DNA of 64,000 nucleotides from Agromyces sp. CF514 (GTDB lineage Bacteria > Actinomycetota > Actinomycetes > Actinomycetales > Microbacteriaceae). The translations under genes and the position numbers were made by a program. Positions 1 to 64,000 of this stretch are shown here, one piece after another. Every line of letters starts with the position of its first letter. Positions within the stretch are counted from its first letter, which is position 1. Location of the stretch: positions 620,001-684,000 of the forward strand of contig NZ_FOZD01000002.1 in NCBI RefSeq assembly GCF_900113185.1, written 5' to 3'. A model generated the notes under the pieces. It searched no databases. It was given only the letters and a program-made list of their open reading frames with translations, and was not told the origin of the DNA.

Positions 1-1
1 C

Positions 2-100
2 GTCGGCGCGCTGCGTCGCTCGATGGCGACCACGGGCTACTCAGACCTCAAGGAGTTCCAGCGCGTCGAGGTCGTCGTCGCGCCGTACCAGTCGGTCTGA
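2..100 (+). CDS. GuaB-family IMP dehydrogenase-related protein, C-terminal end (partial)
   Basis: Only the last 32 codons are in the window, reading in frame from base 2 to a TGA at 98-100. The peptide, with ALRRSMATTGYSDLKEFQ followed by VEVVVAPYQSV, matches the C-terminus of the GuaB3-type IMP dehydrogenase family of actinobacteria, which belongs to guanine nucleotide metabolism. The 5' end lies outside the window, so length and catalytic cysteine cannot be checked. About 100 bases separate it from glpD. The guaA gene that completes GMP synthesis lies 8.5 kb downstream, which fits an ancestral purine cluster that has been interrupted. Family assignment from this short tail is good but not certain. 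Confidence 0.75.
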   Translation, partial: VGALRRSMATTGYSDLKEFQRVEVVVAPYQSV

Positions 101-212
101 TCGCCGTTTCCCGCGATCGCGCTGTGAACCCCTCCTGATCGGGCCGACGCTCGGGTAGCGTTGAACCTGGATCACGCGGTCGCCGTCTGCGATCGCGAGG
201 ATGGGGACGACG

Positions 213-2015
213 ATGGCGACACAGAAGTCCGAAGCGGCGGGGCCCGCGACGAAGTCGAGGGCGAACGCGGGGGCGAAGGCGACGACGGAGGCTCCGGCAT
301 CCGTCGCCCGCTCGACCAAGCTCGGCCCCGACGAACGCGATGCGGCGATCGCGCGTCTGAAGGAGAAAGAGCTCGACATCCTCGTGGTCGGCGGCGGCAT
401 CGTCGGCACCGGTGCCGCGCTCGACGCCGTCACGCGAGGGCTCTCGACCGGCCTGCTCGAGGCCCGCGACTGGGCGTCGGGCACCTCGAGCCGATCGTCG
501 AAACTCGTGCACGGCGGCATCCGCTATCTCGAGCAGCTCGACTTCAGGCTCGTGCGCGAGGCGCTCATCGAACGCGGACTCCTGCTGCAGCGCATCGCGC
601 CGCACCTCGTCAAGCCCGTGCGCTTCCTCTACCCGCTGAAGAAGCGCGTGTTCGAACGCCTCTACATCGGTGCGGGCATGCTGCTGTACGACGTCTTCAG
701 CTACACCGGCGGTCGGCCTCCGGGGGTTCCGCACCACCGCCACCTCTCGAAGCGCCAGGTCATGCGGGCGATCCCGTCGCTCTCGAACGACGCGCTCGTC
801 GGCGGGCTCACGTACTACGACGCGCAGGTCGACGACGCCCGGTACGTGGCATCCCTCGCCCGAACCGCCTCGTCGTACGGCGCGCACGTGGCGTCGCGCG
901 TCAAGGTCGAGGGATTCATCAAGGTCGGCGAACGGGTGGTCGGCGTGAAGGCGCACGACCTGCAGACCGACGAGCACTTCGAGATCCGTGCCAAGCAGGT
1001 CGTGAACGCGACCGGCGTCTGGACCGACGACACGCAGCGCATGGTCGGCGAGCGGGGCACGTTCAAGGTGCGCGCCTCCAAGGGCATCCACCTCGTCGTG
1101 CCGCGCGACCGCATCCAGTCGGCCATGGGCATGATCTTCCGCACCGAGAAGAGCGTGCTCTTCATCATCCCGTGGGGCCGGCACTGGCTCATCGGCACGA
1201 CCGACACCGACTGGAACCTCGACAAGGCCCACCCGGCCGCGACGGCCGCCGACATCGACTACCTGCTCGAGCACGTGAACGCGCTGCTCGCCATTCCGCT
1301 GACGCGTGAAGACGTCGAGGGCGTCTATGCGGGCCTGCGCCCGCTGCTCGCGGGCGAGAGCGACCAGACGTCGAAGCTGTCGCGCGAGCACATCGTCGCG
1401 CACACGGTGCCCGGGCTCGTGGTCGTCGCGGGCGGCAAGTGGACCACGTACCGCATCATGGCGAAAGACGCGATCGACGCGGCCGCCGATGCGCTCGACG
1501 GCCGCGTGCCCAAGTCCACGACGCAGGACATCGCGCTGCTCGGCGCCGAGGGCTACCAGGCGGCGTGGAACAAGCGGGCGAAGATCGCACGTGCGTTCGA
1601 CGTGCACAAGGTCCGCATCGAGCACCTCCTGAACCGCTACGGCACCCTGACCGACGAACTGCTCGACCTGATCAGGGCGGATGCCTCGCTCGGCGAACCG
1701 CTGCCCGGCGCCGACGACTACCTGGCCGCAGAGGTCGTGTACGCGGCATCCCACGAGGGCGCATTGCATCTCGACGACGTGCTCGCCCGCCGCACACGCA
1801 TCTCGATCGAGGCGTGGGACCGCGGGGTCTCCGCCGCTCCGGTCGCCGCGAAGCTCATGGCGGGCGTGCTCGGCTGGGATGCCGCGCGCGAGCAGCTCGA
1901 GGTCGAGCGGTACCTCGAGCGCGTGGCCGCCGAACGCGACTCGCAGCTGCAGCCCGACGACGAGTCCGCCGACCGCGTGAGGCTCGGCGCGCCCGACATC
2001 GTCAAGGTCGACTGA
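213..2015 (+). CDS. glpD: Glycerol-3-phosphate dehydrogenase, FAD-dependent
   Basis: This is an aerobic glycerol-3-phosphate dehydrogenase, oxidising glycerol-3-phosphate to dihydroxyacetone phosphate and passing electrons to the quinone pool at the membrane. The N-terminal FAD-binding Rossmann motif VVGGGIVGTGAALDA starts near residue 52. It is followed by the family signature SGTSSRSSKLVHGGIRYLEQ and, later, by LRPLLAG and GGKWTTYR. A C-terminal DAO_C-type domain follows, for about 600 residues in total, normal for the family. Two in-frame ATGs exist. The one at 213 has a GGGGA stretch about six bases upstream, while the one at 201 is poorly spaced, so 213 is chosen. The first 45 residues are Ala/Lys-rich and probably disordered. 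A glycerophosphodiesterase gene (12383-13459) could supply its substrate. Confidence 0.93.
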   Translation: MATQKSEAAGPATKSRANAGAKATTEAPASVARSTKLGPDERDAAIARLKEKELDILVVGGGIVGTGAALDAVTRGLSTGLLEARDWASGTSSRSSKLVHGGIRYLEQLDFRLVREALIERGLLLQRIAPHLVKPVRFLYPLKKRVFERLYIGAGMLLYDVFSYTGGRPPGVPHHRHLSKRQVMRAIPSLSNDALVGGLTYYDAQVDDARYVASLARTASSYGAHVASRVKVEGFIKVGERVVGVKAHDLQTDEHFEIRAKQVVNATGVWTDDTQRMVGERGTFKVRASKGIHLVVPRDRIQSAMGMIFRTEKSVLFIIPWGRHWLIGTTDTDWNLDKAHPAATAADIDYLLEHVNALLAIPLTREDVEGVYAGLRPLLAGESDQTSKLSREHIVAHTVPGLVVVAGGKWTTYRIMAKDAIDAAADALDGRVPKSTTQDIALLGAEGYQAAWNKRAKIARAFDVHKVRIEHLLNRYGTLTDELLDLIRADASLGEPLPGADDYLAAEVVYAASHEGALHLDDVLARRTRISIEAWDRGVSAAPVAAKLMAGVLGWDAAREQLEVERYLERVAAERDSQLQPDDESADRVRLGAPDIVKVD

Positions 2016-2131
2016 CACCCGGTTCGGCGCATACCACCTGGGGAACGTAGTATGCAGGTTCATGTGCGCCGCTGAACGGCCGAGGGTCTTCAGCGCGCTC
2101 TCGCCGTTCGCCCACGATCCGATGGACACCG

Positions 2132-3040
2132 ATGCCAGCCCAACGTGAACAGCCGTCGATCACCATCCAATCGGTGTTGTTCCATACGCGTCCGGATGCC
2201 CTCGAGCGTGCGCTCGGATCGATCAACCGCGCGGCCGAGTACGGCTGGCAGCACGGGACGACGAGCGTCGTGCGGGTCTCGTACGGCGATTGCTCGCCGA
2301 CGCCGATGGTCGATGAGGAACTGCTCGAGAGCTGGCGCGCGCGATTCGAGGCGATCGAGCGCATCGACGTCGCCTTCTTCGGCGAGAACCTGGGGCACGG
2401 CGGGGCGCAGAATCGCGTGTTCGACACCACGGAGACCGACCTGATGGTCATCGCCAACCCCGATGTCGTCGCGTCCGCCGACGCGCTCAGCGGACTGGCC
2501 GAGGTCCTCCGCGATCCGACGGTCGGCATCGTCGAGGCGAAGCAGCTGCCCATCGAGCACCCGAAGGACTACGACTCCCGCACCGGCGCGACATCCTGGT
2601 GCTCGGGCGCGTTCTCGATGCTCCGGACCTCGACGTACCGCGAGGTGGGCGGGTTCGACGCCGAGCGTTTCTTCATGTACGGCGACGACGTCGACCTGTC
2701 GTGGCGGATCCGGCTGGGCGGTCTGGGCGCGGTCGTGCAGCCCGCGGCCGCGGTGTTCCACGACAAGCGCCTGACTCACGACGGGTCGTGGAACCCGACC
2801 GATGCCGAGCGGTACTACTCAGCCGAGGCCGCGTTGATCCTCGCCCAGCGCTGGTCGCGCTTCGACATCGTCGACGACCTGGTCGCGCAATTCGAGCACG
2901 GCGGCCCGATCGAACGCCGCGCACTCGCGGAGTTCAGACGGCGGCTCCTGGACGGTTCGATGCAGGAGTCGTTGGATCCCCATCACCAGACCGCCGACTT
3001 CACCGATGGCACCTATGGAAGGCACCGGTACGCGCTGTGA
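2132..3040 (+). CDS. Family 2 glycosyltransferase (WbbL/rhamnosyltransferase-like)
   Basis: A 302-residue GT-A fold glycosyltransferase. It has an N-terminal nucleotide-sugar region, the stretch FFGENLGHGGAQNRVF, the metal/nucleotide region VIANPDVV, an acceptor segment SWCSGAFSMLR, and the late motif GGFDAERFFMYGDDVDLSWR, where GDDVDL is the catalytic-base region in rhamnosyltransferase-like GT2 enzymes. There is no signal peptide or membrane segment, so it should act on the cytoplasmic side. It is the first gene of a three-gene unit coupled by a GTGA and an ATGA overlap with a methyltransferase-glycosyltransferase fusion and a membrane acyltransferase, which suggests synthesis of a decorated cell-surface glycan. 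Donor and acceptor cannot be inferred from sequence. Confidence 0.88.
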   Translation: MPAQREQPSITIQSVLFHTRPDALERALGSINRAAEYGWQHGTTSVVRVSYGDCSPTPMVDEELLESWRARFEAIERIDVAFFGENLGHGGAQNRVFDTTETDLMVIANPDVVASADALSGLAEVLRDPTVGIVEAKQLPIEHPKDYDSRTGATSWCSGAFSMLRTSTYREVGGFDAERFFMYGDDVDLSWRIRLGGLGAVVQPAAAVFHDKRLTHDGSWNPTDAERYYSAEAALILAQRWSRFDIVDDLVAQFEHGGPIERRALAEFRRRLLDGSMQESLDPHHQTADFTDGTYGRHRYAL

Positions 3041-4860
3041 GCAGGGCCCGTTACGACACCAGCTTCGGCGTGAACACCGTGCACGCGAACGTGCTCCGAT
3101 TGGTCGGACGCTACGCCGACCCGTCCCGACCGGGCCTCGTCCTCGACCTCGCAGCCGGCTACGGCGCGATCGCCGCGGAGCTCGATCGGGAGGGCATCGG
3201 ATACGTCGGGGTCGACATCGAGTCGCGATCGGTGGAGACGCTCCGCGACCAGGGGGTGGAGGCGCATACGGTCGACCTCTCCGCCGACGACGTCCTCGAT
3301 TCGCTCCGGCGGATTCTCGGCTCCCGCCGAGTGGCGGCCATCACGATGCTCGACGGCCTCGAGCACCTGTCGCCTCCGCACGGCATGCTCGATGTGATCG
3401 CGGAACTGGCGCGGGAGCACAACGCGATCGTCGTGCTGAGCGTCCCGAACGTGACGCACCACGATCTCGGCGTGAAGCTGGCCTTCGGCCGCTGGGACTA
3501 CACCCCGACGGGCCTCCTCGACGAGACGCACGTCAAGTTCTTCAGCGAGGCCGAGCTGACCGCGTCGCTCGAGGCGGCAGGCCTCCACCGCGTCGCCCGC
3601 GACGACTTCGTGCTGTATCGGAGCGACCAGCACTTCCCATCGGATCACCCCGCACTGTCCGCCTCGACGAGCCTCGGGAAGTTCCTCAGACGACGACGGG
3701 ATGCCGCCGAGCCGAACGGCTCGGTGAACCAGTTCGTCTGGGCCTGCGTCCCGGGGCCCGTCGTCGAGCGGCAGGCACCCGCGCCCGAGGTCCCCGCACC
3801 GTTCGTGAGCGTGATCGTCCGCACCCAGGGGCGGCGCGAGAGGGAGCTCGGCGAGGCCCTCACCTGCCTCGCCAGCCAGACGAGCGCGGACTTCGAGGTC
3901 CTGATCGTGGCGCACGACGTGAACGAAGGACAGCGCGCGATCATCGATCGCGTCGTCGACGAGTGCCCGTCGGACCTCCGCAGCAGATGTCGGGTCATCC
4001 CGGTCGACGGCGGCAATCGCGCGCGACCGCTCAACGTGGGCTTCGGCGCGGCGGTGGGAGAGTACGTCGTCGTGCTCGACGACGACGACCTGGTGTTCGC
4101 GCACTGGATCGAGGTCTTCGGCGGCCTTCGCCGGAAGCACGACGGCAAGCTGCTCCGCTCGCGGGCCAGCGTGCAGGAGAGCGAGCGGCTCGCGGTTCGG
4201 GATGCGCCGGGCACGAGGGGCGTCGGCACCCACCAGACGCCGCACGAGCGCGAGTTCTCGTTCGTGACGCACCTCTACGCGAACCAGACCCCGTTCATGA
4301 CGGTCGCGTTCCCGCGCGGCGTCTTCCACGATCTCGGCGAGCGGTTCGACGAGACCCTGACGACGACCGAGGACTGGGACTACCTGCTGCGGGCCGCATC
4401 CCTCCTCGGCGTCGCGGACAGCCCCGAGATCACCGCCGTATACCGTCGGTGGCCACGCGAGGATTCGTCTGCGACCGAGCACGACGCCGACGAGTGGCGC
4501 CTGAACATGTTCGAGGTGTTCCGCAAACTCGACAGCCAGCCGGTGCTCCTCCCCGCCGGGGAGACGCGGGCGATCCGCCACCTCGCCCAGCGGCCTGTGG
4601 CGGCGGCGGCGATCGATCGATCCGACCCGTTCGAGCCATCGCGGGAGGACCTCGTTCGCGCGCTCGCCATCCTCGAGTCCAACTCGTGGCGCATCACCGC
4701 GCTCGGGCGACGGTTCATGACCGCCGTCCGGCGTGGAGCCCCCGTCACGGCGACCCAGCTCGCCATGATGAACTCCGACGAACTGCGAGGCGCGGTGCAG
4801 AGCCTCGAGGGGTCCCGTTCGTGGCGGTACGCGCGGGTCTTCCGCCGAGGCAGGCGATGA
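3037..4860 (+). CDS. Bifunctional SAM-dependent methyltransferase / family 2 glycosyltransferase
   Basis: A 607-residue fusion. Residues 1 to about 220 form a class I methyltransferase: the SAM motif VLDLAAGYGAIAAEL is followed by an acidic VGVDIES strand and, further on, MLDGLEHL and VLSVPNVTHHD. After a Pro/Ala linker, residues about 250-480 are a second GT2 domain beginning VSVIVRTQGRR, with the metal-binding acidic run VVLDDDDLVFAHW and the late TTTEDWDYLLR. The C-terminal 100 residues are not recognised. The GTG start at 3037 overlaps the previous stop as GTGA, indicating translational coupling. Methyl capping of a sugar alongside chain extension is a plausible job, by analogy with O-antigen capping enzymes. 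The substrate is unknown. Confidence 0.85.
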   Translation: MSRARYDTSFGVNTVHANVLRLVGRYADPSRPGLVLDLAAGYGAIAAELDREGIGYVGVDIESRSVETLRDQGVEAHTVDLSADDVLDSLRRILGSRRVAAITMLDGLEHLSPPHGMLDVIAELAREHNAIVVLSVPNVTHHDLGVKLAFGRWDYTPTGLLDETHVKFFSEAELTASLEAAGLHRVARDDFVLYRSDQHFPSDHPALSASTSLGKFLRRRRDAAEPNGSVNQFVWACVPGPVVERQAPAPEVPAPFVSVIVRTQGRRERELGEALTCLASQTSADFEVLIVAHDVNEGQRAIIDRVVDECPSDLRSRCRVIPVDGGNRARPLNVGFGAAVGEYVVVLDDDDLVFAHWIEVFGGLRRKHDGKLLRSRASVQESERLAVRDAPGTRGVGTHQTPHEREFSFVTHLYANQTPFMTVAFPRGVFHDLGERFDETLTTTEDWDYLLRAASLLGVADSPEITAVYRRWPREDSSATEHDADEWRLNMFEVFRKLDSQPVLLPAGETRAIRHLAQRPVAAAAIDRSDPFEPSREDLVRALAILESNSWRITALGRRFMTAVRRGAPVTATQLAMMNSDELRGAVQSLEGSRSWRYARVFRRGRR

Positions 4861-6032
4861 GGCAGGCTGCTCCGCCCCGCAACAACTTCAGCTTCGTGCT
4901 CGTCGTGGCATCGCTGCTCATCGTGGTCCGGCACTCGGCGATCCTCCTCGGCGCCGACGCCGCGACCGGCCAGCTCATCTCGCCGCCGTTCGGGGTGTTC
5001 GCCCTGTTCGCGGCGAGCGGCTACCTCGTCGTCCCGAGCTGGCAGCGACGCCCGAAGCTCGGTCGGTACGTCACCGATCGGGTCGCGCGCCTCCTGCCCG
5101 GACTCTTCGCCACCGTCATCCTCACCATCTGCATCGTCGGTGCGCTCGCGACCACGCTCCCGCTCCGCGAGTACTTCAGCGATCCGCTCACGCGTCGTTA
5201 CCTGCTCAACCTGCTGCTGAATCCCCAGTACTCGCTTCCGGGGGTCTTCGTCGACAACCCGGTCAGCTCGGCGGTGAACGGCACGCTCTGGTCGCTTCCC
5301 GCGCAGTTCGCCGCATACCTCGCCGTTCCGCTCGTCGCGCTCCTTCCGTCTCGATGGGTTCGTGGGATCGGCTGGATCGCGATGGCGGTCGTCGCGGCAT
5401 GGGGTTCGGGCCTCGAGAGCTCGTCCGAGGTCGTCTTCTGGGGCAGCCAGCTCTCGCAGTGGCTGACCGTGCTGCCCTGCTTCTTCGTCGGTGCCGCCGT
5501 CCGTGAGCTGATGCCGAAGCCGCATGCCCTGATCGGCCCGATCGGGTTGGTCGTGGTCGTGATGGTCGCGATCCTGGCACCCCAGTGGTCGATGGTCGCG
5601 AACTGGAGCCTCGTGCCCCTGGCGACGATCGCGATCGGAGCCGCGGCGACGCCCGTGCTCCGCGACTTCGGCAGATGGGGCACCCCGTCGTACGGCGTCT
5701 TCCTGGTCGGATTCCCGGTCCAGCAGTTCCTCATCGCCGGCTTCGGCATCGATCACGCCTGGGTCAGCATGGTCGCGACCGTCCTGATCAGCCTCCTGCT
5801 CGCGTTCGCCTCCCTCCGCCTGGTGGAGGCGCCTGCGCTCACGTTCGTCCACCGGTGGACGCGACCGTCGAACGCGGCGCCCGAGCCGAACCGCACCGTG
5901 GTGCCGTCGGCCGAGGCCGACGCCGAGGCCGACGCCGATGCCGGTGCCGGCGGAGCCGAGGCGGGTGCCGGACCCCTGGCCCCGACGTCGCACACGCCGT
6001 CCATGGACGATGCCCGCAGCGCCGCGACGTAG
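4857..6032 (+). CDS. Membrane acyltransferase, acyltransferase-3 family (OafA/YrhL-like)
   Basis: A 391-residue polytopic membrane protein with around ten hydrophobic segments. Near the N-terminus it carries the RH pair (VVRHSA, residues 25-26) and FAASGYLVVPSW, typical of acyltransferase-3 proteins that acetylate or acylate extracytoplasmic sugars. The ATG overlaps the upstream stop as ATGA, so it is coupled to the methyltransferase/glycosyltransferase gene and probably modifies the same glycan. After the last membrane segment there is a roughly 50-residue Ala/Glu/Asp-rich tail of low complexity (repeating GCCGAGGCCGAC at about 5910-5960), likely a disordered cytoplasmic or wall-side extension. 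Family assignment is firm; the acyl group and acceptor are unknown. Confidence 0.88.
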   Translation: MRQAAPPRNNFSFVLVVASLLIVVRHSAILLGADAATGQLISPPFGVFALFAASGYLVVPSWQRRPKLGRYVTDRVARLLPGLFATVILTICIVGALATTLPLREYFSDPLTRRYLLNLLLNPQYSLPGVFVDNPVSSAVNGTLWSLPAQFAAYLAVPLVALLPSRWVRGIGWIAMAVVAAWGSGLESSSEVVFWGSQLSQWLTVLPCFFVGAAVRELMPKPHALIGPIGLVVVVMVAILAPQWSMVANWSLVPLATIAIGAAATPVLRDFGRWGTPSYGVFLVGFPVQQFLIAGFGIDHAWVSMVATVLISLLLAFASLRLVEAPALTFVHRWTRPSNAAPEPNRTVVPSAEADAEADADAGAGGAEAGAGPLAPTSHTPSMDDARSAAT

Positions 6033-6089
6033 ACTTGACGGCATGCCCGAAGCCCAGTCCGCCGACCATGCGCGAGGCATCGGGAACTG

Positions 6090-6899
6090 ATGCTGCAGAT
6101 GATGCTGCGCCCCAGGTGGGTGCTCGCGCTCCTCTTCGCCCTCGCCGTGGCAGCCGCCTTCGCGCTGCTCGGTCAGTGGCAGATCGAACGCGCGGTCGAG
6201 CAGTCGACGACCGTCGACCGACCCACTGAAGACGTGCTCCCGCTCGGTGACCTCGTGCAGCCCGACACCGCGACCGAGCAGGTCGCCACGGCGCAGCGCG
6301 TCGAGGTGCGGGGCATCTACGTCCCGGGTGACACCGTGCTCGTCGAGGGGCGCCTCAACGACGGCGTCGCGGGGTACTGGGTCGTCGCCCACCTCGAGGT
6401 GACGGATGCCGCGCCGGGCGGCCTGCCCGTGGCCCTCGGCTGGGCGGCCGACCGTGACCGGGCACAGGCCGCCGCCGACGCGTTCGAGGCCGACGTCGTG
6501 GCAGGCGGGGGCGTCGAGGCGCACGTCGTCGGACGCTTCCTTCCGAGTGAGGCGCCCGTCGCCCCCGACGAAGACGGTGACCCGTTCGCGATGACGACCG
6601 TCGCGGTCGCGCAGCTCATCAACGTGTGGGCCGACTACGACGACCGCCCCGTCTACTTCGGCTACGTCACGGCGACGGATGCCGCGCCCGGCCTCGAGGT
6701 GATCGCCTCGCCGGCGCCCGAGCAGACGTTCGAGCTCAACTGGCTGAACGTCTTCTACGCGGTCGAGTGGGCGGTGTTCGCGGGCTTCGCGGTGTACCTC
6801 TGGTACCGCCTCGTGCGCGACGCGGTCGAGCGCGAGGAGCAGGAGGCCGAAGAGGCCGCCCAGGCAGCCGCCGGCGCCGAAGAGCCCGCCGCGCACTGA
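6090..6899 (+). CDS. SURF1-family protein, cytochrome c oxidase assembly
   Basis: A 269-residue membrane protein of the SURF1 family, involved in maturation of haem-copper cytochrome oxidase. It shows the classic two-helix layout: a first transmembrane segment at residues about 8-26 followed by GQWQIERA, a large extracytoplasmic domain, and a second segment near 225-245 (NVFYAVEWAVFAGFAVYLWYR). The family motifs GIYVP and an AWGW/RG-like region (ALGWAADRDRA, somewhat divergent) are visible. The C-terminus is a Glu/Ala-rich tail. In many Actinobacteria a SURF1 gene lies just before DUF3817-guaA. Here a VOC/TetR pair sits between them, and the glycan operon precedes it. Confidence 0.87.
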   Translation: MLQMMLRPRWVLALLFALAVAAAFALLGQWQIERAVEQSTTVDRPTEDVLPLGDLVQPDTATEQVATAQRVEVRGIYVPGDTVLVEGRLNDGVAGYWVVAHLEVTDAAPGGLPVALGWAADRDRAQAAADAFEADVVAGGGVEAHVVGRFLPSEAPVAPDEDGDPFAMTTVAVAQLINVWADYDDRPVYFGYVTATDAAPGLEVIASPAPEQTFELNWLNVFYAVEWAVFAGFAVYLWYRLVRDAVEREEQEAEEAAQAAAGAEEPAAH

Positions 6900-6939
6900 C
6901 CCTCGACGCTGCGCGGCGTGCGACGCGGTGCCGGTGCGG

Positions 6940-7347
6940 TCACGCCGGCGACGCGAAGGCGTCGACGTACTCCGCCGAGGGCGGGATCTCGGTGATGACA
7001 TCCACGAGCACGCCCCCGGGGTCGCGCACGATCACGTGCCGCTGTCCGAAGGCCTCGCTTCGCAGCGCCTGCACGACCGGCACGCCCGCGGCGTCGAGAC
7101 GGGCGGCGATCTCGTCGACGTCGTCGACCTCGATGTTCACGAGCGTGCCGCGGGCGCGCTCCCGGTAGCCCTCGGGGATCGAGGGGTGCTCATCGTCGAG
7201 GAGTGCGATCTCGGCGTGCGGCGCGAGCGGATGCCGCAGGCTCACGTACCAGTCGGCTTCGAACGTCGGCGCGAAGCCGAAGTGCTCGCGGTAGAAGCCG
7301 GCGCTCGCGGCGACATCCGCCGTCTGGAGCACGGGGTAGAGGTTCAC
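6940..7347 (-). CDS. VOC-family (glyoxalase/bleomycin resistance-type) protein
   Basis: A 135-residue single-domain vicinal-oxygen-chelate protein with the beta-alpha-beta-beta-beta repeats typical of glyoxalase/dioxygenase-like proteins: YPVLQTADVAASAGFYREHFGF at the start and RHVIVRDPGGVLVDVITEI near the end. The GTG at 7347 is chosen because an AAGGAG Shine-Dalgarno sequence lies about five bases upstream and the protein then begins exactly at the domain. Longer in-frame starts run through the divergent promoter. It is divergent from a TetR regulator, with paired operator-like repeats in between, and so is probably its target. VOC proteins of this size are often metal-dependent modifying enzymes or binding proteins; the substrate is unknown. 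Confidence 0.85.
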   Translation of the reverse strand: MNLYPVLQTADVAASAGFYREHFGFAPTFEADWYVSLRHPLAPHAEIALLDDEHPSIPEGYRERARGTLVNIEVDDVDEIAARLDAAGVPVVQALRSEAFGQRHVIVRDPGGVLVDVITEIPPSAEYVDAFASPA

Positions 7348-7409
7348 GGCGACTCCTTCGATGCGTCGGCGGAACGCGCCGCCGTGGCCGATCGACCGAC
7401 GCAGATAGA

Positions 7410-7455
7410 TACGTACAGTGTGTATGTATTGTGAATCCCGTACAGTGTGCATGTC
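7410..7455. promoter_or_regulatory. Tandem operator-like repeats in the VOC/TetR divergent promoter
   Basis: Two copies of a near-palindromic 19-mer lie 27 bases apart: TACGTACAGTGTGTATGTA at 7410-7428, and a second at 7437-7455 sharing the core CGTACAGTGTG. The first reads as TACrTACA-nnn-TGTAyGTA, a typical TetR-family operator shape. The second has the same centre with weaker outer arms. Both lie between the VOC start (7347) and the TetR start (7496). Binding by the adjacent TetR is inferred. Confidence 0.6.
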
Positions 7456-7495
7456 AAGTCCCCGGGATGGCACTCGAGCGCGCGAACGGAGCACC

Positions 7496-8164
7496 ATGGC
7501 GACCAAGGCGGAGCAGCGGGAACGCACGCGCGCGGCGATCATCGAGATCGCCGGGCGCCGGTTCGCCGACGACGGCTACGCCGGCGTCGCGCTCGAAGAC
7601 GTCGTCGCCGAGGCGGGCCTCACGCGGGGCGCGATCTACCACCACTTCGGCAGCAAGGAGGGACTCTTCCGTGCGGTCGTCGAGCACGCGCAACGAGGGG
7701 TCGCCGAGCGCGTCGAGCACGCGGCATCCGTCGACGCCGACCCGCTCGTCGCGTTCCTCGCCGGCTGCCGGGCCTTCCTCGAGGCGAGCCTCGCCCCGCG
7801 CGTGCGACGGATCCTGCTGATCGACGGCCCGGCGGTGCTCGGCTGGGGGGAGTGGCGCGAGGGCGATCTCGACACGAGCGTCCGTCTGCTCGACGAGGGC
7901 GTGGCCGAGCTGGCCGCGGCCGGGGCGATCCGCGACGAACGCCTCGGAACGCTCGCGACCATGATCTCCGGCGCACTGAACGAGGCCGCGATCGCGAACG
8001 CCGGAGCTGCGGATGCCGCGGCGGAGGTCGACGCCGTGATCGAGGTCCTCGGGCGGCTGCTCTCGGGGCTGGCGCCTCGAGACGCCCGACCCCGGGCGGT
8101 GCCGGCGGCCCGACGTCGGGCCGTCGCCCACGGGGCGGCCTCGTCCGCTGCCGAGGGCACGTAG
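7496..8164 (+). CDS. TetR-family transcriptional regulator
   Basis: A 222-residue TetR-type repressor. The N-terminal helix-turn-helix is clear (ALEDVVAEAGLTRGAIYHHFGSKEGLF, residues about 28-52), followed by an all-helical ligand-binding domain containing LLIDGPAVLGWGEW. That last stretch resembles regulators annotated with the TetR_C_33 domain. The last 30 residues are Arg/Ala-rich and probably disordered. The ATG at 7496 is chosen because it starts just before the HTH; the longer reading frame crosses the operator repeats. It is divergent from the VOC gene and most likely represses both genes. The ligand is unknown. Confidence 0.88.
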   Translation: MATKAEQRERTRAAIIEIAGRRFADDGYAGVALEDVVAEAGLTRGAIYHHFGSKEGLFRAVVEHAQRGVAERVEHAASVDADPLVAFLAGCRAFLEASLAPRVRRILLIDGPAVLGWGEWREGDLDTSVRLLDEGVAELAAAGAIRDERLGTLATMISGALNEAAIANAGAADAAAEVDAVIEVLGRLLSGLAPRDARPRAVPAARRRAVAHGAASSAAEGT

Positions 8165-8173
8165 ACTGATCCC

Positions 8174-8668
8174 ATGCCCCTCGAGCCGAAATCCGCCGAT
8201 CTGCCGCGCATTCGCGGGGCGCTGAAGCTCTACAAGGTCACCTCGGTCATCACCGGCGTGATGCTGCTGCTGCTCTGCGCCGAGATGATCCTGAAGTACG
8301 TGTTCCACTACGAGCTCTTCGGGTTCGGCCCGACCGGCTTCCTCACCTTCGCGCCCGTCGTCGAGACGCCCGCCGGGCTCGTCTCCACGGGCGAGGGCGT
8401 GAACCTCTCGACCGGCATCCTCATCGCGCACGGCTGGTTCTACGTGCTCTACCTCTTCAGCGACTTCCGGCTCTGGAGCCTGATGCGCTGGCCGTTCTCG
8501 AAGTTCCTGCTCATCGCGCTCGGCGGCATCATCCCGTTCCTGTCGTTCTTCCTCGAGGTGCGCATCGCCCGCGAGGTGACGGGCTACCTCGACTCGCGCG
8601 AGGCCCGTGAGGCCGAGGCCGCCGTTCTTCCCGCATCCGACGCCGACCCCGTGGAGGCCCAGCCGTGA
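8174..8668 (+). CDS. DUF3817 integral membrane protein
   Basis: A 164-residue actinobacterial membrane protein of the DUF3817 family, with about four hydrophobic helices starting with [18 protein letters not shown] and ending [16 protein letters not shown], then a charged C-terminal tail. Family members are often encoded immediately before guaA; here its TGA overlaps the guaA GTG as GTGA, so the two are translationally coupled. No biochemical function is established for the family. The recurring linkage to GMP synthase could reflect co-expression rather than a direct role. Confidence 0.85.
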
Positions 8669-10248
8669 CCGACCAGCCCACCGAGCAGCGCCCAGTCCTC
8701 GTCGTCGACTTCGGCGCGCAGTACGCGCAGCTGATCGCGCGACGCGTGCGCGAGGCATCCGTCTACTCCGAGATCGTGCCGCACACGATCACGGCCGAAG
8801 AGGTGCGTGCGCGCAACCCGATCGGTATCGTCCTCTCCGGCGGCCCGTCGTCGGTCTACGAAGCGGGCGCACCCTCGCTCGACGAGGGCATCCTGCAGCT
8901 CGGCGTGCCCACGCTCGGCATCTGCTACGGCTTCCAGGTCATGGCGCAGCAGCTCGGCGGCGAGGTCGCGCACACCGGTCACCGCGAGTACGGCGCGACC
9001 GAGACCACGCTCCGCACCGACGACGAGAACGCGCTGCTCGGCGGCCAGCCCGACCACCAGGTCGTGTGGATGAGCCACGGCGACTCCGTCGCGGTCGCCC
9101 CCGAGGGCTTCGAGGTGCTCGCCTCGACCGCGACGACCCCCGTCGCAGCCTTCGCGAACGACGAGCAGGGCTTCTACGGCGTGCAGTGGCACCCCGAGGT
9201 CAAGCACTCGCAGTTCGGCCAGCAGGTCATCGAGAACTTCCTGCACCGCGCTGCGGGCATCCCCGCCGACTGGAACTCGGGCAACGTCATCGCCGAGCAG
9301 GTCGCCCGCATCCGCGAACAGGTCGGCGACGCCCGCGTCATCTCGGCGCTGTCTGGCGGCGTCGACTCGGCCGTCTCGACCGCGCTCGTGCAGCAGGCCG
9401 TCGGCGACCAGCTCACCGCCGTGTTCGTCGACCACGGGCTCCTCCGCCAGGGCGAGCGCGAGCAGGTGCAGAACGACTACGTCGCCGCGACGGGCGTCCG
9501 CCTCGTCACGGTCGACGCCGAGGACACCTTCCTCGACGCGCTCGCCGGAGTCACCGACCCCGAAGAGAAGCGAAAGATCATCGGCCGCGAGTTCATCCGC
9601 GCGTTCGAGCAGGCGGAGCGCGACCTGATCGCCGAGGCCGCCGCCGACGGACGGCCGATCAAGTTCCTCGTGCAGGGCACGCTCTACCCCGACGTCGTCG
9701 AGTCCGGCGGGGGCACGGGCACGGCGAACATCAAGAGCCACCACAACGTGGGCGGCCTGCCAGAAGACCTGCAGTTCGAGCTCGTCGAGCCGCTGCGCCC
9801 GCTCTTCAAGGACGAGGTGCGTGCCATCGGCCGCGAGCTCGGCCTGCCCGAAGAGATCGTGGGGCGCCAGCCGTTTCCGGGGCCAGGCCTCGGAATCCGC
9901 ATCGTGGGCGAGGTCACCCGTGATCGTCTCGATCTGCTCCGCCAGGCCGATGCCATCGCGCGCGCCGAGCTGAGCGCGGCAGGGCTCGACGCGGAGATCT
10001 GGCAGTGCCCCGTGGTGCTGCTCGCCGACGTGCGATCGGTCGGCGTGCAGGGCGACGGCCGCACCTACGGACACCCCATCGTGCTGCGCCCCGTCTCGTC
10101 CGAAGACGCGATGACCGCAGACTGGACGCGGATTCCGTACGACGTGCTCGCGAAGATCTCGAACCGCATCACGAACGAGGTGCGCGAGGTCAACCGCGTC
10201 GTGCTCGACGTCACGTCGAAGCCGCCGGGAACCATCGAGTGGGAGTGA
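8665..10248 (+). CDS. guaA: GMP synthase (glutamine-hydrolysing)
   Basis: A 527-residue GMP synthase converting XMP, glutamine and ATP to GMP in the last step of guanine nucleotide synthesis. The N-terminal class I amidotransferase domain has the nucleophile motif GICYGFQVM and the late [11 protein letters not shown]. The ATP-pyrophosphatase domain has the P-loop [10 protein letters not shown], followed by FVDHGLLR. The C-terminal dimerisation domain includes [13 protein letters not shown] and ends with KPPGTIEWE, the expected C-terminus. It starts with GTG overlapping the DUF3817 stop and is followed directly by a strong intrinsic terminator. Full length and no missing residues seen. Confidence 0.98.
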
Positions 10249-10263
10249 TCGTTCCCTGATGCG

Positions 10264-10299
10264 CGAAGGGCGCCGACCGAACAGGGTCGGCGCCCTTCG
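10264..10299. terminator. Intrinsic terminator after guaA
   Basis: A perfect 15-bp stem (CGAAGGGCGCCGACC at 10264-10278 and its complement at 10285-10299) with a six-base loop begins 15 bases after the guaA stop. No long T-run follows, as is common in high-GC actinobacteria. Confidence 0.85.
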
Positions 10300-10372
10300 G
10301 CTTTCCGGGAGTGCCCTGCGAGAGGACCGGGGGCGCTTGACGCTGTCGATGCCGCCTCGGGAGTATGGCAAC

Positions 10373-11320
10373 GTGACTGCGAACCGGGGAACCAAACTGA
10401 CCGTCGTCGGCGCTGGCAGCGTCGGCTCGAGCCTCGCCTATGCCGCGCTCATCCGCGGCTCGGCCCACGAGGTGGCGCTCTACGACATCGCGACGGCCAA
10501 GGTCGAGGCCGAGGTGCTCGACCTCGCGCACGGCACGCCGTTCACGGAGTCGAGCATCAGCGGCGGCGACGACATCGCGGTCGCCGAGGGCAGCGATGTC
10601 ATCGTCATCACGGCGGGCGCCAAGCAGCAGCCCGGCCAGACGCGCATGGACCTGCTCGCGACGAACGTGCGGATCCTCGATAGCCTGCTGCCGCCGCTCG
10701 TCGAGCGTGCGCCCGACGCGACCATCGTGCTCGTCACCAATCCGGTCGACGTGCTCACGGTGGTGGCCCAGCAGATCACCGGCCTGCCGAGCACGCGCGT
10801 GTTCGGGTCGGGCACCGTGCTCGACACCGCGCGCCTGCGCTGGTTGCTCGGGCGTCGGCTCGGGGTCGCGACGTCGAGCGTGCACGCCCACATCGTCGGC
10901 GAGCACGGCGACACCGAGTTCCCGCTCTGGTCGAGTGCCACGATTGGGCCGGTGCCCTTGCTCGAGTGGCACGCCGCCGTGCCCATCACGACCGACGAGC
11001 TCGACCGCATCGCCGTCGACGTGCGCGATGCCGCGTACAAGGTCATCGAGGGCAAGGGCGCGACGAACTACGCGATCGGGCTCTCGGGCGCGCGCATCGT
11101 CGAGGGCCTGCTGCGCGACGAGCGCGCGGTGCTTCCCGTGAGCACCGTGCTCGACGACTACCGGGGCATCTCGGGCGTCGCGATGTCGGTGCCGTCGATC
11201 GTGGGTGCGAGCGGCCCCGTGCCGGTCGAGGGCACGCCGTTCTCCGCCGAAGAGGATGCCAAGCTGCACGCCTCGGCCGAGGCGATCGCCGGCGCGCTGG
11301 CCAAGCTCGGCGCGAACTGA
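10373..11320 (+). CDS. ldh: L-lactate dehydrogenase
   Basis: A 315-residue NAD-dependent L-lactate dehydrogenase, interconverting pyruvate and lactate. The Rossmann motif [15 protein letters not shown], the cofactor acidic residue in VALYDIA, the substrate-loop region [14 protein letters not shown] (catalytic-loop Arg), TNPVDVLT, the catalytic histidine in [13 protein letters not shown] and the C-terminal SVPSIVG are all present. The GTG at 10373 gives the normal family length and has GGGAG about ten bases upstream; an ATG at 10349 would add eight residues. It is flanked by terminators on both sides, so it is probably monocistronic. Malate dehydrogenase is less likely, given the QPGQTR loop and GEHGDTEFP context. 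Confidence 0.95.
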
Positions 11321-11367
11321 CCCGAAGATCACCGAACGCCGCCTCGCGGCATCCGCCCTGACATGCA

Positions 11368-11402
11368 GAACGGGCCGCTCCCTTGAAGGGAGCGGCCCGT
11401 TC
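11368..11402. terminator. Bidirectional terminator between ldh and the Bax-inhibitor gene
   Basis: A 17-base arm at 11368-11384 is complementary to 11386-11402 (GAACGGGCCGCTCCCTT and its complement), so the hairpin is nearly continuous with a tiny loop. It sits between convergent genes and can serve both. Confidence 0.85.
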
Positions 11403-11419
11403 TCGTCGTGCTGAGGGCG

Positions 11420-12226
11420 CTAGTCGCGCGCGATGGCGAGGAAGCGCAGGATCTCGAGGTAGAGCCAGATGACGGTGACCATGATGCCGAACGCACCGGT
11501 CCAGCCGTACTTCTTGGGTGCGCGGTTGCGGACGCCCTGCTGGATCGCGTCGAAGTCGAGCACGAGCGAGTAGGCGCCCATGAGGATCACGAGCACGCCG
11601 ACGATGAGGCCGAGCGGGATGCCGGCGATCTGCAGGCCGAGCAGGCCCCACGGGTCGTTGTTGATGCCGGTCCACATGAGGATCATGTTGACGAGCGAGA
11701 ACACGAGGTAGCCGACCATCGCGACGAGGAAGATCTTCGTGGCCTTCTTCGATGCGCGCACCTTGCCGCTCGCGAAGAGCGCCAGGGTCACGCCGACCAC
11801 CGCGAGCGTGCCGATGACGGCCTGCGCGACGATGCCCTGGTAGGCGGACTCGAACATGAGCGAGATGCCGCCGAGGAACACGCCCTGTGCAGCGGCGTAG
11901 GCGAGGATCAGGGCCGGCGACGGCTCCTTCTTGAAGATGTTGACGAGCGCGAGCACGAAGCCGACGAGCGAGGCGATCCAGAACAGCGCGGGCATGGCCG
12001 GGGTCACGGTCCAGCCGATCGCGGCCGTCACGAGGAGCACGGCGAACGCGCCGACGGTCTTCGCGATGGTGTTCTCGTAGGTCATGACCTCGCGGTCGGG
12101 CAGCGTCGCGGGCTGGTTGTAGATCTCCTGCAGCTGCTGTGCCGACATGTCTTGCGCGACGGCCACGGCTCCCTGCTTGGAAGAGAAGGCGGCACTCCGC
12201 GAGAAGGCGGGATTGTCGAGAGCCAT
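11420..12226 (-). CDS. Bax inhibitor-1/YccA-family membrane protein
   Basis: A 268-residue membrane protein with about 45 soluble N-terminal residues and then seven hydrophobic segments, matching the Bax1-I (YccA/YetJ) family. These proteins are pH-sensitive calcium leak channels or membrane proteostasis factors in characterised cases. The family signature near the last helices (DFDAIQQGVRNRAPKKYGWTGAFGIMVTVIWLYLEILRFL) is well conserved, including the aspartate pair thought to form the gating latch. An AGAGGAA ribosome-binding site precedes the ATG. It is divergent from the glycerophosphodiesterase gene and convergent with ldh. The cellular role here is unknown. Confidence 0.9.
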   Translation of the reverse strand: MALDNPAFSRSAAFSSKQGAVAVAQDMSAQQLQEIYNQPATLPDREVMTYENTIAKTVGAFAVLLVTAAIGWTVTPAMPALFWIASLVGFVLALVNIFKKEPSPALILAYAAAQGVFLGGISLMFESAYQGIVAQAVIGTLAVVGVTLALFASGKVRASKKATKIFLVAMVGYLVFSLVNMILMWTGINNDPWGLLGLQIAGIPLGLIVGVLVILMGAYSLVLDFDAIQQGVRNRAPKKYGWTGAFGIMVTVIWLYLEILRFLAIARD

Positions 12227-12382
12227 GGGGTGTTCCTCTGCTTTCGGCTGTCGTCGGTGCGGGGGAAGGTTCGGATGCGGGATCCGGTGCTCGTTTCAAT
12301 CTAGTCGAGAATGCCGTGATCACGCCGAGAGTTCACCCAAGGCGAAGCAGATCTCATCCTCACGACGGATACGCTGAGGCGC

Positions 12383-13459
12383 ATGCCGCCCCAGACGACG
12401 CCGCATCCGCTCGTGATCGGCCACCGCGGTGCATCGGGCTATCGACCCGAGCACACCAGGTCGGCCTACGAGCTCGCGTTCGCGCTCGGCGCCGACGCGG
12501 TCGAGCCCGACCTGGTCGCCACGCGCGACGGCGTGCTCGTGCTGCGCCACGAGAACGAGATCTCGGGAACGACGGATGTCTCCTCCCGACCGGAGTTCGC
12601 CGGCCGGCGAACGACCCGCGAGATCGACGGCACGCCGCTCACCGGCTGGTTCACCGAGGACTTCACGTGGGCGGAGCTCTCGACGCTGCGCGCGACCGAG
12701 CGGCTCGGCGCGCTGCGCGGGTCCAGCGCGAGCTTCGACGGCCGGTACCCGGTGATCCGTTTGCGCGACCTGTTCGAGATCATCGACCGTGCGACCGCCG
12801 AGCGGGCGCGAACGCTGCGCATGGTCGCCGAGTTCAAGCACGCGTCGTACTTCGCGGGCATCGGGCTGCCGCTCGACGAGCTGTTCGCGGCCGAACTCGA
12901 CGCGGCCGGCTGGGGCGACGGTGGTGAGCGCCTCATCATGGAGGCGTTCGAGCCGACCGTGCTCGATGCCCTCACGGCGCGCGGCATCCGCGGCCCCAAG
13001 GTGCTGCTCGTCGAGAACTCGGGCGCGCCGGCCGACCTCGTGCGCACCGACGGCGCCGCCGCACCCGCCTACGACTCCTTCGTCACCGGGGTCGGGCTGC
13101 GGACGCTCGTGGGCCGGTTCGACGGGGTGAGCGTCGGCGTGCCGAGACTGCTCGAGGCGGATGCCGCGGGCGGGCGCGGCGGCGGTGCCTCGCGAGGTGA
13201 CGGCTCGCCCGCCGAGACCCCGCTGCGGGGTTCGGCGCTCGTCGAGGCCGCGCATGCGGCCGGGCTCACGGTCTTCACCTGGACGCTCCGCCCCGAGAAC
13301 AAGTTCCTGCCCGCCCGCTTCCGCCGGGGCAAGGGCAAGGGCACGTGGGGCGACTGGCAGGGCGCGTTCGGCGAGGTGCTCGCCACGGGCGTCGACGGCA
13401 TCTTCGTCGACCAGCCCGACCTCGGGGTCGAGCTCCGCGACGGGCTCTCGGCCGAGTAG
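12383..13459 (+). CDS. Glycerophosphodiester phosphodiesterase
   Basis: A 358-residue GDPD-family enzyme, hydrolysing glycerophosphodiesters to glycerol-3-phosphate and an alcohol. The TIM-barrel catalytic motif HRGASGYRPEHT (residues about 14-25) and the metal ligands in EPDLVATRDGVLVLRHE are intact, as is the C-terminal TGVDGIFVDQPDLG typical of the family. There is no clear signal peptide, so it is probably cytoplasmic. A Gly/Arg-rich insertion lies at about residue 262-275. The product could feed GlpD encoded at the start of the window. A long hairpin follows the stop codon. Confidence 0.92.
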   Translation: MPPQTTPHPLVIGHRGASGYRPEHTRSAYELAFALGADAVEPDLVATRDGVLVLRHENEISGTTDVSSRPEFAGRRTTREIDGTPLTGWFTEDFTWAELSTLRATERLGALRGSSASFDGRYPVIRLRDLFEIIDRATAERARTLRMVAEFKHASYFAGIGLPLDELFAAELDAAGWGDGGERLIMEAFEPTVLDALTARGIRGPKVLLVENSGAPADLVRTDGAAAPAYDSFVTGVGLRTLVGRFDGVSVGVPRLLEADAAGGRGGGASRGDGSPAETPLRGSALVEAAHAAGLTVFTWTLRPENKFLPARFRRGKGKGTWGDWQGAFGEVLATGVDGIFVDQPDLGVELRDGLSAE

Positions 13460-13497
13460 CCGGCCCGCCCGCCCATGGGCGACCTCGCCGGCCACGG

Positions 13498-13543
13498 ACG
13501 ACGGATGCCGCGGCGGGATCGCTCCCGCCGCGGCATCCGTCGT
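13498..13543. terminator. Bidirectional terminator with GGATGCC arms
   Basis: A 21-bp perfect stem (13498-13518 with 13523-13543, loop TCGC) lies between the convergent phosphodiesterase and acsA genes. The arms contain CGGATGCCGCGGCGGGA and its complement, so the over-represented word GGATGCC is paired with itself. Confidence 0.9.
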
Positions 13544-13554
13544 TCGAATCGGCG

Positions 13555-15510
13555 TTACTTCACCTGGTCGCTGATGACCTGCATGATCGAGGTGTCGGCG
13601 AGCGTGGTGGTGTCGCCGACCTCGCGGCCCTCTGCGAGGTCGCGCAGCAGGCGCCGCATGATCTTGCCCGAGCGGGTCTTCGGCAGCTCGTTGACGATGA
13701 ACACCTGACGCGGGCGGGCGATGGCGCCGATCTGCCCGGCGACGTGCTTGCGCAGTTCTTCGCTCGCGGCGGCGACGTCGGTGACCTGCGCGGCCTGGCT
13801 GGCCTTCAGGATCACGAACGCGACGACGGCCTGGCCCGTGGTCTCGTCGGCGGCGCCCACGACGGCCGCCTCGGCGGTCCAGGGGTGCGCGACGAGCGAG
13901 GACTCGATCTCGGCGGTCGAGAGGCGGTGGCCCGACACGTTCATGACGTCGTCGACGCGGCCGAGCAGCCAGATGTCACCGTCGGCGTCGCGCCGGGCTC
14001 CGTCGCCGGCGAAGTACTTGTCGCCGAACTTCTCCCAGTACGTCTCCTTGAAGCGCTCGGGGTCGCCCCAGATGCCGCGGAGCATCGACGGCCACGGCTC
14101 GGTGACGACGAGCAGGCCGCCGTCCTCGCCCTCGACGGGCGTGCCGTCGTCGGCGAGGATGTCGATCGAGATGCCGGGCACCGCGACCTGCGCGCTACCG
14201 GGCTTGAGGTCGGTCACGCCGGGCAGCGCCGAGATCATGATCGCGCCGGTCTCGGTCTGCCACCACGTGTCGACGACCGGGATCGAGCCGCCGCCGATGA
14301 CGTGGCGGTACCAGATCCAGGCCTCGGGGTTGATGGGTTCGCCGACCGAGCCGAGCAGGCGCAGCGAGCGCAGGTTGAACGCGTGCGGGATCTGCCGGCC
14401 GAGCTTCATGAACGAGCGGATGGCGGTGGGCGCCGTGTACAGGATCGAGACCTTGTACTGCTCGACGATCTCCCACCAGCGGCCGGGGTGCGGCGTGTCT
14501 GGCGTGCCCTCGTAGAGCACCTGCGTGGCGCCGTTCGCGAGCGGGCCGTAGACGACGTACGAGTGGCCGGTGATCCAGCCGACGTCTGCCGTGCACCAGT
14601 AGACGTCGGTCTCGGGGTGCAGGTCGAACACGTTCTTGTGCGTGAACGCGGCCTGGGTGAGGTAGCCGCCGCTCGTGTGCAGGATGCCCTTGGGCTTTCC
14701 GGTGGTGCCCGACGTGTAGAGGATGAAGAGCGGGTGCTCGGCCTCGAACGCCTGGGCTTCGTGCTCGCTCGACGCGGTCGCGACCGTGTCGTGCCACCAG
14801 AGGTCGCGGCCCTCGGCCCACTCGACCTCGTTCTCGCCGCGCTTGACGACGAGCACGTTGCGCACGCTGCCGCCGACCGACTTGGTCAGGGCGTCGTCGA
14901 CGACGGGCTTGAGGGGGAACACCTTGCCCTTGCGGTACCCGCCGTCGGCGGTGATGACGACGGATGCCTCGGCGTCGTCGATGCGCGACGCGAGGCTGTC
15001 GGCGCTGAAGCCGCCGAACACGACCGAGTGGATCGCGCCGATGCGGGCCACGGCCAGCATCGAGACGACGGCCTCGGGGATCATCGGCAGGTAGATGGCG
15101 ACGCGGTCGCCCGAGCCGACGCCGAGGTCGGTGAGCACGTTCGCGGCGCGCTTGACCTCGTCGGTCAGCTCGGCGTACGTGATGTCGCGGGTGTCACCCG
15201 GCTCGCCGACCCAGTGCAGCGCGACGCGGTCGCCGTTGCCGGCTTCGACGTGGCGGTCGAGGCAGTTGACGGCGACGTTCAGCTCGCCGTCCTCGAACCA
15301 CTTCGCGAACGGCGGGTTGGTCCAGTCGAGGGTCTTGGTGAAGGGCTTGTCCCAGTGCAGCAGCTCGCGCGACTGGTCGGCCCAGAAGCCGAGCCGATCG
15401 GCGTGGGCGGCCTCGTAGAGACCGGCGTCGGCGACGGCGTTGGCGGCGAACTCGGGGCTCGGGCGGAATCGCCTGATCTCCTCGAGCGCGTGATCGATCT
15501 GAACGGTCAT
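13555..15510 (-). CDS. acsA: Acetyl-coenzyme A synthetase
   Basis: A 651-residue AMP-forming acetyl-CoA synthetase activating acetate through acetyl-AMP. The adenylate motif [11 protein letters not shown], the acetate-pocket segments [10 protein letters not shown] and [11 protein letters not shown], the hinge region [33 protein letters not shown] and the acetylation-site lysine in [15 protein letters not shown] are all present. Length is typical. It is divergent from the 6C RNA/Tad region with about 230 bases of leader, and convergent with the phosphodiesterase. A RamB-type acetate-metabolism regulator is encoded 48 kb away (62301-63743); I did not find a clear RamB box here. Confidence 0.97.
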
Positions 15511-15708
15511 GGTTCTTCAGTCGCTCCTTCGCGATATGGATCATCGGTGGGTCGCCTGCCCCAAGAGCACCCTACCTTCCACATGAGGGACCCACGACTT
15601 CGCGCATGACGGCGTGCGTCACACAGCCTTTCCTTGTGGAGAATCGGGCGTTACTGTGCCTTTGCGCAGAGAAATCTGTGTGTCCGCACAAATGAGGACA
15701 AAAAGTAC

Positions 15709-15736
15709 TTGCGAATGCATCCGCAGGCCCTATGCT
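15709..15736 (+). promoter_or_regulatory. Sigma-A-type promoter for 6C RNA
   Basis: TTGCGA at 15709-15714 and TATGCT at 15731-15736, spaced by 16 bases, form a good vegetative promoter. Predicted transcription starts near 15743, just before the 6C RNA fold. The surrounding 100 bases are clearly more AT-rich than the rest of the window. Confidence 0.65.
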
Positions 15737-15742
15737 GAATAC

Positions 15743-15850
15743 CGCCCGATCATTCGTTTTCGTGGCCTGCAGCGCCTGCGATTCCCCCCAATCCTTGCGC
15801 TGCCGAGGCGGCACCTGTTCCCCCCAATGGGTGCCGCCCCCTTTCGTTAA
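15743..15850 (+). ncRNA. 6C small RNA
   Basis: Two successive stem-loops each display a run of exactly six cytosines, the hallmark of the actinobacterial 6C RNA class. Stem 1 pairs CAGCGC (15770-15775) with GCGCTG (15797-15802), with an inner GATT/AATC helix closing the loop at 15784-15789. Stem 2 pairs GGCGGCACC (15807-15815) with GGTGCCGCC (15830-15838), with six C at 15820-15825, and is followed by CCCTTTCGTT as terminator. It lies directly upstream of the tad genes on the same strand, matching its position near ssd/tad genes in mycobacteria as I recall it. 6C RNA is thought to base-pair with mRNAs through its C-loops. Short reading frames crossing it are spurious. Confidence 0.88.
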
Positions 15851-15975
15851 GGGGTACCGCTCGCGAGCGGTGCTGCACGATCGAGTCCTCCTCCACAACG
15901 GCGTGGGGGAGGCTCTTTCCATTTCCGCAGCAGAACGGATGCCGCGGGCGGGCGTCGCTCCGTAGCGTCGCCGTC

Positions 15976-17109
15976 ATGTCCGCCGCACCGTTCGTCGCCA
16001 GCCCTTCGTGGCAGCATCCGCCAGCGCCGTCGTCCGTGCCCGTCCCGGCTCTGGTGCCTGCGCCGGCGCCGGTGGCTGCGCCGGCGCTGCCTGTGCCCCT
16101 GCCTGCGATCGATCCGGGTCTCCAGCGCGCGGGGGCCGACGACGCGTCGCCCGGTGGCGCGGCCGACGGCGTCGACCACGATCTCGGCGACCTGGGCCCG
16201 CTCGCCCGATTCGCGGCATCCGGCGACGTCACCGATCTCTTCCTCAACGGCTCCATGGGGCTCTGGGTCGATCGCGGAGCGGGACCCGAGCGAGAACCCG
16301 GCTGGGTCGCCGACGAACCGGAGGTGCGCGCGCTCGCCGTGCGGCTCATCGCGCGCGGCGGCCGGCACATCGACGAGGCGACGCCGGCCGTCGACGTGCG
16401 GCTCGGCCGGGGCATCCGGGTCCACGCCGTGCTTCCCCCGGTGTCGACCACCGGAACCCTGCTGTCGATCCGCATCCCGCGCGCGAGCGGCGTCCGCCTC
16501 GACGGGCTCGCGCGATCGGGCATGCTCTCGCCCGACGACGAGCTCGTGCTGCGCGCGGCGGTCCGCGATCGACAGAACCTGCTCATCACGGGCGCCGGCG
16601 GCACCGGCAAGACCACGTTGCTCGCGGCGCTGCTCGCCGAGGCGCCGGCGCATGAGCGCATCGTGGTCATCGAAGACGTCGCAGAACTGCAGGTCTCGCA
16701 TCCGCATGTGGTCGCGCTCGAGGCCAGGCAGCCGAACCTCGAGGGCACCGGTCGCATCGGTCTCGATGCCCTGCTGCGCGAGGCCCTGCGCATGCGCCCC
16801 GACCGCCTCGTGGTCGGCGAATGCCGGGGGCCCGAACTGCGCGAACTCCTCGGTGCGCTGAACACGGGGCACGACGGCGGGGCGGGCACGCTCCACGCCA
16901 ACTCGCTCGACGACGTCGCCGCGCGGCTCGAGGCGCTCGGCGCTGCGGCCGGGCTCTCGCCCGAGGCGGTCGCACGCCAGGCGGCCAGCGCGTTCGACCT
17001 CGTCGTGCACCTCGAACGTGCCGATGGGCTTCGCAGGGTGGCCGGGCTCGGTCGTCCCAGGCTCGTCGACGGCGCCCTGACGATCGAGCGGGTCGGGGCG
17101 CCGGCATGA
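15976..17109 (+). CDS. tadA: TadA/CpaF-family secretion ATPase
   Basis: A 377-residue type II/IV secretion ATPase of the CpaF/TadA group, expected to power assembly of Flp-type pili at the inner face of the membrane. After a Pro/Ala-rich disordered leader (residues about 10-50) come the N-terminal domain (DVTDLFLNGSMGLWVDR), Walker A GAGGTGKTTLL, an Asp box (RIVVIEDVAELQ), Walker B-region MRPDRLVVGECRG, and the His box GTLHANSLDDV. It opens an operon with ATGA overlap to tadB. The ssd/TadZ-like gene that usually precedes it in Actinobacteria is absent; 6C RNA sits there instead. Confidence 0.92.
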   Translation: MSAAPFVASPSWQHPPAPSSVPVPALVPAPAPVAAPALPVPLPAIDPGLQRAGADDASPGGAADGVDHDLGDLGPLARFAASGDVTDLFLNGSMGLWVDRGAGPEREPGWVADEPEVRALAVRLIARGGRHIDEATPAVDVRLGRGIRVHAVLPPVSTTGTLLSIRIPRASGVRLDGLARSGMLSPDDELVLRAAVRDRQNLLITGAGGTGKTTLLAALLAEAPAHERIVVIEDVAELQVSHPHVVALEARQPNLEGTGRIGLDALLREALRMRPDRLVVGECRGPELRELLGALNTGHDGGAGTLHANSLDDVAARLEALGAAAGLSPEAVARQAASAFDLVVHLERADGLRRVAGLGRPRLVDGALTIERVGAPA

Positions 17110-18212
17110 GCGCGCGCCCCGACGGGCCTTCGGGTGCACTGCCCGTCGCCGTCGCGAGTGCGGTCGAGGCCGTGCGTGCGCGTGCGCCGATGCTTCGCAG
17201 GAGCCCCGATGCCGCGGCCGGCATCGATCACGTCGCGGGCGTCGTCGAACGGTTGGCGGTGCTGCTGTCCGCGGGCGTGGCGGCCTCCGCGGCCTGGCGT
17301 CATCTCGCCGAGTCGGGCGAGCGCGACCCGGTGCTCGTCGCCGCCGCCGAAGCAGGCGAGCAGGGCGCGCCGATCGCCGAGGCGATCGCGAAGGCGCGTG
17401 CGGGCCTTCCTGCAGAGGGCGGATGGGCGGTGCTCGCTGCGGCGTGGCAGGTCGCGAGCACCGCAGGCGCGCCCCTCACGGTGAGCCTGCGAGACCTCGC
17501 GGCGGCGATGCGCGACGAGGCGCAGGTGCGACGCGAGGTGCGCACCTCGCTCGCGGGGCCGGCCGCCAGCGCGCGCATGGTGCTCGCGCTGCCGCTCGTC
17601 GCGCTCGTGTTCGGATCGGTGCTCGGCTTCGACACCGCGACCGTGCTGCTCGGCAATCCGATCGGACTCGCATGCCTGGTCCTCGGCCTCGCCTTCCTGT
17701 GGATCGCACTGCGCTGGAGCCGAGCGCTCGCCGCGCGTGCGGCGGCCTTCGACGAGGGCGCGGGCCTCGAGCTCGAGCTCCTCTCGATCGGGATGGCCGG
17801 GGGAGCGTCGGTCGAACGGGCCCGCGAGCTCGTCGACGCGGCGCTCCGGATGCACGGGCTCGGTTCCGACGCCGCGCCGCCCTCCGCCGCTCGGGCCGCG
17901 ACGCGGGCGCGCGTCGGACCCGGTGCCGCGGGAGCCGGTGCGACCGGGGTCGGGCGAGCCGCTGCATCCGCTCGCCTCGACGAGACCGTCCGCCTCGCCG
18001 AACGGGCTGGAGCCCCGCTCGTCGAGCTCTTGCGCGCCGAGGCGCAGCGCGGCCGGCGCATCGCCCGCACCGATGCCGCGACGCGGGGTGCCGCGCTCGG
18101 CGTTCGGCTCATGCTGCCGCTCGGGCTGTGCGTGCTTCCCGCGTTCGTGCTGCTCGGCGTCGCGCCGCTCCTCATCTCCGTCGTCACCGGCACCCTTGGC
18201 GGCGCCGCGTGA
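17106..18212 (+). CDS. tadB: Type II secretion system F-family protein (fused TadB/TadC-like)
   Basis: A 368-residue inner-membrane platform protein for Flp pilus assembly. It contains the GspF/TadB-type cytoplasmic segment (AVLAAAWQVASTAGAPLTVSLRDLAAAMRDEAQVRREVRTSLAGPAASARMVLALPLVALVFG) followed by helices near 155-215, and a second helical unit ending MLPLGLCVLPAFVLLGVAPLLISVV. Mycobacteria carry two separate proteins for this, so this single gene looks like a TadB-TadC combination with a Gly/Ala-rich linker near 265-290. The ATG overlaps the tadA stop. The product would form the membrane base on which TadA acts. Confidence 0.85.
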   Translation: MSARPDGPSGALPVAVASAVEAVRARAPMLRRSPDAAAGIDHVAGVVERLAVLLSAGVAASAAWRHLAESGERDPVLVAAAEAGEQGAPIAEAIAKARAGLPAEGGWAVLAAAWQVASTAGAPLTVSLRDLAAAMRDEAQVRREVRTSLAGPAASARMVLALPLVALVFGSVLGFDTATVLLGNPIGLACLVLGLAFLWIALRWSRALAARAAAFDEGAGLELELLSIGMAGGASVERARELVDAALRMHGLGSDAAPPSAARAATRARVGPGAAGAGATGVGRAAASARLDETVRLAERAGAPLVELLRAEAQRGRRIARTDAATRGAALGVRLMLPLGLCVLPAFVLLGVAPLLISVVTGTLGGAA

Positions 18213-18270
18213 CTCCGCCGACTCGTGCCGCCGTTCGCCGGACCTCCGGCCCCATCGAAAGGACCCATCC

Positions 18271-18588
18271 ATGCTCGACTCCCTCACCATCGCCGCGAAC
18301 GTCGCGACGGACGACGAGGCGGACTCCGTCGCGGACTCGCCCGGACCCGAGACCGACTCCCGTCCAGCCGTGCCCGACGCCGCGGCCCCCGCGGCGGCAG
18401 CGCCCCGCGGGCCGCTGCGACGGCTGCGTGCACGCCTCTCGGGCGATCGCGGCGCCGCGACCGCCGAGTACGCCGTCGCGACCATGGCCGCCGTCGGCTT
18501 CGCGGGCCTGCTCGTCGTCATCCTGCGCGGCGACGAGGTGCGCGGCATCCTCACCGATCTCGTGCGGAATGCGCTCACCGTCGGGTGA
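18271..18588 (+). CDS. Flp-type pilin, DUF4244 family
   Basis: A 105-residue small protein with a long hydrophilic, Pro/Ala/Asp-rich N-terminus, then RLSGDRGAATAEYAVATMAAVGFAGLLVVIL and a short C-terminal segment. The GAATAEYAV stretch, with glutamate five residues after the glycine, is the class III prepilin (Flp) cleavage/assembly signature, and one hydrophobic helix follows. GAAAGGA lies eight bases before the ATG. The gene is the major pilin candidate of the operon. No prepilin peptidase gene is in the window, so processing must rely on one elsewhere. Confidence 0.85.
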   Translation: MLDSLTIAANVATDDEADSVADSPGPETDSRPAVPDAAAPAAAAPRGPLRRLRARLSGDRGAATAEYAVATMAAVGFAGLLVVILRGDEVRGILTDLVRNALTVG

Positions 18589-18913
18589 CGCCGATCGCGG
18601 CAGCGTGACGGCCGAGTTCGCCGTCGCGCTGCCCGCGATCATGCTCGTGCTGGCGTTCTGCCTCGCCTCGGTGCACCTGGTGACCCTGCAGGTGCGGCTG
18701 ACGGATGCCGCTGCCGCCGCAGCTCGCGCGCTCGGCCGGGGCGAGGGGGTCGACGTCGCATCGGGCATCGCGAACCGCATCGCGGGCAGCGCCGGGCTCG
18801 CTCACAGCGACGACGGAACCTTCACGTGCGTGACGCTCGACGCATCGGGCGGGGGACTTCTCGCCCCGATCCGGCTCACGAGCGAGGCGTGCGCGATGTC
18901 CGGGGGGCACTGA
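18569..18913 (+). CDS. TadE-like pseudopilin
   Basis: A 114-residue protein beginning with a short basic/acidic leader ending DRGSVTAEFAVALPAIMLVLAFCLASVHLVTLQ, a prepilin-like N-terminus with Glu at +5 and one long helix. The remainder is a small extracytoplasmic domain with a cysteine pair (FTCVTLD and EACAM). ATG 18569 is chosen because it overlaps the flp gene by 20 bases and gives a leader in front of the cleavage site; GTG 18605 would remove it. TadE proteins are minor pilins needed for Flp pilus assembly. It overlaps the next gene by one base. Confidence 0.82.
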   Translation: MRSPSGDADRGSVTAEFAVALPAIMLVLAFCLASVHLVTLQVRLTDAAAAAARALGRGEGVDVASGIANRIAGSAGLAHSDDGTFTCVTLDASGGGLLAPIRLTSEACAMSGGH

Positions 18914-19308
18914 TGGCGCACGCGTCGGAACGAGGCGCGACCGCGCGCGATCCGACCGACCGGGCTGCGGTCGACCGAGGTGCCGCTTCCGTCGTCGCGG
19001 TGGCCCTCGTCTCGGCGGTCGTGCTGCTCACGACGACCGCGCTCGGCGCGGCGGCGGGCTACGTCGACGCGCGCCGCGCCGCGACCACGGCAGACGCGGC
19101 CGCGCTCGCCGCGGCCGACGCCGCGAGCGGGGCCGCACCGGGCATCCCGTGCGAGGTCGCGGAGTCGATCGCCCGGCGCGCGGGCGCCCGGCTCGTGTCG
19201 TGCGAACTCGACGGCATCGTCAGCACGGTCGCCGTCGTGGTGCCCGGATCGATCGCCGGACTCGATGCGACGGCGTCAGCGCGCGCTGGACCGCCCGGGA
19301 GCACCTGA
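18913..19308 (+). CDS. Rv3654c/TadE-like Flp pilus-assembly protein
   Basis: A 131-residue protein with an N-terminal hydrophilic leader, then GAASVVAVALVSAVVLLTTTALGAAAGYVDARRAATTADAAALAAADAA, which is a helix followed by the Ala-rich region characteristic of the actinobacterial Rv3654c family and of the TadG/TadE-like pilus-assembly N-terminus. Two cysteines (IPCEVAE and VSCELD) may form a disulfide outside the membrane. Its ATG overlaps the TadE stop (TGATG). It is the last gene of the Tad operon and probably a minor pilin or adhesin component. A full-length TadG with a von Willebrand domain is not present. Confidence 0.8.
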   Translation: MAHASERGATARDPTDRAAVDRGAASVVAVALVSAVVLLTTTALGAAAGYVDARRAATTADAAALAAADAASGAAPGIPCEVAESIARRAGARLVSCELDGIVSTVAVVVPGSIAGLDATASARAGPPGST

Positions 19309-19369
19309 CCTCGTCGAGGGCGAACCTCGAGGCGGACGTGAGCCCACCTCGGGGCCGCGAGCGGCGTGG

Positions 19370-19606
19370 TCAGTCGAAGACGGTCTCGAGGAAGCGGTAC
19401 TCGACGGCCGAAGGGCGGTCGTCGTTCTCGGCGGCGAACTCCAGCCCGGCCCCCCGGCCGTAGACATAGCGTTTGCCGTGCTCGGCGCTCAGCTCGAGCC
19501 TCGGACGTGGTTCGCCCGAGTCGAGGAAGGCGGTCGCGACCGTCTTGCCCTCGAGCGGACCATCGATCAGTTTCGCGGTGTAGGAGCTCGTCGTAGAGGT
19601 TTCCAT
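19370..19606 (-). CDS. Small conserved hypothetical protein
   Basis: A 78-residue soluble protein with no membrane segment or known motif: it begins METSTTSSYTAKLIDGPLEGKTVATAFLDSG and ends EYRFLETVFD. The GPLEGKTV pattern looks like a small beta-rich fold, and I have the impression of similar short proteins in Microbacteriaceae, but no function is known. AGGA lies about ten bases before the ATG. It is convergent with the Tad operon and divergent from topA. Confidence 0.65.
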   Translation of the reverse strand: METSTTSSYTAKLIDGPLEGKTVATAFLDSGEPRPRLELSAEHGKRYVYGRGAGLEFAAENDDRPSAVEYRFLETVFD

Positions 19607-19814
19607 ACTTCGATTGTCCTCCGGTCGCGCAGGATCGCAAGGGGTCGGCGCGCCGCATCCGGAGCCTGGTCGCCGGGGCGGGAATTCGGTGCGCTCCCGG
19701 TCTCTATGTGTATGGTGTGGCTTGTCGGGCGGCGATCGAAGCCGTTCGGCGGCACACCGCTCGGGGGCGCGGTCCGCGTGCGATCTCCATCACGGAACAT
19801 ATAAGAGGAGTCTG

Positions 19815-22736
19815 GTGTCAGGCGCGAAGAAACTGGTCATCGTCGAGTCGCCGACCAAGATGAAGTCGATCGCCCAGTACCTGGGCGACGGCTACGAGGT
19901 GCTCTCGTCGGTCGGTCACATCCGCGACCTCATCGAGCCGAAGAACCTGCCGCCCGAGCTCAAGAAGGGCGGCCTCGGCAAGTTCTCGGTCGACGTCGAC
20001 AACGGCTTCGAGCCCTACTACGTGGTCTCCGACTCCAAGAAGAAGACGGTCGCCGAACTCAAGCGCGCGCTCAAGGACGCCGACGAGCTCCTGCTCGCAA
20101 CAGATGAGGACCGCGAGGGCGAGGCCATCGCGTGGCACCTGCTCCAGGAGCTGAAGCCGAAGATCCCCGTGCGCCGCATGGTGTTCCACGAGATCACGAA
20201 GGACGCGATCCAGAAGGCGAAGGACAACACCCGCGAGCTCGACACCGCGCTCGTCGACGCGCAGGAGACCCGCCGCATCCTCGACCGCCTCTACGGCTAC
20301 GAGGTCTCGCCCGTGCTCTGGCGCAAGGTCGGCCCCGGCCTCTCCGCCGGTCGCGTGCAGTCGGCCGCGACCCGTCTCGTCGTCGAGCGGGAGCGCGAGC
20401 GACTCGCCTTCGTCTCGGCCGAGTACTGGGACCTGCTGGGGCGCTTCGCGCCCGCGACATCCGGTTCGGCATTCGATGCGAAGCTCGTACGACTCGGTGG
20501 CGACCGCATCGCCGCCGGTCGCGACTTCGACGACCTCGGCAAGCTCAAGTCGAAGGCGGCCGTGCTCGACGAGGCCACCGCGCGCGCCCTCGTCGTAGCG
20601 CTGCAGGCGCCCGGCGTTCGCCGTGTCGTCTCGAAGCTCGAGCAGAAGCCGTGGACCCGACGCCCCTCGGCACCGTTCACGACGTCGACGCTGCAGCAGG
20701 AGGCCGGCCGAAAGCTGCGCCTCTCGGCGAAGGACACGATGCGCGTCGCGCAGTCGCTCTACGAGAACGGCTACATCACCTATATGCGAACCGACTCGGT
20801 CTCGCTCTCGAAGCAGGCGATCGACGCCGCCCGCGCACAGGCGACCGCCCTGTACGGCGCCGACTCGGTGCCCGACGCTCCCCGCACCTACGCCGGCAAG
20901 TCGAAGAACGCCCAGGAGGCGCACGAGGCGATCCGCCCGTCGGGCGAGGAGTTCCGCACGCCGGCCTCGCTCAAGGGCTCGCTCCGCGGCCGCGAGTTCG
21001 ACCTCTACGACCTGATCTGGAAGCGCACCGTCGCCTCGCAGATGGCCGACGCCAAGGGCCAGACGGCCACCGTGACCATCGAGGTCGGGCCCACCGACGC
21101 CGATGCCGCGACCCCCGAGGGTGCGACCGCCGCCATCGGCGGCACGATCGCCGAGTTCACCGCGAGCGGCACCGTCATCACGTTCCCCGGGTTCCGCGCG
21201 GCCTATGAAGAAGGACGCGACGAGGAGCGCAACGCCGACGACGCGTCGGGCGAGGCGAAGCTCCCGCCCTTGAAGGAAGGCCAGGAGATCGCGCTCGAGG
21301 GACTCGAGGCCAAGGGCCACGAGACCTCGCCGCTGCCGCGCTACACCGAGGCCAGCCTCGTGAAGCGACTCGAGGAGCTCGGCATCGGGCGCCCCTCGAC
21401 CTTCGCCTCCATCATCTCGACGATCCTCGACCGCGGCTACGTCACGCAGCGCGGCCAGGCGCTCGTGCCCAGTTGGATCGCGTTCTCGGTCGTCCGCCTG
21501 CTCGAAGAGCACTTCGGCGACCTCGTGCAGTTCGACTTCACCGCCGAGATGGAGGACGACCTCGACCGCATCGCGGCTGGCGAGGCCGACCGCGTCGACT
21601 GGCTCAACGGGTTCTACTTCGGCAACGACACGCACCGGGGCCTCCGTCAGGTCGTCGACAACCTCGGCGACATCGACGCCCGCGAGATCAACTCGATGCC
21701 CATCGCCGACGGGGTCACGCTGCGCATCGGCCGGTACGGCCCGTACCTCGAGGTCGTCGAAGCGGATGCCGCAGCAGACGCGCCCGTGCGCCGGGTGAAC
21801 CTGCCGGAGGGCCTCGCACCCGACGAGTTGACCGCCGAGAAGGCGCGTGAGCTCATCGATGCGCCCGTGCAGACCGACCGCATCCTCGGCACCAATCCCG
21901 AGAGCGGCAAGCAGGTCGTCGTGAAGGACGGCCGATTCGGCCCGTACGTCACCGAGCTCGAGCCCGAGGCACCGGCCGCCGAGGCGACCGTCGACCCCGC
22001 CACGGGCGAGGTCATCGAGGCCCCGAAGCCCAAGCGAGGGGCGAAGAAGCCCGCGGCCGTCAAGCCGCGCACCGCTTCGCTCTTCAAGAGCATGCAGATC
22101 GAGGAGGTCGACCTCGAGACGGCGTTGAAGCTGCTCGACCTGCCCCGCATCGTCGGGCTCGACCCCGAGTCGGGCGACGAGATCACCGCGCAGAACGGCC
22201 GCTACGGCCCGTACCTCAAGAAGGGCGCCGAGACGCGCACCCTGCCGAGCGAGGACGCGATCTTCGACATCGACCTGCCTGGCGCCCTCGAGTTGCTTGC
22301 GCAGCCGAAGTACGGTGCGCGCCAGGCGTCGAGCGCGCTCAAGGAGTTCGCAGAGGACCCGGTGAGCGGAAAGCCCATCAAGGTGAAGGACGGCCGGTTC
22401 GGTCCGTACGTCACCGACGGCACGACGAACGCGACGATCCCGAGAGCCGAGTCGGTCGAGGAGATCACCTTCGAGCGCGCGGTCGAGCTGCTGCAGATCA
22501 AGCGCGACAAGGGTCCGGCGGCGCCGCGTGCGAAGAAGGCTCCCGCAGCGCGCAAGCCGGCGGCCAAGAAGCCCGCCGCGAAGAAGACGACGGCTGCCGC
22601 CGCGAAGAGCACGACGGCCGCGAAGACGACCGCCGCGAAGAGCACGACGGCCGCGAAGACGACCGCCGCGAAGACGACGGCGACGGCGAAGAAGCCGACG
22701 GTGCGCAAGACCGCGACGAAGCCGAGCGAGGCGTGA
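19815..22736 (+). CDS. topA: DNA topoisomerase I
   Basis: A 973-residue type IA topoisomerase relaxing negative supercoils. The Toprim domain starts KKLVIVESPTKMKSIAQYLG and has the acidic motif LLATDEDREGEAIAWHL; the active-site tyrosine is Y323 in YMRTDSVSLS. Four related C-terminal repeats follow (each with a KDGRFGPYVT or NGRYGPYLK core), and the protein ends in a 70-residue Lys/Ala/Thr-rich tail with repeated AAKTTAAKSTTAAKT units, as in other actinobacterial TopA, where such tails increase processivity. The GTG at 19815 has AAGAGGAG upstream. It overlaps tmk as GTGA. The tail DNA contains 30-odd-base near-repeats at about 22600-22690. Confidence 0.97.
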   Translation: MSGAKKLVIVESPTKMKSIAQYLGDGYEVLSSVGHIRDLIEPKNLPPELKKGGLGKFSVDVDNGFEPYYVVSDSKKKTVAELKRALKDADELLLATDEDREGEAIAWHLLQELKPKIPVRRMVFHEITKDAIQKAKDNTRELDTALVDAQETRRILDRLYGYEVSPVLWRKVGPGLSAGRVQSAATRLVVERERERLAFVSAEYWDLLGRFAPATSGSAFDAKLVRLGGDRIAAGRDFDDLGKLKSKAAVLDEATARALVVALQAPGVRRVVSKLEQKPWTRRPSAPFTTSTLQQEAGRKLRLSAKDTMRVAQSLYENGYITYMRTDSVSLSKQAIDAARAQATALYGADSVPDAPRTYAGKSKNAQEAHEAIRPSGEEFRTPASLKGSLRGREFDLYDLIWKRTVASQMADAKGQTATVTIEVGPTDADAATPEGATAAIGGTIAEFTASGTVITFPGFRAAYEEGRDEERNADDASGEAKLPPLKEGQEIALEGLEAKGHETSPLPRYTEASLVKRLEELGIGRPSTFASIISTILDRGYVTQRGQALVPSWIAFSVVRLLEEHFGDLVQFDFTAEMEDDLDRIAAGEADRVDWLNGFYFGNDTHRGLRQVVDNLGDIDAREINSMPIADGVTLRIGRYGPYLEVVEADAAADAPVRRVNLPEGLAPDELTAEKARELIDAPVQTDRILGTNPESGKQVVVKDGRFGPYVTELEPEAPAAEATVDPATGEVIEAPKPKRGAKKPAAVKPRTASLFKSMQIEEVDLETALKLLDLPRIVGLDPESGDEITAQNGRYGPYLKKGAETRTLPSEDAIFDIDLPGALELLAQPKYGARQASSALKEFAEDPVSGKPIKVKDGRFGPYVTDGTTNATIPRAESVEEITFERAVELLQIKRDKGPAAPRAKKAPAARKPAAKKPAAKKTTAAAAKSTTAAKTTAAKSTTAAKTTAAKTTATAKKPTVRKTATKPSEA

Positions 22737-23353
22737 CCCGCGGCGTCTTCATCACCCTCGAGGGCGGCGACGGCACCGGCAAGACCACGCAGTCCGAACT
22801 GCTCGCCGCCTGGCTCGGCGAGCAGGGCCGCGAGGTGGTGCGCACACGCGAGCCCGGCGGAACCGAGGTCGGCATCGAGGTGCGCGAGATCGTGCTGCAC
22901 CACCGCGGCGACATCGCCCCGCGCGCCGAGGCGCTGCTCTACGCCGCCGATCGCGCCCACCACGTCGCGACGCTCGTGCGCCCGGCGCTCGAACGCGGCG
23001 AGGTCGTGATCCAGGACCGCTACATCGACTCGTCGGTCGCCTACCAGGGCGCCGGTCGGGTGCTCGACCCCGAGGCCGTGCGCGGGCTGTCCGAGTGGGC
23101 GACCGAGGGCCTGCAGCCCGACCTCACGGTGCTGCTCGACCTCGACGCGGTGACCGCGCGGGCGCGCCTCGACGGTGCACGCACCAGGTACGACCGGCTC
23201 GAGGCCGAGGCATCCGAGTTCCACGACCGCGTGCGCGCGGCCTACCTCGGTCTCGCCGAGCGCGAGCCCGAGCGGTTCCTCGTGCTCGACGCCTCGGCGC
23301 CCGTCGACGAGATCCAGGCGCTGATCCGCGCACGGGTCGCCGGCCTGCTCTGA
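22733..23353 (+). CDS. tmk: dTMP kinase
   Basis: A 206-residue thymidylate kinase phosphorylating dTMP to dTDP. It has the P-loop EGGDGTGKTTQ near the N-terminus, the REPGGTEVG substrate loop, the DRYIDSSVAYQG motif, and the lid region in LDGARTRYDRLE. Typical length. The GTG start overlaps the topA stop, forming the topA-tmk-holB replication/nucleotide cluster common in Actinobacteria. A small hairpin with GACATCC/GGATGTC arms separates it from holB. Confidence 0.96.
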   Translation: MTRGVFITLEGGDGTGKTTQSELLAAWLGEQGREVVRTREPGGTEVGIEVREIVLHHRGDIAPRAEALLYAADRAHHVATLVRPALERGEVVIQDRYIDSSVAYQGAGRVLDPEAVRGLSEWATEGLQPDLTVLLDLDAVTARARLDGARTRYDRLEAEASEFHDRVRAAYLGLAEREPERFLVLDASAPVDEIQALIRARVAGLL

Positions 23354-23401
23354 ACGGGCGTCGTGCCGGCGGGCGTCGACGGGGCGCCACGGCGGCGGCC
23401 C

Positions 23402-23439
23402 GCGACATCCGGAGCACGAGGACGGCGGGCGGATGTCGC
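23402..23439. repeat. Inverted repeat between tmk and holB
   Basis: GCGACATCCG (23402-23411) and CGGATGTCGC (23430-23439) form a 10-bp stem with an 18-base loop. It resembles the GGATGCC-armed hairpins elsewhere in the window but with a T in place of the first C. It could be a weak terminator or attenuator; holB follows 22 bases later. Confidence 0.5.
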
Positions 23440-23461
23440 CAGCGGAAGGTAGCGTGAATCC

Positions 23462-24640
23462 GTGAGCGTGTGGAGCGAACTGACCGGCCAAGACCAGGCG
23501 ATCGCCGTCTTCAGGTCGGCTGCCGAGGCATCCGCCGACCGCTCCGGAACCGCTTCGCAGCAGATGACGCACTCGTGGCTCATCACCGGCCCGCCGGGGT
23601 CCGGCCGTTCGAACCTCGCGTACGCGTTCGCCGTGGCGCTCATCTCGGGGCAGCCCGACGGCGATGACACGACCCGGATCCAGGTCGAGGCGCGCAGCCA
23701 CCCCGACCTGCACGTGCTCGCGACCGAGGGCGTCATCATCAAGCGCGACGACGTGCGCGACATCGTCAAGCGTTCGCACTACGCACCGTCGATCGGCCGC
23801 CACCGCGTGATCATCGTCGAAGACGCCGACCGCATGACCGAGCAGACCTCGAACTTCCTCCTGAAGGAGCTCGAGGAGCCGCCGGAGCGCACGGTCTGGA
23901 TCCTGTGCGCGCCGAGCGAGGCCGACCTGATCCCGACGATCCGGTCGCGCGTGCGCTCGGTGCGGCTGCTCATGCCGAGCATCGCGGATGTCGCGGACCT
24001 GCTCGTGCGCCGCGACGGCGTCGACCCCGTGCTCGCCGAGCGCTCGGCGCGAGAGGCCCAGAGCCACATCGGGATGGCCCACCGACTGGCCACGAGCGAA
24101 GACGCACGTCGGCGACGCGAGGAGACCCTGCGGCTCGCGCTGCAGGTGCGATCGGCGGCGACGGCCGTCTCGACCGCCGCCCGTTTCCTCGAGATCGCGG
24201 GCGACGACGCCAAGGCGATCACCGCGCTCCGCGACGCCGAGGAGCGCGAGCACGCGCTGCACTCGCTCGGCATCGCACCGGGGCAGGCGGTGCCCGCGGC
24301 CCTCCGCCCGCAGATCAAGGCCCTCGAAGACGACCAGAAGCGCCGCGCGACGCGGAGCCTGCGCGATGGCATCGACCGGATCCTCGTCGACCTCACCTCG
24401 CTCTACCGCGACGTGCTGCTGCTGCAGCTCGGGGCCGACGTCGAGCTCGTCAACCGCGAGCTCGCCGGCGAGCTCGGCCGCGCCGCGGCATCCGTCGCTC
24501 CGATGCGCACGCTCGCGACGCTCGACGCGATCCAAGAGGCACGCGAGCGCATCGAAGGCAACGTGGCGCCGGCGCTCGCGCTCGAGGCCATGCTCGTGAC
24601 CGCCATCCGCCGACCCGATTCCGAACGAGGGGCCGCATGA
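23462..24640 (+). CDS. holB: DNA polymerase III subunit delta'
   Basis: A 392-residue clamp-loader delta' subunit. It has the degenerate nucleotide-binding loop TGPPGSGRSNLAYAFA (Arg in place of the Walker lysine, as expected for the non-ATPase delta'), the region HRVIIVEDADRMTEQTSNFLLKELEEPPERTVWILCAPSEADLIPTIRSRVR including the SRC-like element (here SRVR), and a helical C-terminal collar domain. It starts with GTG. The downstream hydrolase gene overlaps by ATGA. It acts with DnaX and HolA to load the sliding clamp. Confidence 0.93.
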   Translation: MSVWSELTGQDQAIAVFRSAAEASADRSGTASQQMTHSWLITGPPGSGRSNLAYAFAVALISGQPDGDDTTRIQVEARSHPDLHVLATEGVIIKRDDVRDIVKRSHYAPSIGRHRVIIVEDADRMTEQTSNFLLKELEEPPERTVWILCAPSEADLIPTIRSRVRSVRLLMPSIADVADLLVRRDGVDPVLAERSAREAQSHIGMAHRLATSEDARRRREETLRLALQVRSAATAVSTAARFLEIAGDDAKAITALRDAEEREHALHSLGIAPGQAVPAALRPQIKALEDDQKRRATRSLRDGIDRILVDLTSLYRDVLLLQLGADVELVNRELAGELGRAAASVAPMRTLATLDAIQEARERIEGNVAPALALEAMLVTAIRRPDSERGAA

Positions 24641-26205
24641 CCGTGACACCGACCGACCAGACGTCGAAGGGGCGCTTTCGCCGCTCCGGGGGCCGCGCCG
24701 CAGCGATCGCCGGTGCGCTCGTGGCGGTGATCGTGCTCGCGGGGTGCGTGCCGTCCTTCCTGAAGCCCCAGACGTCGGAGTCGACGCCGACGGGCGAAGA
24801 CGTCGCGGCCGACCTGCAGCCGTACTACGGCCAGGTGCTCGCCTGGGAGAACTGCGGGGGAGAGTTCGACTGCGCGACGGCCAAGGCTCCGCTCGACTGG
24901 GAGTCCCCCGCGGACGGCGAGATCGAGCTCGCGCTCGTGCGGCACCGGGCGACGGGCGAGCGCATCGGCTCGCTGCTCGTGAATCCGGGCGGCCCCGGCG
25001 GCTCGGGCTACGACTTCGTCAAGGACTCGCTCGACTACGCCGTGGGCGAGCCGCTGCAGCAGAGCTTCGACGTCGTCGGGTTCGACCCGCGAGGGGTCGG
25101 GCGGTCGTCGGCGGTCACCTGCTACGACGCCGCAGGCATGGACAGCTTCCTCTTCGACATCGTGCCCGGAGAACGCGGCAGCGACGAGTGGATCCAGAAC
25201 GTCGGCGAGGTCAAGGCGGACTTCGGCGCGGCCTGCGGTGAGAACACCGGCGCGCTGCTCGGCGAGGTCGACACGAAGAGCGCGGCACGCGACCTCGACA
25301 TGCTGCGCGCCGCCCTCGGCGACGAGCAGCTCAACTACCTCGGCTACTCGTACGGCACGTTCCTCGGGGCGACGTACGCGGGGCTCTTCCCCGAGAACGT
25401 CGGGCGACTCGTGCTCGACGGCGCAGTCGATCCGTCGGCACAGGAGGAGGACGTCTCGCGCGAGCAGGCCGTCGGCTTCGAGTCCGCGCTGCGCGCCTAC
25501 CTCGCGGATTGCCTCGCCGGCACCGACTGCCCCTTCACCGGCACGGTCGACGCCGCGATGGACGAGATCAGCCGACTGCTGGCCTCGGTCGATGCGAGCC
25601 CCATGCGCGGCACCGACGGCCGCGAGGTCGGGGCCGACACCCTCGTCACGGCAATCGTGTACCCGCTCTACAGCGCGGACTCGTGGCCGTACCTCAGCCA
25701 GATGTTCGACGCCGTCATGCTCGGCGACGCCGATGCGGCCCTGAGCTTCGCCGACGGGTACTACGGTCGAAACGCCGACGGCACCTACAACGACAACTCG
25801 ACCGAGTCGTTCCTCGCCATCAACTGCCTCGACTTCACGTACCAGTCCGACGTCGCGGTCATGCGCCAGAAGGCGGCCGACATCGCCGCGGCCGCCCCGG
25901 TCATCGGCCCGTACTTCGGCTACGGCGACCTCGGATGCATCTCCTGGCCCGACCCGTCGACCGCGGAGCGTGCGCCGATCACCGCGGCCGGCGCCGCGCC
26001 GATCGTCGTCGTCGGCACCACCAACGACCCTGCGACGCCCTACAAGTGGGCCGTGTCGCTCGCCGAGCAGCTCGAGAGCGGCGTGCTGCTCAGCTACGAG
26101 GGCGAGGGGCACACGGCGTACAACAAGTCCAACGACTGCGTGAACGGGGCGGTCGAGAACTACCTCATCGAGGGAACCCCACCGACCGACGGCACCAGTT
26201 GTTGA
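24637..26205 (+). CDS. Secreted alpha/beta hydrolase lipoprotein, tripeptidyl-aminopeptidase-like (TAP)
   Basis: A 522-residue exported alpha/beta hydrolase of the Streptomyces Tap/SlpD family. The N-terminus is a lipoprotein signal: basic residues, a hydrophobic helix and the lipobox VLAGC near residue 36. Core motifs are VNPGGPGGSGYDF (oxyanion region), FDPRGVGRS, the nucleophile GYSYGTFLG, the acid in TTNDPATPYKWA, and the catalytic histidine EGEGHTAYN within the C-terminal TAP domain; several cysteines suggest extracellular disulfides. It likely releases short peptides from protein N-termini. It is coupled to holB by ATGA but functionally unrelated. The last gene before tRNA-Thr. Confidence 0.9.
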   Translation: MTVTPTDQTSKGRFRRSGGRAAAIAGALVAVIVLAGCVPSFLKPQTSESTPTGEDVAADLQPYYGQVLAWENCGGEFDCATAKAPLDWESPADGEIELALVRHRATGERIGSLLVNPGGPGGSGYDFVKDSLDYAVGEPLQQSFDVVGFDPRGVGRSSAVTCYDAAGMDSFLFDIVPGERGSDEWIQNVGEVKADFGAACGENTGALLGEVDTKSAARDLDMLRAALGDEQLNYLGYSYGTFLGATYAGLFPENVGRLVLDGAVDPSAQEEDVSREQAVGFESALRAYLADCLAGTDCPFTGTVDAAMDEISRLLASVDASPMRGTDGREVGADTLVTAIVYPLYSADSWPYLSQMFDAVMLGDADAALSFADGYYGRNADGTYNDNSTESFLAINCLDFTYQSDVAVMRQKAADIAAAAPVIGPYFGYGDLGCISWPDPSTAERAPITAAGAAPIVVVGTTNDPATPYKWAVSLAEQLESGVLLSYEGEGHTAYNKSNDCVNGAVENYLIEGTPPTDGTSC

Positions 26206-26282
26206 GAGTGGTCAAGAGAGCCTCCGACATCCGGTAACATGGTCTCTCGTGCCGATCGGTGCTGAAAGCATCGGTCATGCAC

Positions 26283-26355
26283 GCCGCCTTAGCTCAGTCG
26301 GCAGAGCATCTCACTCGTAATGAGAAGGTCGTGGGTTCGATTCCCACAGGCGGCT
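26283..26355 (+). tRNA. tRNA-Thr (anticodon CGT)
   Basis: A full 73-base cloverleaf: acceptor GCCGCCT pairs with AGGCGGC (26348-26354); the D-arm carries AGCTCAGTCGGCAGAGC; anticodon stem TCTCA/TGAGA closes the loop CTCGTAA with anticodon CGT at 26316-26318; the T-arm is GTGGGTTCGATTCCCAC. CCA is not encoded. It reads the ACG threonine codon, heavily used in this genome. A perfect hairpin terminator follows immediately. Confidence 0.97.
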
Positions 26356-26360
26356 CCACT

Positions 26361-26389
26361 CGAAGGCCCGGACACTGTCCGGGCCTTCG
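26361..26389 (+). terminator. Terminator of tRNA-Thr
   Basis: A perfect 13-bp stem, CGAAGGCCCGGAC (26361-26373) with GTCCGGGCCTTCG (26377-26389) and a three-base loop, begins five bases after the tRNA. Confidence 0.88.
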
Positions 26390-26411
26390 CCGTATCTCGG
26401 AGGAGCGGGCG

Positions 26412-26801
26412 ATGACGGTGTTCGACGACATCACGGCTGGCAAGTACGTCTCGCTCACGACCTTCCGTAAAGACGGCACCCCGGTGCCGACGCCCGTGTG
26501 GTTCGCGCTCGACGGCGTTCGGGTCGTGGTGCAGACGCCCGCCGGCACGGGCAAGCTCAAGCGCCTGCGGCGTGACGCGCGCGTGGTCGTCGCACCGTGC
26601 GACATGCGCGGGCGGGTGCCGACCGGTGCGCCCGAGCGCGCCGGCACGGCAGAGATCGTCACCGACACCGCCGAGGCTGCGCGCCTGCAAGGACTCCTCC
26701 GTCGCCGCTACGGCTTCATGTACACGCTCGCGCATGCGATCATCCGACCACGAGGCGCGAACGCCCCGGCCGACGTGCTGCTGCACATCTCGCTCGACTG
26801 A
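26412..26801 (+). CDS. PPOX-class F420/flavin-dependent oxidoreductase
   Basis: A 129-residue split-barrel protein of the pyridoxamine-5'-phosphate-oxidase-like superfamily. It opens MTVFDDITAGKYVSLTTFRKDGTPVPTPVWFALDG, the hallmark of the small PPOX-class F420-dependent (Rv2074/Rv1155-type) enzymes of Actinobacteria, and continues TGKLKRLRRDARVVVAPCDMRG. CGGAGGAG precedes the ATG. Such proteins reduce or bind deazaflavin F420 or FMN; whether this host makes F420 cannot be told from the window. It stands alone after the tRNA. Confidence 0.85.
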   Translation: MTVFDDITAGKYVSLTTFRKDGTPVPTPVWFALDGVRVVVQTPAGTGKLKRLRRDARVVVAPCDMRGRVPTGAPERAGTAEIVTDTAEAARLQGLLRRRYGFMYTLAHAIIRPRGANAPADVLLHISLD

Positions 26802-26861
26802 CGGATCAAGCGGAATCTGGCAAGGTGATGCCGGTGCGGATCGCCGAGGAGGCGAGTGTGC

Positions 26862-27380
26862 ATGATGAGCCGTGAACGAGCGTCCGGACGGTTCGAACGT
26901 GTGCCGCGAACCGGAACCGCGGCACAGGTGACCGCCTTCGTCGTATGCGGCGGATGGTTGGCCGGTCTGCTCATCGGGTCGGGCAGCTCGATCGACTGGT
27001 CGTCGCCGATCACTTGGCTGGTCGTCGCGTTGCCGGCCGTACTGTTGCTGCGGAGCCTCTTCTTCGGGGTCTATCTCAATGCCGACCAACTGAGGATCGT
27101 TTCCTGGTATTGGTCCTACACAATTGATCGCGCAGAGGTGAGCTCGCTGTCCTTGCAGAACTACAACGGGTTCGTGATCGGATGGTCGGGTGCGGTCGAC
27201 CTCTACAGCTCGAACGTGCTCATGATCGCAATCCAGACAGAAGACGGCGAAAGGCGTTTTCCGGCGACGGCGATGCGCCGGTCGACGGCGCAGAGAGCGA
27301 TTACATATCTCGGGGAGGCTCTCGGCCTCCACGGTCACCACCCAGTGAGTCGGCGCTCACCACGTCGGCACCTCAAATAG
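26862..27380 (+). CDS. Putative membrane protein of unknown function, PH-domain-like
   Basis: A 172-residue protein with two hydrophobic helices near residues 22-40 and 50-70, followed by a soluble domain (LNADQLRIVSWYWSYTIDRAEVSSLSLQNYNGF...) whose pattern resembles the bacterial PH (bPH2/DUF304-like) membrane proteins. That likeness is weak. A GAGGAGG sequence lies upstream and fits the ATG at 26862 better than the GTG at 26856. Base composition is visibly lower in G+C than the neighbours, with rare codons such as TAT, ACA, ATT and TTG, suggesting recent acquisition. No function can be given. Confidence 0.6.
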   Translation: MMSRERASGRFERVPRTGTAAQVTAFVVCGGWLAGLLIGSGSSIDWSSPITWLVVALPAVLLLRSLFFGVYLNADQLRIVSWYWSYTIDRAEVSSLSLQNYNGFVIGWSGAVDLYSSNVLMIAIQTEDGERRFPATAMRRSTAQRAITYLGEALGLHGHHPVSRRSPRRHLK

Positions 27381-27393
27381 CAAGGGAGCACGG

Positions 27394-27798
27394 ATGCCAC
27401 ACGCAGGCGCCTGGGGCGTGCTCGCCGCCACGATCGCGCTCGAGGTCACGGCGACCCTGAGCCTCGACGCCGCCCAGCGGCATCCGTGGCTCTACGCGGT
27501 CGTGGTCGTCGGGTACGCCGGGTCGTTCGTGCTGCTCTCGCAGGTGCTGCGCATGGGCATGCCGCTCGGCGTCGCGTACGGAATCTGGGGAGCGACCGGG
27601 GTCGCGCTGACCGCCGTGCTCGCGTGGGCGCTGTTCGGCGATCCGCTCACTCCCACGATGCTCACGGGCATCGGCCTCATCGCGGCGGGCGTGCTGCTCG
27701 TCGAGGTCGGGTCGCAGCGGGCCGCGCGGCGCGCGGAGGCATCCGTCGCTCCGATCGTCCGGGGCGATGCCGGGACCGCGGGCGAGGCGAGCGCATGA
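27394..27798 (+). CDS. SMR-family multidrug efflux subunit (first of pair)
   Basis: A 134-residue small multidrug resistance protein with four predicted transmembrane helices. The essential membrane glutamate is in AATIALEVTATLSLDAA, and the family motif GVAYGIWGATGVALTAVLAW is present. A 30-residue hydrophilic tail extends past the last helix, longer than in homodimeric EmrE. Its stop overlaps the start of a second SMR gene (ATGA). Paired SMR genes usually encode heterodimeric exporters (EbrAB, YkkCD-type) of cationic compounds by proton antiport. No guanidine riboswitch is seen upstream; only 13 bases separate it from the previous gene. Confidence 0.9.
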   Translation: MPHAGAWGVLAATIALEVTATLSLDAAQRHPWLYAVVVVGYAGSFVLLSQVLRMGMPLGVAYGIWGATGVALTAVLAWALFGDPLTPTMLTGIGLIAAGVLLVEVGSQRAARRAEASVAPIVRGDAGTAGEASA

Positions 27799-28127
27799 GC
27801 TGGGTGCTGCTCGCGTGCGCGATCCTGAGCGAGGTCGGCGCGACGCTGTCGCTGCGCATGGCGACGCACGCCGAGCGGCGCCGCCGGCTCTGGATCATCC
27901 CCGTCGTGGTCGGCTACCTGCTGTCCTTCATGCTGCTCGCGGCGACGCTCGCCCAGGGCATGCAGGTCGGGGTCGCGTACGGCGTCTGGACGGCCGTCGG
28001 CGTCGTGCTCACCGCGCTCGCCGGCCGCCTGCTGTTCCGCGAGCCGTTCACGTGGGTGATGGGCGCGGGCGTCGCGCTCATCGTCGGCGGCGTGCTGCTC
28101 ATCGAGCTCGGCACGCCGGGGCACTGA
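27795..28127 (+). CDS. SMR-family multidrug efflux subunit (second of pair)
   Basis: A 110-residue, four-helix SMR protein with the conserved glutamate in ACAILSEVGATLSLRMA and the motif GVAYGVWTAVGVVLTALAGRLLF. It is coupled by ATGA to the first SMR gene, and the two differ enough in loop charge (AERRRRLW here) to suggest opposite membrane orientations in an obligate heterodimer. Likely substrates are quaternary ammonium or guanidinium-like cations, inferred from the family only. A hairpin with GGATGCC arms lies 34 bases downstream. Confidence 0.9.
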   Translation: MSWVLLACAILSEVGATLSLRMATHAERRRRLWIIPVVVGYLLSFMLLAATLAQGMQVGVAYGVWTAVGVVLTALAGRLLFREPFTWVMGAGVALIVGGVLLIELGTPGH

Positions 28128-28160
28128 CCGCGCGGGCGTGGGTCGACGGGGCGGAGACGA

Positions 28161-28212
28161 GCGGATGCCGCCGGCAGGCCGCACCCTCTGTAGGCCCGCC
28201 GGCGGCATCCGC
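28161..28212. terminator. Hairpin with GGATGCC arms after the SMR pair
   Basis: GCGGATGCCGCCGGC (28161-28175) pairs perfectly with GCCGGCGGCATCCGC (28198-28212); further pairing of AGGCC with GGCC can shorten the 22-base loop. It is probably the terminator of the SMR operon. Confidence 0.75.
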
Positions 28213-28249
28213 TGCCCGGCGGTCGGTGCGCGTCGCTAGGCTGGCACGC

Positions 28250-29233
28250 ATGACGGAACGACTGCGCTGGGGCATTCTCGCGACGGGTGGCATCGCCCAC
28301 TCCTTCACCAACGACCTGAAGCTCAACGGGTTCACCGTGCAGGCGGTCGGGTCGCGCTCGCAGGCGGGCGCCGACGCGTTCGCGGCCGAGTTCGGCATCC
28401 CGAACGCGCACGGCAGCTACGAGGCGCTCGTCGCCGACCCCGAGGTCGACGTCATCTACGTGTCGACGCCGCATCCGGTGCACGCCGAGAACGCCAGGCT
28501 CGTGCTCGAGGCCGGCAAGCACGTGCTCGTCGAGAAGCCGTTCACGCTGAACGCGGCCGAGGCGCGCGAGATCGCCAACCTTGCAGCCGAGAAGGGCCTG
28601 CTCGCGCTCGAGGCCATGTGGACCCGCTACCTGCCGCACATGGTGCGCATCCGCGAGATCATCGCCGCCGGCACGCTCGGCGAGGTGCGCACGCTCATCG
28701 CCGACCACACGCAGAAGCTCTCCGACGACCCCGCGCACCGCATCAACGCGCTCGAACTCGGCGGCGGCGCGCTGCTCGACCTCGGCATCTACCCCGTCTC
28801 GTTCGCGTGGGACCTGTTCGGCGCACCCGTCACGGTCCAGAGCACTGCGACGTTCAAGTCGACCGGCGCCGACGCGCAGATCGCGACCGTGTTCGGGTAC
28901 GACGGCGGGCGCGTCGCCTCGACCCTCTCGGCGAGCGACACGCGCGGCCCGAACGTGGCCACGGTGCTCGGCACCGAGGCCCGCATCGACATCGACGCGG
29001 TCTGGTACACGCCGACCTCGTTCCGGGTGGTGTCGCACGACGACACCGTGCTCGAGTCCTACGCCTCCGAGGTCGTCGGCCGCGGCATGCACTACCAGGC
29101 CGAGGCGGTCGAGCGGCTCGTCGCCGCCGGCACGCTCGGGGGCGACCTGCTCACGATCGACGAGACCGTCGCGATCATGGGCACCCTCGACGCCATCCGC
29201 GAGCAGATCGGGCTGCGCTACCCAGGCGAATGA
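28250..29233 (+). CDS. Gfo/Idh/MocA-family oxidoreductase
   Basis: A 327-residue NAD(P)-dependent dehydrogenase. The N-terminal Rossmann segment is RWGILATGGIAHSFTNDL, and the family signature VLVEKPFTLNAAEAREI contains the catalytic-site lysine in EKPF. The C-terminal alpha/beta domain includes EAMWTRYLPHMVRIRE, close to trans-1,2-dihydrobenzene-1,2-diol dehydrogenase/glucose-fructose-oxidoreductase-like members. It is expected to act on a sugar, polyol or deoxy-sugar; the substrate is not deducible. It appears to be a single-gene unit between a hairpin and dacB. Confidence 0.9.
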   Translation: MTERLRWGILATGGIAHSFTNDLKLNGFTVQAVGSRSQAGADAFAAEFGIPNAHGSYEALVADPEVDVIYVSTPHPVHAENARLVLEAGKHVLVEKPFTLNAAEAREIANLAAEKGLLALEAMWTRYLPHMVRIREIIAAGTLGEVRTLIADHTQKLSDDPAHRINALELGGGALLDLGIYPVSFAWDLFGAPVTVQSTATFKSTGADAQIATVFGYDGGRVASTLSASDTRGPNVATVLGTEARIDIDAVWYTPTSFRVVSHDDTVLESYASEVVGRGMHYQAEAVERLVAAGTLGGDLLTIDETVAIMGTLDAIREQIGLRYPGE

Positions 29234-29324
29234 GCGGCTCGGCACGGCCCCGCCGCGCACGATGTTCAGGGGATTTTCGGGCTGTGATCAGGCTTCGGTC
29301 TGGTGCGCCGCGTAGGCTGCCCGA

Positions 29325-31106
29325 ATGACCGACGAGACGGATGCCACGGGCGAGCCCGAATCCGTCGGCGAACCTGCAGGGGTCGACGGGGCCGAGGCCG
29401 AGCAGCCGACCGAGCTTCTCGACGCGGCCGAAGGGGCAGGCGAAGGTCTTGAGGCTGCGCAGCCGACCGAGCTCCTCGAGGCGGCCGATGGCGCAGGCGA
29501 CGGTCTTGAGGCCGAGCAACCGACCGAGCTCCTCGACACGGCAGCGGCCGCAGAGGTGGGCTCCGCGGCCGCCGCCGCAGAGGCGGGTTCCGAGGCGGGC
29601 GACGTCGGCGCACCGGCATCCGTCGCCGACGCGTCCTCCGACCCTGAGGCGGCTGCTGTTGCCGTACCGGTCGGCCGCGCGGCCTCGATGCGGGCCTTCG
29701 CCCGCAGGCACAAGCTCGCGCTCTCGGTGACCGCGGGCGTCGTGGCCTTCGCCCTGCTCGGCGCGGGAGCCGTCTTCGCGGGCGCGAACCTGAGCGCCCA
29801 GCGCGCCACCCCGGTCGCGCTCGCGAGCGAGACTCCCACCCCGACGCCGACCGAGGAGCCTGGGCGTCCCGTACCCGCGGCCCTGGCAGCGCCGAGCGCG
29901 ATCGACACGAAGATCCGCACGTGCTCGGTCGCCGATCGCGCCGCCGACCCGCGACTGGCGAACCTGCAGGCCCAGGTGCGCAACGCGGCGACGGGCGAGG
30001 TGCTCTACGACCGAGGCGGCGACACTCCGTCGCGCACGGCGAGCGTCATGAAGGTGCTGACCTCGGCTGCCGCGCTCGACGTGCTCGGCCCCGACTACCG
30101 CACGACGACGACGGTCGTGAAGGGCTCCGAGCCGGGTTCGGCAGTGCTCGTCGGCGGCGGAGACGTGACGCTCTCACGCACTCCGAGCGGCACCGAGACC
30201 GTGTACCCGGGCGCGGCGCACCTCGACGACCTCGCCGCGCAGGTGCAGGCCGCGTGGGCCGCCGACCCGTCGAACCCGCCGCTCACGAAGCTGATCCTCG
30301 ACGCGGGCTACTTCGGCGGCGACGAATACCAGGCCAGCTGGGACACGGTCGAGCGCGACGACGGCTACATGTCGAACATCACGGCGCTGCAGGTCGACGG
30401 CGACCGCGACGACCCGTCGGCGAACACGTCGTTCCGCAGCGGCGACCCGATCGGGCGAGCCGGCCAGGCGTTCGCCGACCAGCTCGGCGGCATCGCGGTC
30501 ATCGAGCGAGGCACGGCACCCGCGGGCGCGCAGCAACTGGGCGCCGTGAGCTCGCCGACCGTGGCGCAGCTCGTCGACAAGGCGCTCGTCGTCTCCGACA
30601 ACACGGTCGCCGAGATGCTCGCCCGGCTCGTGGCGATCCAGACCGGGTCGGGCAATTCGTTCGACGCGATCAACGCGGGCGTGCTGCAGGGCCTCCAGGC
30701 GTACGGCATCGACACCGCTGGCATCTCGATCGTCGACGGCTCGGGCCTGAGCGACGACAACGCCGTTCCGCCGTCGTACCTGACGCAGCTCTTCATCAAG
30801 ATCAATGCGCGCGAGGGCAACCTCGGCGTGCTCATGGACGGCCTGCCCGTGTCCGGCCAGCGCGGCTCGCTCTCGTACAGCGACCGGTTCGCGGGCGACA
30901 ACGCCGTCGCGGCCGGTGCGGTGTCGGCGAAGACCGGGTGGATCAACAGCGGCTACACCCTCTCGGGCGTGATCCGCGCCCAAGACGGCTCGACGCTCAC
31001 CTTCGCGATCTACGCGCTCGGCGACGTCACCGACGAGGCCAAGCAGGCCATCGACACGCTCACCACGGGCTTCTTCCTCTGCGGCGACGACCTCTCGAAC
31101 GCGTGA
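29325..31106 (+). CDS. dacB: D-alanyl-D-alanine carboxypeptidase/endopeptidase, PBP4 (S13) family
   Basis: A 593-residue class C penicillin-binding protein trimming peptidoglycan peptides outside the membrane. About 120 acidic N-terminal residues, including three copies of a 19-residue repeat, are predicted cytoplasmic; a single helix (KLALSVTAGVVAFALLGAGAVFAGANL) anchors the protein. The catalytic domain has the SxxK motif in SRTASVMKVLTS, the SDN motif in VVSDNTVAEMLAR, and the KTG motif in VSAKTGWINSGYTLSG. The long acidic repeat leader is unusual: most PBP4 proteins have only a signal peptide. It stands alone; the next gene is pncA. Confidence 0.92.
   Translation: MTDETDATGEPESVGEPAGVDGAEAEQPTELLDAAEGAGEGLEAAQPTELLEAADGAGDGLEAEQPTELLDTAAAAEVGSAAAAAEAGSEAGDVGAPASVADASSDPEAAAVAVPVGRAASMRAFARRHKLALSVTAGVVAFALLGAGAVFAGANLSAQRATPVALASETPTPTPTEEPGRPVPAALAAPSAIDTKIRTCSVADRAADPRLANLQAQVRNAATGEVLYDRGGDTPSRTASVMKVLTSAAALDVLGPDYRTTTTVVKGSEPGSAVLVGGGDVTLSRTPSGTETVYPGAAHLDDLAAQVQAAWAADPSNPPLTKLILDAGYFGGDEYQASWDTVERDDGYMSNITALQVDGDRDDPSANTSFRSGDPIGRAGQAFADQLGGIAVIERGTAPAGAQQLGAVSSPTVAQLVDKALVVSDNTVAEMLARLVAIQTGSGNSFDAINAGVLQGLQAYGIDTAGISIVDGSGLSDDNAVPPSYLTQLFIKINAREGNLGVLMDGLPVSGQRGSLSYSDRFAGDNAVAAGAVSAKTGWINSGYTLSGVIRAQDGSTLTFAIYALGDVTDEAKQAIDTLTTGFFLCGDDLSNA
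29394..29564 (+). repeat. Three 57-bp coding repeats in dacB
   Basis: Units start at 29394, 29451 and 29508 and encode 19-residue repeats beginning EAEQPTELLDAAEGAGEGL (dacB residues 24 to about 80). The first two units are nearly complete; the third diverges after LLDTA. Such in-frame repeats can change copy number by slippage. Confidence 0.85.
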
Positions 31107-31142
31107 GCCGGGCGACGCCCACGGTCTGAACTGCGGTCGCAC

Positions 31143-31201
31143 GCGGCATCCGATCGCCGCCCCGGCCGTTCGTCTGCACCTCGAGGGCGAGCGGATGCCG
31201 C
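31143..31201. repeat. Inverted GGCATCC/GGATGCC pair between dacB and pncA
   Basis: GCGGCATCCG (31143-31152) pairs with CGGATGCCGC (31192-31201) around a 39-base loop. Here the word order is reversed compared with the terminator hairpins. It could act as a weak terminator for dacB; pncA starts 49 bases later. Confidence 0.55.
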
Positions 31202-31250
31202 CGCCTGCGGCGAGAATGGAGGCACGCGACCACCGAAACGGGAGGCGGCC

Positions 31251-31823
31251 ATGACCCGGGCCCTGTTCATCATCGACGTGCAGAACGACTTCACCGAGGG
31301 CGGCGCGCTCGGCGTCGACGGGGGAGCGGCGGTCGCCGCGGGCATCACCCGCCATCTCGAGGCGCATCGCGACGACTACGCGCTCGTCGTGGCATCCCGC
31401 GACTGGCACTCGGGCGAGAACGACAACGGCGGCCACTTCGCGACCGACGCCGAGCCCGACTTCGTCGACACCTGGCCCGCCCATTGCGTCGCTGGCACCG
31501 ACGGCGCCGAGTACCACCCCGCGCTCGACGTCGCGGCGATCGACGTGCACATCCGCAAGGGGCAGGGCGTGCCCGCCTATTCGATCTTCGAGGGCACGGA
31601 TGACGCGGGCGCGACCATCGCCGAGGTGCTCACCGCGCACGGGGTCACCGAGGTCGACGTCGTGGGTATCGCGACCGACTACTGCGTGCGCGCGAGCGCG
31701 CTCGACGCGCTCGAGCACGGGCAGCACGTGCGCGTGCTCACCTCGCTCGTCGCGGGCGTCGCCCCCGAGTCCTCGGCCGCCGCGCTCGCCGAGCTCGGGC
31801 ACGCCGGCGCCGCGATCGTCTGA
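31251..31823 (+). CDS. pncA: Nicotinamidase / pyrazinamidase
   Basis: A 190-residue cysteine amidohydrolase converting nicotinamide to nicotinate for NAD salvage. The catalytic triad is visible as D9 (FIIDVQNDF), K103 (HIRKGQGV) and C145 (GIATDYCVRASA). The metal-binding residues D51 and H53 (SRDWHS) and H62 are also present. Length matches PncA of other bacteria. GGGAGG precedes the ATG. It is monocistronic, bordered upstream by an inverted repeat and downstream by the repeat-flanked DUF559 gene. Confidence 0.95.
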   Translation: MTRALFIIDVQNDFTEGGALGVDGGAAVAAGITRHLEAHRDDYALVVASRDWHSGENDNGGHFATDAEPDFVDTWPAHCVAGTDGAEYHPALDVAAIDVHIRKGQGVPAYSIFEGTDDAGATIAEVLTAHGVTEVDVVGIATDYCVRASALDALEHGQHVRVLTSLVAGVAPESSAAALAELGHAGAAIV

Positions 31824-31945
31824 GGCTCGCCGGCCGGCTGCCCCGCCCGTCCGACTAGCTGCCCCGGCGTCGGCGGCAGGCGACCCCGACCCACTCTGCG
31901 CAACTCCGGACGCCGGCCACGACTCGCCGAGCGCCGGGTTCGGTG

Positions 31946-31976
31946 GCACGGCGTGGCGCTCGGGGCATCCGGAGTT
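31946..31976 (+). repeat. 31-bp direct repeat, left copy
   Basis: Begins GCACGGCGTGGCG and ends GGCATCCGGAGTT. It matches the copy at 33007-33037 at 28 of 31 positions, in the same orientation, 1,061 bases apart, with the AbiEi/DUF559 gene between. It also carries the right arm of an inverted repeat with 31902-31914 (AACTCCGGACGCC). Confidence 0.8.
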
Positions 31977-32080
31977 CGGCCGGATCGACTCCCCCTCGAC
32001 AGGGCGAGCGGATGACCCGGCCCGACCGGTTTCCGGTCTCGGCCGATCTCCCTGCGTGCGCCGTCCGTCAGGGTCGGACG

Positions 32081-32995
32081 ATGTTCGACCTCGCACGAAC
32101 GCTCCGCACGCATCACGGCGTGTGCACGACCGCTCAGCTCACCGCCTCGGGCCTCGGCAGGCACGCCATCGCCGCGGCCGTGCGGCAGGGCCGACTCGAA
32201 CGCGCGTATCGCGGGATGTTCGTCGATCCGGGCCTGCCGCTCGAGGTCCGTCGTGCCGTGCGGGTCGGCGGACGGCTGTCGTGCATCTCGGCGGCCGGCC
32301 TCCACGGGCTGCGCGTGCTGAATCCGCCCGAGGTGCTTCACGTCGCCGTGGCAGCGGACGCATCGCGGCTCCGGACGCCGCGGGCGCCCGAGTCACCGGT
32401 GCGGCTGCACTGGACCGGGGGTCCGGGCTTCGACGCCACGCCGATCGCCCCGCTCGAGCAGGTGCTCGCCGACGTGCTCGGATGCGTTCCCGAGCTCGAT
32501 GCCCTGTGCGTGCTGGATTCGGCGCGAGAGCAGGTCGCCTGGCAGACGGACCCGCCGATGCTCGGCGATGAGGCATTCGCACGGCTCGTCGCGCGGCTTC
32601 CGGGCCATCTGCGTGTGGTCGCGCATCGCTCGACCACCGCCAGCCAATCGGTGGGTGAGACCATCGCCCGCGTCCGGTTCGAGGGATCGGGCATTCCGGT
32701 GCAGCCGCAGGTCGCCCTGCCCGGCGGGGTGCACGCCGATCTGCTCATCGGCGAGCGGCTCGTGTTCGAGGTCGACGGCGAAGCGCCGCACTCCCTCCCG
32801 GGTGCCTTCGATCGGGATCGAGGGCGTTGGGCTTGGCTGAAGGCTGCGGGGTACGCGCACGTGTCGTTCAGCCATCGGCAGGTGGTGCACGAGTGGGATT
32901 CGGTCGGCGCGACCGTGCGGATGCTCGTGCGCCGAGGCGAGCACCTGTGGTCGGCTCGGCCGAACTCCGGAGCGGAACGCGGACTCGCCTGGTGA
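32081..32995 (+). CDS. Orphan AbiEi-type winged-helix / DUF559 nuclease-like protein
   Basis: A 304-residue protein. The N-terminal 75 residues (LARTLRTHHGVCTTAQLTASGLGRHAIAAAVRQGRLERAYRGMFV) match the AbiEi-antitoxin-type winged helix. The C-terminal 100 residues match DUF559, a PD-(D/E)XK nuclease-like domain related to Vsr: VHADLLIGERLVFEVDGEAPH provides the D...E-V-D-G core, followed by DRDRGRWAWLKAAGYAHVSFSHRQV. ATG 32081 is chosen as it starts at the domain; ATG 32012 would add 23 unconserved residues. No AbiEii toxin partner lies nearby. Such proteins occur in many copies in Actinobacteria and have no proven role; an antitoxin-like regulator or a nuclease are alternatives. The 31-bp repeats on both sides suggest the gene moved or duplicated as a unit. 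Confidence 0.78.
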   Translation: MFDLARTLRTHHGVCTTAQLTASGLGRHAIAAAVRQGRLERAYRGMFVDPGLPLEVRRAVRVGGRLSCISAAGLHGLRVLNPPEVLHVAVAADASRLRTPRAPESPVRLHWTGGPGFDATPIAPLEQVLADVLGCVPELDALCVLDSAREQVAWQTDPPMLGDEAFARLVARLPGHLRVVAHRSTTASQSVGETIARVRFEGSGIPVQPQVALPGGVHADLLIGERLVFEVDGEAPHSLPGAFDRDRGRWAWLKAAGYAHVSFSHRQVVHEWDSVGATVRMLVRRGEHLWSARPNSGAERGLAW

Positions 32996-33006
32996 GGGGC
33001 CCGACC

Positions 33007-33037
33007 GCACGGCGTGGCGTGCGCGGCATCCGGAGTT
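33007..33037 (+). repeat. 31-bp direct repeat, right copy
   Basis: Partner of 31946-31976, lying just after the DUF559 gene stop. Its end TCCGGAGTT (33029-33037) is also the inverted complement of AACTCCGGA at 32963-32971 inside the gene's last codons. Confidence 0.8.
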
Positions 33038-33087
33038 GCGCCGTCGGAAGGAGGGCGATGGGCGGGCGAGTCCGCCCGAGGCTGAGC

Positions 33088-34059
33088 TCAGGCGCTGATG
33101 GCTCGCGCGCGGAACGCGCTCGGCGGCTCGCCGAACTCGGCTCGGAACGCGCGGCTGAAGTGCGCGGCATCCGTGAACCCCCACCTGGTGGCGACCTGAC
33201 CGACCGGGCGGTGCGCTGCCAGCGGGTCGGCGAGTTCGCGGCGGCACCGGTCGAGGCGGCGCGAACGGATGTACGTCGACACGGTGAGGCCCTCCTCGTG
33301 GAAGAGTGCGTGCAGGTGCCTGGTCGAGATGTACGCGGCCGCCGCGATGCTGCCGGGCGTCAGATCGGGGTCGCCGAGATGGTCGTCGATGTGCGCCTGC
33401 ACGCGCCGGAGCATGACGCGGTGCGGCCGGTCGGCGTCGCGCGCGACGTCGAGCTCGCGCGCGTAGAGCGTGGTCACGAGGTCGACGGCGTTGCGCGCGA
33501 GCCGCCCGCCGATCGGGCCGTCGAGCTGTCCGAGGTCGCATGCGAGCTCGCCGAGGAACCGCGTGACGACACGAGCGAGCCCGTCGCCGCCGTCGATCGT
33601 GGCCGCGGTCATGCCACGCACCGCGTCGGTCGGCAGCTCCAGCACCCGGTGCGGAACCATGAGCACGAGCGTGCTGAAGCCCTCCTCGAACACGAGCGTG
33701 TACGGGGAATCGGTGTCGTAGACCGTGAGGTCGCCCGGGCGCAGCACGGCTTCGCGGTTGTCCTGGATGAGCAGGCCGGTGCCGGCGAGCTGCAGCCCGA
33801 CCTTGAAGCAGCGGTGGCTCGAGCGGGCGACGAGCTCGGGCGTGCGGTGGATCTCGTGGCCGTCGGCCGTGACGACCGAGACGTGCACGTCGTCGGTGGT
33901 CGCGGCGCGGATGTCGCCGCGGAACGAGTCCTGGTGATCGGAGCGCACCTGCAACGGCACGAACGACCGCGAGACGAGTGCGCTGAACGCGCCGAACCCC
34001 AGTGGCAGGCTCGCCGTGTCGAGTCGGGGGGAACGCGCGGATTCGCGGAGCACGGGCAT
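33088..34059 (-). CDS. AraC-family transcriptional regulator (FeaR-like)
   Basis: A 323-residue regulator: the N-terminal two thirds resemble the AraC_binding_2 ligand domain (SRSFVPLQVRSDHQDSFRGDIRAATTDDVHVSVVTADGHEIHRTP), and the C-terminal third is a double-HTH AraC domain (SIAAAAYISTRHLHALFHEEGLTVSTYIRSRRLDRCRREL ... WGFTDAAHFSRAFRAEFGEPPSAFRA). The same architecture is found in E. coli FeaR, which activates the tyramine oxidase gene tynA and feaB. Since an amine oxidase and a matching aldehyde dehydrogenase are close by, a FeaR-like activating role is likely. The start at 34059 has AGGTG close upstream; 34068 is an alternative. It is divergent from the permease. Confidence 0.87.
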   Translation of the reverse strand: MPVLRESARSPRLDTASLPLGFGAFSALVSRSFVPLQVRSDHQDSFRGDIRAATTDDVHVSVVTADGHEIHRTPELVARSSHRCFKVGLQLAGTGLLIQDNREAVLRPGDLTVYDTDSPYTLVFEEGFSTLVLMVPHRVLELPTDAVRGMTAATIDGGDGLARVVTRFLGELACDLGQLDGPIGGRLARNAVDLVTTLYARELDVARDADRPHRVMLRRVQAHIDDHLGDPDLTPGSIAAAAYISTRHLHALFHEEGLTVSTYIRSRRLDRCRRELADPLAAHRPVGQVATRWGFTDAAHFSRAFRAEFGEPPSAFRARAISA

Positions 34060-34265
34060 GCACCTCATCTCTCGGGGCGGACGTCGATGTCCATGGGGTG
34101 GGGAGACTCTACGCCTGTCGAGACAAAAGAGGTAGCGCGAGCCTGCGTTCGGGGACAACCGGCCTTCGCTGTGCGACAAGGCGCATCGCCTCGCGCGCGG
34201 AATCATGAGCCGGAACCGGGCGACGCCGCCGTGGCTCGCTCCCGTCGGAAAAGGAACCCCCAGCC

Positions 34266-35789
34266 ATGACCGCAACGACGACCACCCCGCCGAAGCAGAG
34301 CGGCGGCCTCGGCCACCGCCGCCTGGGCGTGCCATCCGTCACCCTGATGATCATCGCGGCCTCGGCGCCGCTCACCGTCGTCGCCGGCGGCGTCACGACC
34401 ACGTTCGCGGTCACGGGCGTGATCGGCGTGCCGATCGGATTCATCGTGCTCGCCGCAGCACTCGCGGTGTTCGCCGTCGGCTACGCCGCCATGAGCCGGT
34501 ACGTCACCAACGCGGGCGCGTTCTACGCCTACATCGCGCAGGGCCTCGGTCGGCCGTTCGGCGTCGGAGCCTCCCTCGTCGCCCTCGTCGCCTACAACGC
34601 GATGCAGGTGGGCATCTACGGCCTCTTCGGATTCCAGATGTCGATGTTCCTCGAGGCGAAGCTCGGCATCGCGACCCCGTGGTGGCTGTGGATTCTCGTC
34701 TGCATCGCGGTCGTCGCCGTGCTGGGAGTGAACCGCGTCGACCTGTCGGCGAAGGTGCTCGGCATCCTCGTGGCGCTCGAGTTCGCCGCCGTGCTCGTCT
34801 TCGACATCGTGTCGTTCTCGGTCGCGCCCGAGGGCGTGAGCACCGCCGGCCTCGAGCTCTCGAACCTGTTCGTGCCGGGCGTCGGCGCCGTGCTCTCGTT
34901 CGGCATCGCCGCGTTCATGGGCTTCGAGTCTGCCGCGATCTACGGCGAGGAGTCGAAGGACCCCAAGCGCACGGTCGCGCGCGCCACCTACGCGGCCGTC
35001 GCCATCATCGGCGTGTTCTACGCGTTCAGCGCGTGGGCGTTCACCGTCGGCATCGGCCCGTCGCAGATCGCCGAGGCGTCGGCGACCTACGGTCCCGACC
35101 TCATGTTCGTGTTCATGAGCGAACACGCACCGGTCATCATCAGCGACCTCATGCAGGTGCTCTTCCTCACGAGCCTGTTCGCAGCCCTCCAGTCGTTCCA
35201 CAACGCGGTCGCCCGGTACCTCTACTCGCTCGGACGCGAGGGCGTGCTGCACCGCAGCCTCGGCTCGGTTCGAGCGGTCTCGCGCGCCCCGTGGGCGGGC
35301 TCGGTCGCGCAGACGGTCATCGCGCTCGTCGTGACGCTCGGATTCGTGTTCGCCGGCGAGGTCATGGGCCTCAAGAACGACTTCGCCCCGACGGAATTCC
35401 TCTACCCGGTGCTCACGATGTTCACCTGGCTCACGAACACGGGAGCCATGGGGCTCGTGCTGCTGATGTGCATCATCGCCGTCTCGGTCATCGGCTTCTT
35501 CCGGCGCGACCGGCGCGGGCTCGGCAGGTGGTCGACGCTCATCTCGGCGGTCGTGCTCTTCACGGTCTTCGTGCTCATCGTCGCGAACTTCAACGTGCTG
35601 CTCGGCCAGGCCGAGACGACCCCGGTGACGTTCGTGCTGCCCGCCCTGCTCATCGTGCCCGGGGTGTTCGGCGTGATCTGGGGCTTCGTGATCCGCAAGC
35701 GGAACCCCGAGCTGTACGCCCGCATCGGACACGGCATCGAGGAAGCCGAGGCCGACATGATCGACGGCGAGGGGCACCGCGGGCTCTGA
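34266..35789 (+). CDS. APC-superfamily amino acid/amine permease
   Basis: A 507-residue transporter with about twelve to fourteen hydrophobic helices. The first helix has the APC unwound substrate-site pattern (VTLMIIAASAPLTVVAGGVTTTFAVTG), helix 6 region has GIAAFMGFESAAIYGEESKDPKRTVARATY, and helix 8 region NAVARYLYSLGREGVLHRSLG is typical of the amino-acid/polyamine group. Family members take up amino acids, GABA, polyamines or aromatic amines. Placed between a FeaR-like regulator and an amine oxidase, it probably imports the amine substrate. Only the family is shown by sequence; the substrate is inferred from context. Confidence 0.9.
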   Translation: MTATTTTPPKQSGGLGHRRLGVPSVTLMIIAASAPLTVVAGGVTTTFAVTGVIGVPIGFIVLAAALAVFAVGYAAMSRYVTNAGAFYAYIAQGLGRPFGVGASLVALVAYNAMQVGIYGLFGFQMSMFLEAKLGIATPWWLWILVCIAVVAVLGVNRVDLSAKVLGILVALEFAAVLVFDIVSFSVAPEGVSTAGLELSNLFVPGVGAVLSFGIAAFMGFESAAIYGEESKDPKRTVARATYAAVAIIGVFYAFSAWAFTVGIGPSQIAEASATYGPDLMFVFMSEHAPVIISDLMQVLFLTSLFAALQSFHNAVARYLYSLGREGVLHRSLGSVRAVSRAPWAGSVAQTVIALVVTLGFVFAGEVMGLKNDFAPTEFLYPVLTMFTWLTNTGAMGLVLLMCIIAVSVIGFFRRDRRGLGRWSTLISAVVLFTVFVLIVANFNVLLGQAETTPVTFVLPALLIVPGVFGVIWGFVIRKRNPELYARIGHGIEEAEADMIDGEGHRGL

Positions 35790-35833
35790 CCGGCGGGGTT
35801 CGGGCGGTTCGGGCGGTTCGGGCCGCCCGCGGG

Positions 35834-36406
35834 CTACGAGCCGAGGGCGGTGACCGCGGCCGGCGCGGCCATGGCGGCGAGCATGAGCGACATGCCCGCC
35901 GCCATCGCCCCGTGTCGCAGCGCAACCCGGCCCGATCGCACCGCCCGGGCCGCCACCCATGCCCCCAGCACGACCACGGCGAGCACGGCGAGCGACTGGA
36001 GCGGCAGCACGGGTCCGGCGTGGTGGGCGGCGGAGGTCGCGTCGGACGTCGCGCTTGCACTTGCGGCCCCGGTGCTCGACGCAGCGACGCCGGCGAGGAG
36101 CCATCCGGTCGCGATCAGGGCGAGGGCGTGGTGCAGGTCGGCGAGCGGGCGGCCGCACCGGGCCATCGGCTCCGGTCGACGGATGTCGCGGCGGGCCCGG
36201 ACGCCGATGGCGAGGCCCGCGGCGACGAGGAGCGCCGACCAGGCGAGCCCGGGCAGCAGGCGCGTGAAGGCCGTGTCGAGCATGGCGGCAGCCATGACGA
36301 CGGCGGCCAGGGCGTCGAGGACACGCATCCGGCGGCCGGGCGCGAGCGCGGCGACGGTTCCCGCCACTGCTCCGAGGAGCATCACGCCGTGCACGATCTC
36401 GACCAT
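35834..36406 (-). CDS. Hypothetical integral membrane protein
   Basis: A 190-residue protein with about five hydrophobic helices and several histidines (MVEIVHGVMLL, DLHHALALIATGW, AAHHAGPV, LRHGAMAAGMSLMLAAMAAP). The spaced His/Met residues in membrane helices recall DUF5134-like or copper-related membrane proteins of Actinobacteria, but I cannot assign it firmly. It is divergent from the copper amine oxidase gene with 74 bases between them, so a role in copper handling for that enzyme is a tempting but unproven guess. Three 9-base repeats (GGTTCGGGC) lie just past its stop at about 35805-35830. Confidence 0.65.
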   Translation of the reverse strand: MVEIVHGVMLLGAVAGTVAALAPGRRMRVLDALAAVVMAAAMLDTAFTRLLPGLAWSALLVAAGLAIGVRARRDIRRPEPMARCGRPLADLHHALALIATGWLLAGVAASSTGAASASATSDATSAAHHAGPVLPLQSLAVLAVVVLGAWVAARAVRSGRVALRHGAMAAGMSLMLAAMAAPAAVTALGS

Positions 36407-36443
36407 TCGTCTTCCGAATCTTCCCTGTTCCGGTGCGTGGGGT

Positions 36444-36449
36444 TATATT
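36444..36449 (+). promoter_or_regulatory. Putative -10 element of the amine oxidase gene
   Basis: TATATT at 36444-36449 sits in a short AT-rich island between divergent genes. The -35 region 17 bases upstream (TTCCCT) is weak, suggesting dependence on an activator such as the FeaR-like protein. AAAAAAGG precedes the start codon. Confidence 0.4.
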
Positions 36450-36480
36450 ACTCGACAAACGTAGAGAAAAAAGGTGCCAC

Positions 36481-38523
36481 ATGACAGCGACGTCCACCCT
36501 CCACTCGATCGGCCGGCGGCCCGACGCTGCGTCGCACGCCATCGCGAACGACCCGCTGCGCGGACTCACCGCGGCCGAGATCGACGGGGCCCGCGACATC
36601 CTGCACGAGGCCGGCCTCATCGGCGAGCACACCCGTTTCGTGTACCTCGGGCTCGACGAGCCGGCCAAAGCCGACGTGCTCGCGGGCGTCGAGCTGCCCC
36701 GCGTCGTGCGCGCCCTGGTGCTCGACCGGTCGACGGGTGCCTCCGCCGACCTCCGCGTCTCGGTCACCGACCGCGCCGTGGTCTCGAACGAGGCGATCGA
36801 CACGGCGAACGGCCATGTGCCGATCCTCGACGTCGAGTTCGAGGCGATCTACGACCTGCTCGGCGCCGAGCAGGAGTGGCACGACGCCTTGGCCAAGCGC
36901 GGCATCACGCACGAGCAGGTCGCCCTCGCGCCGCTCTCGGCCGGCAACTACGGGTTCGAGGCCGAGACGGGGCGCCGGGTCATCCGCGTGCTCGCCTTCA
37001 TGCGCGAGAACGAACAGGACCACTGCTGGGCGCACCCCGTCGACGGACTCTGCGCCTACGTCGACATGGTCGAAGGCCGCATGTTCGAGCTCATCGACCA
37101 CCGCGTCTACGACATCCCGGCCGAGGGCGGCAACTTCGACGACCCCGCGGTGCAGGGCGCACCGCTCGACACCCTGAAGCCGATCGAGATCACCCAGCCC
37201 GAGGGGCCGAGCTTCACCGTCGAGGGCGATCACGTGAGCTGGGCGAACTGGCGACTCTCGCTCGCCTTCGACGCACGCGAGGGCCTCGTGCTGCGCCGCA
37301 TCCGCTACGTGGATGCCGACCAGGGCGGCGAGGAGCGCGACATCGTCTACCGCGCCTCGATCGCCGAGATGGTCGTGCCCTACGGCGATCCGTCGCCGTC
37401 GCGGTTCTGGCAGAACTACTTCGACACCGGCGAGTACGTCTTCGGCCGCTATGCGAACTCACTGCAGCTCGGATGCGACTGCCTCGGCGAGATCCGCTAC
37501 TTCGACGCGACGATCGCCGACGAGTTCGGGCACCCCCGCGTCATCCCGAACGCCATCTGCATGCACGAGGAGGACTACGGCACCCTCTGGAAGCACACCG
37601 ACATCTACACGGGCTCGAACGAGGTGCGCCGCCAGCGCCGGCTCGTGATCAGCTTCTTCACCACCGTCGGCAACTACGACTACGGCTTCTACTGGTACCT
37701 GTACCTCGACGGCACCATCGAATGCGAGGCCAAGCTCACCGGCGTGCTCTTCACCTCGGCCTACGACGCCGAGGCCGGCGACCACGCGAGCGAGGTCGCA
37801 CCCGGTCTCGGGGCGCCGTACCACCAGCACCTCTTCAGCGCCCGGCTCGACATGATGGTCGACGGCCTCGCCAACGCCGTCGACGAGGTCGACGCGGCAC
37901 GCGTGCCGATGGGGGAGGGCAACGCCTACGGCAACGCCTTCACCAAGCACAGCACCCGCCTGCGCAGCGAGTCCGAGGGGGCTCGCGACGCGAACCCCGG
38001 CGTCGGGCGCACCTGGCACATCGTGAACACCGAGAAGACGAACCGCCTCGGCCGGCCCGTCGGGTACGAGCTCATCGCGCAGGGGTCGCCCACCCTGCTC
38101 GCCGATCCCGAATCGGTCATCGCCCAGCGCGCCGGCTTCACGCGCAAGCACCTCTGGGTCACGCAGTACGACCGGGCAGAGCGCTACCCCGCCGGCGACC
38201 TCGTGAACCAGAACCCCGGCGGCGACGGCCTGCCGCGGTACACGGCCGCCGACCGCTCGATCGACGGAGACGACATCGTGCTCTGGCACACGTTCGGCCC
38301 GACCCACTTCCCGCGGGTCGAGGACTGGCCCGTGATGCCGGTCGACACGGCCAAGTTCACGCTCAAGCCGTACGGCTTCTTCGGCCGCAACCCGACGCTC
38401 AACGTGCCCTCGTCGGCCGCGCTCGGGATGGCCTGCCACACCGGGGCGGCTCACGAAGGCCACGACGCGGACGGATGTCGGTGCGAGGCCGGGGCGTGCA
38501 CGTGCGCCGGGCACGGGCACTGA
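36481..38523 (+). CDS. tynA: Copper-containing primary amine oxidase (tyramine/phenylethylamine oxidase)
   Basis: A 680-residue copper/topaquinone amine oxidase: R-CH2-NH2 + O2 + H2O gives aldehyde, ammonia and H2O2. The TPQ precursor is Y399 in VGNYDYGF; the copper ligands are H448 and H450 (YHQHLF) and H609 (THFPRVEDWP); the catalytic-base Asp is D315 in FDTGEYVFG. N2/N3 domains and the large beta-sandwich are complete. There is no signal peptide, so it is likely cytoplasmic as in Arthrobacter enzymes. The last 29 residues contain five Cys and five His (starting CHTGAAHEGH, ending CAGHGH), an unusual metal-binding-like tail. It is divergent from a His-rich membrane protein and convergent with a TetR gene. 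Confidence 0.95.
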   Translation: MTATSTLHSIGRRPDAASHAIANDPLRGLTAAEIDGARDILHEAGLIGEHTRFVYLGLDEPAKADVLAGVELPRVVRALVLDRSTGASADLRVSVTDRAVVSNEAIDTANGHVPILDVEFEAIYDLLGAEQEWHDALAKRGITHEQVALAPLSAGNYGFEAETGRRVIRVLAFMRENEQDHCWAHPVDGLCAYVDMVEGRMFELIDHRVYDIPAEGGNFDDPAVQGAPLDTLKPIEITQPEGPSFTVEGDHVSWANWRLSLAFDAREGLVLRRIRYVDADQGGEERDIVYRASIAEMVVPYGDPSPSRFWQNYFDTGEYVFGRYANSLQLGCDCLGEIRYFDATIADEFGHPRVIPNAICMHEEDYGTLWKHTDIYTGSNEVRRQRRLVISFFTTVGNYDYGFYWYLYLDGTIECEAKLTGVLFTSAYDAEAGDHASEVAPGLGAPYHQHLFSARLDMMVDGLANAVDEVDAARVPMGEGNAYGNAFTKHSTRLRSESEGARDANPGVGRTWHIVNTEKTNRLGRPVGYELIAQGSPTLLADPESVIAQRAGFTRKHLWVTQYDRAERYPAGDLVNQNPGGDGLPRYTAADRSIDGDDIVLWHTFGPTHFPRVEDWPVMPVDTAKFTLKPYGFFGRNPTLNVPSSAALGMACHTGAAHEGHDADGCRCEAGACTCAGHGH

Positions 38524-38543
38524 CCACGCGCTGACGCGCCAGG

Positions 38544-38575
38544 GGGCCGGATGTCGCAGCCGCGGCATCCGGCCC
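38544..38575. terminator. Bidirectional terminator after the amine oxidase gene
   Basis: GGGCCGGATG (38544-38553) pairs perfectly with CATCCGGCCC (38566-38575), with a 12-base loop, between the convergent amine oxidase and TetR genes. One arm contains GGCATCC. Confidence 0.75.
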
Positions 38576-38635
38576 TCATCGCGTCGCCCGGCCGAACGCG
38601 CGCAGCGGCCGCACGCAGCGGGCCGCACGCCGTGG

Positions 38636-39223
38636 CTACCGCAGCAGGTCGAGGTACCCCTCGAGCAGGCGCGTGAGGCGAGCGGGGTCTGCGCTCGCCG
38701 GGGAGACGACGGCGATCACCTGCACGCCGTCGACGAAGGCCATGAGGTGGTCGGTCGCGACCGCCACGTCGAGGTCGGCGCGCGCCTCGCCGAGCTGCTT
38801 CGCACGCTCGAGGTGATCGGCGATCTCGACCCGCCATTCGTCCATGGTGCGCTCGTGCAGGGCCAGCAGGTCGGGTTCGTTGGCCGCGTACTCCCAGAAC
38901 GGAATCACGATGCGCGCCTCGAGGATGCGCTCCTCGTCGAGCGGGAAGATCTGCAGCATGAGCTCGCGCAGTGCGGGCATGCCCTCGAGGTCGGCACGCA
39001 CGGCCGCGAACCTGGCGTTGGTCGCCGAGTAGACGTGCTCGAACGTGGCCCCGATCAGCTCCTCCTTGTTGCGGAAGTACGGGAAGAGCCCGCCGTTGGC
39101 GACGCCGGCCGACCTCGCGATCTCGCGCATCGTCGTGGCGCGGAACCCCTTCTCGGCGATGAGTCGCCAGGTCGCGCGCACGATCTCGAGTCGGCGCTCG
39201 TCGTGGTCGACGATCTTCGGCAT
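38636..39223 (-). CDS. TetR-family regulator (BetI-like C-terminal domain)
   Basis: A 195-residue TetR regulator with the HTH TTMREIARSAGVANGGLFPYFRNKEELI (residues about 29-56) and a C-terminal domain of the TetR_C_6/BetI type (VIPFWEYAANEPDLLALHERTMDEWR ... AFVDGVQVIAVVSPA). Encoded directly after the aldehyde dehydrogenase gene on the same strand and convergent with the amine oxidase, it probably controls aromatic-amine degradation. Its operator was not identified with confidence. A terminator-like stem separates it from the dehydrogenase gene, so it may also have its own promoter. Confidence 0.88.
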   Translation of the reverse strand: MPKIVDHDERRLEIVRATWRLIAEKGFRATTMREIARSAGVANGGLFPYFRNKEELIGATFEHVYSATNARFAAVRADLEGMPALRELMLQIFPLDEERILEARIVIPFWEYAANEPDLLALHERTMDEWRVEIADHLERAKQLGEARADLDVAVATDHLMAFVDGVQVIAVVSPASADPARLTRLLEGYLDLLR

Positions 39224-39318
39224 GGTCCCCTCTCGCGACCCTCGGCGGAGCGGTCACGGGCGCCGTGGTCGCCGTCCACGATACGCGTGCGGCCTCCGAC
39301 GACGGGGACGCACGCGGA

Positions 39319-39349
39319 CGGGCCGGGAGCGACTCGCGCTCCCGGCCCG
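39319..39349 (-). terminator. Terminator after the aldehyde dehydrogenase gene
   Basis: CGGGCCGGGAGCG (39319-39331) pairs with CGCTCCCGGCCCG (39337-39349), a perfect 13-bp stem with a five-base loop, 17 bases past the dehydrogenase stop on the minus strand. Confidence 0.8.
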
Positions 39350-39365
39350 CCGGTGTGCTCGCGGA

Positions 39366-40799
39366 TCAGCCGTTGACGACCTGCGGCACGCCGAGCGCCT
39401 TCAGGCCCTCGACGCCGAACTCGAGCCCGTAGCCCGACTGCTTCGCGCCGCCGAACGGCACCATCGGGTGGATCGTGCCGTGCGAGTTGATCCACACGGT
39501 GCCGGCCTCGATGCGTGCGGCGACGCGTCGCGCCTCGTCGCGATCCGACGCCCACACCGAGGCGCCGAGCCCGACCTCGACGTCGTTCGCGAGGGCGATC
39601 GCCTCGTCGACGTCGTGGTAGCGGATGATCGGCAGCGCCGGGCCGAACTGCTCCTCCTGCACGAGCGGGTTCGCGTTCTCGATGTCGGCGATGAGCGTCG
39701 TCGGGTAGAAGTGACCCGGCTGGTCGCGGTCGGGCTCGCCGCCGAGCAGCACGCGAGCGCCAGACGCCTTGGCCGACTCGACCAGCCGGTCGACGATGTC
39801 GAACTGCTGGCGGTTCTGCAGCGGGCCGAGCACGTTCGCCTCGTCGAGACCGACGCCCATGGGCATGGCGGCCGCGACCTCGACCAGGGCCTCGCACACC
39901 GCGTCGTAGACGCTGTCGTGCACGTACAGGCGCTTCAGCGCGGCGCAGGTCTGGCCCGTGTTGATGAACGCGCCCCAGAACAGTCCCTCGGCGATCGCCT
40001 TCGGGTCGACGTCGGGCAGCACGATGCCCGCGTCGTTGCCGCCGAGTTCGAGCGAGAGCCGCTTGACCGTGTCGGCCGAGCTGCGGATGATCGCCTTGCC
40101 CGTCGCCGTCGACCCCGTGAACATGACCTTGCCGACGGCGGGGTGCGACGAGAGCGCCGCTCCGATCTCGCGGCCGCCCGAGACGATCTCGACGACGCCT
40201 TCGGGCAGCACCCGGTTGATGACCGCGATGAGTGCGAGCACGCTGAGCGGCGTGTACTCCGACGGCTTCACGACGACGGTGTTGCCCATGCGCAGCGCGG
40301 GGCCGACCTGCCAGACGGTGATCATCTGGGGCCAGTTCCACGGGCCGATCGCGCCGACCACGCCGATCGGCCGGTACGTCAGCTCGGCGTGCGTCTGCCC
40401 GTCGTCGAAGACGACCTCCGTCTCGAGCGGGGTCGCGGCGGCGGCGCGCAGCCATCCGGAGGCCCCGCCCACCTCGAACCGCGCGTTCGGGCCGTTCAGC
40501 GGCTTGCCCTGCTCGCGCGAGAGGATGCGGGCGAGCGCCTCGGCTTCGGCGTCGATCGCGTCGGCGGCCTGCATGAGCAGCTCGCTGCGCCGCTCGTGGC
40601 CGAGCGCGGCCCACGCCGGCTGGGCGGCCTTCGCCCGGGCGACCGCGGCTTCGAGGTCGTCGACCGAGTGCACGGGCGCCTGCCCGATGACCTCGCCGGT
40701 GGCGGGATCGAGGATGTCTCGGCGCTCGCCTTCCTGCGGCGTGATCTCGGCGAGCAGGTCGTCGGTCGTCGGTTCGAGCACGGGGGTCGGGCTGTCCAT
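39366..40799 (-). CDS. Aldehyde dehydrogenase (phenylacetaldehyde dehydrogenase-like)
   Basis: A 477-residue NAD(P)-dependent aldehyde dehydrogenase. The Rossmann/active-site features are PIGVVGAIGPWNWPQMITVWQ, KPSEYTPLS, FTGSTATGKAI, the general-base glutamate in LSLELGGNDAGIV, and the catalytic cysteine in FINTGQTCAALKR. GGAGGA precedes ATG 40799. In E. coli the corresponding FeaB enzyme oxidises phenylacetaldehyde and 4-hydroxyphenylacetaldehyde made by TynA. The same step, aryl-acetaldehyde to arylacetate, is the natural role here between the amine oxidase and the homoprotocatechuate genes. Sequence alone does not distinguish it from other ALDH subfamilies. Confidence 0.88.
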   Translation of the reverse strand: MDSPTPVLEPTTDDLLAEITPQEGERRDILDPATGEVIGQAPVHSVDDLEAAVARAKAAQPAWAALGHERRSELLMQAADAIDAEAEALARILSREQGKPLNGPNARFEVGGASGWLRAAAATPLETEVVFDDGQTHAELTYRPIGVVGAIGPWNWPQMITVWQVGPALRMGNTVVVKPSEYTPLSVLALIAVINRVLPEGVVEIVSGGREIGAALSSHPAVGKVMFTGSTATGKAIIRSSADTVKRLSLELGGNDAGIVLPDVDPKAIAEGLFWGAFINTGQTCAALKRLYVHDSVYDAVCEALVEVAAAMPMGVGLDEANVLGPLQNRQQFDIVDRLVESAKASGARVLLGGEPDRDQPGHFYPTTLIADIENANPLVQEEQFGPALPIIRYHDVDEAIALANDVEVGLGASVWASDRDEARRVAARIEAGTVWINSHGTIHPMVPFGGAKQSGYGLEFGVEGLKALGVPQVVNG

Positions 40800-40945
40800 G
40801 GTTCCTCCACGTTGAGTCGGGGTTCCACGGTAGGCAGGGCGACGCGCTGGGGCCTTGCCCCTGCGTGCGGCGCCCTTGACCCTGCGCGCAGGGAGCGCGC
40901 GGGCACGAGCAGGCGCCCGCACGCGACATCCGCCTGCACTCCTCG

Positions 40946-41018
40946 ACGGGAGGAGATGACGTCGAGCGGAGGACCGGATCTGCGAAACGGTCCTCCGCTC
41001 GCGGCGAAGTCCTCCCGT
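40946..41018. other. Nested double hairpin between hpaD and the aldehyde dehydrogenase gene
   Basis: An inner perfect 14-bp stem (CGAGCGGAGGACCG, 40963-40976, with 40988-41001; loop GATCTGCGAAA) is enclosed by an outer 9-bp stem (ACGGGAGGA, 40946-40954, with 41010-41018). It occupies the 283-base gap between two genes read on the minus strand. No T-tract follows. It could be a terminator, an mRNA-processing or stabilising element, or a folded leader of the dehydrogenase mRNA. The rest of this gap shows no gene. Confidence 0.75.
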
Positions 41019-41082
41019 GCGGCCGTCGCCCGGCGGGACGGCGCGCAGGCGGGCCTGACCGCCGGGAGCGGGGCGGGCGCGC

Positions 41083-42243
41083 CTACAGGGTGTTGCCGAG
41101 CTTGAAGCCCTTCGCCTCGTCGCCCTGGCGGGTGTACGAAAAGCCGTCGGCGCCGATCGTCACGGCCATCTCGGAGGAGTCGGTGCGGGCGACGACGGGC
41201 TTCGGGTTGCCGTCGAGGTCGAGCACGAGCGAGGCCTCGGTGTACCAGGAGGGCACGACGGGGTTGCCCCACCAGTCGCGGCGCTGGTTGTCGTGCACGT
41301 CCCACGTGACGACGGGGTTGTCGGGGTCGCCAGTGTAGTAGTCCTGCGTGTAGATCTCGACACGGTGGCCGTCGGGGTCGCGCAGGTAGAGGTAGAACGC
41401 GTTCGAGACGCCGTGGCGCCCGGGGCCGCGCTCGATCGCGTCCGATCGCCGCAGCGCGCCGAGCTTGTCGCAGATCGCGAGGATGTTGTGCTTCTCGTGC
41501 GTGGCGAACGCGACGTGGTGCATGCGCGGGCCGTCGCCGCCGGTCATGGCGGTGTCGTGCACGGTGGGCTTGCGCCGCATCCACGCGGCGTAGACGACGC
41601 CCTCGCCGTCCTGGATGTCCTCCGTCACACGGAACCCGAGCGTCTGCATGAAGTTCACGGCGCGGGGCACGTCGGGCGTGACCTGGTTGAAGTGGTCGAG
41701 GCGCACGAGCTCACCCGGCGTGTGCAGGTCGTAGCGCCACGAGAGGCGCTCGACATGGGTGGTCTCGTAGAAGAACTCGTACGGGAAGCCGAGCGGGTCC
41801 TCGACGCGCACCGAGTCGCCGATGCCCTTGGTGAAGCCCTCGGCCCGGCGTTCGACGCGGCATCCGAGCTCTGTGTAGAAGGCGACGGCCTTGTCGAGGT
41901 CGTCGTTCGAGCGCACCCGGTACGAGAATGCGGCGACGGCGGCGACGGGGCCGACCCGCAGCACGAGGTTGTGGTGGATGAACTCCTCGGTCGAGCGCAG
42001 GTAGATCGCGGTGTCGTCCTCTTCGGTGACGTAGAGGCCGAGCACGTCGACGTAGAACTCGCGCGAGGCGGCGAGGTCGGTGACGACGAGTTCCATGTAC
42101 GCGCAGCGCAGGATGTCGGGGGCGGGCACCGAGGGCGTCGGCACCGGGTCATCGGTGTGGATCGGGGCCTCTTGCGAGACGTAGAAGCCCGACGAGGTCA
42201 GGGTCATGCCATCTCGGTGCGATGGTGCGGTGCGGTCGGTCAT
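41083..42243 (-). CDS. hpaD: 3,4-Dihydroxyphenylacetate (homoprotocatechuate) 2,3-dioxygenase
   Basis: A 386-residue extradiol ring-cleavage dioxygenase of the VOC superfamily, giving 5-carboxymethyl-2-hydroxymuconate semialdehyde. It aligns closely with the Brevibacterium fuscum enzyme as I remember it, with a constant offset of 29 residues. Metal ligands are H184, H243 and E296; second-sphere residues N186, W221, H229, R272, H277 and Y286 correspond to the known N157, W192, H200, R243, H248 and Y257. The fused C-terminal lid (WDVHDNQRRDWWGNPVVPSWYTE ... KGFKLGN) is present. The metal may be Fe(II) or Mn(II). The N-terminus is 29 residues longer than usual; ATG 42243 has a usable GGA upstream. 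It is followed by hpaE's upstream position in the same transcription unit. Confidence 0.96.
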   Translation of the reverse strand: MTDRTAPSHRDGMTLTSSGFYVSQEAPIHTDDPVPTPSVPAPDILRCAYMELVVTDLAASREFYVDVLGLYVTEEDDTAIYLRSTEEFIHHNLVLRVGPVAAVAAFSYRVRSNDDLDKAVAFYTELGCRVERRAEGFTKGIGDSVRVEDPLGFPYEFFYETTHVERLSWRYDLHTPGELVRLDHFNQVTPDVPRAVNFMQTLGFRVTEDIQDGEGVVYAAWMRRKPTVHDTAMTGGDGPRMHHVAFATHEKHNILAICDKLGALRRSDAIERGPGRHGVSNAFYLYLRDPDGHRVEIYTQDYYTGDPDNPVVTWDVHDNQRRDWWGNPVVPSWYTEASLVLDLDGNPKPVVARTDSSEMAVTIGADGFSYTRQGDEAKGFKLGNTL

Positions 42244-42309
42244 GTCAGCGTCCTTGCGTGATGATGTGCGGTGGTGCCGGCGAAGCAGGAGCGGGGCGGA
42301 TGCCGCGGC

Positions 42310-43818
42310 TCACGCCTTGCCGAAGGTCGGGTTGTGCGGGGCGCCGAGCGTGATGTGCACGCTCTGCTGGTCGGTGTAGAAGTCGATCGAGCGGTAGCCG
42401 CCCTCGTGCCCGAGGCCCGACGCCTTGACGCCGCCGAACGGCGTGCGCAGGTCGCGCACGTTGTTCGAGTTGAGCCACACCATGCCCGCCTCGACGGCCT
42501 GCGCGAAGTTGTGGGCCCGACGCAGGTCGTTCGTCCAGATGTAGGCGGCGAGGCCGTACTTCGTGTCGTTCGCGAGGGCGAGCGCCTCCTCCTCGGTGTC
42601 GAACGGGGTGATCGCGACGACCGGCCCGAAGATCTCCTCCTGGAAGATGCGGGCGTCGGGGGCGACATCCGCGAACACCGTGGGGGCGACGTAATTGCCG
42701 GTCGGGAAGCCCTCGGGGCGTCCGCCGCCGGCGACGAGGCGGCCCTCGGTCTTGCCGAGCTCGACGTAGCCCATGACCTTCTCGTAGTGCTCGGGGTGCA
42801 CGAGTGCGCCGACCTCGGTCTTCGGGTCGTGCGGCGCGCCGACGACCACGCGCGCGGCCTGCGCGGCGTAGCGCTCGACGAACTCGTCGTAGACCTCGCG
42901 CTGCACGAGGATGCGCGAACCTGCGGTGCAGCGCTCGCCGTTCAGCGAGAACACGCCGAAGATGGTCGCGTCGATCGCGGTGTCGAGGTCGGCGTCGGCG
43001 AACACGATCGCGGGGCTCTTGCCGCCGAGCTCCATCGAGAGGCCCTTGAGGAACGGCGCGGCGTTGCCGAAGATGAGCTGGCCGGTCGAGCTCTCGCCGG
43101 TGAACGAGATGAGCGGCACGTCGGGGTGCTTCACGAGCGCGTCGCCGGCGTCTTCGCCGAGGCCGTTGACGAGGTTGAAGACGCCCTTCGGCAGCCCGGC
43201 CTCCTCGAAGATGCCTGCCCAGAGCGACGCCGACAGGGGCGTGAACTCGGCGGGCTTCAGCACGACGGTGTTGCCGGTCGCGAGCGCGGGGCCGAGCTTC
43301 CACGACTCGAGCATGAACGGCGTGTTCCACGGCGTGATCAGCCCGGCGACGCCGATCGGCTTGCGGTTGACGTAGTTCATCTGCTTGCCGGGCACCTTGA
43401 AGGCATCGTCGGCCTGGGCCACGATGAGGTCGGCGAAGAAGCGGAAGTTCTCGGCCGCCCGTCGTGCCTGGCCGAGTGCCTGCGTGATCGGCAGGCCCGA
43501 GTCGAACGACTCGAGCTCGGCGAGGCGGGCGTCGCGCGACTCGACGATGTCGGCGATGCGGTGCAGCACGCGCGAGCGCTCGCGGGGCAGCATGCGCGGC
43601 CACGGGCCCTCGGTGAACGCGCGGCGCGCGGCGGCCACGGCACGCTCGACGTCGGCCTGCTTGCCGGCGGCGGCGAGCACGTAGGTCTCGTTCGTGACGG
43701 GGTTCAGCACCTCGAACGTGTCGCCGTCGATCGAGTCGACGAACTCGCCGTCGATGTAGTGGCGGATGCGGTCGGGCAGGCCCTCGGGCACGTACGCGGT
43801 GGTGGGGGCGTCGGTCAT
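42310..43818 (-). CDS. hpaE: 5-Carboxymethyl-2-hydroxymuconate semialdehyde dehydrogenase
   Basis: A 502-residue NAD-dependent aldehyde dehydrogenase. It begins with RIRHYIDGEFVDSIDGDTFEVLNPVTNETY, has PIGVAGLITPWNTPFMLESWKLGPAL, the base in LSMELGGKSPAIVF, and the nucleophile in FSLNGERCTAGSR, and it ends with FGGVKASGLGHEGGYRSIDFYTDQQSVHITLG, the pattern of HpaE/HpcC proteins. It oxidises the ring-cleavage product of HpaD to the tricarboxylic muconate. AAGGAG lies upstream of ATG 43818. The gene is between gntR and hpaD on the same strand, and position supports the specific function over generic ALDH annotation. Confidence 0.93.
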   Translation of the reverse strand: MTDAPTTAYVPEGLPDRIRHYIDGEFVDSIDGDTFEVLNPVTNETYVLAAAGKQADVERAVAAARRAFTEGPWPRMLPRERSRVLHRIADIVESRDARLAELESFDSGLPITQALGQARRAAENFRFFADLIVAQADDAFKVPGKQMNYVNRKPIGVAGLITPWNTPFMLESWKLGPALATGNTVVLKPAEFTPLSASLWAGIFEEAGLPKGVFNLVNGLGEDAGDALVKHPDVPLISFTGESSTGQLIFGNAAPFLKGLSMELGGKSPAIVFADADLDTAIDATIFGVFSLNGERCTAGSRILVQREVYDEFVERYAAQAARVVVGAPHDPKTEVGALVHPEHYEKVMGYVELGKTEGRLVAGGGRPEGFPTGNYVAPTVFADVAPDARIFQEEIFGPVVAITPFDTEEEALALANDTKYGLAAYIWTNDLRRAHNFAQAVEAGMVWLNSNNVRDLRTPFGGVKASGLGHEGGYRSIDFYTDQQSVHITLGAPHNPTFGKA

Positions 43819-43910
43819 GCGGTGCTCCTTCGTCGGAAGTCGTTCGGCGCCGCGGGGAGGCGTGCGCGGCTGGGTGAGGCGGTCGGAGGTCGGTGTCGGT
43901 CGGTGGTCGG

Positions 43911-44585
43911 TCAGACCCCCGCGGGCGCCGGATGCTTGTGCTCGGCCTGGTAGGCGAGCACGGCGTCGAGCGTGGCGGTGCGGTGGGCGCGAGCGCAGAG
44001 CTCGATGTCGAGCGGGTCGGCACCGTCGGCGATCAGGTCGAGGATGCGCTCGTGCTCGGCGACGGACTCGTGCGCGCGGCCCGGCACGAAGCTGAACGAC
44101 GAGTCGCGCAGGGCCTTCATGCGGCTCCAGCCGCGGTGCACGAGGTCGAGGATGTGCGGGTTGGGGCACTCCTCGAACAAGACGGCGTGGAACTCGAGGT
44201 TGAGCTCGGTGAAGCGCACCGGGTCGAAATCGTCGAGCGTCTGGCGCATCCGCTCGTTGACCTCGCGTGCGCGACGGAGGTGATCGGGCCTGAGCGTGGG
44301 CGCCGACAGCGCGGTCGCCGCCCCCTCGACGAGCGCGAGGGTCTGCATGGTGTGCAGGTACTCGGTCTCCTTCAGCAGCGCGACCTGCGCGCCGACGTTG
44401 CGCTCGAAGGTCACGAGTCCCTCGGCCTCGAGGCGGCGGATGGCCTCGCGCACCGGAACGACGCTCATGTCGAGCTCGCCCGCGATCTGGCCGAGCACGA
44501 GACGGTAGCCCGGCACGTAGCGGCCGCTGTCGATGCGCTCGCGGATGAACCGGTACGCCTGCTGCGACTTGCTCTCGGCGCTCAT
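43911..44585 (-). CDS. GntR-family regulator, FCD domain
   Basis: A 224-residue regulator: N-terminal winged helix (KSQQAYRFIRERIDSGRYVPGYRLVLGQIAGELDMSVVPVREAIRRLEAEGLVTFERNVGAQV) and a C-terminal all-helical FCD-type ligand domain with the metal-binding pattern ELNLEFHAVLFEECPNPHIL ... ESVAEHERILDLIADGD-like ... RAHRTATLDAVL. Its ATG overlaps the stop of the FAH-RraA gene, so the regulator is co-transcribed with its probable targets. The palindromes with GTATACGA core upstream of three units in this island fit the FCD-GntR operator consensus (TNGTNNACNA), making it the best candidate binder, with a pathway intermediate as inducer. Confidence 0.92.
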   Translation of the reverse strand: MSAESKSQQAYRFIRERIDSGRYVPGYRLVLGQIAGELDMSVVPVREAIRRLEAEGLVTFERNVGAQVALLKETEYLHTMQTLALVEGAATALSAPTLRPDHLRRAREVNERMRQTLDDFDPVRFTELNLEFHAVLFEECPNPHILDLVHRGWSRMKALRDSSFSFVPGRAHESVAEHERILDLIADGADPLDIELCARAHRTATLDAVLAYQAEHKHPAPAGV

Positions 44586-46120
44586 CGGGCGCCCCGCTCG
44601 GCGTCGTACCGCGCGCGCCAGGCGGCGTTCATCGGGAACAGCCCGTCGACGGATGCCCCGGCGGCGACCTGCTCGGCGACCCACGCGTCTTCGGCCTCCT
44701 GTGCGGCGGCCTCGGCCACGACCTCGGCGAGCAGGTGCGGCGGGATCACGATGACGCCGTCGCCGTCGCCCACGATGACGTCGCCCGGCTGCACGGCCGC
44801 GCCGCCGCAGGCGATCGTGACGTCGACCTCCCACGGCACGTGGCGCCGGCCGAGCACGCTCGGGTGCGGGCCCTGCGAGAACACGGGGATCTCGAACCCG
44901 GCGACGGCCTCGAAGTCGCGCACGCCGCCGTCGGTCACGATGCCGGCCGCTCCGCGCACCTGCGCGCGCAGGGCGAGCACGTCGCCCACGGTTCCGGTGC
45001 CGCGCTCGCCGCGGGCCTCGACCACGAGCACCTCGCCGGGCGCGACCGTGTCGAACGCGAGCTTCTGCGCGTTGAACCCGCCGCCGTGCGACGCGAACAG
45101 GTCGGGCCGGAACGGGATGAAGCGCAGGGTCTTGGCGATTCCGACGATGCGGTCGCCGGGGTGGTTCGCGTGCACGCCCTCGATGAAGATGTCGTGGTAA
45201 CCGCGCTTGCGGAGCGCGACCGAGAGCGTCGCGACGGCCACACCGGCGATCGTCTCGCGCAGTTCGTCGGTGAGGGGGGAGACGGATGCCGCGGGCTCGC
45301 CGGCCCGCGCATCCGCTGCCGCGTCGAGCGGGCTCGCGAGTCCGGCCTCGACGGCCGCGGCGTGCTCGGCCTCGCTGCCCCAGGCCTCGATGCGCTGCGC
45401 GTCGTCGATCGCCGGCTTCGAGCCGAAGTCGCCGAACGGCACGGCGCCCTGCGTCACGGTCGTGACGAGGCGCCCGCTCGTGGGCGAGCCCGGGGCATCC
45501 GGGGCGTCGACCTCGACCTCGACGACGTCGCCGGGCACGACGACGCTCGAACCCGCGGGCGTGCCGGTGAGGATCACGTCGCCGGTCTCGAGGGTGAGGT
45601 GCTGCGAGAGGTCGGCGACGAGGCGTCCGAACGGGAAGAGCAGCGTGTCGCTCGTGTCCTCCTGCACGAGGGTGCCGTTGACCCAGGTGCGCACGCGCCA
45701 GCCGTCTTCGCCGGCGACGTTCGCGGGGATGAGCGTCGGGCCGAGCGGGGTGAAGCCGTCGCCGCCCTTGTTGCGCACGTTCGAGCCCTTGTCGGCGGCG
45801 CGCAGGTCGTAGAGGCCGAAGTCGTTCGCGGCGGTGACCGAGGCGACGTGCCGCCAGCCGTCGGCGGGGGAGACGTGCCGGGCCGGTTCGCCGATGACGA
45901 GGGCGATCTCGCCCTCGAAGGCGAGGAGCTCGGTGCCGGCGGGGCGATCGATGGTGCCGCCGGTGCCGGCGAGCGAGGACGCGGGCTTGAGGAAGTAGCT
46001 CGGCTGCGCCGGCGTGCGGCCGCGCTGTGCGGCCCTCGACGGGTAGTTGAGGTGCACGGCGATGATCTTGCCCGGGGTGCTCGGGCCGGCGCCCGTGGTG
46101 GCGGTGGCATCGGTGGTCAT
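44582..46120 (-). CDS. Fused fumarylacetoacetate-hydrolase-family (HpaG-like) / RraA-like protein
   Basis: A 512-residue fusion. Residues about 17-255 form an FAH-fold domain: HLNYPSRAAQRGRTPAQPSYFLKPASSL, the metal-ligand segment LLAFEGEIALVIG, NDFGLYDLRAADKGSNVRNKGGDGFTPLGP, and TGDVILTGTPAGSSVVVPGDVVEVEV, matching HpaG-type decarboxylase/isomerases of homoprotocatechuate breakdown. After a linker, residues about 290-512 are RraA/DlpA-like (GAAGIVTDGGVRDFEAVAGFEIPVFSQG ... VQPGDVIVGDGDGVIVIPP), a family of hydroxymethyl-aldolase/oxaloacetate decarboxylase enzymes. No separate HpaF isomerase is encoded, so the two domains may share isomerisation and decarboxylation of 5-carboxymethyl-2-hydroxymuconate. 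It is first gene of the unit with gntR, hpaE and hpaD. ATG 46120 has GAGGA upstream. Confidence 0.88.
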   Translation of the reverse strand: MTTDATATTGAGPSTPGKIIAVHLNYPSRAAQRGRTPAQPSYFLKPASSLAGTGGTIDRPAGTELLAFEGEIALVIGEPARHVSPADGWRHVASVTAANDFGLYDLRAADKGSNVRNKGGDGFTPLGPTLIPANVAGEDGWRVRTWVNGTLVQEDTSDTLLFPFGRLVADLSQHLTLETGDVILTGTPAGSSVVVPGDVVEVEVDAPDAPGSPTSGRLVTTVTQGAVPFGDFGSKPAIDDAQRIEAWGSEAEHAAAVEAGLASPLDAAADARAGEPAASVSPLTDELRETIAGVAVATLSVALRKRGYHDIFIEGVHANHPGDRIVGIAKTLRFIPFRPDLFASHGGGFNAQKLAFDTVAPGEVLVVEARGERGTGTVGDVLALRAQVRGAAGIVTDGGVRDFEAVAGFEIPVFSQGPHPSVLGRRHVPWEVDVTIACGGAAVQPGDVIVGDGDGVIVIPPHLLAEVVAEAAAQEAEDAWVAEQVAAGASVDGLFPMNAAWRARYDAERGAR

Positions 46121-46147
46121 TGACGTCCTCGTCTCGTGATATTTCAA

Positions 46148-46159
46148 ATGATATACGAT
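46148..46159. promoter_or_regulatory. GntR operator-like site 1 (upstream of the FAH-RraA gene)
   Basis: ATGATATACGAT matches the perfect palindrome at 47835-47848 in 10 of 12 core positions and lies about 34 bases upstream of the start codon, in an AT-rich promoter island (46136-46160). Confidence 0.6.
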
Positions 46160-46202
46160 CTGCCGAGCGATGCAAGGGTCGTGCACTGCGCCCGACCCGC
46201 GG

Positions 46203-47033
46203 TCAGTAGCTCGCGCGCGGCGCCTCGTCGGCGGAGTCGTCGGCAGCGGGCGGCGACCCGATGTACCGGTCGGCGAGGGCTTCGGTCGCGCGGGCGAGCA
46301 GCGCGACATCCGCCCCGACGACGACGAACGACGCGCCCGCGGCGAGGTAGCGGTCGGCCGCGGCGGGCACGAACGCGTTCACGGCGGCCGGCTTGCCCGC
46401 GGCCACGGCCGAGGCGATGCCCGCCAGCACGGCGGCGACGACCTCCGGATGCTCCTGCTGGCCGATGAGCCCCATCGAGGCCGCCAGGTCGGCCGGCCCG
46501 AAGAACACGCCGTCGACGCCGTCGACGTCGAGGATGCGCTCGACGTTCGCCGCGGCCGTCGCGGACTCGATCTGCACGAACAGCGAGATCGTCGACGAGG
46601 CCCCGGCGAGGTATCCGTCGACCCGGTTCCACCTCGCCGAACGGGCGAGGGCGCTGCCGACGCCGCGAACGCCGAGCGGCGGGTAGCGCACGGCTCGCAC
46701 GATCTCGGCGGCGTGCTCGGCGGTGTCGCACATGGGCACGAGCAGGTTCTGGGCGCCGAGGTCGAGCATCTGCTTGATCGTCACGGTGTCGCCGTAGGGC
46801 ACCCGCACGAGCGGCGTGGCCGGGTAGGCCGCGATGGCCTGCAGCTGCCCGAGCACCGACTCGAGGCCGATGGGCGAGTGCTCGGCGTCGACGAGCACGA
46901 CATCGAGGCCGGAGCCGGCGACGATCTCGGCATTGACGGCGCTGCCGCCCGACGACCAGGCGCCGAAGAGGGGCCGGTCGGAGGCCGCGATGCGGGCCGC
47001 GAGCGTCGGCGGGAGGGTCATTCGAATCGGCAT
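46203..47033 (-). CDS. hpaI: 4-Hydroxy-2-oxoheptanedioate aldolase (HpcH/HpaI family)
   Basis: A 276-residue class II, metal-dependent pyruvate aldolase of the HpcH/HpaI family cleaving 4-hydroxy-2-oxoheptanedioate to pyruvate and succinic semialdehyde. Motifs: FGAWSSGGSAVNAEIVAGSGLDVVLVDAEHSPI, LVRVPYGDTVTIKQMLDLGAQNLLVPM, the metal-ligand glutamate in SLFVQIESATAAANVERI, and the aspartate in VDGVFFGPADLAASMG. ATG 47033 has GGGGAG six bases upstream and overlaps hpaH by 16 bases; ATG 47021 is the alternative. Gene order hpaH-hpaI and the surrounding pathway support the specific name. Confidence 0.93.
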   Translation of the reverse strand: MPIRMTLPPTLAARIAASDRPLFGAWSSGGSAVNAEIVAGSGLDVVLVDAEHSPIGLESVLGQLQAIAAYPATPLVRVPYGDTVTIKQMLDLGAQNLLVPMCDTAEHAAEIVRAVRYPPLGVRGVGSALARSARWNRVDGYLAGASSTISLFVQIESATAAANVERILDVDGVDGVFFGPADLAASMGLIGQQEHPEVVAAVLAGIASAVAAGKPAAVNAFVPAAADRYLAAGASFVVVGADVALLARATEALADRYIGSPPAADDSADEAPRASY

Positions 47034-47803
47034 GTGACGCTCCCCAAGTCGCGGTAGTCGGCGTGCACGGTGTCGCCGCGCTCGACCCACATCGGGCGCG
47101 TGAACGACCCGGCGAGGATGATCTCGCCCGCGCCGAGCGACTGGCCGTGCTGGGCGAGCTTGTTCGCGAGCCACGCGACGCCCATGGCCGGGTTGCCGAG
47201 TACCGCGGCGGCGACGCCCGACTCCTCGATCGTCTGGTTGCGATACAGCAGCGCCGAGATCCACCGCAGGTCGACCTCGTCGACCTTCACCGGGCGGCCG
47301 CCGAGCACCATCGCGCCCATCGCGGCGTTGTCGCTGATCGTGTCGACGATGGTGCGACCCTGCATCTCGATGTGCGAGTTCAGGATCTCGAGGGCCGGCA
47401 CCACGTAGGCGGTGGCGTCGAGCACGTCGAAGATCGTCGTGTTCGGTCCGCTGAGCGGCTTGTCGAGCACGAAGGCCAGTTCGACCTCGATGCGCACGTT
47501 CGAGAACCGGTCGAACTGGACGGTCGCGCCCGACTCGATGACCATGTCGTCGAAGATGACGCCGTAGTCGGGCTCGGTGATGCCGGTGGCGACCTGCATG
47601 ACCTTCGAGGTGAGGCCGATCTTGCGTCCGACGAGGCGCGCGCCGGCGTCCTGGCGGCGTTTCGCCCACTCGCTCTGCACGGCGTACGCGTCTTCGACGA
47701 TCATGTCGGCGTTGCGTGCGGTGAGCAGGGGCACGGTCGTGCGGTCGCGATCGGCGGCGAACAGTTCGTCGGCGATCGCGGCGATCCGGGATTGGTCTAG
47801 CAC
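47018..47803 (-). CDS. hpaH: 2-Oxo-hept-4-ene-1,7-dioate hydratase
   Basis: A 261-residue hydratase of the HpaH/MhpD family adding water to 2-oxohept-4-ene-1,7-dioate (OHED). The FAH-related fold carries GRKIGLTSKVMQ near residue 60, the metal-ligand region in VRIEVELAFVLDKPLSG, and YVVPALEILNSH, and ends AGSFTRPMWVERGDTVHADYRDLGSVTCRFE, characteristic of HpaH proteins. Its coding region runs into hpaI. A perfect GATCGTATACGATC palindrome lies just upstream, so hpaHI forms a GntR-controlled unit. Confidence 0.95.
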   Translation of the reverse strand: MLDQSRIAAIADELFAADRDRTTVPLLTARNADMIVEDAYAVQSEWAKRRQDAGARLVGRKIGLTSKVMQVATGITEPDYGVIFDDMVIESGATVQFDRFSNVRIEVELAFVLDKPLSGPNTTIFDVLDATAYVVPALEILNSHIEMQGRTIVDTISDNAAMGAMVLGGRPVKVDEVDLRWISALLYRNQTIEESGVAAAVLGNPAMGVAWLANKLAQHGQSLGAGEIILAGSFTRPMWVERGDTVHADYRDLGSVTCRFE

Positions 47804-47834
47804 TGGCGCTCCACTTCATCGAGGTGTCGTCACA

Positions 47835-47848
47835 GATCGTATACGATC
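47835..47848. promoter_or_regulatory. GntR operator-like site 2 (upstream of hpaH)
   Basis: GATCGTATACGATC is a perfect 14-base palindrome centred about 38 bases upstream of the hpaH start. It matches the FCD-GntR operator form TNGTNNACNA and is the best of the three related sites. Confidence 0.75.
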
Positions 47849-47935
47849 AGGTCGGATGTCGGGAGTGGGCCGCCGTCGCGAGAGGCCGCCGTCGCGAGAC
47901 GCCGCCGTCGCGAGAGGCCGCCCCGCAGCATCCGC

Positions 47936-49606
47936 TCAGCTGTTCACGCGGATGATCTCCTCTTGGTACGGCGCGACGACCGAGCCCGAGATGCGGCAGT
48001 CGAGCAGCAGGAACGGCCGCTCGGGCGCTGGGCGCGACGCCCACTCGGCCAGTGCATGGAGGTCGGCGAGCGATCGCACGACGACGCCCTCGGCGCCGAC
48101 GGCCGCCGCGAGCCCGGCGAAGTCGACCTCGGGGATGAGCATCGGCTCGCGGGCGAGGCCCTTGAGTCCGTAGAGGTTGACCTCGGCGCCATAGGCCGCG
48201 TCGTTCCAGACGACGGCGAGGCCGCGTCCGCCGGCCGTGCACACGGCCGACTCGAGGTCGGCGAGCGCCATGAGCCCGCCGCCGTCGCCGGTCGTGAGCA
48301 CGATCGCCGAGCCGGGCCGCGCGGCTGCGGCGCCCGGAACGCTCGCGAATCCGAGCCCGATCGACTGGAACGCCGTGCCGACCATGATCATGCGGTCGGG
48401 CGAGGCCACGGGCCAGTACATGTTCGCCCAGCCGATGAAGTGCCCGCCGTCGCTCACGACGACCCGGTCCTCGGGCAGCAGTTCGCCGATGCGCCGGGCG
48501 ACCGCGCGCGGGTCGAGGCGCCCGTCGTCGGCCAGGCCGTCGGCACGGGGTGCCGACGGCTGCTCGCGCAGTGCGGCGACCGCGACCGATTCGCGCCATC
48601 CGGATGCCTCCGCGCCGAGCACGTCCAACTCCTCGACGACGGCTCGGGCGACCAGGCCGGCGTCGCCGCGCACGAAGCCTCCCACGTTCGGATGCGTCGC
48701 CGCGGGCAGGATGTCGACCTGGAACACGCGGGTGCCCGGCGCGAACAGGTCGCCGAAGCGCATCGTGAACTGGTTGAGCGAGGCGCCGAACACGACCGCG
48801 ACGTCGGCCTCGCGCACGAGCTCCATCGCGCCCTCGGCCCCGAACCCGCCCGTCACGCCGAGGTCGAACCGGGTGTCGGGGAACACGCCGCGCCCGAGCG
48901 CGGTCGAGGCGGTCACGGCGCCCGTCGCCTCGGCGAGGTCGCCGAGCGCATCGCCCGCCCCCGCCAGCCAGGCGCCGCGGCCGGCGAGCAGGAACGGCCG
49001 GCTCGCGCCGGCGAGGGCCGCCGCGATCTCGGCGACGACGCCGCCGGCGAACGGGCCGCGCGGCGCGAGCGGCGTCGGCAGGCGCAGCTCGGGAGCGGGC
49101 TGCACGGCCCCGGCCTCGAGTGCGGCGACGTCGTACGGGATCGCGAGCACCACGGGCACCCGGTACGAGAGCGCGTGCTCGATCGCGAGGATCGTCGTGG
49201 CCGCGGCATCCGTTCGTCCGACCGTGTAGGTTCGGGCGCCGACCGCCGAGGCGAGCGCGATCTGGTCGACGTCCCACGGACGCGGACCCGAGGTCGGCTC
49301 GTCGCCGACCACGAGGACCAGCGGCACATGCGCCTGCGCGGCCTCGGCGAGGGCCGTCAGGGTGTTCGTGAACCCCGCGCCGTACGTCGCCGTCGCGGCG
49401 GCGATCCGGCCAGAGGCGCGGAAGTGCGCGTCGGCCGCGACCACCCCGCCCGCCTCGTGGCGCACGGCCGTGAAGCGCACCTCGGTCGCGCGCTCGAGGG
49501 CGTCGAGGAAGTACGCGTTGCCGTTGCCCATGACGCCGAAGACGTGGTCGACGTGCGTGGCGAGCGCCGCGGCGACGTGGGCGGAGACGGAGGTGGTCGT
49601 GGGCAT
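47936..49606 (-). CDS. ThDP-dependent enzyme (acetolactate synthase/benzoylformate decarboxylase superfamily)
   Basis: A 556-residue thiamine-diphosphate enzyme with the three-domain POX layout. The N-terminal PYR domain has the cofactor-activating glutamate in TAVRHEAGGVVAADA; the central domain includes RPFLLAGRGAWL; the PP domain has the ThDP motif TTGDGGGLMALADLESAV ending in VVWND about 27 residues later. Substrate class is not decidable: decarboxylase, carboligase or sulfoacetaldehyde-type roles are possible. It follows a GTATACGA site and sits next to hpaH, so it may serve a linked aromatic 2-oxo-acid (such as an arylpyruvate or arylglyoxylate). ATG 49606 has GAAGGA upstream. Confidence 0.85.
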   Translation of the reverse strand: MPTTTSVSAHVAAALATHVDHVFGVMGNGNAYFLDALERATEVRFTAVRHEAGGVVAADAHFRASGRIAAATATYGAGFTNTLTALAEAAQAHVPLVLVVGDEPTSGPRPWDVDQIALASAVGARTYTVGRTDAAATTILAIEHALSYRVPVVLAIPYDVAALEAGAVQPAPELRLPTPLAPRGPFAGGVVAEIAAALAGASRPFLLAGRGAWLAGAGDALGDLAEATGAVTASTALGRGVFPDTRFDLGVTGGFGAEGAMELVREADVAVVFGASLNQFTMRFGDLFAPGTRVFQVDILPAATHPNVGGFVRGDAGLVARAVVEELDVLGAEASGWRESVAVAALREQPSAPRADGLADDGRLDPRAVARRIGELLPEDRVVVSDGGHFIGWANMYWPVASPDRMIMVGTAFQSIGLGFASVPGAAAARPGSAIVLTTGDGGGLMALADLESAVCTAGGRGLAVVWNDAAYGAEVNLYGLKGLAREPMLIPEVDFAGLAAAVGAEGVVVRSLADLHALAEWASRPAPERPFLLLDCRISGSVVAPYQEEIIRVNS

Positions 49607-49728
49607 GGCGAAGTCCTTCGAGACGTGACGGATGCGGATTTCCGTATGTGTCTCGCGCGGCCGGCGACTGGTCGACCGGGCTTCGTGCCCCTTTTGCGAG
49701 CACCGGCGCGACGTGGCGCCTGGACGTG

Positions 49729-49742
49729 ACGAGTATACGACC
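49729..49742. promoter_or_regulatory. GntR operator-like site 3 (upstream of the ThDP enzyme gene)
   Basis: ACGAGTATACGACC shares the GTATACGA core with the sites at 46148 and 47835. It is about 125 bases upstream of the ThDP gene start, inside the 177-base gap that follows the lipoprotein hydrolase gene. Confidence 0.5.
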
Positions 49743-49783
49743 GCGTCGAGGGTGCGCCGCACGGGCGTCGTGCTCTCGGCCGA

Positions 49784-51052
49784 TCAGGCGGCCGGACCCA
49801 GCGCCTCCACCACGTCGGCCCAGAACGCGGCACGGGCGGCGGAGTCGGCAGCGGCATCGGTGTCCGCGAAGTGGGGGAGGTAGGGGTTCAGCGGCACGAA
49901 GTGGCTCGCACCCTCGCCCTCGGAGGCGAACACCTCGACGCCCCCGCCCTCGAGCCGCTCGAGCGTTCGGTGCTGCAGCGGGCACGACGGCCAGACCGCG
50001 TCGGCCGTGCCGCACGCGAGCACCACGGGGCCGTCGACCGTGTCGACTCCGATGACCGAGGCGGCGGGCGGGTCACCCGACACGTCGGTCGTGCACGGCA
50101 GGGGCTCGCCGTCGAGCGTCCACGCCGAACGCGTCACATCGGGGTACCCGCAGAAGAGCTCGCCGGCCCCGACGGGCAGGATCGCGCCCCGCGCGAGTTC
50201 GGGGTGCGTCGCCGCGAGCCAGAGGGCGACCTCGCCGCCGCGCGAGACGCCGAACGGGGTGACGCGGTCGGGGTCGACGCCGGGTTGCGCTCGCAGCCAC
50301 CCGACGGCCTCGAGCACCGGATCGAGCGGCACCTCGGCGAGCTCGTCGGGCTGCCCGGGCGAACCGAACAGGCTCACCGCGAGGGCCGGGTAGCCGAGGG
50401 CCGCGAGCTGCATCGAGAGCAGCCGGGCGCTCTCGCTGCCGCCCTCGCTGCCGCCCATGACGAGCAGCGCGGGTCGGGCGTCGCCGGGGTCGAGGTCGGC
50501 CGGCGTGGCGTAGAACGCCGAGACGCCGGCATCCGGTGCGGTGACGATGTCGAAGGCGCCCTCGGGGAAGCCGCGCAGGACGCTCGTCGACGTGAGTTCG
50601 ATGCCGTCGGCGCCGTCGTCGACCGTGCCGTCGAGCACTTCGAGCTGGACGGTGTGCTCGCGGTCGTACTCCTGGAACGCCGTGGTCACGGTGCCGTCGC
50701 CGAACGAGTAGAACGGGGCCATCGGGTCGGCGACGGTCCATGCGCCGTCCGTCGGCACGTCGCGCGCGAGGTCGATCACGCCGGCGGCGTCGGCCGTGAA
50801 CACCGCGCGCGACTCGTGCGGCACGTATCCGATGTCGCTCGAGGCCCGCAGCGTCACGGTCGCGCCGGGCGTGAGACCGAGCACGCGGATGCCGAGCGGT
50901 TGGAACGGGCCGCCCAGTTCGGTCACCTCGATCGAGGGGGTCAGACCGGTCGGGAGGGGGGTGCAGGCCGAGAGGGCGGCGGTCGCGAGGGCCGCCGCCA
51001 GGGCGACCGAGGCCACGCGCCTGCCGCGGCGAGGGCGGGGGCGGGCGGGCAT
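49784..51052 (-). CDS. Exported acyl-CoA thioester hydrolase/BAAT-family lipoprotein
   Basis: A 422-residue alpha/beta hydrolase with a lipoprotein signal (Arg-rich start, hydrophobic helix, lipobox LSAC near residue 30). An N-terminal beta-sandwich domain (GLTPGATVTLRASS ... ) resembles the Bile_Hydr_Trans domain. The BAAT_C-type hydrolase follows: ALLVMGGSEGGSESARLLSMQLAALGYPALAVSLFG, nucleophile FGVSRGGEVALWLAA, a late acid in ACGTADAVWPS and His in EGASHFVPLNPY. Cytosolic relatives act on acyl-CoA thioesters, but an exported lipoprotein cannot meet CoA esters easily, so an ester substrate or drug-like compound is more probable. Divergent from the NIPSNAP-like gene. Confidence 0.87.
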   Translation of the reverse strand: MPARPRPRRGRRVASVALAAALATAALSACTPLPTGLTPSIEVTELGGPFQPLGIRVLGLTPGATVTLRASSDIGYVPHESRAVFTADAAGVIDLARDVPTDGAWTVADPMAPFYSFGDGTVTTAFQEYDREHTVQLEVLDGTVDDGADGIELTSTSVLRGFPEGAFDIVTAPDAGVSAFYATPADLDPGDARPALLVMGGSEGGSESARLLSMQLAALGYPALAVSLFGSPGQPDELAEVPLDPVLEAVGWLRAQPGVDPDRVTPFGVSRGGEVALWLAATHPELARGAILPVGAGELFCGYPDVTRSAWTLDGEPLPCTTDVSGDPPAASVIGVDTVDGPVVLACGTADAVWPSCPLQHRTLERLEGGGVEVFASEGEGASHFVPLNPYLPHFADTDAAADSAARAAFWADVVEALGPAA

Positions 51053-51106
51053 GGCTGCACGCTATCGACGGGCGCCGATCGGGGTCAACCGCGGGAGTAC
51101 GGCATC

Positions 51107-51430
51107 ATGGATCGGGTGAAGACCATCCAGCTGCGCCGCTACACGCTCGTCGACGGGGAGTACGACGCCTTCGTCGCCTGGTGGGAGTCCACCATGCCGA
51201 CCGTCCGGCCTGCGGCCGGGTTCGCGATCGAGTTCGCCTACGGCGTGCGCGAGACGAACGAGTTCGTGTGGGCCGTGAGCGCCGAGGGCGATCGCGAGGC
51301 CTTCCTCGAGCTCGAGGCGACCTACCTGGCGTCGCCGGGGCGCGCCGCCGCGTTCGAGGGCGTGCCGCAGCGCGTCGCCGTCTCCCAGACCCAGTTGATC
51401 GAGGACGTCTCGCCCGGTCAGACCGCCTGA
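51107..51430 (+). CDS. NIPSNAP-like dimeric alpha-beta barrel protein
   Basis: A 107-residue protein starting VKTIQLRRYTLVDGEYDAFVAWWESTMPTVRPAAGFAIEFAYGVRETNEFVWAVSAEG, a ferredoxin-like dimeric alpha-beta barrel pattern of the NIPSNAP family. Function is unknown for most members; some related small proteins bind haem or hydrophobic ligands. GGGAG lies nine bases before ATG 51107. Its last 13 bases overlap the end of the convergent VanZ/RDD gene. Confidence 0.75.
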   Translation: MDRVKTIQLRRYTLVDGEYDAFVAWWESTMPTVRPAAGFAIEFAYGVRETNEFVWAVSAEGDREAFLELEATYLASPGRAAAFEGVPQRVAVSQTQLIEDVSPGQTA

Positions 51431-52557
51431 TCGGATGCCGCGTCGCGCCGTCCGCGCGACCGCTCGTCGCCTTCGGGCTCGCGCGCGACGGCGTCCATGC
51501 CGGCGACCAGCTGTGCGAACCCGCGGTGGCCTCGCGTCGTGAACGCCCCGACGGCGGCGCAGATCGCGATCGCCGTGGCGACGAGCGACCACGCGCCGGG
51601 CAGCTCGCTGAAGACCGCGTAGCCGCCGATGCCCGTGGCGAAGCGCACGAGCCGCCAGACCGGCGTCGGGCGCCGTGACTCGCGTGCCGCGATGAGCACG
51701 GCGCGCTCGCCGAGGGTGACCGCGCCCGCGAGCACCGAGACGAGCTGTGCGATGGCGACCGTCGCCGTCGCGAACGCGGCCGACCAGCCGTCGAGGGCGT
51801 CGTCGGCCGCGAGCAGCGCGTCGCGGCCGAACGAGAGCAGCACGACGGCGTTCACCGCGATCGACACGGTGACGACGACGACCCAGAGCAGCACGAGGTC
51901 GACCGTCATCGCGAGCCACCGGCGGGCCGCACTGATCGACCGGTCGCCGCCCGCAGCGACCTGCGAGGAGATCGTGCCGCCCGCGGCATCCGTCCCTCGT
52001 ATCGCACCGGCACGCACGAAGCGGACCGGGATGAGCGCGAACAGCGAGCCGAGCACGGCGCCGAGCGTGTTCGCCGCGAGGTCGCCGGTGTCGAAGAGCC
52101 GGTATGCGCAGGGGTAGACGCCCCAGACGCCCGTGAGCTGGGTCAGCTCGATCGCGAGCGAGACCGCGAAGCCGGTCGCGAGGGCCGCGACGACACCGCG
52201 GTGGAACAGCAGCCGTGCGAACACCCCGAGCGGCACGAACAGCAGCACGTTCAGCGCGACCTGCTGCACGGCCGCGTTGCCGAGCAGGGATCCGCCGTCG
52301 CGGGCCTGCACGGTCGCGATGTCGAGCACGGCCTGCAGGGGGTTCAGCACGACGCCGACGCACCGGTAGTCGCCCGACTCCGGAAGCGGCAGCAGCGTGT
52401 ACGCCCAGAGCGCGAGGGCGTAGAAGAGCAGCGCGATCCAGCCCAGCATGCGAGCGCCAGAGAAGCCGCCGCGCCGGCGGTAGCTGAGCGCCACGAGCGG
52501 GGCGAGGACGACGAGGAGCACGACGAATCCGACGGCGATCGCGATGAGGCCGGGCAT
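51418..52557 (-). CDS. VanZ-like / RDD-domain membrane protein
   Basis: A 379-residue polytopic membrane protein. The N-terminal half is VanZ-like: YTLLPLPE, NVLLFVPLGVFARLLF, AIELTQL and DTGDLAANTLGAVLGSL are family hallmarks. The C-terminal half, RRWLAMTVDLVLLWVVVVTVSIAVNAVVL and following helices, matches an RDD domain. This VanZ-RDD combination recurs in Microbacteriaceae and related actinobacteria. VanZ gives low teicoplanin resistance in enterococci; the role here is not known. ATG 52557 is preceded by GGTGGA; GTG 52569 is an alternative. Confidence 0.83.
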   Translation of the reverse strand: MPGLIAIAVGFVVLLVVLAPLVALSYRRRGGFSGARMLGWIALLFYALALWAYTLLPLPESGDYRCVGVVLNPLQAVLDIATVQARDGGSLLGNAAVQQVALNVLLFVPLGVFARLLFHRGVVAALATGFAVSLAIELTQLTGVWGVYPCAYRLFDTGDLAANTLGAVLGSLFALIPVRFVRAGAIRGTDAAGGTISSQVAAGGDRSISAARRWLAMTVDLVLLWVVVVTVSIAVNAVVLLSFGRDALLAADDALDGWSAAFATATVAIAQLVSVLAGAVTLGERAVLIAARESRRPTPVWRLVRFATGIGGYAVFSELPGAWSLVATAIAICAAVGAFTTRGHRGFAQLVAGMDAVAREPEGDERSRGRRDAASDQAV

Positions 52558-52651
52558 GACGTGGTCCACCCGGGCAGCCTAGCCGCGGCGATCCCTCCGG
52601 ACCGGAGGGCGTGCCGCCGGAGCGGGTGTGCCGCCGCCGCGTGTCGACGGG

Positions 52652-53860
52652 CTACGCGCGAGCCCCGGCCACGGCGTCGGCGACGCGGTACTCCCACAGC
52701 CACGCCGTGTCCGTGGTCGCGCGCGGCTTCGAGAAGTACGCGCGGAGCATCGCGTCGCGCACCGGGCGGAACGCCCCGGGCGCCTTGCCCGAGCTGCTGG
52801 CCTTGCCCTGCGCGATGACGCGCTCGACGCGCGGTCGGCGGAGCGCCTCGTAGCGCGCGAGGGCTGCGGGGATGCCGGCCCGCGGGCCGGTCGTACCGGT
52901 CATGCCGGTTCCGCCCCCGGCGCCGGCCTCGGCGAGCAGCAGCCCCAGCGCGAGGCCGTCTTCGAGCGCCATCGACGCGCCCTGCCCCGACGAGGGGGAG
53001 GCCGCGTGCGCGGCGTCGCCGATGAGCACCGCGGCTCCCCGGTGCCAGACCGGCACGCGCGGGAAGTCGTACATCGGCCAGGCGGGGAGGAGGTCGTCGC
53101 TCGCCTCGAGCACCCGGGTCGCGACGGGGTCGTCGCGTCGTACGAGGTCGAGGAGGGTGCTCCGCCAGGCCTCGCCCGAGATGCCGGCCAGCTCGGCCCG
53201 GTCGGGTTCGCGACGGCGCGCGGGGTTCGCGAACCACCACACGTCGCCGTCGTCCGAGGCGAGCCACGAGAAGAACGTGTCGCGGCCGAACATCATGTGC
53301 ATGAGGCCGGGCGGGGTCGGCACCTCGATGCCCGAGGCGAATCCGCCGGTGTTGAGGAGTCCGAGGTACCTGGCCTTCGGGGCGCGCGGGTCGAGGAGCG
53401 AGCGCACGGTCGAGCCGATGCCGTCGGCGCCCACGAGCAGCGAGCCGGTCGCCGTGGCGCCGTCGGCGAAGTGCGCGGTCGCCGACGAGTCGGTCGTGTC
53501 GAGCCCGACGATGCGCCGGCCGTAGTGGATCGGGATGCCGGCTTCGCGCACCGCGTCGAGGAGTGCGCCGTACAGCTCGGTACGCCGCACCGACATGGTG
53601 CCCTCGCCCATCGGGAACTCGGTGAGCGCGGTGCCGTCGCCGAGGCCGAGCTGCATGCCCGGGGTCGGGATGCCGGCGAGCGGACGTACTCCCAGCTCGC
53701 GCAGCACCGCGACGCCGTTCACGGCGAGGGTGAGCCACGCGCCGACACCGTCGGACGGCGTGGGCCTGGCCTCGTAGACGGCCGTCTCGACGCCCGCTCG
53801 GTGCAGTGCCAGTGCCGCGGCGGCGCCCGCGACGCCTCCGCCGATGATGATCGCGTTCAT
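52652..53860 (-). CDS. FAD-dependent monooxygenase (UbiH/PhzS-like)
   Basis: A 402-residue class A flavoprotein monooxygenase: FAD dinucleotide-binding motif IIIGGGVAGAAAALALHRAGVETAVYEA at the N-terminus, LLVGADGIGSTVRSLL (DG motif), and VLIGDAAHAASPSSGQGASMALEDGLALGLLL (GD motif binding FAD ribityl). The family hydroxylates aromatic compounds or inactivates antibiotics such as tetracycline. It is divergent from a PadR regulator with a GTCAAT...ATTGAC inverted repeat between them, so it is probably the regulator's target. A 4-HPA hydroxylase role is unlikely since HpaB is a different, two-component family. Confidence 0.9.
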   Translation of the reverse strand: MNAIIIGGGVAGAAAALALHRAGVETAVYEARPTPSDGVGAWLTLAVNGVAVLRELGVRPLAGIPTPGMQLGLGDGTALTEFPMGEGTMSVRRTELYGALLDAVREAGIPIHYGRRIVGLDTTDSSATAHFADGATATGSLLVGADGIGSTVRSLLDPRAPKARYLGLLNTGGFASGIEVPTPPGLMHMMFGRDTFFSWLASDDGDVWWFANPARRREPDRAELAGISGEAWRSTLLDLVRRDDPVATRVLEASDDLLPAWPMYDFPRVPVWHRGAAVLIGDAAHAASPSSGQGASMALEDGLALGLLLAEAGAGGGTGMTGTTGPRAGIPAALARYEALRRPRVERVIAQGKASSSGKAPGAFRPVRDAMLRAYFSKPRATTDTAWLWEYRVADAVAGARA

Positions 53861-53909
53861 GTGCCGTTGCCTCTCCGAAGTCGCCGGCGATCAGCGCCGG
53901 GTGGCTATA

Positions 53910-53933
53910 GTCAATCATTAACTATTCATTGAC
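53910..53933. promoter_or_regulatory. Operator-like inverted repeat in the FMO/PadR divergent promoter
   Basis: GTCAAT (53910-53915) and ATTGAC (53928-53933) are perfectly complementary arms separated by 12 AT-rich bases (CATTAACTATTC). They lie 50 bases from the monooxygenase start and 18 bases from the PadR start. Confidence 0.6.
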
Positions 53934-53950
53934 GCAACTATGATGGAGTC

Positions 53951-54580
53951 ATGCCGCCCGCCGCGAACCGCCGGTCGCCGACCGCTCTCGTCGTGCTCGC
54001 GACGCTCACCGAGCGCCCGCTGCACACCTACGCCCTGCACCGACTGCTGCAGGAACGCGGCAAGACCGAGGTCGTCGCGATCCCCACCCGCGCATCGCTC
54101 TACCCCGTGCTCGACCGCCTCGAGCGCAGCGGGCTGATCGCCGTCGACCGGGTCGAGCGCGAGCCGGGTCGCCCCGAGCGCACGGTCTACCGGGTCACCG
54201 ACCTCGGCGCGTCGACGGTCGCCGAGTGGCTCCGGCACTACCTCGCCGGCGAGTCGTCCGAGCGGCCCGGGTTCACCGCCGCGCTCTCGTTCGCCATGCT
54301 CCTCCCGCCCGTCGAGGTCGCCGACGCGCTCGACCGGCGGCGGGCCAGGCTCTCGACCGAACGCTCCTCGCTCCTCGACGGGCTCGCCGCAGGCGACGAA
54401 CTCGGCCTGCCCGAGCTCTTCCAGCTCGACGAGCGCTACCGGATCGCGGTGCTCGACGCCGATCTCGCGCACCTCGCCGAGTTGATCCCACGGCTCCGGG
54501 CAGGCGAGCTGGGTTGGGACCGCGAGTGGATCGCCGAGGTCGCCGAACGCCTCGGCGCCGAACGGCCGCCGCAGGACTGA
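53951..54580 (+). CDS. PadR-family transcriptional regulator
   Basis: A 209-residue PadR regulator: N-terminal winged helix LVVLATLTERPLHTYALHRLLQERG ... IPTRASLYPVLDRLERSGLIAVDRVEREPGRPERTVYRVTDLGASTVAEWL, then a helical dimerisation domain with the Vir_C-like segment. It is divergent from the flavoprotein monooxygenase and probably represses it and itself by binding the inverted repeat between them. Ligand unknown; members of this family sense phenolics or multidrug compounds. Confidence 0.9.
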   Translation: MPPAANRRSPTALVVLATLTERPLHTYALHRLLQERGKTEVVAIPTRASLYPVLDRLERSGLIAVDRVEREPGRPERTVYRVTDLGASTVAEWLRHYLAGESSERPGFTAALSFAMLLPPVEVADALDRRRARLSTERSSLLDGLAAGDELGLPELFQLDERYRIAVLDADLAHLAELIPRLRAGELGWDREWIAEVAERLGAERPPQD

Positions 54581-54800
54581 TCCGCCCCCGCCGCGGCATC
54601 CGATCACGTCACGACCTCCCGCGCGTCGGTTTTCGTGGCCGAGCCGTGACACGCCGTACAGTGCGCGACCAGCATCGATTCCGTACGCTCGAAGCATCCC
54701 CCGGAAGTGAATGCGGCCGACGCTGCCCACCGGCATGCGCGACCGCGGAGACTGGTCGACGACGCCCACCGCAGGTGCCTCGCGACCGAGAGAGAAGATC

Positions 54801-56360
54801 GTGAGCCTCGAATTCGACGCAAGCCGTGCCCGATGGACCGCCCGAGAGGAGCTCGCCGAGCGGATGATCCCGCTCATCGGCGGCCTCTACCGCGAGCACG
54901 GGGTGGTCACCTCGATCCACGGCCGCCGCCTCATCAACCGCTCGCCGATCGAACTCCTCAAGGCGCACCGCTTCGCCCGCCAGGCCGGCGACGTCGAGCT
55001 CGACCCCGCCGACACGATGCGCGTGCTCGAGGCGCTGCGCGAGATCGCACCCGGCCCGGCCTCGCTCGACCTCGCACGTCTGGTGGCCCGGTACGCGGCA
55101 TCCGGTGTCGAAGGCGCACACGGCGGCGAAGGCGAGCGGATGCCGCTGGCCGACTTCCTGCGCACCGAGCTCGCCCCCGTGCTCGCCGCCGACGGCGCCG
55201 AGCGCCCCGTGCGCGAGGGCACCAACGTCGTGCTCTACGGCTTCGGCCGAATCGGACGCCTGCTCGCGCGCATCCTGATCGCGCACTCGGGCGACGCGAC
55301 CGGGCTGCGGCTGCGCGCGATCGTCGTGCGCAAGGGGTCGGCGAACGACCTCGTCAAGCGTGCCAGCCTGCTGCGCCGCGACTCGGTGCACGGCCCCTTC
55401 GCGGGCACGATCGAGGTCGACGAGCAGGCCAACACGATCCTCGCGAACGGCACGCTGATCCAGGTCATCCACGCGAACGACCCGGCCGCGATCGATTACA
55501 CGACCTACGGCATCCACGACGCGATCGTCGTCGACAACACGGGCCGGTGGCGCGACGAAGAGGGGCTCTCGCAGCACCTCCGTTCCACGGGCGTCGCGCG
55601 CGTGCTGCTCACGGCACCCGGCAAGGGTGCGATCAAGAACATCGTGCACGGCATCAACGACGGCGACATCGAGGCATCCGACCGCATCCTCTCGGCCGCG
55701 TCGTGCACGACGAACGCCATCACGCCCGTGCTGAAGGCCGTCGAAGACGCCTACGGCGTCGTACGCGGACACGTCGAGACCGTGCACTCGTTCACGAACG
55801 ACCAGAACCTCATCGACAACTTCCACTCCGGCGACCGCCGCGGCCGCTCGGCGGCGCTGAACATGGTCATCACCGAGACGGGCGCGGCGAAGGCCGTCGC
55901 CAAGGCGCTGCCGTCGTTCGCGGGCAAGCTCACCGGCAGCGCGATCCGCGTGCCCACGCCCGACGTGTCGCTCGCGATCCTGAACCTGCAGCTCGAGCGC
56001 CCCACCTCGAAGGACGAGATCAACAGATACCTGCGGCAGGTCTCGCTGACCTCGCCGCTGCGCCAGCAGGTCGACTACATCGAGTCGGCCGAGGTCGTCT
56101 CGACCGACTTCGTGGGCTCGAGCCGCGCCGGCATCGTCGACGGGCTCGCCACGATCGCCGACGGCACCGACGCGGTGCTCTACGTCTGGTACGACAACGA
56201 GTTCGGCTACTCGTGCCAGGTCGTGCGGGTCATCGAGGCCATGGCCGGCACGCACCCCGTCGTGCTGCCCGTGCGCGAGCCGGTCGTGCTCGGTTCCGTC
56301 GCACCCGACGCGGCGTCGGCTGCGGACGCCGACGCGCAGCCCGAGCTCGTCGCCGGCTGA
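54801..56360 (+). CDS. Glyceraldehyde-3-phosphate dehydrogenase, long actinobacterial type
   Basis: A 519-residue GAPDH. About 125 residues of extra N-terminal helical sequence (WTAREELAERMIPLIGGLYREHGVVTSIHGRRLINRSPIELLKAHRFAR) precede the normal Rossmann start VVLYGFGRIGRLLARILI. The catalytic cysteine is C302 in AASCTTNAITPVLKA, and the C-terminal WYDNEFGYSCQVVRV is typical. This matches the GapB-type long GAPDH of Corynebacterium and relatives, linked to gluconeogenesis, rather than classical GapA. The start is GTG 54801, after a GAGAGAAG; an upstream ATG (54711) would add unlikely sequence. It is convergent with the metzincin-like gene, with a bidirectional terminator between. Confidence 0.93.
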   Translation: MSLEFDASRARWTAREELAERMIPLIGGLYREHGVVTSIHGRRLINRSPIELLKAHRFARQAGDVELDPADTMRVLEALREIAPGPASLDLARLVARYAASGVEGAHGGEGERMPLADFLRTELAPVLAADGAERPVREGTNVVLYGFGRIGRLLARILIAHSGDATGLRLRAIVVRKGSANDLVKRASLLRRDSVHGPFAGTIEVDEQANTILANGTLIQVIHANDPAAIDYTTYGIHDAIVVDNTGRWRDEEGLSQHLRSTGVARVLLTAPGKGAIKNIVHGINDGDIEASDRILSAASCTTNAITPVLKAVEDAYGVVRGHVETVHSFTNDQNLIDNFHSGDRRGRSAALNMVITETGAAKAVAKALPSFAGKLTGSAIRVPTPDVSLAILNLQLERPTSKDEINRYLRQVSLTSPLRQQVDYIESAEVVSTDFVGSSRAGIVDGLATIADGTDAVLYVWYDNEFGYSCQVVRVIEAMAGTHPVVLPVREPVVLGSVAPDAASAADADAQPELVAG

Positions 56361-56381
56361 GGCTCGGGAGTCCCAGAGGCG

Positions 56382-56418
56382 CGGATGCCGCGGGCACGGG
56401 TTGCGCCCGCGGCATCCG
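56382..56418. terminator. Bidirectional terminator with GGATGCC arms after gap
   Basis: CGGATGCCGCGGGC (56382-56395) pairs perfectly with GCCCGCGGCATCCG (56405-56418), loop nine bases, between the convergent gap and metzincin-like genes. Confidence 0.88.
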
Positions 56419-56428
56419 TCGTTCCGGC

Positions 56429-58429
56429 TCAGCGGTCGACGCGAAGCGCACCGCCCAGTCGCAGCGATTGCTGCGCGCGGAGCCTGCCGACGTCGATCGG
56501 TCGCTCGACCGTGAGCCCCTCGGTGACCTTCACGCCTTCGGCCACCTTCAAGGACTCGGCGGTCTTCAGTGCCTCGGCCGTCTTCAGTGCCTCGGCGACC
56601 CGCAGGCCCTCCTCGGCCTTCAGGCGCTCCGTGACCTTCAGTGCCTCGGCCGCCGCGGCGCGCTCGAGCACGACCGCGTCGCCGAACTCGATCTGCAGGC
56701 GGGTGATCTCGCGCGGGTCGAACTTCGGGTCGGGCGTCGGCTTCTCGAACGGGCCCGGCTTCACCCGGACGTCGAGGTCCTTGAGCCGCCGCGTCCAGCA
56801 GGCGAGCACCTTCGGGAAGTCGTCGGGGTGGTACCCCTCGAACCAGCCCCCGGCCTCGAAGCGCGTCTGCCCGATGGCGGAGCCGACCTGGTCGGAGACC
56901 GTGCAGACCAGGTCCGCCCCGAGGCGGATGCCGCCGGGGGAGGTCAGCCCGAGCTCGAACGTGACGGGGTCGATCGTGTAGTCGACCGCGAACGTCGACC
57001 CGTCGAACGGCACCTGCACCACGCCGCTCGTGCCGGAGATCGGCACGCCGCCGACCGTCCAGCTCGCGGTCGGCGCCGTCGCGGTCGGTTGCCCGACGCC
57101 GCCGAAGCCCGCCGTCGACACGGTGAAGATCTCGAGCGTCGAGGTCGCGTACGTGCCGCGGCGAACGGTGTCGCCGCAGGGCGTCTCCTCGGTCGTCTCG
57201 GCGCCGACGACCCCGAGCGTGTCCTCGCTGCGCAGCCGCGATGCGACGGTCACCGCGCGGTTCGCCGGCCCGTTCGAGACGCGCAGGTCGACCCAGGTGC
57301 GGTCGGGATCCACACCGACGATCGTGACGGTGAGGTTGCTGGAGTCGACCGCAACGTCGGTGTCGATCGAGTTGAGCGGCACGACGCCGCGGTACCAGAT
57401 GCGCGGACCCGTGCCCGGGACATCCGTCAGCGAATGCACGACGACGCCCTCGCGCGACAGGTCGGTGCCGACCGGGTCGAGACCGGCATCCCATCCGGTG
57501 GCCGTGCGGAACTCGACGTAGATGCGACCGACGCCGCTCGCCGGCTCGCCCGCCGGGTGGAGCACGAGCAACGTCGGCTGTCGCCCCGAACCCTGGCGTG
57601 CGACATCCGCCGACGCGCTCCGCAGTCGAACCGACACCGAGCCCGACGTCGGGAACGGTCGCTCGACCACCGAGCCGGCCATCGCGTCGGGCAGTTGCCG
57701 ATGCAGGTGCGCGCGCGAGAGGTTCGGGCCGGCCGACCCGAACGCTCCGGGCGTCGGCCATCCGTTCACCGCCGGGATGCTGCGCGTCGGCGTGGACTGC
57801 CAGCGCGGCCCCGTGCCGAGCCACCTCGAGCCGAACGACGCCGACGACATCAGGTCGAACGGCGAGCCGTAGACCGGGTCGACGATGACGTTCGCGTCCT
57901 TCGGATCCCAGTCGGAGCCGTTGTTGAGCAGCCCGTAGCTGTGCTCGAAGCCGAGCACGTGCCCGACCTCGTGGCACATGAACGTGTGGTTGCCGGTGGC
58001 GGCCGCGATCACCGCGACCGGGAACCCGCGCACGCTCGTCGCGCCGGCGTCGAAGTTCTGCGTGATCGTCGCGGCCTCGCCGGGCTGCCCGGCCTTCGGG
58101 TTCGGGATCTGCCGCTGCCCCGGGTACATGAGCACGACGACGCCCTGGAACCCGGCGAGGGGGTCGTGGTCGGGGAACTTCGCACGCAGCGCGTCGATCG
58201 CGAGCTCGGCCTGCTTGGCGCGCGAGACGTCCTCGCCGAGGCTCACGACGACCCACGGCATGAGCGCCGAGTCGACGAAGTCGAGGTGCTTGCGGGTGGT
58301 GTCCTCCCAGTACCGGAGCACCGAGGAGGAGCCGACCATGAACAGGTCGATGAAGGGGCGATCGCCGACTGCGGGCGCGGCGCTCTCGTGCCGGGCGCGG
58401 ATGACGGCGAGTTTCACGGGCTTGGTCAT
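56429..58429 (-). CDS. Metzincin-type zinc metalloprotease-like protein with C-terminal hexapeptide repeats
   Basis: A 666-residue protein of unknown role. A metzincin zinc site is clear: H153, E154, H157 and H163 in CHEVGHVLGFEH, with the Met-turn M194 in SPFDLMSS. Before it is an alpha/beta region (residues 24-150) and after it a mostly beta region rich in SVSVRLRSAS, VDLRVSNGPANRAVTV and similar strands. There is no signal peptide, pro-domain cysteine switch, or membrane helix, although metzincins are normally secreted. Residues about 595-642 are eight hexapeptide repeats of form E-x-L-K-x-A (see 56504-56647), followed by LRLGGALRVDR. A tailocin/contractile-system or other non-classical cargo is possible but nothing nearby supports it. 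It is a single-gene unit. Confidence 0.82.
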   Translation of the reverse strand: MTKPVKLAVIRARHESAAPAVGDRPFIDLFMVGSSSVLRYWEDTTRKHLDFVDSALMPWVVVSLGEDVSRAKQAELAIDALRAKFPDHDPLAGFQGVVVLMYPGQRQIPNPKAGQPGEAATITQNFDAGATSVRGFPVAVIAAATGNHTFMCHEVGHVLGFEHSYGLLNNGSDWDPKDANVIVDPVYGSPFDLMSSASFGSRWLGTGPRWQSTPTRSIPAVNGWPTPGAFGSAGPNLSRAHLHRQLPDAMAGSVVERPFPTSGSVSVRLRSASADVARQGSGRQPTLLVLHPAGEPASGVGRIYVEFRTATGWDAGLDPVGTDLSREGVVVHSLTDVPGTGPRIWYRGVVPLNSIDTDVAVDSSNLTVTIVGVDPDRTWVDLRVSNGPANRAVTVASRLRSEDTLGVVGAETTEETPCGDTVRRGTYATSTLEIFTVSTAGFGGVGQPTATAPTASWTVGGVPISGTSGVVQVPFDGSTFAVDYTIDPVTFELGLTSPGGIRLGADLVCTVSDQVGSAIGQTRFEAGGWFEGYHPDDFPKVLACWTRRLKDLDVRVKPGPFEKPTPDPKFDPREITRLQIEFGDAVVLERAAAAEALKVTERLKAEEGLRVAEALKTAEALKTAESLKVAEGVKVTEGLTVERPIDVGRLRAQQSLRLGGALRVDR
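56504..56647 (-). repeat. Eight 18-bp coding repeats (hexapeptide E-x-L-K-x-A)
   Basis: In-frame repeats within the metzincin-like gene encode EALKVT, ERLKAE, EGLRVA, EALKTA, EALKTA, ESLKVA, EGVKVT and EGLTVE. On the + strand they read as repeated GCCTCGGCGGTCTTCAGT-like blocks. Hexad periodicity with aliphatic residues suggests a beta-solenoid or bactofilin-like stalk; an amphipathic helix is the alternative. Confidence 0.88.
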
Positions 58430-58530
58430 GCGCCGATCCTCCGCCGTGCGTGCGTCCGCGAGATCAGGACCATCCCTGAGTGATCCTCCCCGACTCGGCC
58501 GGCGCTCAGACCCGCACGTAGGCTGGGGGC

Positions 58531-59706
58531 ATGAGCGCCGAAGCCGTCATCGTCGATGTGATCCGCACCCCCGTCGGCCGTGGCAAGCCCGGCGGAATGC
58601 TCTCCGGCGTGCATCCGGTCGACCTGCTCGCAGGCGTGCTCGACACGCTCGTGAACCGCAACGACCTCGACCCCGGGCTCGTCGACGACGTGATCGGCGG
58701 ATGCGTCAGCCAGGTCGCCGAGCAGTCGTACAACATCACCCGCAACGCCGTGCTGGCCGCGGGGTTCCCCGAGCACGTGCCCGGCACGACGATCGATCGC
58801 CAGTGCGGATCGAGCCAGCAGGCCGCGACGTTCGCCGCGCAGGCGGTCATGGCGGGCCAGGCCGACATCGTCATCGCGTGCGGCGTCGAGTCGATGAGCC
58901 GGGTGCCGCTCGGCTCGAGCGCTGCGGGCGCAGACCCCTACGGCTCGCGCATCGCGGCGCGCTACCCCGACGGCCTCGTGAACCAGGGCGTCTCGGCCGA
59001 GCTCATCGCGGCGAAGTGGGGGTTCTCGCGCGCCGACCTCGACGAGTACGCCGCACGTTCGCACGCGCTCGCCGCGGCGGCGGGGGAGTCGGGGGCGTTC
59101 GCGACCGAGGTCGTGCCCGTGCCCGGCGTCGCCAGCCTCGCCGACGAGACCGTGCGGCCCGGCACGACCGCCGACGGGCTCGCCGGCCTCAACCCGGCGT
59201 TCCGCAGCGACGCGTCGGCCGAGCGGTTCGCCGAGCTCGACTGGCGCATCACGCCGGGCAACTCGTCGCCCCTCACCGACGGGGCGTCGGCCGCGCTCAT
59301 CATGAGCGCCGACGCCGCCGAGAAGCTGGGGCTCACGCCTCGGGCGCGGTTCCGGTCGTTCGCCGTCGTCGGCAGCGACCCGCTGTACATGCTCACGGGC
59401 GTGATCCCCGCGACCGAGCGCGTGCTGGAGCGCGCGGCTCTCACGCACGACGACATCGACGCCTACGAGGTCAACGAGGCGTTCGCGTCGGTGCCGCTCG
59501 CCTGGCTCGCCGAGACCGGGGCGGATGCCGCGAAGCTCAACCCCCGCGGCGGCGCCATCGCCCTCGGCCACGCGCTCGGCTCCTCGGGCACGCGCCTGCT
59601 CACGACCCTCGTCAACCAGCTCGAGGCCACCGGCGGGCGGTACGGACTGCAGACCATGTGCGAGGGCGGCGGCATGGCCAACGCCACGATCATCGAACGC
59701 CTCTGA
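58531..59706 (+). CDS. Thiolase (acetyl-CoA C-acyltransferase)
   Basis: A 391-residue type II thiolase. The acyl-accepting cysteine is C92 in TTIDRQCGSSQQAA, the catalytic histidine lies in RGGAIALGHALGSSG, and the second cysteine in TMCEGGGMANATI; NEAFASVPLAW matches the usual NEAFA motif. The DRQCGSSQQA form and length fit degradative FadA/steroid-type thiolases more than PhaA. It is followed after three 16-bp repeats by a 3-hydroxyacyl-CoA dehydrogenase-like SDR, so the pair can carry out the last two steps of a beta-oxidation cycle for a fatty or side-chain acyl-CoA. Confidence 0.92.
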   Translation: MSAEAVIVDVIRTPVGRGKPGGMLSGVHPVDLLAGVLDTLVNRNDLDPGLVDDVIGGCVSQVAEQSYNITRNAVLAAGFPEHVPGTTIDRQCGSSQQAATFAAQAVMAGQADIVIACGVESMSRVPLGSSAAGADPYGSRIAARYPDGLVNQGVSAELIAAKWGFSRADLDEYAARSHALAAAAGESGAFATEVVPVPGVASLADETVRPGTTADGLAGLNPAFRSDASAERFAELDWRITPGNSSPLTDGASAALIMSADAAEKLGLTPRARFRSFAVVGSDPLYMLTGVIPATERVLERAALTHDDIDAYEVNEAFASVPLAWLAETGADAAKLNPRGGAIALGHALGSSGTRLLTTLVNQLEATGGRYGLQTMCEGGGMANATIIERL

Positions 59707-59734
59707 GCGACCCACCCCGCTCACGCGCCACCCC

Positions 59735-59782
59735 GCCCCACCAGACCACCGCCCCACCAGACCACCGCCCCACCAGACCACC
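59735..59782. repeat. Three perfect 16-bp tandem repeats
   Basis: GCCCCACCAGACCACC occurs at 59735-59750, 59751-59766 and 59767-59782 in the gap between the thiolase and SDR genes. Purine/pyrimidine strand asymmetry is strong. Copy number is likely to vary between strains. Confidence 0.92.
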
Positions 59783-59872
59783 GCCCATCGAGATGACACC
59801 AGTCGTCGGGCCCCAGCGTCCGATGCCGACCACTTCTGCCCCCTCGATGAGGTCCAACCGAAAGGAATCCGC

Positions 59873-60661
59873 ATGAGACTCGACGGCGCATCCGCGATCG
59901 TCACCGGAGGGGCCTCGGGCCTCGGCCGGGCCACCGCCCGCGCACTCCTCGAGGGCGGCGCCTCCGTCGTGCTCGTCGACCTGCCCGGCCCGCGCGGCGA
60001 GGAGGCCGCGGCCGAGCTCGGCGAGCGGGCGCACTTCGTCGCGGCGGACGTCTCGAACGAGGCCGAGGTGCAGGCGGCGGTCGCCGCGGCATCCGCGCTG
60101 GGTCCGCTGCGGGTCGCCGTGAACTGCGCGGGCATCGCGACGGGCAACCGCACCGTCGGACGCGAGGGCCCCGCGCCACTCGACGTCTTCGAGCGCACGA
60201 TCCGCGTGAACCTCATCGGCACGTTCAACGTGACCCGGCTCGCGGCGGCCGCGATGGCCGCGACCGAGCCGACCGTCGGGCAGGTGCCGGGCGGGCCCGA
60301 GACCGCCGAGCGCGGCGTGATCATCAACACCGCGTCGGTCGCCGCCTTCGACGGGCAGATCGGGCAGGCCGCCTACTCGGCCTCGAAGGGCGGCGTCGCG
60401 GCCATGACGCTGCCGCTCGCGCGCGACCTGTCGAAGCTGCTCATCCGCGTCGTCACGATCGCGCCGGGCATCTTCGAGACGCCCATGATGGCCGGCATGG
60501 CGCAGGAGATCCAGGACTCGCTCGCCGCGCAGATCCCGCACCCGTCGCGGTTCGGCTCCCCGGCCGAGTACGCGGCGCTCGCGCGCTCCATCATCGACAA
60601 CCCGATGGTGAACGGCGAGACGATCCGCCTCGACGGCGCGATCCGCATGGGCCCGAAGTAG
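59873..60661 (+). CDS. SDR-family 3-hydroxyacyl-CoA dehydrogenase (HSD10-like)
   Basis: A 262-residue short-chain dehydrogenase. Cofactor motif TGGASGLGRATA, acidic NAD-selecting VDLPG, VNCAGIA, and the catalytic YSASKGG (Tyr/Lys) with upstream serine in INTASVAAFDGQ. The pattern MRLDGASAIVTGGASGLG with ...APGIFETPMMAGM... and LDGAIRMGPK closely matches type II 3-hydroxyacyl-CoA dehydrogenases (human HSD17B10-like) of bacteria. AAAGGA precedes ATG 59873. It probably works with the upstream thiolase. Confidence 0.9.
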   Translation: MRLDGASAIVTGGASGLGRATARALLEGGASVVLVDLPGPRGEEAAAELGERAHFVAADVSNEAEVQAAVAAASALGPLRVAVNCAGIATGNRTVGREGPAPLDVFERTIRVNLIGTFNVTRLAAAAMAATEPTVGQVPGGPETAERGVIINTASVAAFDGQIGQAAYSASKGGVAAMTLPLARDLSKLLIRVVTIAPGIFETPMMAGMAQEIQDSLAAQIPHPSRFGSPAEYAALARSIIDNPMVNGETIRLDGAIRMGPK

Positions 60662-60686
60662 GGCGAGGGCCGCGTCGACTGCGGAA

Positions 60687-60757
60687 CTCCGGATGCCGCG
60701 GCCGCACCGTCGGCGTGTCGCGTCACCTGTGCGGGGTGTCGCTGCCGGCATCCGGAG
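60687..60757. repeat. Inverted repeat with CTCCGGATGCCG arms
   Basis: CTCCGGATGCCG (60687-60698) and CGGCATCCGGAG (60746-60757) are perfect 12-base arms 47 bases apart, after the SDR gene. The arms extend to AACTCCGG, as in the repeats around the DUF559 gene at 31902-31976 and 32963-33037. Confidence 0.75.
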
Positions 60758-60790
60758 ATCAGCAGTGTGCACTCCGGCGCACGACGAGGC

Positions 60791-60822
60791 CGGATGCCAC
60801 GGGGCCGACCCCGTGGCATCCG
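60791..60822. terminator. Bidirectional terminator with GGATGCC arms
   Basis: CGGATGCCACGGGG (60791-60804) pairs perfectly with CCCCGTGGCATCCG (60809-60822), loop CCGA, between the convergent SDR and membrane-protein genes. Confidence 0.9.
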
Positions 60823-60835
60823 CCCCGCTCGTGGA

Positions 60836-61855
60836 CTACGCGCGCACCTGCGAGCGCGGGCTGCGATTGCCCGGGAAGTCTAGCGTGCCGCGGCCGCCGC
60901 CCCGCGCCGCCTTGATGATGCCGTCGATCGCATCCCAGGCGCAGACGCCGACGATCACGGCGACGAAGAGCACCGACAGCACCCATTGCGCGTCGGCGTC
61001 GAGGTGCGGTTCGATCAGTGCGAGGAACTCGGCGCTGAACAGGCGTCCCTCGATGAACAGCCAGATCACCGGGATCGCGAACGCGGCGTTCAGGGCGACG
61101 TTGACGAGCGCGTTGGCCCAGTTCCAGTCGCTGCGGAAGATCCACACCGCGAAGGCGGCCTCGAGCGCGATGAGCACGAACAGGTACGGGATCCAGAACG
61201 ACCACAGGTCCGGCGAGAGCAGCGGCTCCGGAGAACGCTCGCCGCCGATCCACACGACGCCGAACTGCTGCCAGATCAGGAACGCCGCGGCGATGCCGAG
61301 CCAGACCAGGGTGGCGATGAGGTCGGCTCGCCGATGCGGGCGCCGGAGCTCCGGAAGCTGCGGCAGCTGCTCGGGCGTCCAGCCCAGCGCCTCGTCGACG
61401 TCGGTGCCCGCTGCGGTGCCGTATCGCTCGATCAGGGCGAAGACGAGGGTCGTCCAGAACGCGAGGTGGACGGCGACGGTGACGCCGATGCCCACGGCCT
61501 GACCGATGACCTCCCAGCCGCCGCCGGCGATCACGAGGCCGAGCGCCGATGCGGCCGCCGCGGTCGCGGGAACGAAGGACTCGAGGAACACCAGCAGCCG
61601 CTTCCAGATGAGGAAGTACCGCGGCCCGATGAGCATGAGCGGCCGGTCGCTGTAGCTCGCCGCGAGCGCCGCGGGGTGGCCGAGTTCGACGAGGGCGTCG
61701 CGCTCGGCCGTCTCGGGCGTCGAGGCACCCGACTCGATGCGTGCCTCGATGGTGTCGGCGATGCGCTCGGCGAGGTCGCGCGAGAGGTCCTCGCGCTGCG
61801 AGGCGGGAAGGCTGCGCGTGGCCGCGAAGAGGTAGCGGTCGGTGAGCTCGGTCAT
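60836..61855 (-). CDS. Membrane protein with permease-prefix-like N-terminus
   Basis: A 339-residue protein. The first 80 residues are soluble and helical (LTDRYLFAATRSLPASQREDLSRDLAERIADTIEARIESGASTPETAERDALVELGHPAALAASYSDRP), the HAAS/permease-prefix pattern found in proteins encoded beside PadR regulators. About six or seven membrane helices follow. Its ATG overlaps the stop of the upstream PadR gene. The typical PadR/HAAS pairing suggests a small stress- or ligand-responsive regulatory unit; no transporter ATPase is present and the exact role is unknown. Confidence 0.83.
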   Translation of the reverse strand: MTELTDRYLFAATRSLPASQREDLSRDLAERIADTIEARIESGASTPETAERDALVELGHPAALAASYSDRPLMLIGPRYFLIWKRLLVFLESFVPATAAAASALGLVIAGGGWEVIGQAVGIGVTVAVHLAFWTTLVFALIERYGTAAGTDVDEALGWTPEQLPQLPELRRPHRRADLIATLVWLGIAAAFLIWQQFGVVWIGGERSPEPLLSPDLWSFWIPYLFVLIALEAAFAVWIFRSDWNWANALVNVALNAAFAIPVIWLFIEGRLFSAEFLALIEPHLDADAQWVLSVLFVAVIVGVCAWDAIDGIIKAARGGGRGTLDFPGNRSPRSQVRA

Positions 61856-62226
61856 GATGCGTCTCCAGTGGCGTCGGGACCGGTGCTGCCGGCCTGGTCG
61901 GTCGTGAGTCCGCCGAGGGCGTCGTCGATGCGACGCCAGTCGGACATGAGGGCGATCGCGAGCGCGTCGCCGGTGGGGCTCGTGCGGTAGAACTTGCGAG
62001 GCCTCGCCTCGTCGGTGTTCCACTCGCTCGTGAGCAGGCCCTGCTTCTCGAGGCGGCGGAGCAGTGGGTAGAGCGTGTTGGCGTCGACGAGGATGCCGAG
62101 GCCGTTCAGCGACTCGAGCAGGGCGTACCCGTAGTCGGGCGTGCGCAGCCGCACGAGGCAGGCGAGCACGACGGTGCCGCGGCGCAGCTCCTGCAGGTGC
62201 GCGTTGGTCGTCTCTTCGGTGTCCAT
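61852..62226 (-). CDS. PadR-family regulator (small, HAAS-associated type)
   Basis: A 124-residue PadR protein with only the winged helix and one dimerisation helix: RRGTVVLACLVRLRTPDYGYALLESLNGLGILVDANTLYPLLRRLEKQGLLTSEWNTDEARPRKFYRTSPTGDALAIALMSDWRRIDDAL. This matches the short PadR class (LmrR-like) that usually represses its own operon with a downstream HAAS-type membrane protein, as here. A 21-base near-palindrome lies 11 bases before its start codon and is the likely operator. Confidence 0.92.
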   Translation of the reverse strand: MDTEETTNAHLQELRRGTVVLACLVRLRTPDYGYALLESLNGLGILVDANTLYPLLRRLEKQGLLTSEWNTDEARPRKFYRTSPTGDALAIALMSDWRRIDDALGGLTTDQAGSTGPDATGDAS

Positions 62227-62236
62227 GTGTCACACG

Positions 62237-62257
62237 ATACTGTGTGTCGCACACTAT
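62237..62257. promoter_or_regulatory. PadR operator-like palindrome
   Basis: A 21-base near-palindrome with outer ATA/TAT and inner TGTG/CACA arms (ATACTGTGTG at 62237-62246, CGCACACTAT at 62248-62257) overlaps the probable promoter of the PadR operon, in an AT-richer stretch. Confidence 0.6.
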
Positions 62258-62300
62258 TGCAATGGTCACTTCATAGTGACGGATGCTGCGGCGCGGCCGC

Positions 62301-63743
62301 CTACTGGCCGGCGTGCGCCTCGAGGAACGCGTACACCTCGGCGTCGTCGACGCCCGGGAACGTGCCGGAGGGCAGCGGCGAGAGCACGTGCGCGTGCAGG
62401 CGGGCGCTCGGCCAGGCGCGCCCCGCCCAGCGCTCGGCCAGGCCGGCCGGCGCCCGGCGGCAGCACGCCTCGTCGGGGCACGTCGAGACCGCGCGCAGGG
62501 TGGTCTCGCGCCCGCGGAACCACTTGGCCTGCGCGAACGGCACGCCGACCGAGATCGAGAACTCCGCGGCATCCGTTCGACCGGTCTGGGTGGCGCACCA
62601 GAAGGTGCCTGCGGGCGTGTCGGTGTACTGGTAGTTCTCGGTCGTGCGATTCGTGTGCTCGAACGCGGTGCGCGCGCTCCACTTCTTGCAGACCCACTGA
62701 CCCTCGATCGAGCCGGTCACGTCGGTCGGCAGCGGCAGCCCGTCGTTCTCGTAGCCCTTGAGCAGCGCGCCGTCGCCGGCCACGCGCAGGAAGTGCACGG
62801 TCATGTCGAGGTAGGTCGTGCCGAGGTTCGTGAAGCGCAGCGCCGCGGCCTCGTGCGTCACGCCGAACGCGTCGCGGAAGTCCTCGATGGCGAGTCGCTT
62901 CTCCTTCTTGGCCTGCTGCAGGAACGCGACGGAGGCATCGCGCGGCATCAGGCAGGCGGCGGCGAAGTAGTTGATCTCGAGTCGCTGCCAGAGGAACTCG
63001 TCGTAGCTCGCGGGCGGCTGGTGGCCGAGCAGGCGGTGCGCCATGGCCTGCAGCGCCATCGAACGCAGGCCGTGCCCGCCCGGGATCGACGCGGGCGGCA
63101 AGTAGATGCGTCCGTTCGCGAGGTCGGTGATCGACCGGGTCGAGTCGGGCAGGTCGTTGACGTAGATGAGCTGGAACCCGAGGCGCTCGGCCATGACGCT
63201 CACCTCGCGGTGGGTCACGGCGCCCGTGCGATGACCCGCTGCGCGCACCTGCTCCTCTGCGAGCTGCTCGATCTCGGGCAGGTGGTTGTCGCGTTCGCGC
63301 ATGCGTTCGCGCAGGTGCGTGTTGGCCCGGCGCGCCTCCTCGGGCGTCGCGATGGCCTGGCTGGCCCGGCGCTGCAGCTCGCGGTGCAACCCGACGATCG
63401 CCTCGAGGGTGTCGTCGCCGATGCCGCGTCCGGCGCGGATGGGCGGCAGCCCGAGGCTCGCGTACAGCGGGCTCGCCTGGGCGCGCCCGAGCTCGAGCTC
63501 GAGCGCCGCACGCGGGCTCGGCGCCTCGCGGGAGAGCAGGTCTTCGAGCCCGATGCCGAACGCCGAGGCGAGCGCGTCGAGTGTCGAGAGCTTCGGCTCG
63601 CGCTTGCCGTTCTCGATGAGCGAGAGCTGCGAGCCGGCGAGTCCGACCGCCTCGCCGGCCTGGTCGAGGGTCATGCCGCGCTCGCCGCGGAAATGGCGGA
63701 TGCGCTGGCCGAGCGTCGCGAGATCGGTGCTTCCGGTCTTCAT
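62301..63743 (-). CDS. XRE-family regulator with IrrE-like and ScfR domains (RamB-like)
   Basis: A 480-residue regulator of the RamB type. N-terminal XRE HTH (residues about 11-66: LGQRIRHFRGERGMTLDQAGEAVGLAGSQLSLIENGKREPKLSTLDALASAFG), a middle ImmA/IrrE-like region with degenerate metallopeptidase-type QAMAHRLLGHQPP, and a C-terminal DUF2083/ScfR domain with cysteines (WVCKKWSARTAFEH, STCPDEACCRR). RamB in Corynebacterium controls acetate and glyoxylate genes and responds to carbon source. Here it is divergent from the pckG gene, whose homologue is linked to the same metabolic switch, and acsA is elsewhere in the window. Regulation of pckG is inferred. Confidence 0.9.
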   Translation of the reverse strand: MKTGSTDLATLGQRIRHFRGERGMTLDQAGEAVGLAGSQLSLIENGKREPKLSTLDALASAFGIGLEDLLSREAPSPRAALELELGRAQASPLYASLGLPPIRAGRGIGDDTLEAIVGLHRELQRRASQAIATPEEARRANTHLRERMRERDNHLPEIEQLAEEQVRAAGHRTGAVTHREVSVMAERLGFQLIYVNDLPDSTRSITDLANGRIYLPPASIPGGHGLRSMALQAMAHRLLGHQPPASYDEFLWQRLEINYFAAACLMPRDASVAFLQQAKKEKRLAIEDFRDAFGVTHEAAALRFTNLGTTYLDMTVHFLRVAGDGALLKGYENDGLPLPTDVTGSIEGQWVCKKWSARTAFEHTNRTTENYQYTDTPAGTFWCATQTGRTDAAEFSISVGVPFAQAKWFRGRETTLRAVSTCPDEACCRRAPAGLAERWAGRAWPSARLHAHVLSPLPSGTFPGVDDAEVYAFLEAHAGQ

Positions 63744-63881
63744 GGCTTAAGACTATCGAAAGAACACACATTCTTAACACGGGAAATGGTCACTCGGATG
63801 CCGCAATCCGCCGCATTCTGGAAACACGAACCGATTCCGGGGCCGCTGCGAGGCGGAACCGGCACCACAGAAGGGACGACG

Positions 63882-64000
63882 ATGACCATCTCCGAGTTCA
63901 CGCCCGGCACCGAGGCATCCGTCGAAGCATCGGCCCCCGTGCCGCACGGCACCACCGACCACGACCTGCGCGCCTGGGTCGCCGAGATCGCCGCGCTGAC
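63882..64000 (+). CDS. pckG: Phosphoenolpyruvate carboxykinase (GTP), N-terminal part (partial)
   Basis: Only the first 39 codons are present. After a short variable leader the protein reads DHDLRAWVAEIAALT, the usual start of the GTP-dependent PEP carboxykinase of Actinobacteria (LRAWVEEVAALTQP in relatives). The enzyme converts oxaloacetate to PEP in gluconeogenesis. ATG 63882 is preceded by GAAGGGA. Active-site residues lie beyond the window, so the identification rests on this short N-terminus and on the RamB-like neighbour. Confidence 0.72.
   Translation, partial: MTISEFTPGTEASVEASAPVPHGTTDHDLRAWVAEIAAL

Follow-up and report, generated by a model that had tools for sequence, protein, structure and literature searches.

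The heptamer GGATGCC, read on either strand, belongs to a dispersed word with the consensus CGGATGCCGCG that is strongly over-represented in the genome of Agromyces sp. CF514, and words sharing its GGAT core take its place as lineage-specific dialects in other Microbacteriaceae. By analogy with known systems, the word is probably, with a probability of about 0.55, the DNA uptake sequence of this family. We give an even chance to the broader proposal, in which Actinobacteria would have an uptake-sequence system of their own, whose dialects are read by a competence pilus of Tad/Flp type and diverge quickly between close species.

Abundance and consensus of the word

The window, namely the whole 64-kb stretch of DNA that was analysed, contains 87 dispersed copies of GGATGCC or its complement GGCATCC, 39 on the + strand and 48 on the - strand. 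Dinucleotide shuffles of the window gave 13.3±3.7 copies, with none of 100 shuffles attaining 87, and an order-3 Markov model predicts 20.5; the excess is larger than the roughly 80 copies against about 15 expected given in a preliminary description of this DNA. Throughout the 4.3 Mb genome we counted 5513 copies (2592 forward, 2921 reverse), compared with 166 forward and 259 reverse for the control, the word read backwards. The codon-aware comparison that the preliminary description had proposed was made on 324 kb, comprising the window and 13 further stretches of the same genome, with genes called by our own gene caller, which also supplied the genes flanking the hairpins described below. 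The excess persisted: 301 copies of GGATGCC were found inside genes, against 106±7 under synonymous-codon shuffling, and 91 copies of the 11-mer CGGATGCCGCG, against 5.2±1.9. These 301 copies, out of 409, lie entirely within genes.

The GGATG core of the word is nearly invariant, its variants occurring at 0-2x expectation with a single exception (8x, on an expectation of 0.2). The top 11-mer extension in the window is CGGATGCCGCG (30 copies, 0.7 expected) and not GCGGATGCCGC (16 copies, 0.5 expected). Outside the core, C to T at position 7 (15.8x), any base at position 9 (12-17x) and A at position 11 (21x) are tolerated, whereas positions 8 and 10 tolerate little. Relative to the genes of the 324 kb, the excess occurs on both strands (sense, 116 versus 27.8 expected; antisense, 185 versus 77.8 expected), and therefore this is a word of double-stranded DNA. 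Regular spacing, sought through the variation of the gaps between copies, was not found (CV 1.00, versus 0.93±0.05 for random placement), nor was the word depleted in atypical genes, where its excess is not lower. A second candidate word, CGGACTC, was rejected as mostly codon usage, given that 125 copies against 30.6 under the Markov model become 109 against 76 in the codon-aware test. A 5.7 kb contig considered as a plasmid proved to be an rRNA operon and was excluded from the counts.

Inverted pairs at gene ends

The preliminary description had placed self-paired copies of the word in four intergenic hairpins, mostly between convergent genes. All four exist, with folding energies, computed on the + strand, well below those of shuffled sequences (z from -4.6 to -9.3), and three of them lie between convergent genes:

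13498..13543, hairpin with words at 13503 (+) and 13532 (-), between convergent genes 12383-13459 (+) and 13555-15510 (-); -57.9 kcal/mol, z -9.3
28161..28212, hairpin with words at 28163 (+) and 28204 (-), between two + genes, 27795-28127 and 28250-29233; -49.9 kcal/mol, z -5.2
56382..56418, hairpin with words at 56383 (+) and 56411 (-), between convergent genes 54864-56360 (+) and 56429-58429 (-); -37.6 kcal/mol, z -4.6
60791..60822, hairpin with words at 60792 (+) and 60815 (-), between convergent genes 59873-60661 (+) and 60836-61855 (-); -37.6 kcal/mol, z -5.1

The gap that holds the last hairpin has two further words, at 60691 (+) and 60747 (-). Across the 324 kb there are 24 intergenic inverted pairs of the word, against 0 for five control words; such pairs occur in 10 of 46 convergent, 10 of 108 same-strand and 1 of 41 divergent gaps. 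They are clearly abundant only in Agromyces sp. CF514, and few in the other dialects. The further claim that the word is built into terminators holds as regards hairpins at gene ends. However, a T-run, which together with a GC stem defines Rho-independent terminators, is absent 3' of all four, leaving strong stems only, and the hairpins at 13498-13543 and 28161-28212 are not among the predictions of a T-run terminator scan of positions 12000-29000; thus, these structures are putative terminators.

Dialects within Microbacteriaceae

In this sample, strong enrichment of the word is confined to the family: seven of eight sampled Microbacteriaceae have it at 8.5-31x the reversed word, and the eighth at 2.7x, whereas 111 genomes sampled from other families reach at most 4.5x, with a median of 1.4. 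The words found in the sampled Microbacteriaceae, namely GGATGCC, GGATGCCTCG, GGATGCTGC, GGATGCG, CCGGATG, ACGGATG and CGGATCC, all contain GGAT, and CGGATCC is a palindrome whereas the main words are not. Codon-aware counts, observed against expected, are as follows:

M. excoecariae, CGGATCC, 261 against 30.2
M. halophytorum, CCGGATG, 98 against 21.7
Agrococcus (G188), GGATGCG, 89 against 34.7
genome G079, GGATGCCTCG, 28 against 1.1
Mb AG1240, GGATGCTGC, 14 against 1.3
Cryobacterium pool, AGCGGATG, 31 against 4.8

Our gene caller performs poorly on lower-GC genomes, returning 0 genes for Alpinimonas and Homoserinimonas and only 17 of 81 kb for Leucobacter OH1287. CGGATCC is also in weak excess in four Leucobacter (1.7-2.3x), which is not safe evidence for a dialect because it does not surpass the excess in the outgroup pool of Arthrobacter (59 against 33.1, 1.8x); this pool of eight loci (171 kb) showed no comparable top word.

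The dialects follow phylogeny. On a GuaA tree of 34 genomes, dialect labels, non-dialect labels included, need 14 changes, versus 20.1 when shuffled, and none of 200 shuffles was as low; L. tardus and L. wl10 carried the label 'none' here and in the receptor test below, and were later measured at 9 against 5.2 and 14 against 6.0 for CGGATCC. The dialect common to Frigoribacterium sp. JB110 and M. halophytorum was considered as a case of gene transfer, a notion rejected as their GuaA sequences are 93% identical, which makes them close kin. At orthologous sites, genomes of the same dialect share 264 of 680 words, versus 197 expected, and genomes of different dialects 24 of 664, versus 140 expected; the pairs are not independent, since a genome can enter comparisons in either direction. 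Sharing within dialects is uneven, 3 of 16 directed comparisons falling below the baseline and 5 of 16 above it at p<0.05. In part, the low sharing between dialects follows from the excess copies of each genome being recent gains. M. excoecariae and M. halophytorum, at about 77% identity of aligned DNA, have almost no sites in common.

Competence genes and a candidate uptake pilus

The window carries a cluster of tad-like genes that may encode part of an uptake machine:

15976..17109, + strand, TadA-like pilus ATPase (T2SSE; PF00437, E 6.6e-41), a candidate part of the uptake machine
16821..18212, + strand, open frame (gene call starting at 17259) for a TadB/TadC-like membrane protein (T2SSF; PF00482, E 7.8e-14)
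18271..18588, + strand, DUF4244 protein (PF14029, E 9.3e-22), a putative Flp-like pilin judging from its position in the cluster
18605..18913, + strand, TadE-like pseudopilin (PF07811, E 5.4e-4; its 20.5 bits fall short of the Pfam cut-off, 22.9)
18913..19308, + strand, small protein that we take to be TadF/Rv3654c-like; its shorter gene call, 19000-19308, has no Pfam match

The com genes, listed in the preliminary description among the things to look for, are present: ComEC in 48 of 48 genomes searched and ComEA in 34 of 34, two of the ComEA matches being weak (E 7e-6 and 9e-5). Relatives of TadE and TadF, by tblastn, and the pilin family DUF4244 were likewise found in 34 of 34. With a tblastn limit of E 1 per locus, the poorest matches were 7e-12 for TadE, 6e-15 for TadF, 8e-12 for Flp, 2e-112 for ComEC and 9e-5 for ComEA. 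However, com and tad genes do not discriminate, because word-poor genomes, namely Amnibacterium, Labedella and Aurantimicrobium, have them too.

We know of no ComP-like receptor for the Microbacteriaceae word. In a partial Mantel test of low power, with GuaA controlled, dialect did not predict similarity of TadE (partial r -0.15, permutation p 0.88), TadF (-0.03, 0.57), Flp (0.19, 0.07), ComEA (-0.07, 0.70) or ComEC (0.06, 0.31). The test used 24 of the 34 genomes, 10 labelled none, weak or unknown having been dropped, and for 8 of the 24 labels, six GGATGCC and two Cryobacterium, the evidence is a single locus of about 16-22 kb per genome.

Alternative explanations

That codon usage, composition or terminator stems cause the excess has next to no chance of being correct. 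Codon usage alone predicts 106 genic copies, so that the heptamer count is partly codon-driven, and the word is denser in gaps than in genes; but the synonymous shuffle refutes this explanation for both heptamer and 11-mer, most copies being wholly genic. Chi words occur within genes, exceed expectation and vary from species to species. A Chi-like signal was among the suggestions of the preliminary description. A polar signal of Chi or KOPS type, read by AddAB or AdnAB during recombination or used in translocating the chromosome, is nevertheless very improbable, and we reject it on the balanced strand counts of this genome and on RecC (PF04257), absent from all 28 genomes searched and detected in the E. 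coli control. Polarity, sought per stretch in Agromyces sp. CF514, was absent both for CGGATGCCGC (85 forward, 90 reverse; chi2 5.3, 14 df, p 0.98) and for GGATGCC (p 0.19), and the palindromic CGGATCC dialect is unable to carry it; among 11 tests in other genomes, two fell below p 0.05, Zimmermannella (p 0.012) and C. frigoriphilum (p 0.017), and one more gave p 0.051.

A methyltransferase and methylation-linked repair could make and keep the word, each dialect having its own methyltransferase, much as cyanobacterial HIP1, a very abundant GC-rich word, and the alternates that replace it in some lineages are described (PMC4390886) as palindromes accompanied by cognate methyltransferases. PF01555 was found in 26 of 28 genomes, including Agromyces sp. 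CF514, which also has a marginal PF00145 match and a PF07669 match. The core includes GGATG, a FokI-type site, and one dialect contains GGATCC, the BamHI site. Yet we regard this explanation, which revives the methylation or restriction site of the preliminary description, as quite unlikely: only CGGATCC is palindromic among the dialects, PF01555 occurs in word-poor genomes such as Aurantimicrobium too, and PF02086, presumably the family of FokI's methyltransferase, is present in 3 of 28 genomes and absent from Agromyces sp. CF514. Moreover, the word-rich Agrococcus genome, an assembly of unstated completeness, lacks PF01555, PF02086, PF00145, PF02384 and PF07669, and M. halophytorum lacks the first three, with one weak locus for the other two. 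Unlikely as well is a nucleoid-associated or chromosome-organising protein that binds the word chromosome-wide and whose specificity drifts between lineages. The dispersal of the word over both strands, genes and gaps, its near-palindromic centre CGG ATG CCG, which would suit a dimer, and its presence in two small phages speak for such a protein; its random spacing does not, and each change of dialect would require selection at every one of the thousands of sites to be replaced.

A probable uptake sequence with dialects

The uptake sequences (DUS) of Neisseriaceae, according to the part of Frye et al. (2013, PMC3630211) considered here, are over-represented words of about 10 bases with thousands of copies, whose dialects keep a CTG core and follow the core-genome tree, and whose inverted pairs, near gene ends, are associated with terminators. 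The Microbacteriaceae word resembles them in length, in copy number, in phylogeny-following dialects with a short invariant core, here GGAT, and in inverted pairs near gene ends. It differs in that Actinobacteria have no outer membrane, in the Tad/Flp rather than type IVa pili that would take up the DNA, and in the restriction of abundant inverted pairs to Agromyces sp. CF514. The USS of Pasteurellaceae, of unrelated sequence and from another phylum, are likewise dispersed over genes and gaps on both strands, and are thought to spread by uptake drive; the CGGATCC palindrome is unlike DUS and USS alike. The analogy drawn in the preliminary description is thus strengthened by a dispersed excess beyond codon and Markov expectation, both orientations, a core with tolerant flanks and phylogeny-following dialects, and, in this genome, by inverted pairs in gene-end hairpins, competence genes and a candidate uptake pilus; specific uptake itself is what the analogy suggests. 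Closer by descent, the actinobacterium Micrococcus luteus requires tad genes and comEC for transformation; comparably, it has comEA and comEC as well as a tad cluster that includes TadE/F and a Flp-like pilin (PMC4322843, in part). The text of that paper makes no use of the term 'uptake sequence'. The species lies outside our word sample, which included the Arthrobacter loci.

As an uptake sequence, the word would accumulate through natural competence. Using a putative word-specific DNA-binding component, a Tad/Flp pilus would capture free DNA bearing the word for delivery to ComEA and ComEC, after which the resident copy would be replaced through homologous recombination. With word-bearing alleles imported more often, molecular drive could build up the word at thousands of sites inside and between genes, and a shift in the preference of the recogniser would let the old word decay and a new one grow into a new dialect; inverted pairs at gene ends may act as 3' hairpins, a by-product. 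If so, DNA self-recognition in transformation would extend to Gram-positive actinobacteria with a different pilus, natural transformation would be common in Microbacteriaceae, with dialects as recombination barriers, and some seven dialects in one family would be a natural experiment on binding specificity and thousands of co-changing sites. DNA with the right dialect word is predicted to raise transformation of laboratory Microbacterium strains. Should the word not serve uptake, a word-reading system with lineage-specific specificity would still need explaining.

Mobile elements, in which an uptake word should be scarce, were sampled as well. One Curtobacterium plasmid stretch has the word at 1.6x expectation, and six of eight phages at 0.8-2.2x; the remaining two, both small, speak against the uptake reading, being rich in the word at 5-6x, namely Efeko (19 against 3.7; 15 of its 28 listed genes entered a separate shuffle) and Upsilon (22 against 3.7).

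Abundance of the word

GGATGCC occurs 87 times on the two strands of the window, as opposed to 13.3±3.7 in shuffled sequence and 20.5 under an order-3 Markov model, and its longer form, CGGATGCCGCG, occurs 30 times where the same model expects 0.7. These counts bear out the over-representation claimed in the preliminary description, and the whole genome (4.3 Mb, four contigs) holds 5513 copies of GGATGCC, or one per 780 bases. The window corresponds to C2:620001-684000 of this genome, whose nearest named relative by GuaA is an Agromyces MAG (90%), followed by matches chiefly from Microbacteriaceae. For a codon-aware expectation, synonymous codons were shuffled in 324 kb of this genome, namely, the window and 13 other stretches. 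The excess remains, with 301 genic copies of GGATGCC versus 106±7 after shuffling, and 91 genic copies of the 11-mer versus 5.2±1.9.

In the same 324 kb, density is 2.6 per kb in gaps and 1.06 per kb in genes. Both the sense strand of genes (116 versus 27.8 expected) and the antisense strand (185 versus 77.8) are enriched, which indicates that the word belongs to double-stranded DNA and not to mRNA. Among single-base variants GGATG is nearly invariant, and change is tolerated at positions 7, 9 and 11. The random spacing of the words and the similar excess over GC3 quintiles (2.3-3.4x) neither help nor hurt an uptake reading much.

Inverted pairs and hairpins

Within the 324 kb, 34 of 39 word pairs lying no more than 60 bases apart are inverted, and 24 of these 34 sit in gaps, a number that is zero for five control words. 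In gaps of 20-400 bases of this genome, words per kb amount to 8.1 between convergent genes, 3.5 between same-strand genes and 2.5 between divergent genes; inverted pairs are borne by 10/46, 10/108 and 1/41 of such gaps, respectively. Inverted pairs are few in genomes of other dialects, that is, those with altered words sharing GGAT. The four hairpins previously proposed as terminators (13498-13543, 28161-28212, 56382-56418 and 60791-60822) all fold strongly, and three of them lie between convergent genes, as claimed. A T-run is missing at all four, however, and so a role as terminators is only inferred.

Distribution and dialects

The 11-mer is plentiful in the Microbacteriaceae, but its numbers differ greatly between genomes: among 150 of them, this genome has 1996 copies and the other 149 have 0 to 786. 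In a survey across the order, CGGATGCCG exceeded its reversed control 8.5- to 31-fold in seven of eight family members and 2.7-fold in the eighth, whereas for 111 genomes outside the family the ratio was at most 4.5, with a median of 1.4. No GGATGCC word was found in the Arthrobacter (61/44.1, observed/expected), Streptomyces (28/22.7) and Cellulomonas (16/16.6) pools, and no clear excess was seen in Amnibacterium and Labedella by codon-aware shuffle, or in Aurantimicrobium by a de novo word scan.

The alternative words were first seen in counts of named relatives and confirmed on about 60-80 kb per genome and by codon-aware shuffles of 29 sets.

Words and their bearers (observed/expected by codon-aware shuffle unless otherwise stated)
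GGATGCC: this genome, Ruicaihuangia, Leifsonia Leaf264, several Microbacterium; about 3x
GGATGCC, weaker: Pseudolysinimonas, G142 (another genome of this genus); about 2x
GGATGCCTCG: G079 (same genus as this genome)
GGATGCTGC: Microbacterium AG1240 and Gd4-13
GGATGCG: Agrococcus 89/34.7, Zimmermannella 68/36.7, second Agrococcus MAG 20/6.3
CCGGATG: M. halophytorum, strain JB110
ACGGATG or AGCGGATG: Cryobacterium
CGGATCC: M. excoecariae 261/30.2
CGGATCC: Leucobacter OH1287, 127 versus 31.7 by Markov in 81 kb, 24/4.7 in 17 kb of called genes
CGGATCC: MAG L020, 22/2.7

The other words are depleted in M. excoecariae (GGATGCG 9/31.3, CCGGATG 9/16.5). Four other Leucobacter, with CGGATCC at 1.7-2.3x, are not counted as clear dialect bearers because their excess is no greater than that of the Arthrobacter outgroup pool (1.8x, 59/33.1). 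Placed on a GuaA tree, the dialect labels of 34 genomes require 14 changes, versus 20.1 when shuffled, and none of 200 shuffles was as low. One supported clade of this tree comprises M. excoecariae, M. halophytorum, JB110 and five Leucobacter.

The highest word density among 102 loci counted, 33.8 per 10 kb, belongs to a contig filed as Stenotrophomonas maltophilia P13 (L012), whose GuaA is 85% identical to that of the present actinobacterium; this contig probably represents contamination with DNA of a member of the Microbacteriaceae.

Turnover at orthologous sites

Sharing at orthologous sites was compared with that of random 7-mers of equal GC. Between genomes of the same dialect the word was kept at 264/680 sites versus 196.6 expected (16 directed comparisons, five above baseline at p<0.05 and three below it); from M. 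halophytorum to JB110 it was kept at 42/79 versus a 29% baseline, and between this genome and G079 at 14/44 and 13/49, which does not differ from the 28-29% baseline. Between different dialects the word was common to both at 24/664 sites versus 140.4 expected (14 comparisons), with 0/110 from M. excoecariae to M. halophytorum versus a 23% baseline. Ascertainment of recent gains explains part of this low sharing, and the pairs compared, those of the same dialect included, are not independent. We infer that word copies arose separately in each lineage after the dialects diverged, and were then held.

Uptake genes and alternative explanations

A Tad/Flp cluster with T2SSE, T2SSF, DUF4244, TadE-like and TadF-like genes lies in the window upstream of topA, and the com genes sought in connection with uptake, ComEA and ComEC, are found on contig C1. 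According to PMC4322843, transformation of M. luteus needs tad genes and comEC. ComEC is present in 48/48 genomes and the DUF4244 pilin in 34/34, and tblastn placed ComEA, TadE and TadF each in 34/34 genomes, two of the ComEA matches being weak. The com and tad genes occur in word-poor genomes too, and none of five proteins (TadE, TadF, Flp, ComEA and ComEC) co-varied significantly with dialect.

A Chi or KOPS signal, the former suggested in the preliminary description, is argued against by the balanced strands of the word in this genome and by the absence of RecC from all 28 genomes searched; in other genomes, tests of strand balance gave p<0.05 in 2 of 11 cases. A methylation link, also raised before, in the form of a HIP-like origin (cf. 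PMC4390886) is argued against by Agrococcus, which bears a dialect and has none of the five methyltransferase families searched (PF01555, PF02086, PF00145, PF02384 and PF07669). Fixed-core dialects, lack of polarity, hairpin pairs and the gene set suggest that the word works like an uptake sequence, among which we regard it as a candidate and not as an established member. Among the titles listed from the open-licence literature, none concerned such a word in Actinobacteria or Microbacteriaceae, and the GGATGCC word gave unrelated matches only, neither of which implies absence from print.

This genome does encode a PF01555 DNA methyltransferase (contig C1, 537998-538756; open frame of 327 aa). 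The family is present in 26/28 sampled genomes, word-rich and word-poor alike, and the enzyme might be a conserved orphan. As for TadF, its open frame extends into a long C-terminal part in Leucobacter wl10, celer, tardus and massiliensis (L220, L221, L222 and L273), but not in Leucobacter OH1287; the extension of L. celer, the sole one of the four tested, matches peptidase family M23 (E 2.1e-9).

Phages and plasmid

GGATGCC is found at 0.8-2.2 times expectation in six of eight phages, and at 5-6 times in the 17.5 kb Microbacterium phages Efeko (L255) and Upsilon (L276); Efeko genes hold 18 copies versus 10.2±1.6 under synonymous shuffle. The excess in these two phages counts against a simple rule that foreign DNA lacks the word. 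GGATCC is depleted in phages L252-L256, L276 and L277 and in a Curtobacterium plasmid (L275), for example, Buldak 0/10.5 expected, Eden 0/8.1 and the plasmid 1/18.6, with the exception of phage Min1 (26/27.4). This depletion might reflect BamHI-type restriction pressure.
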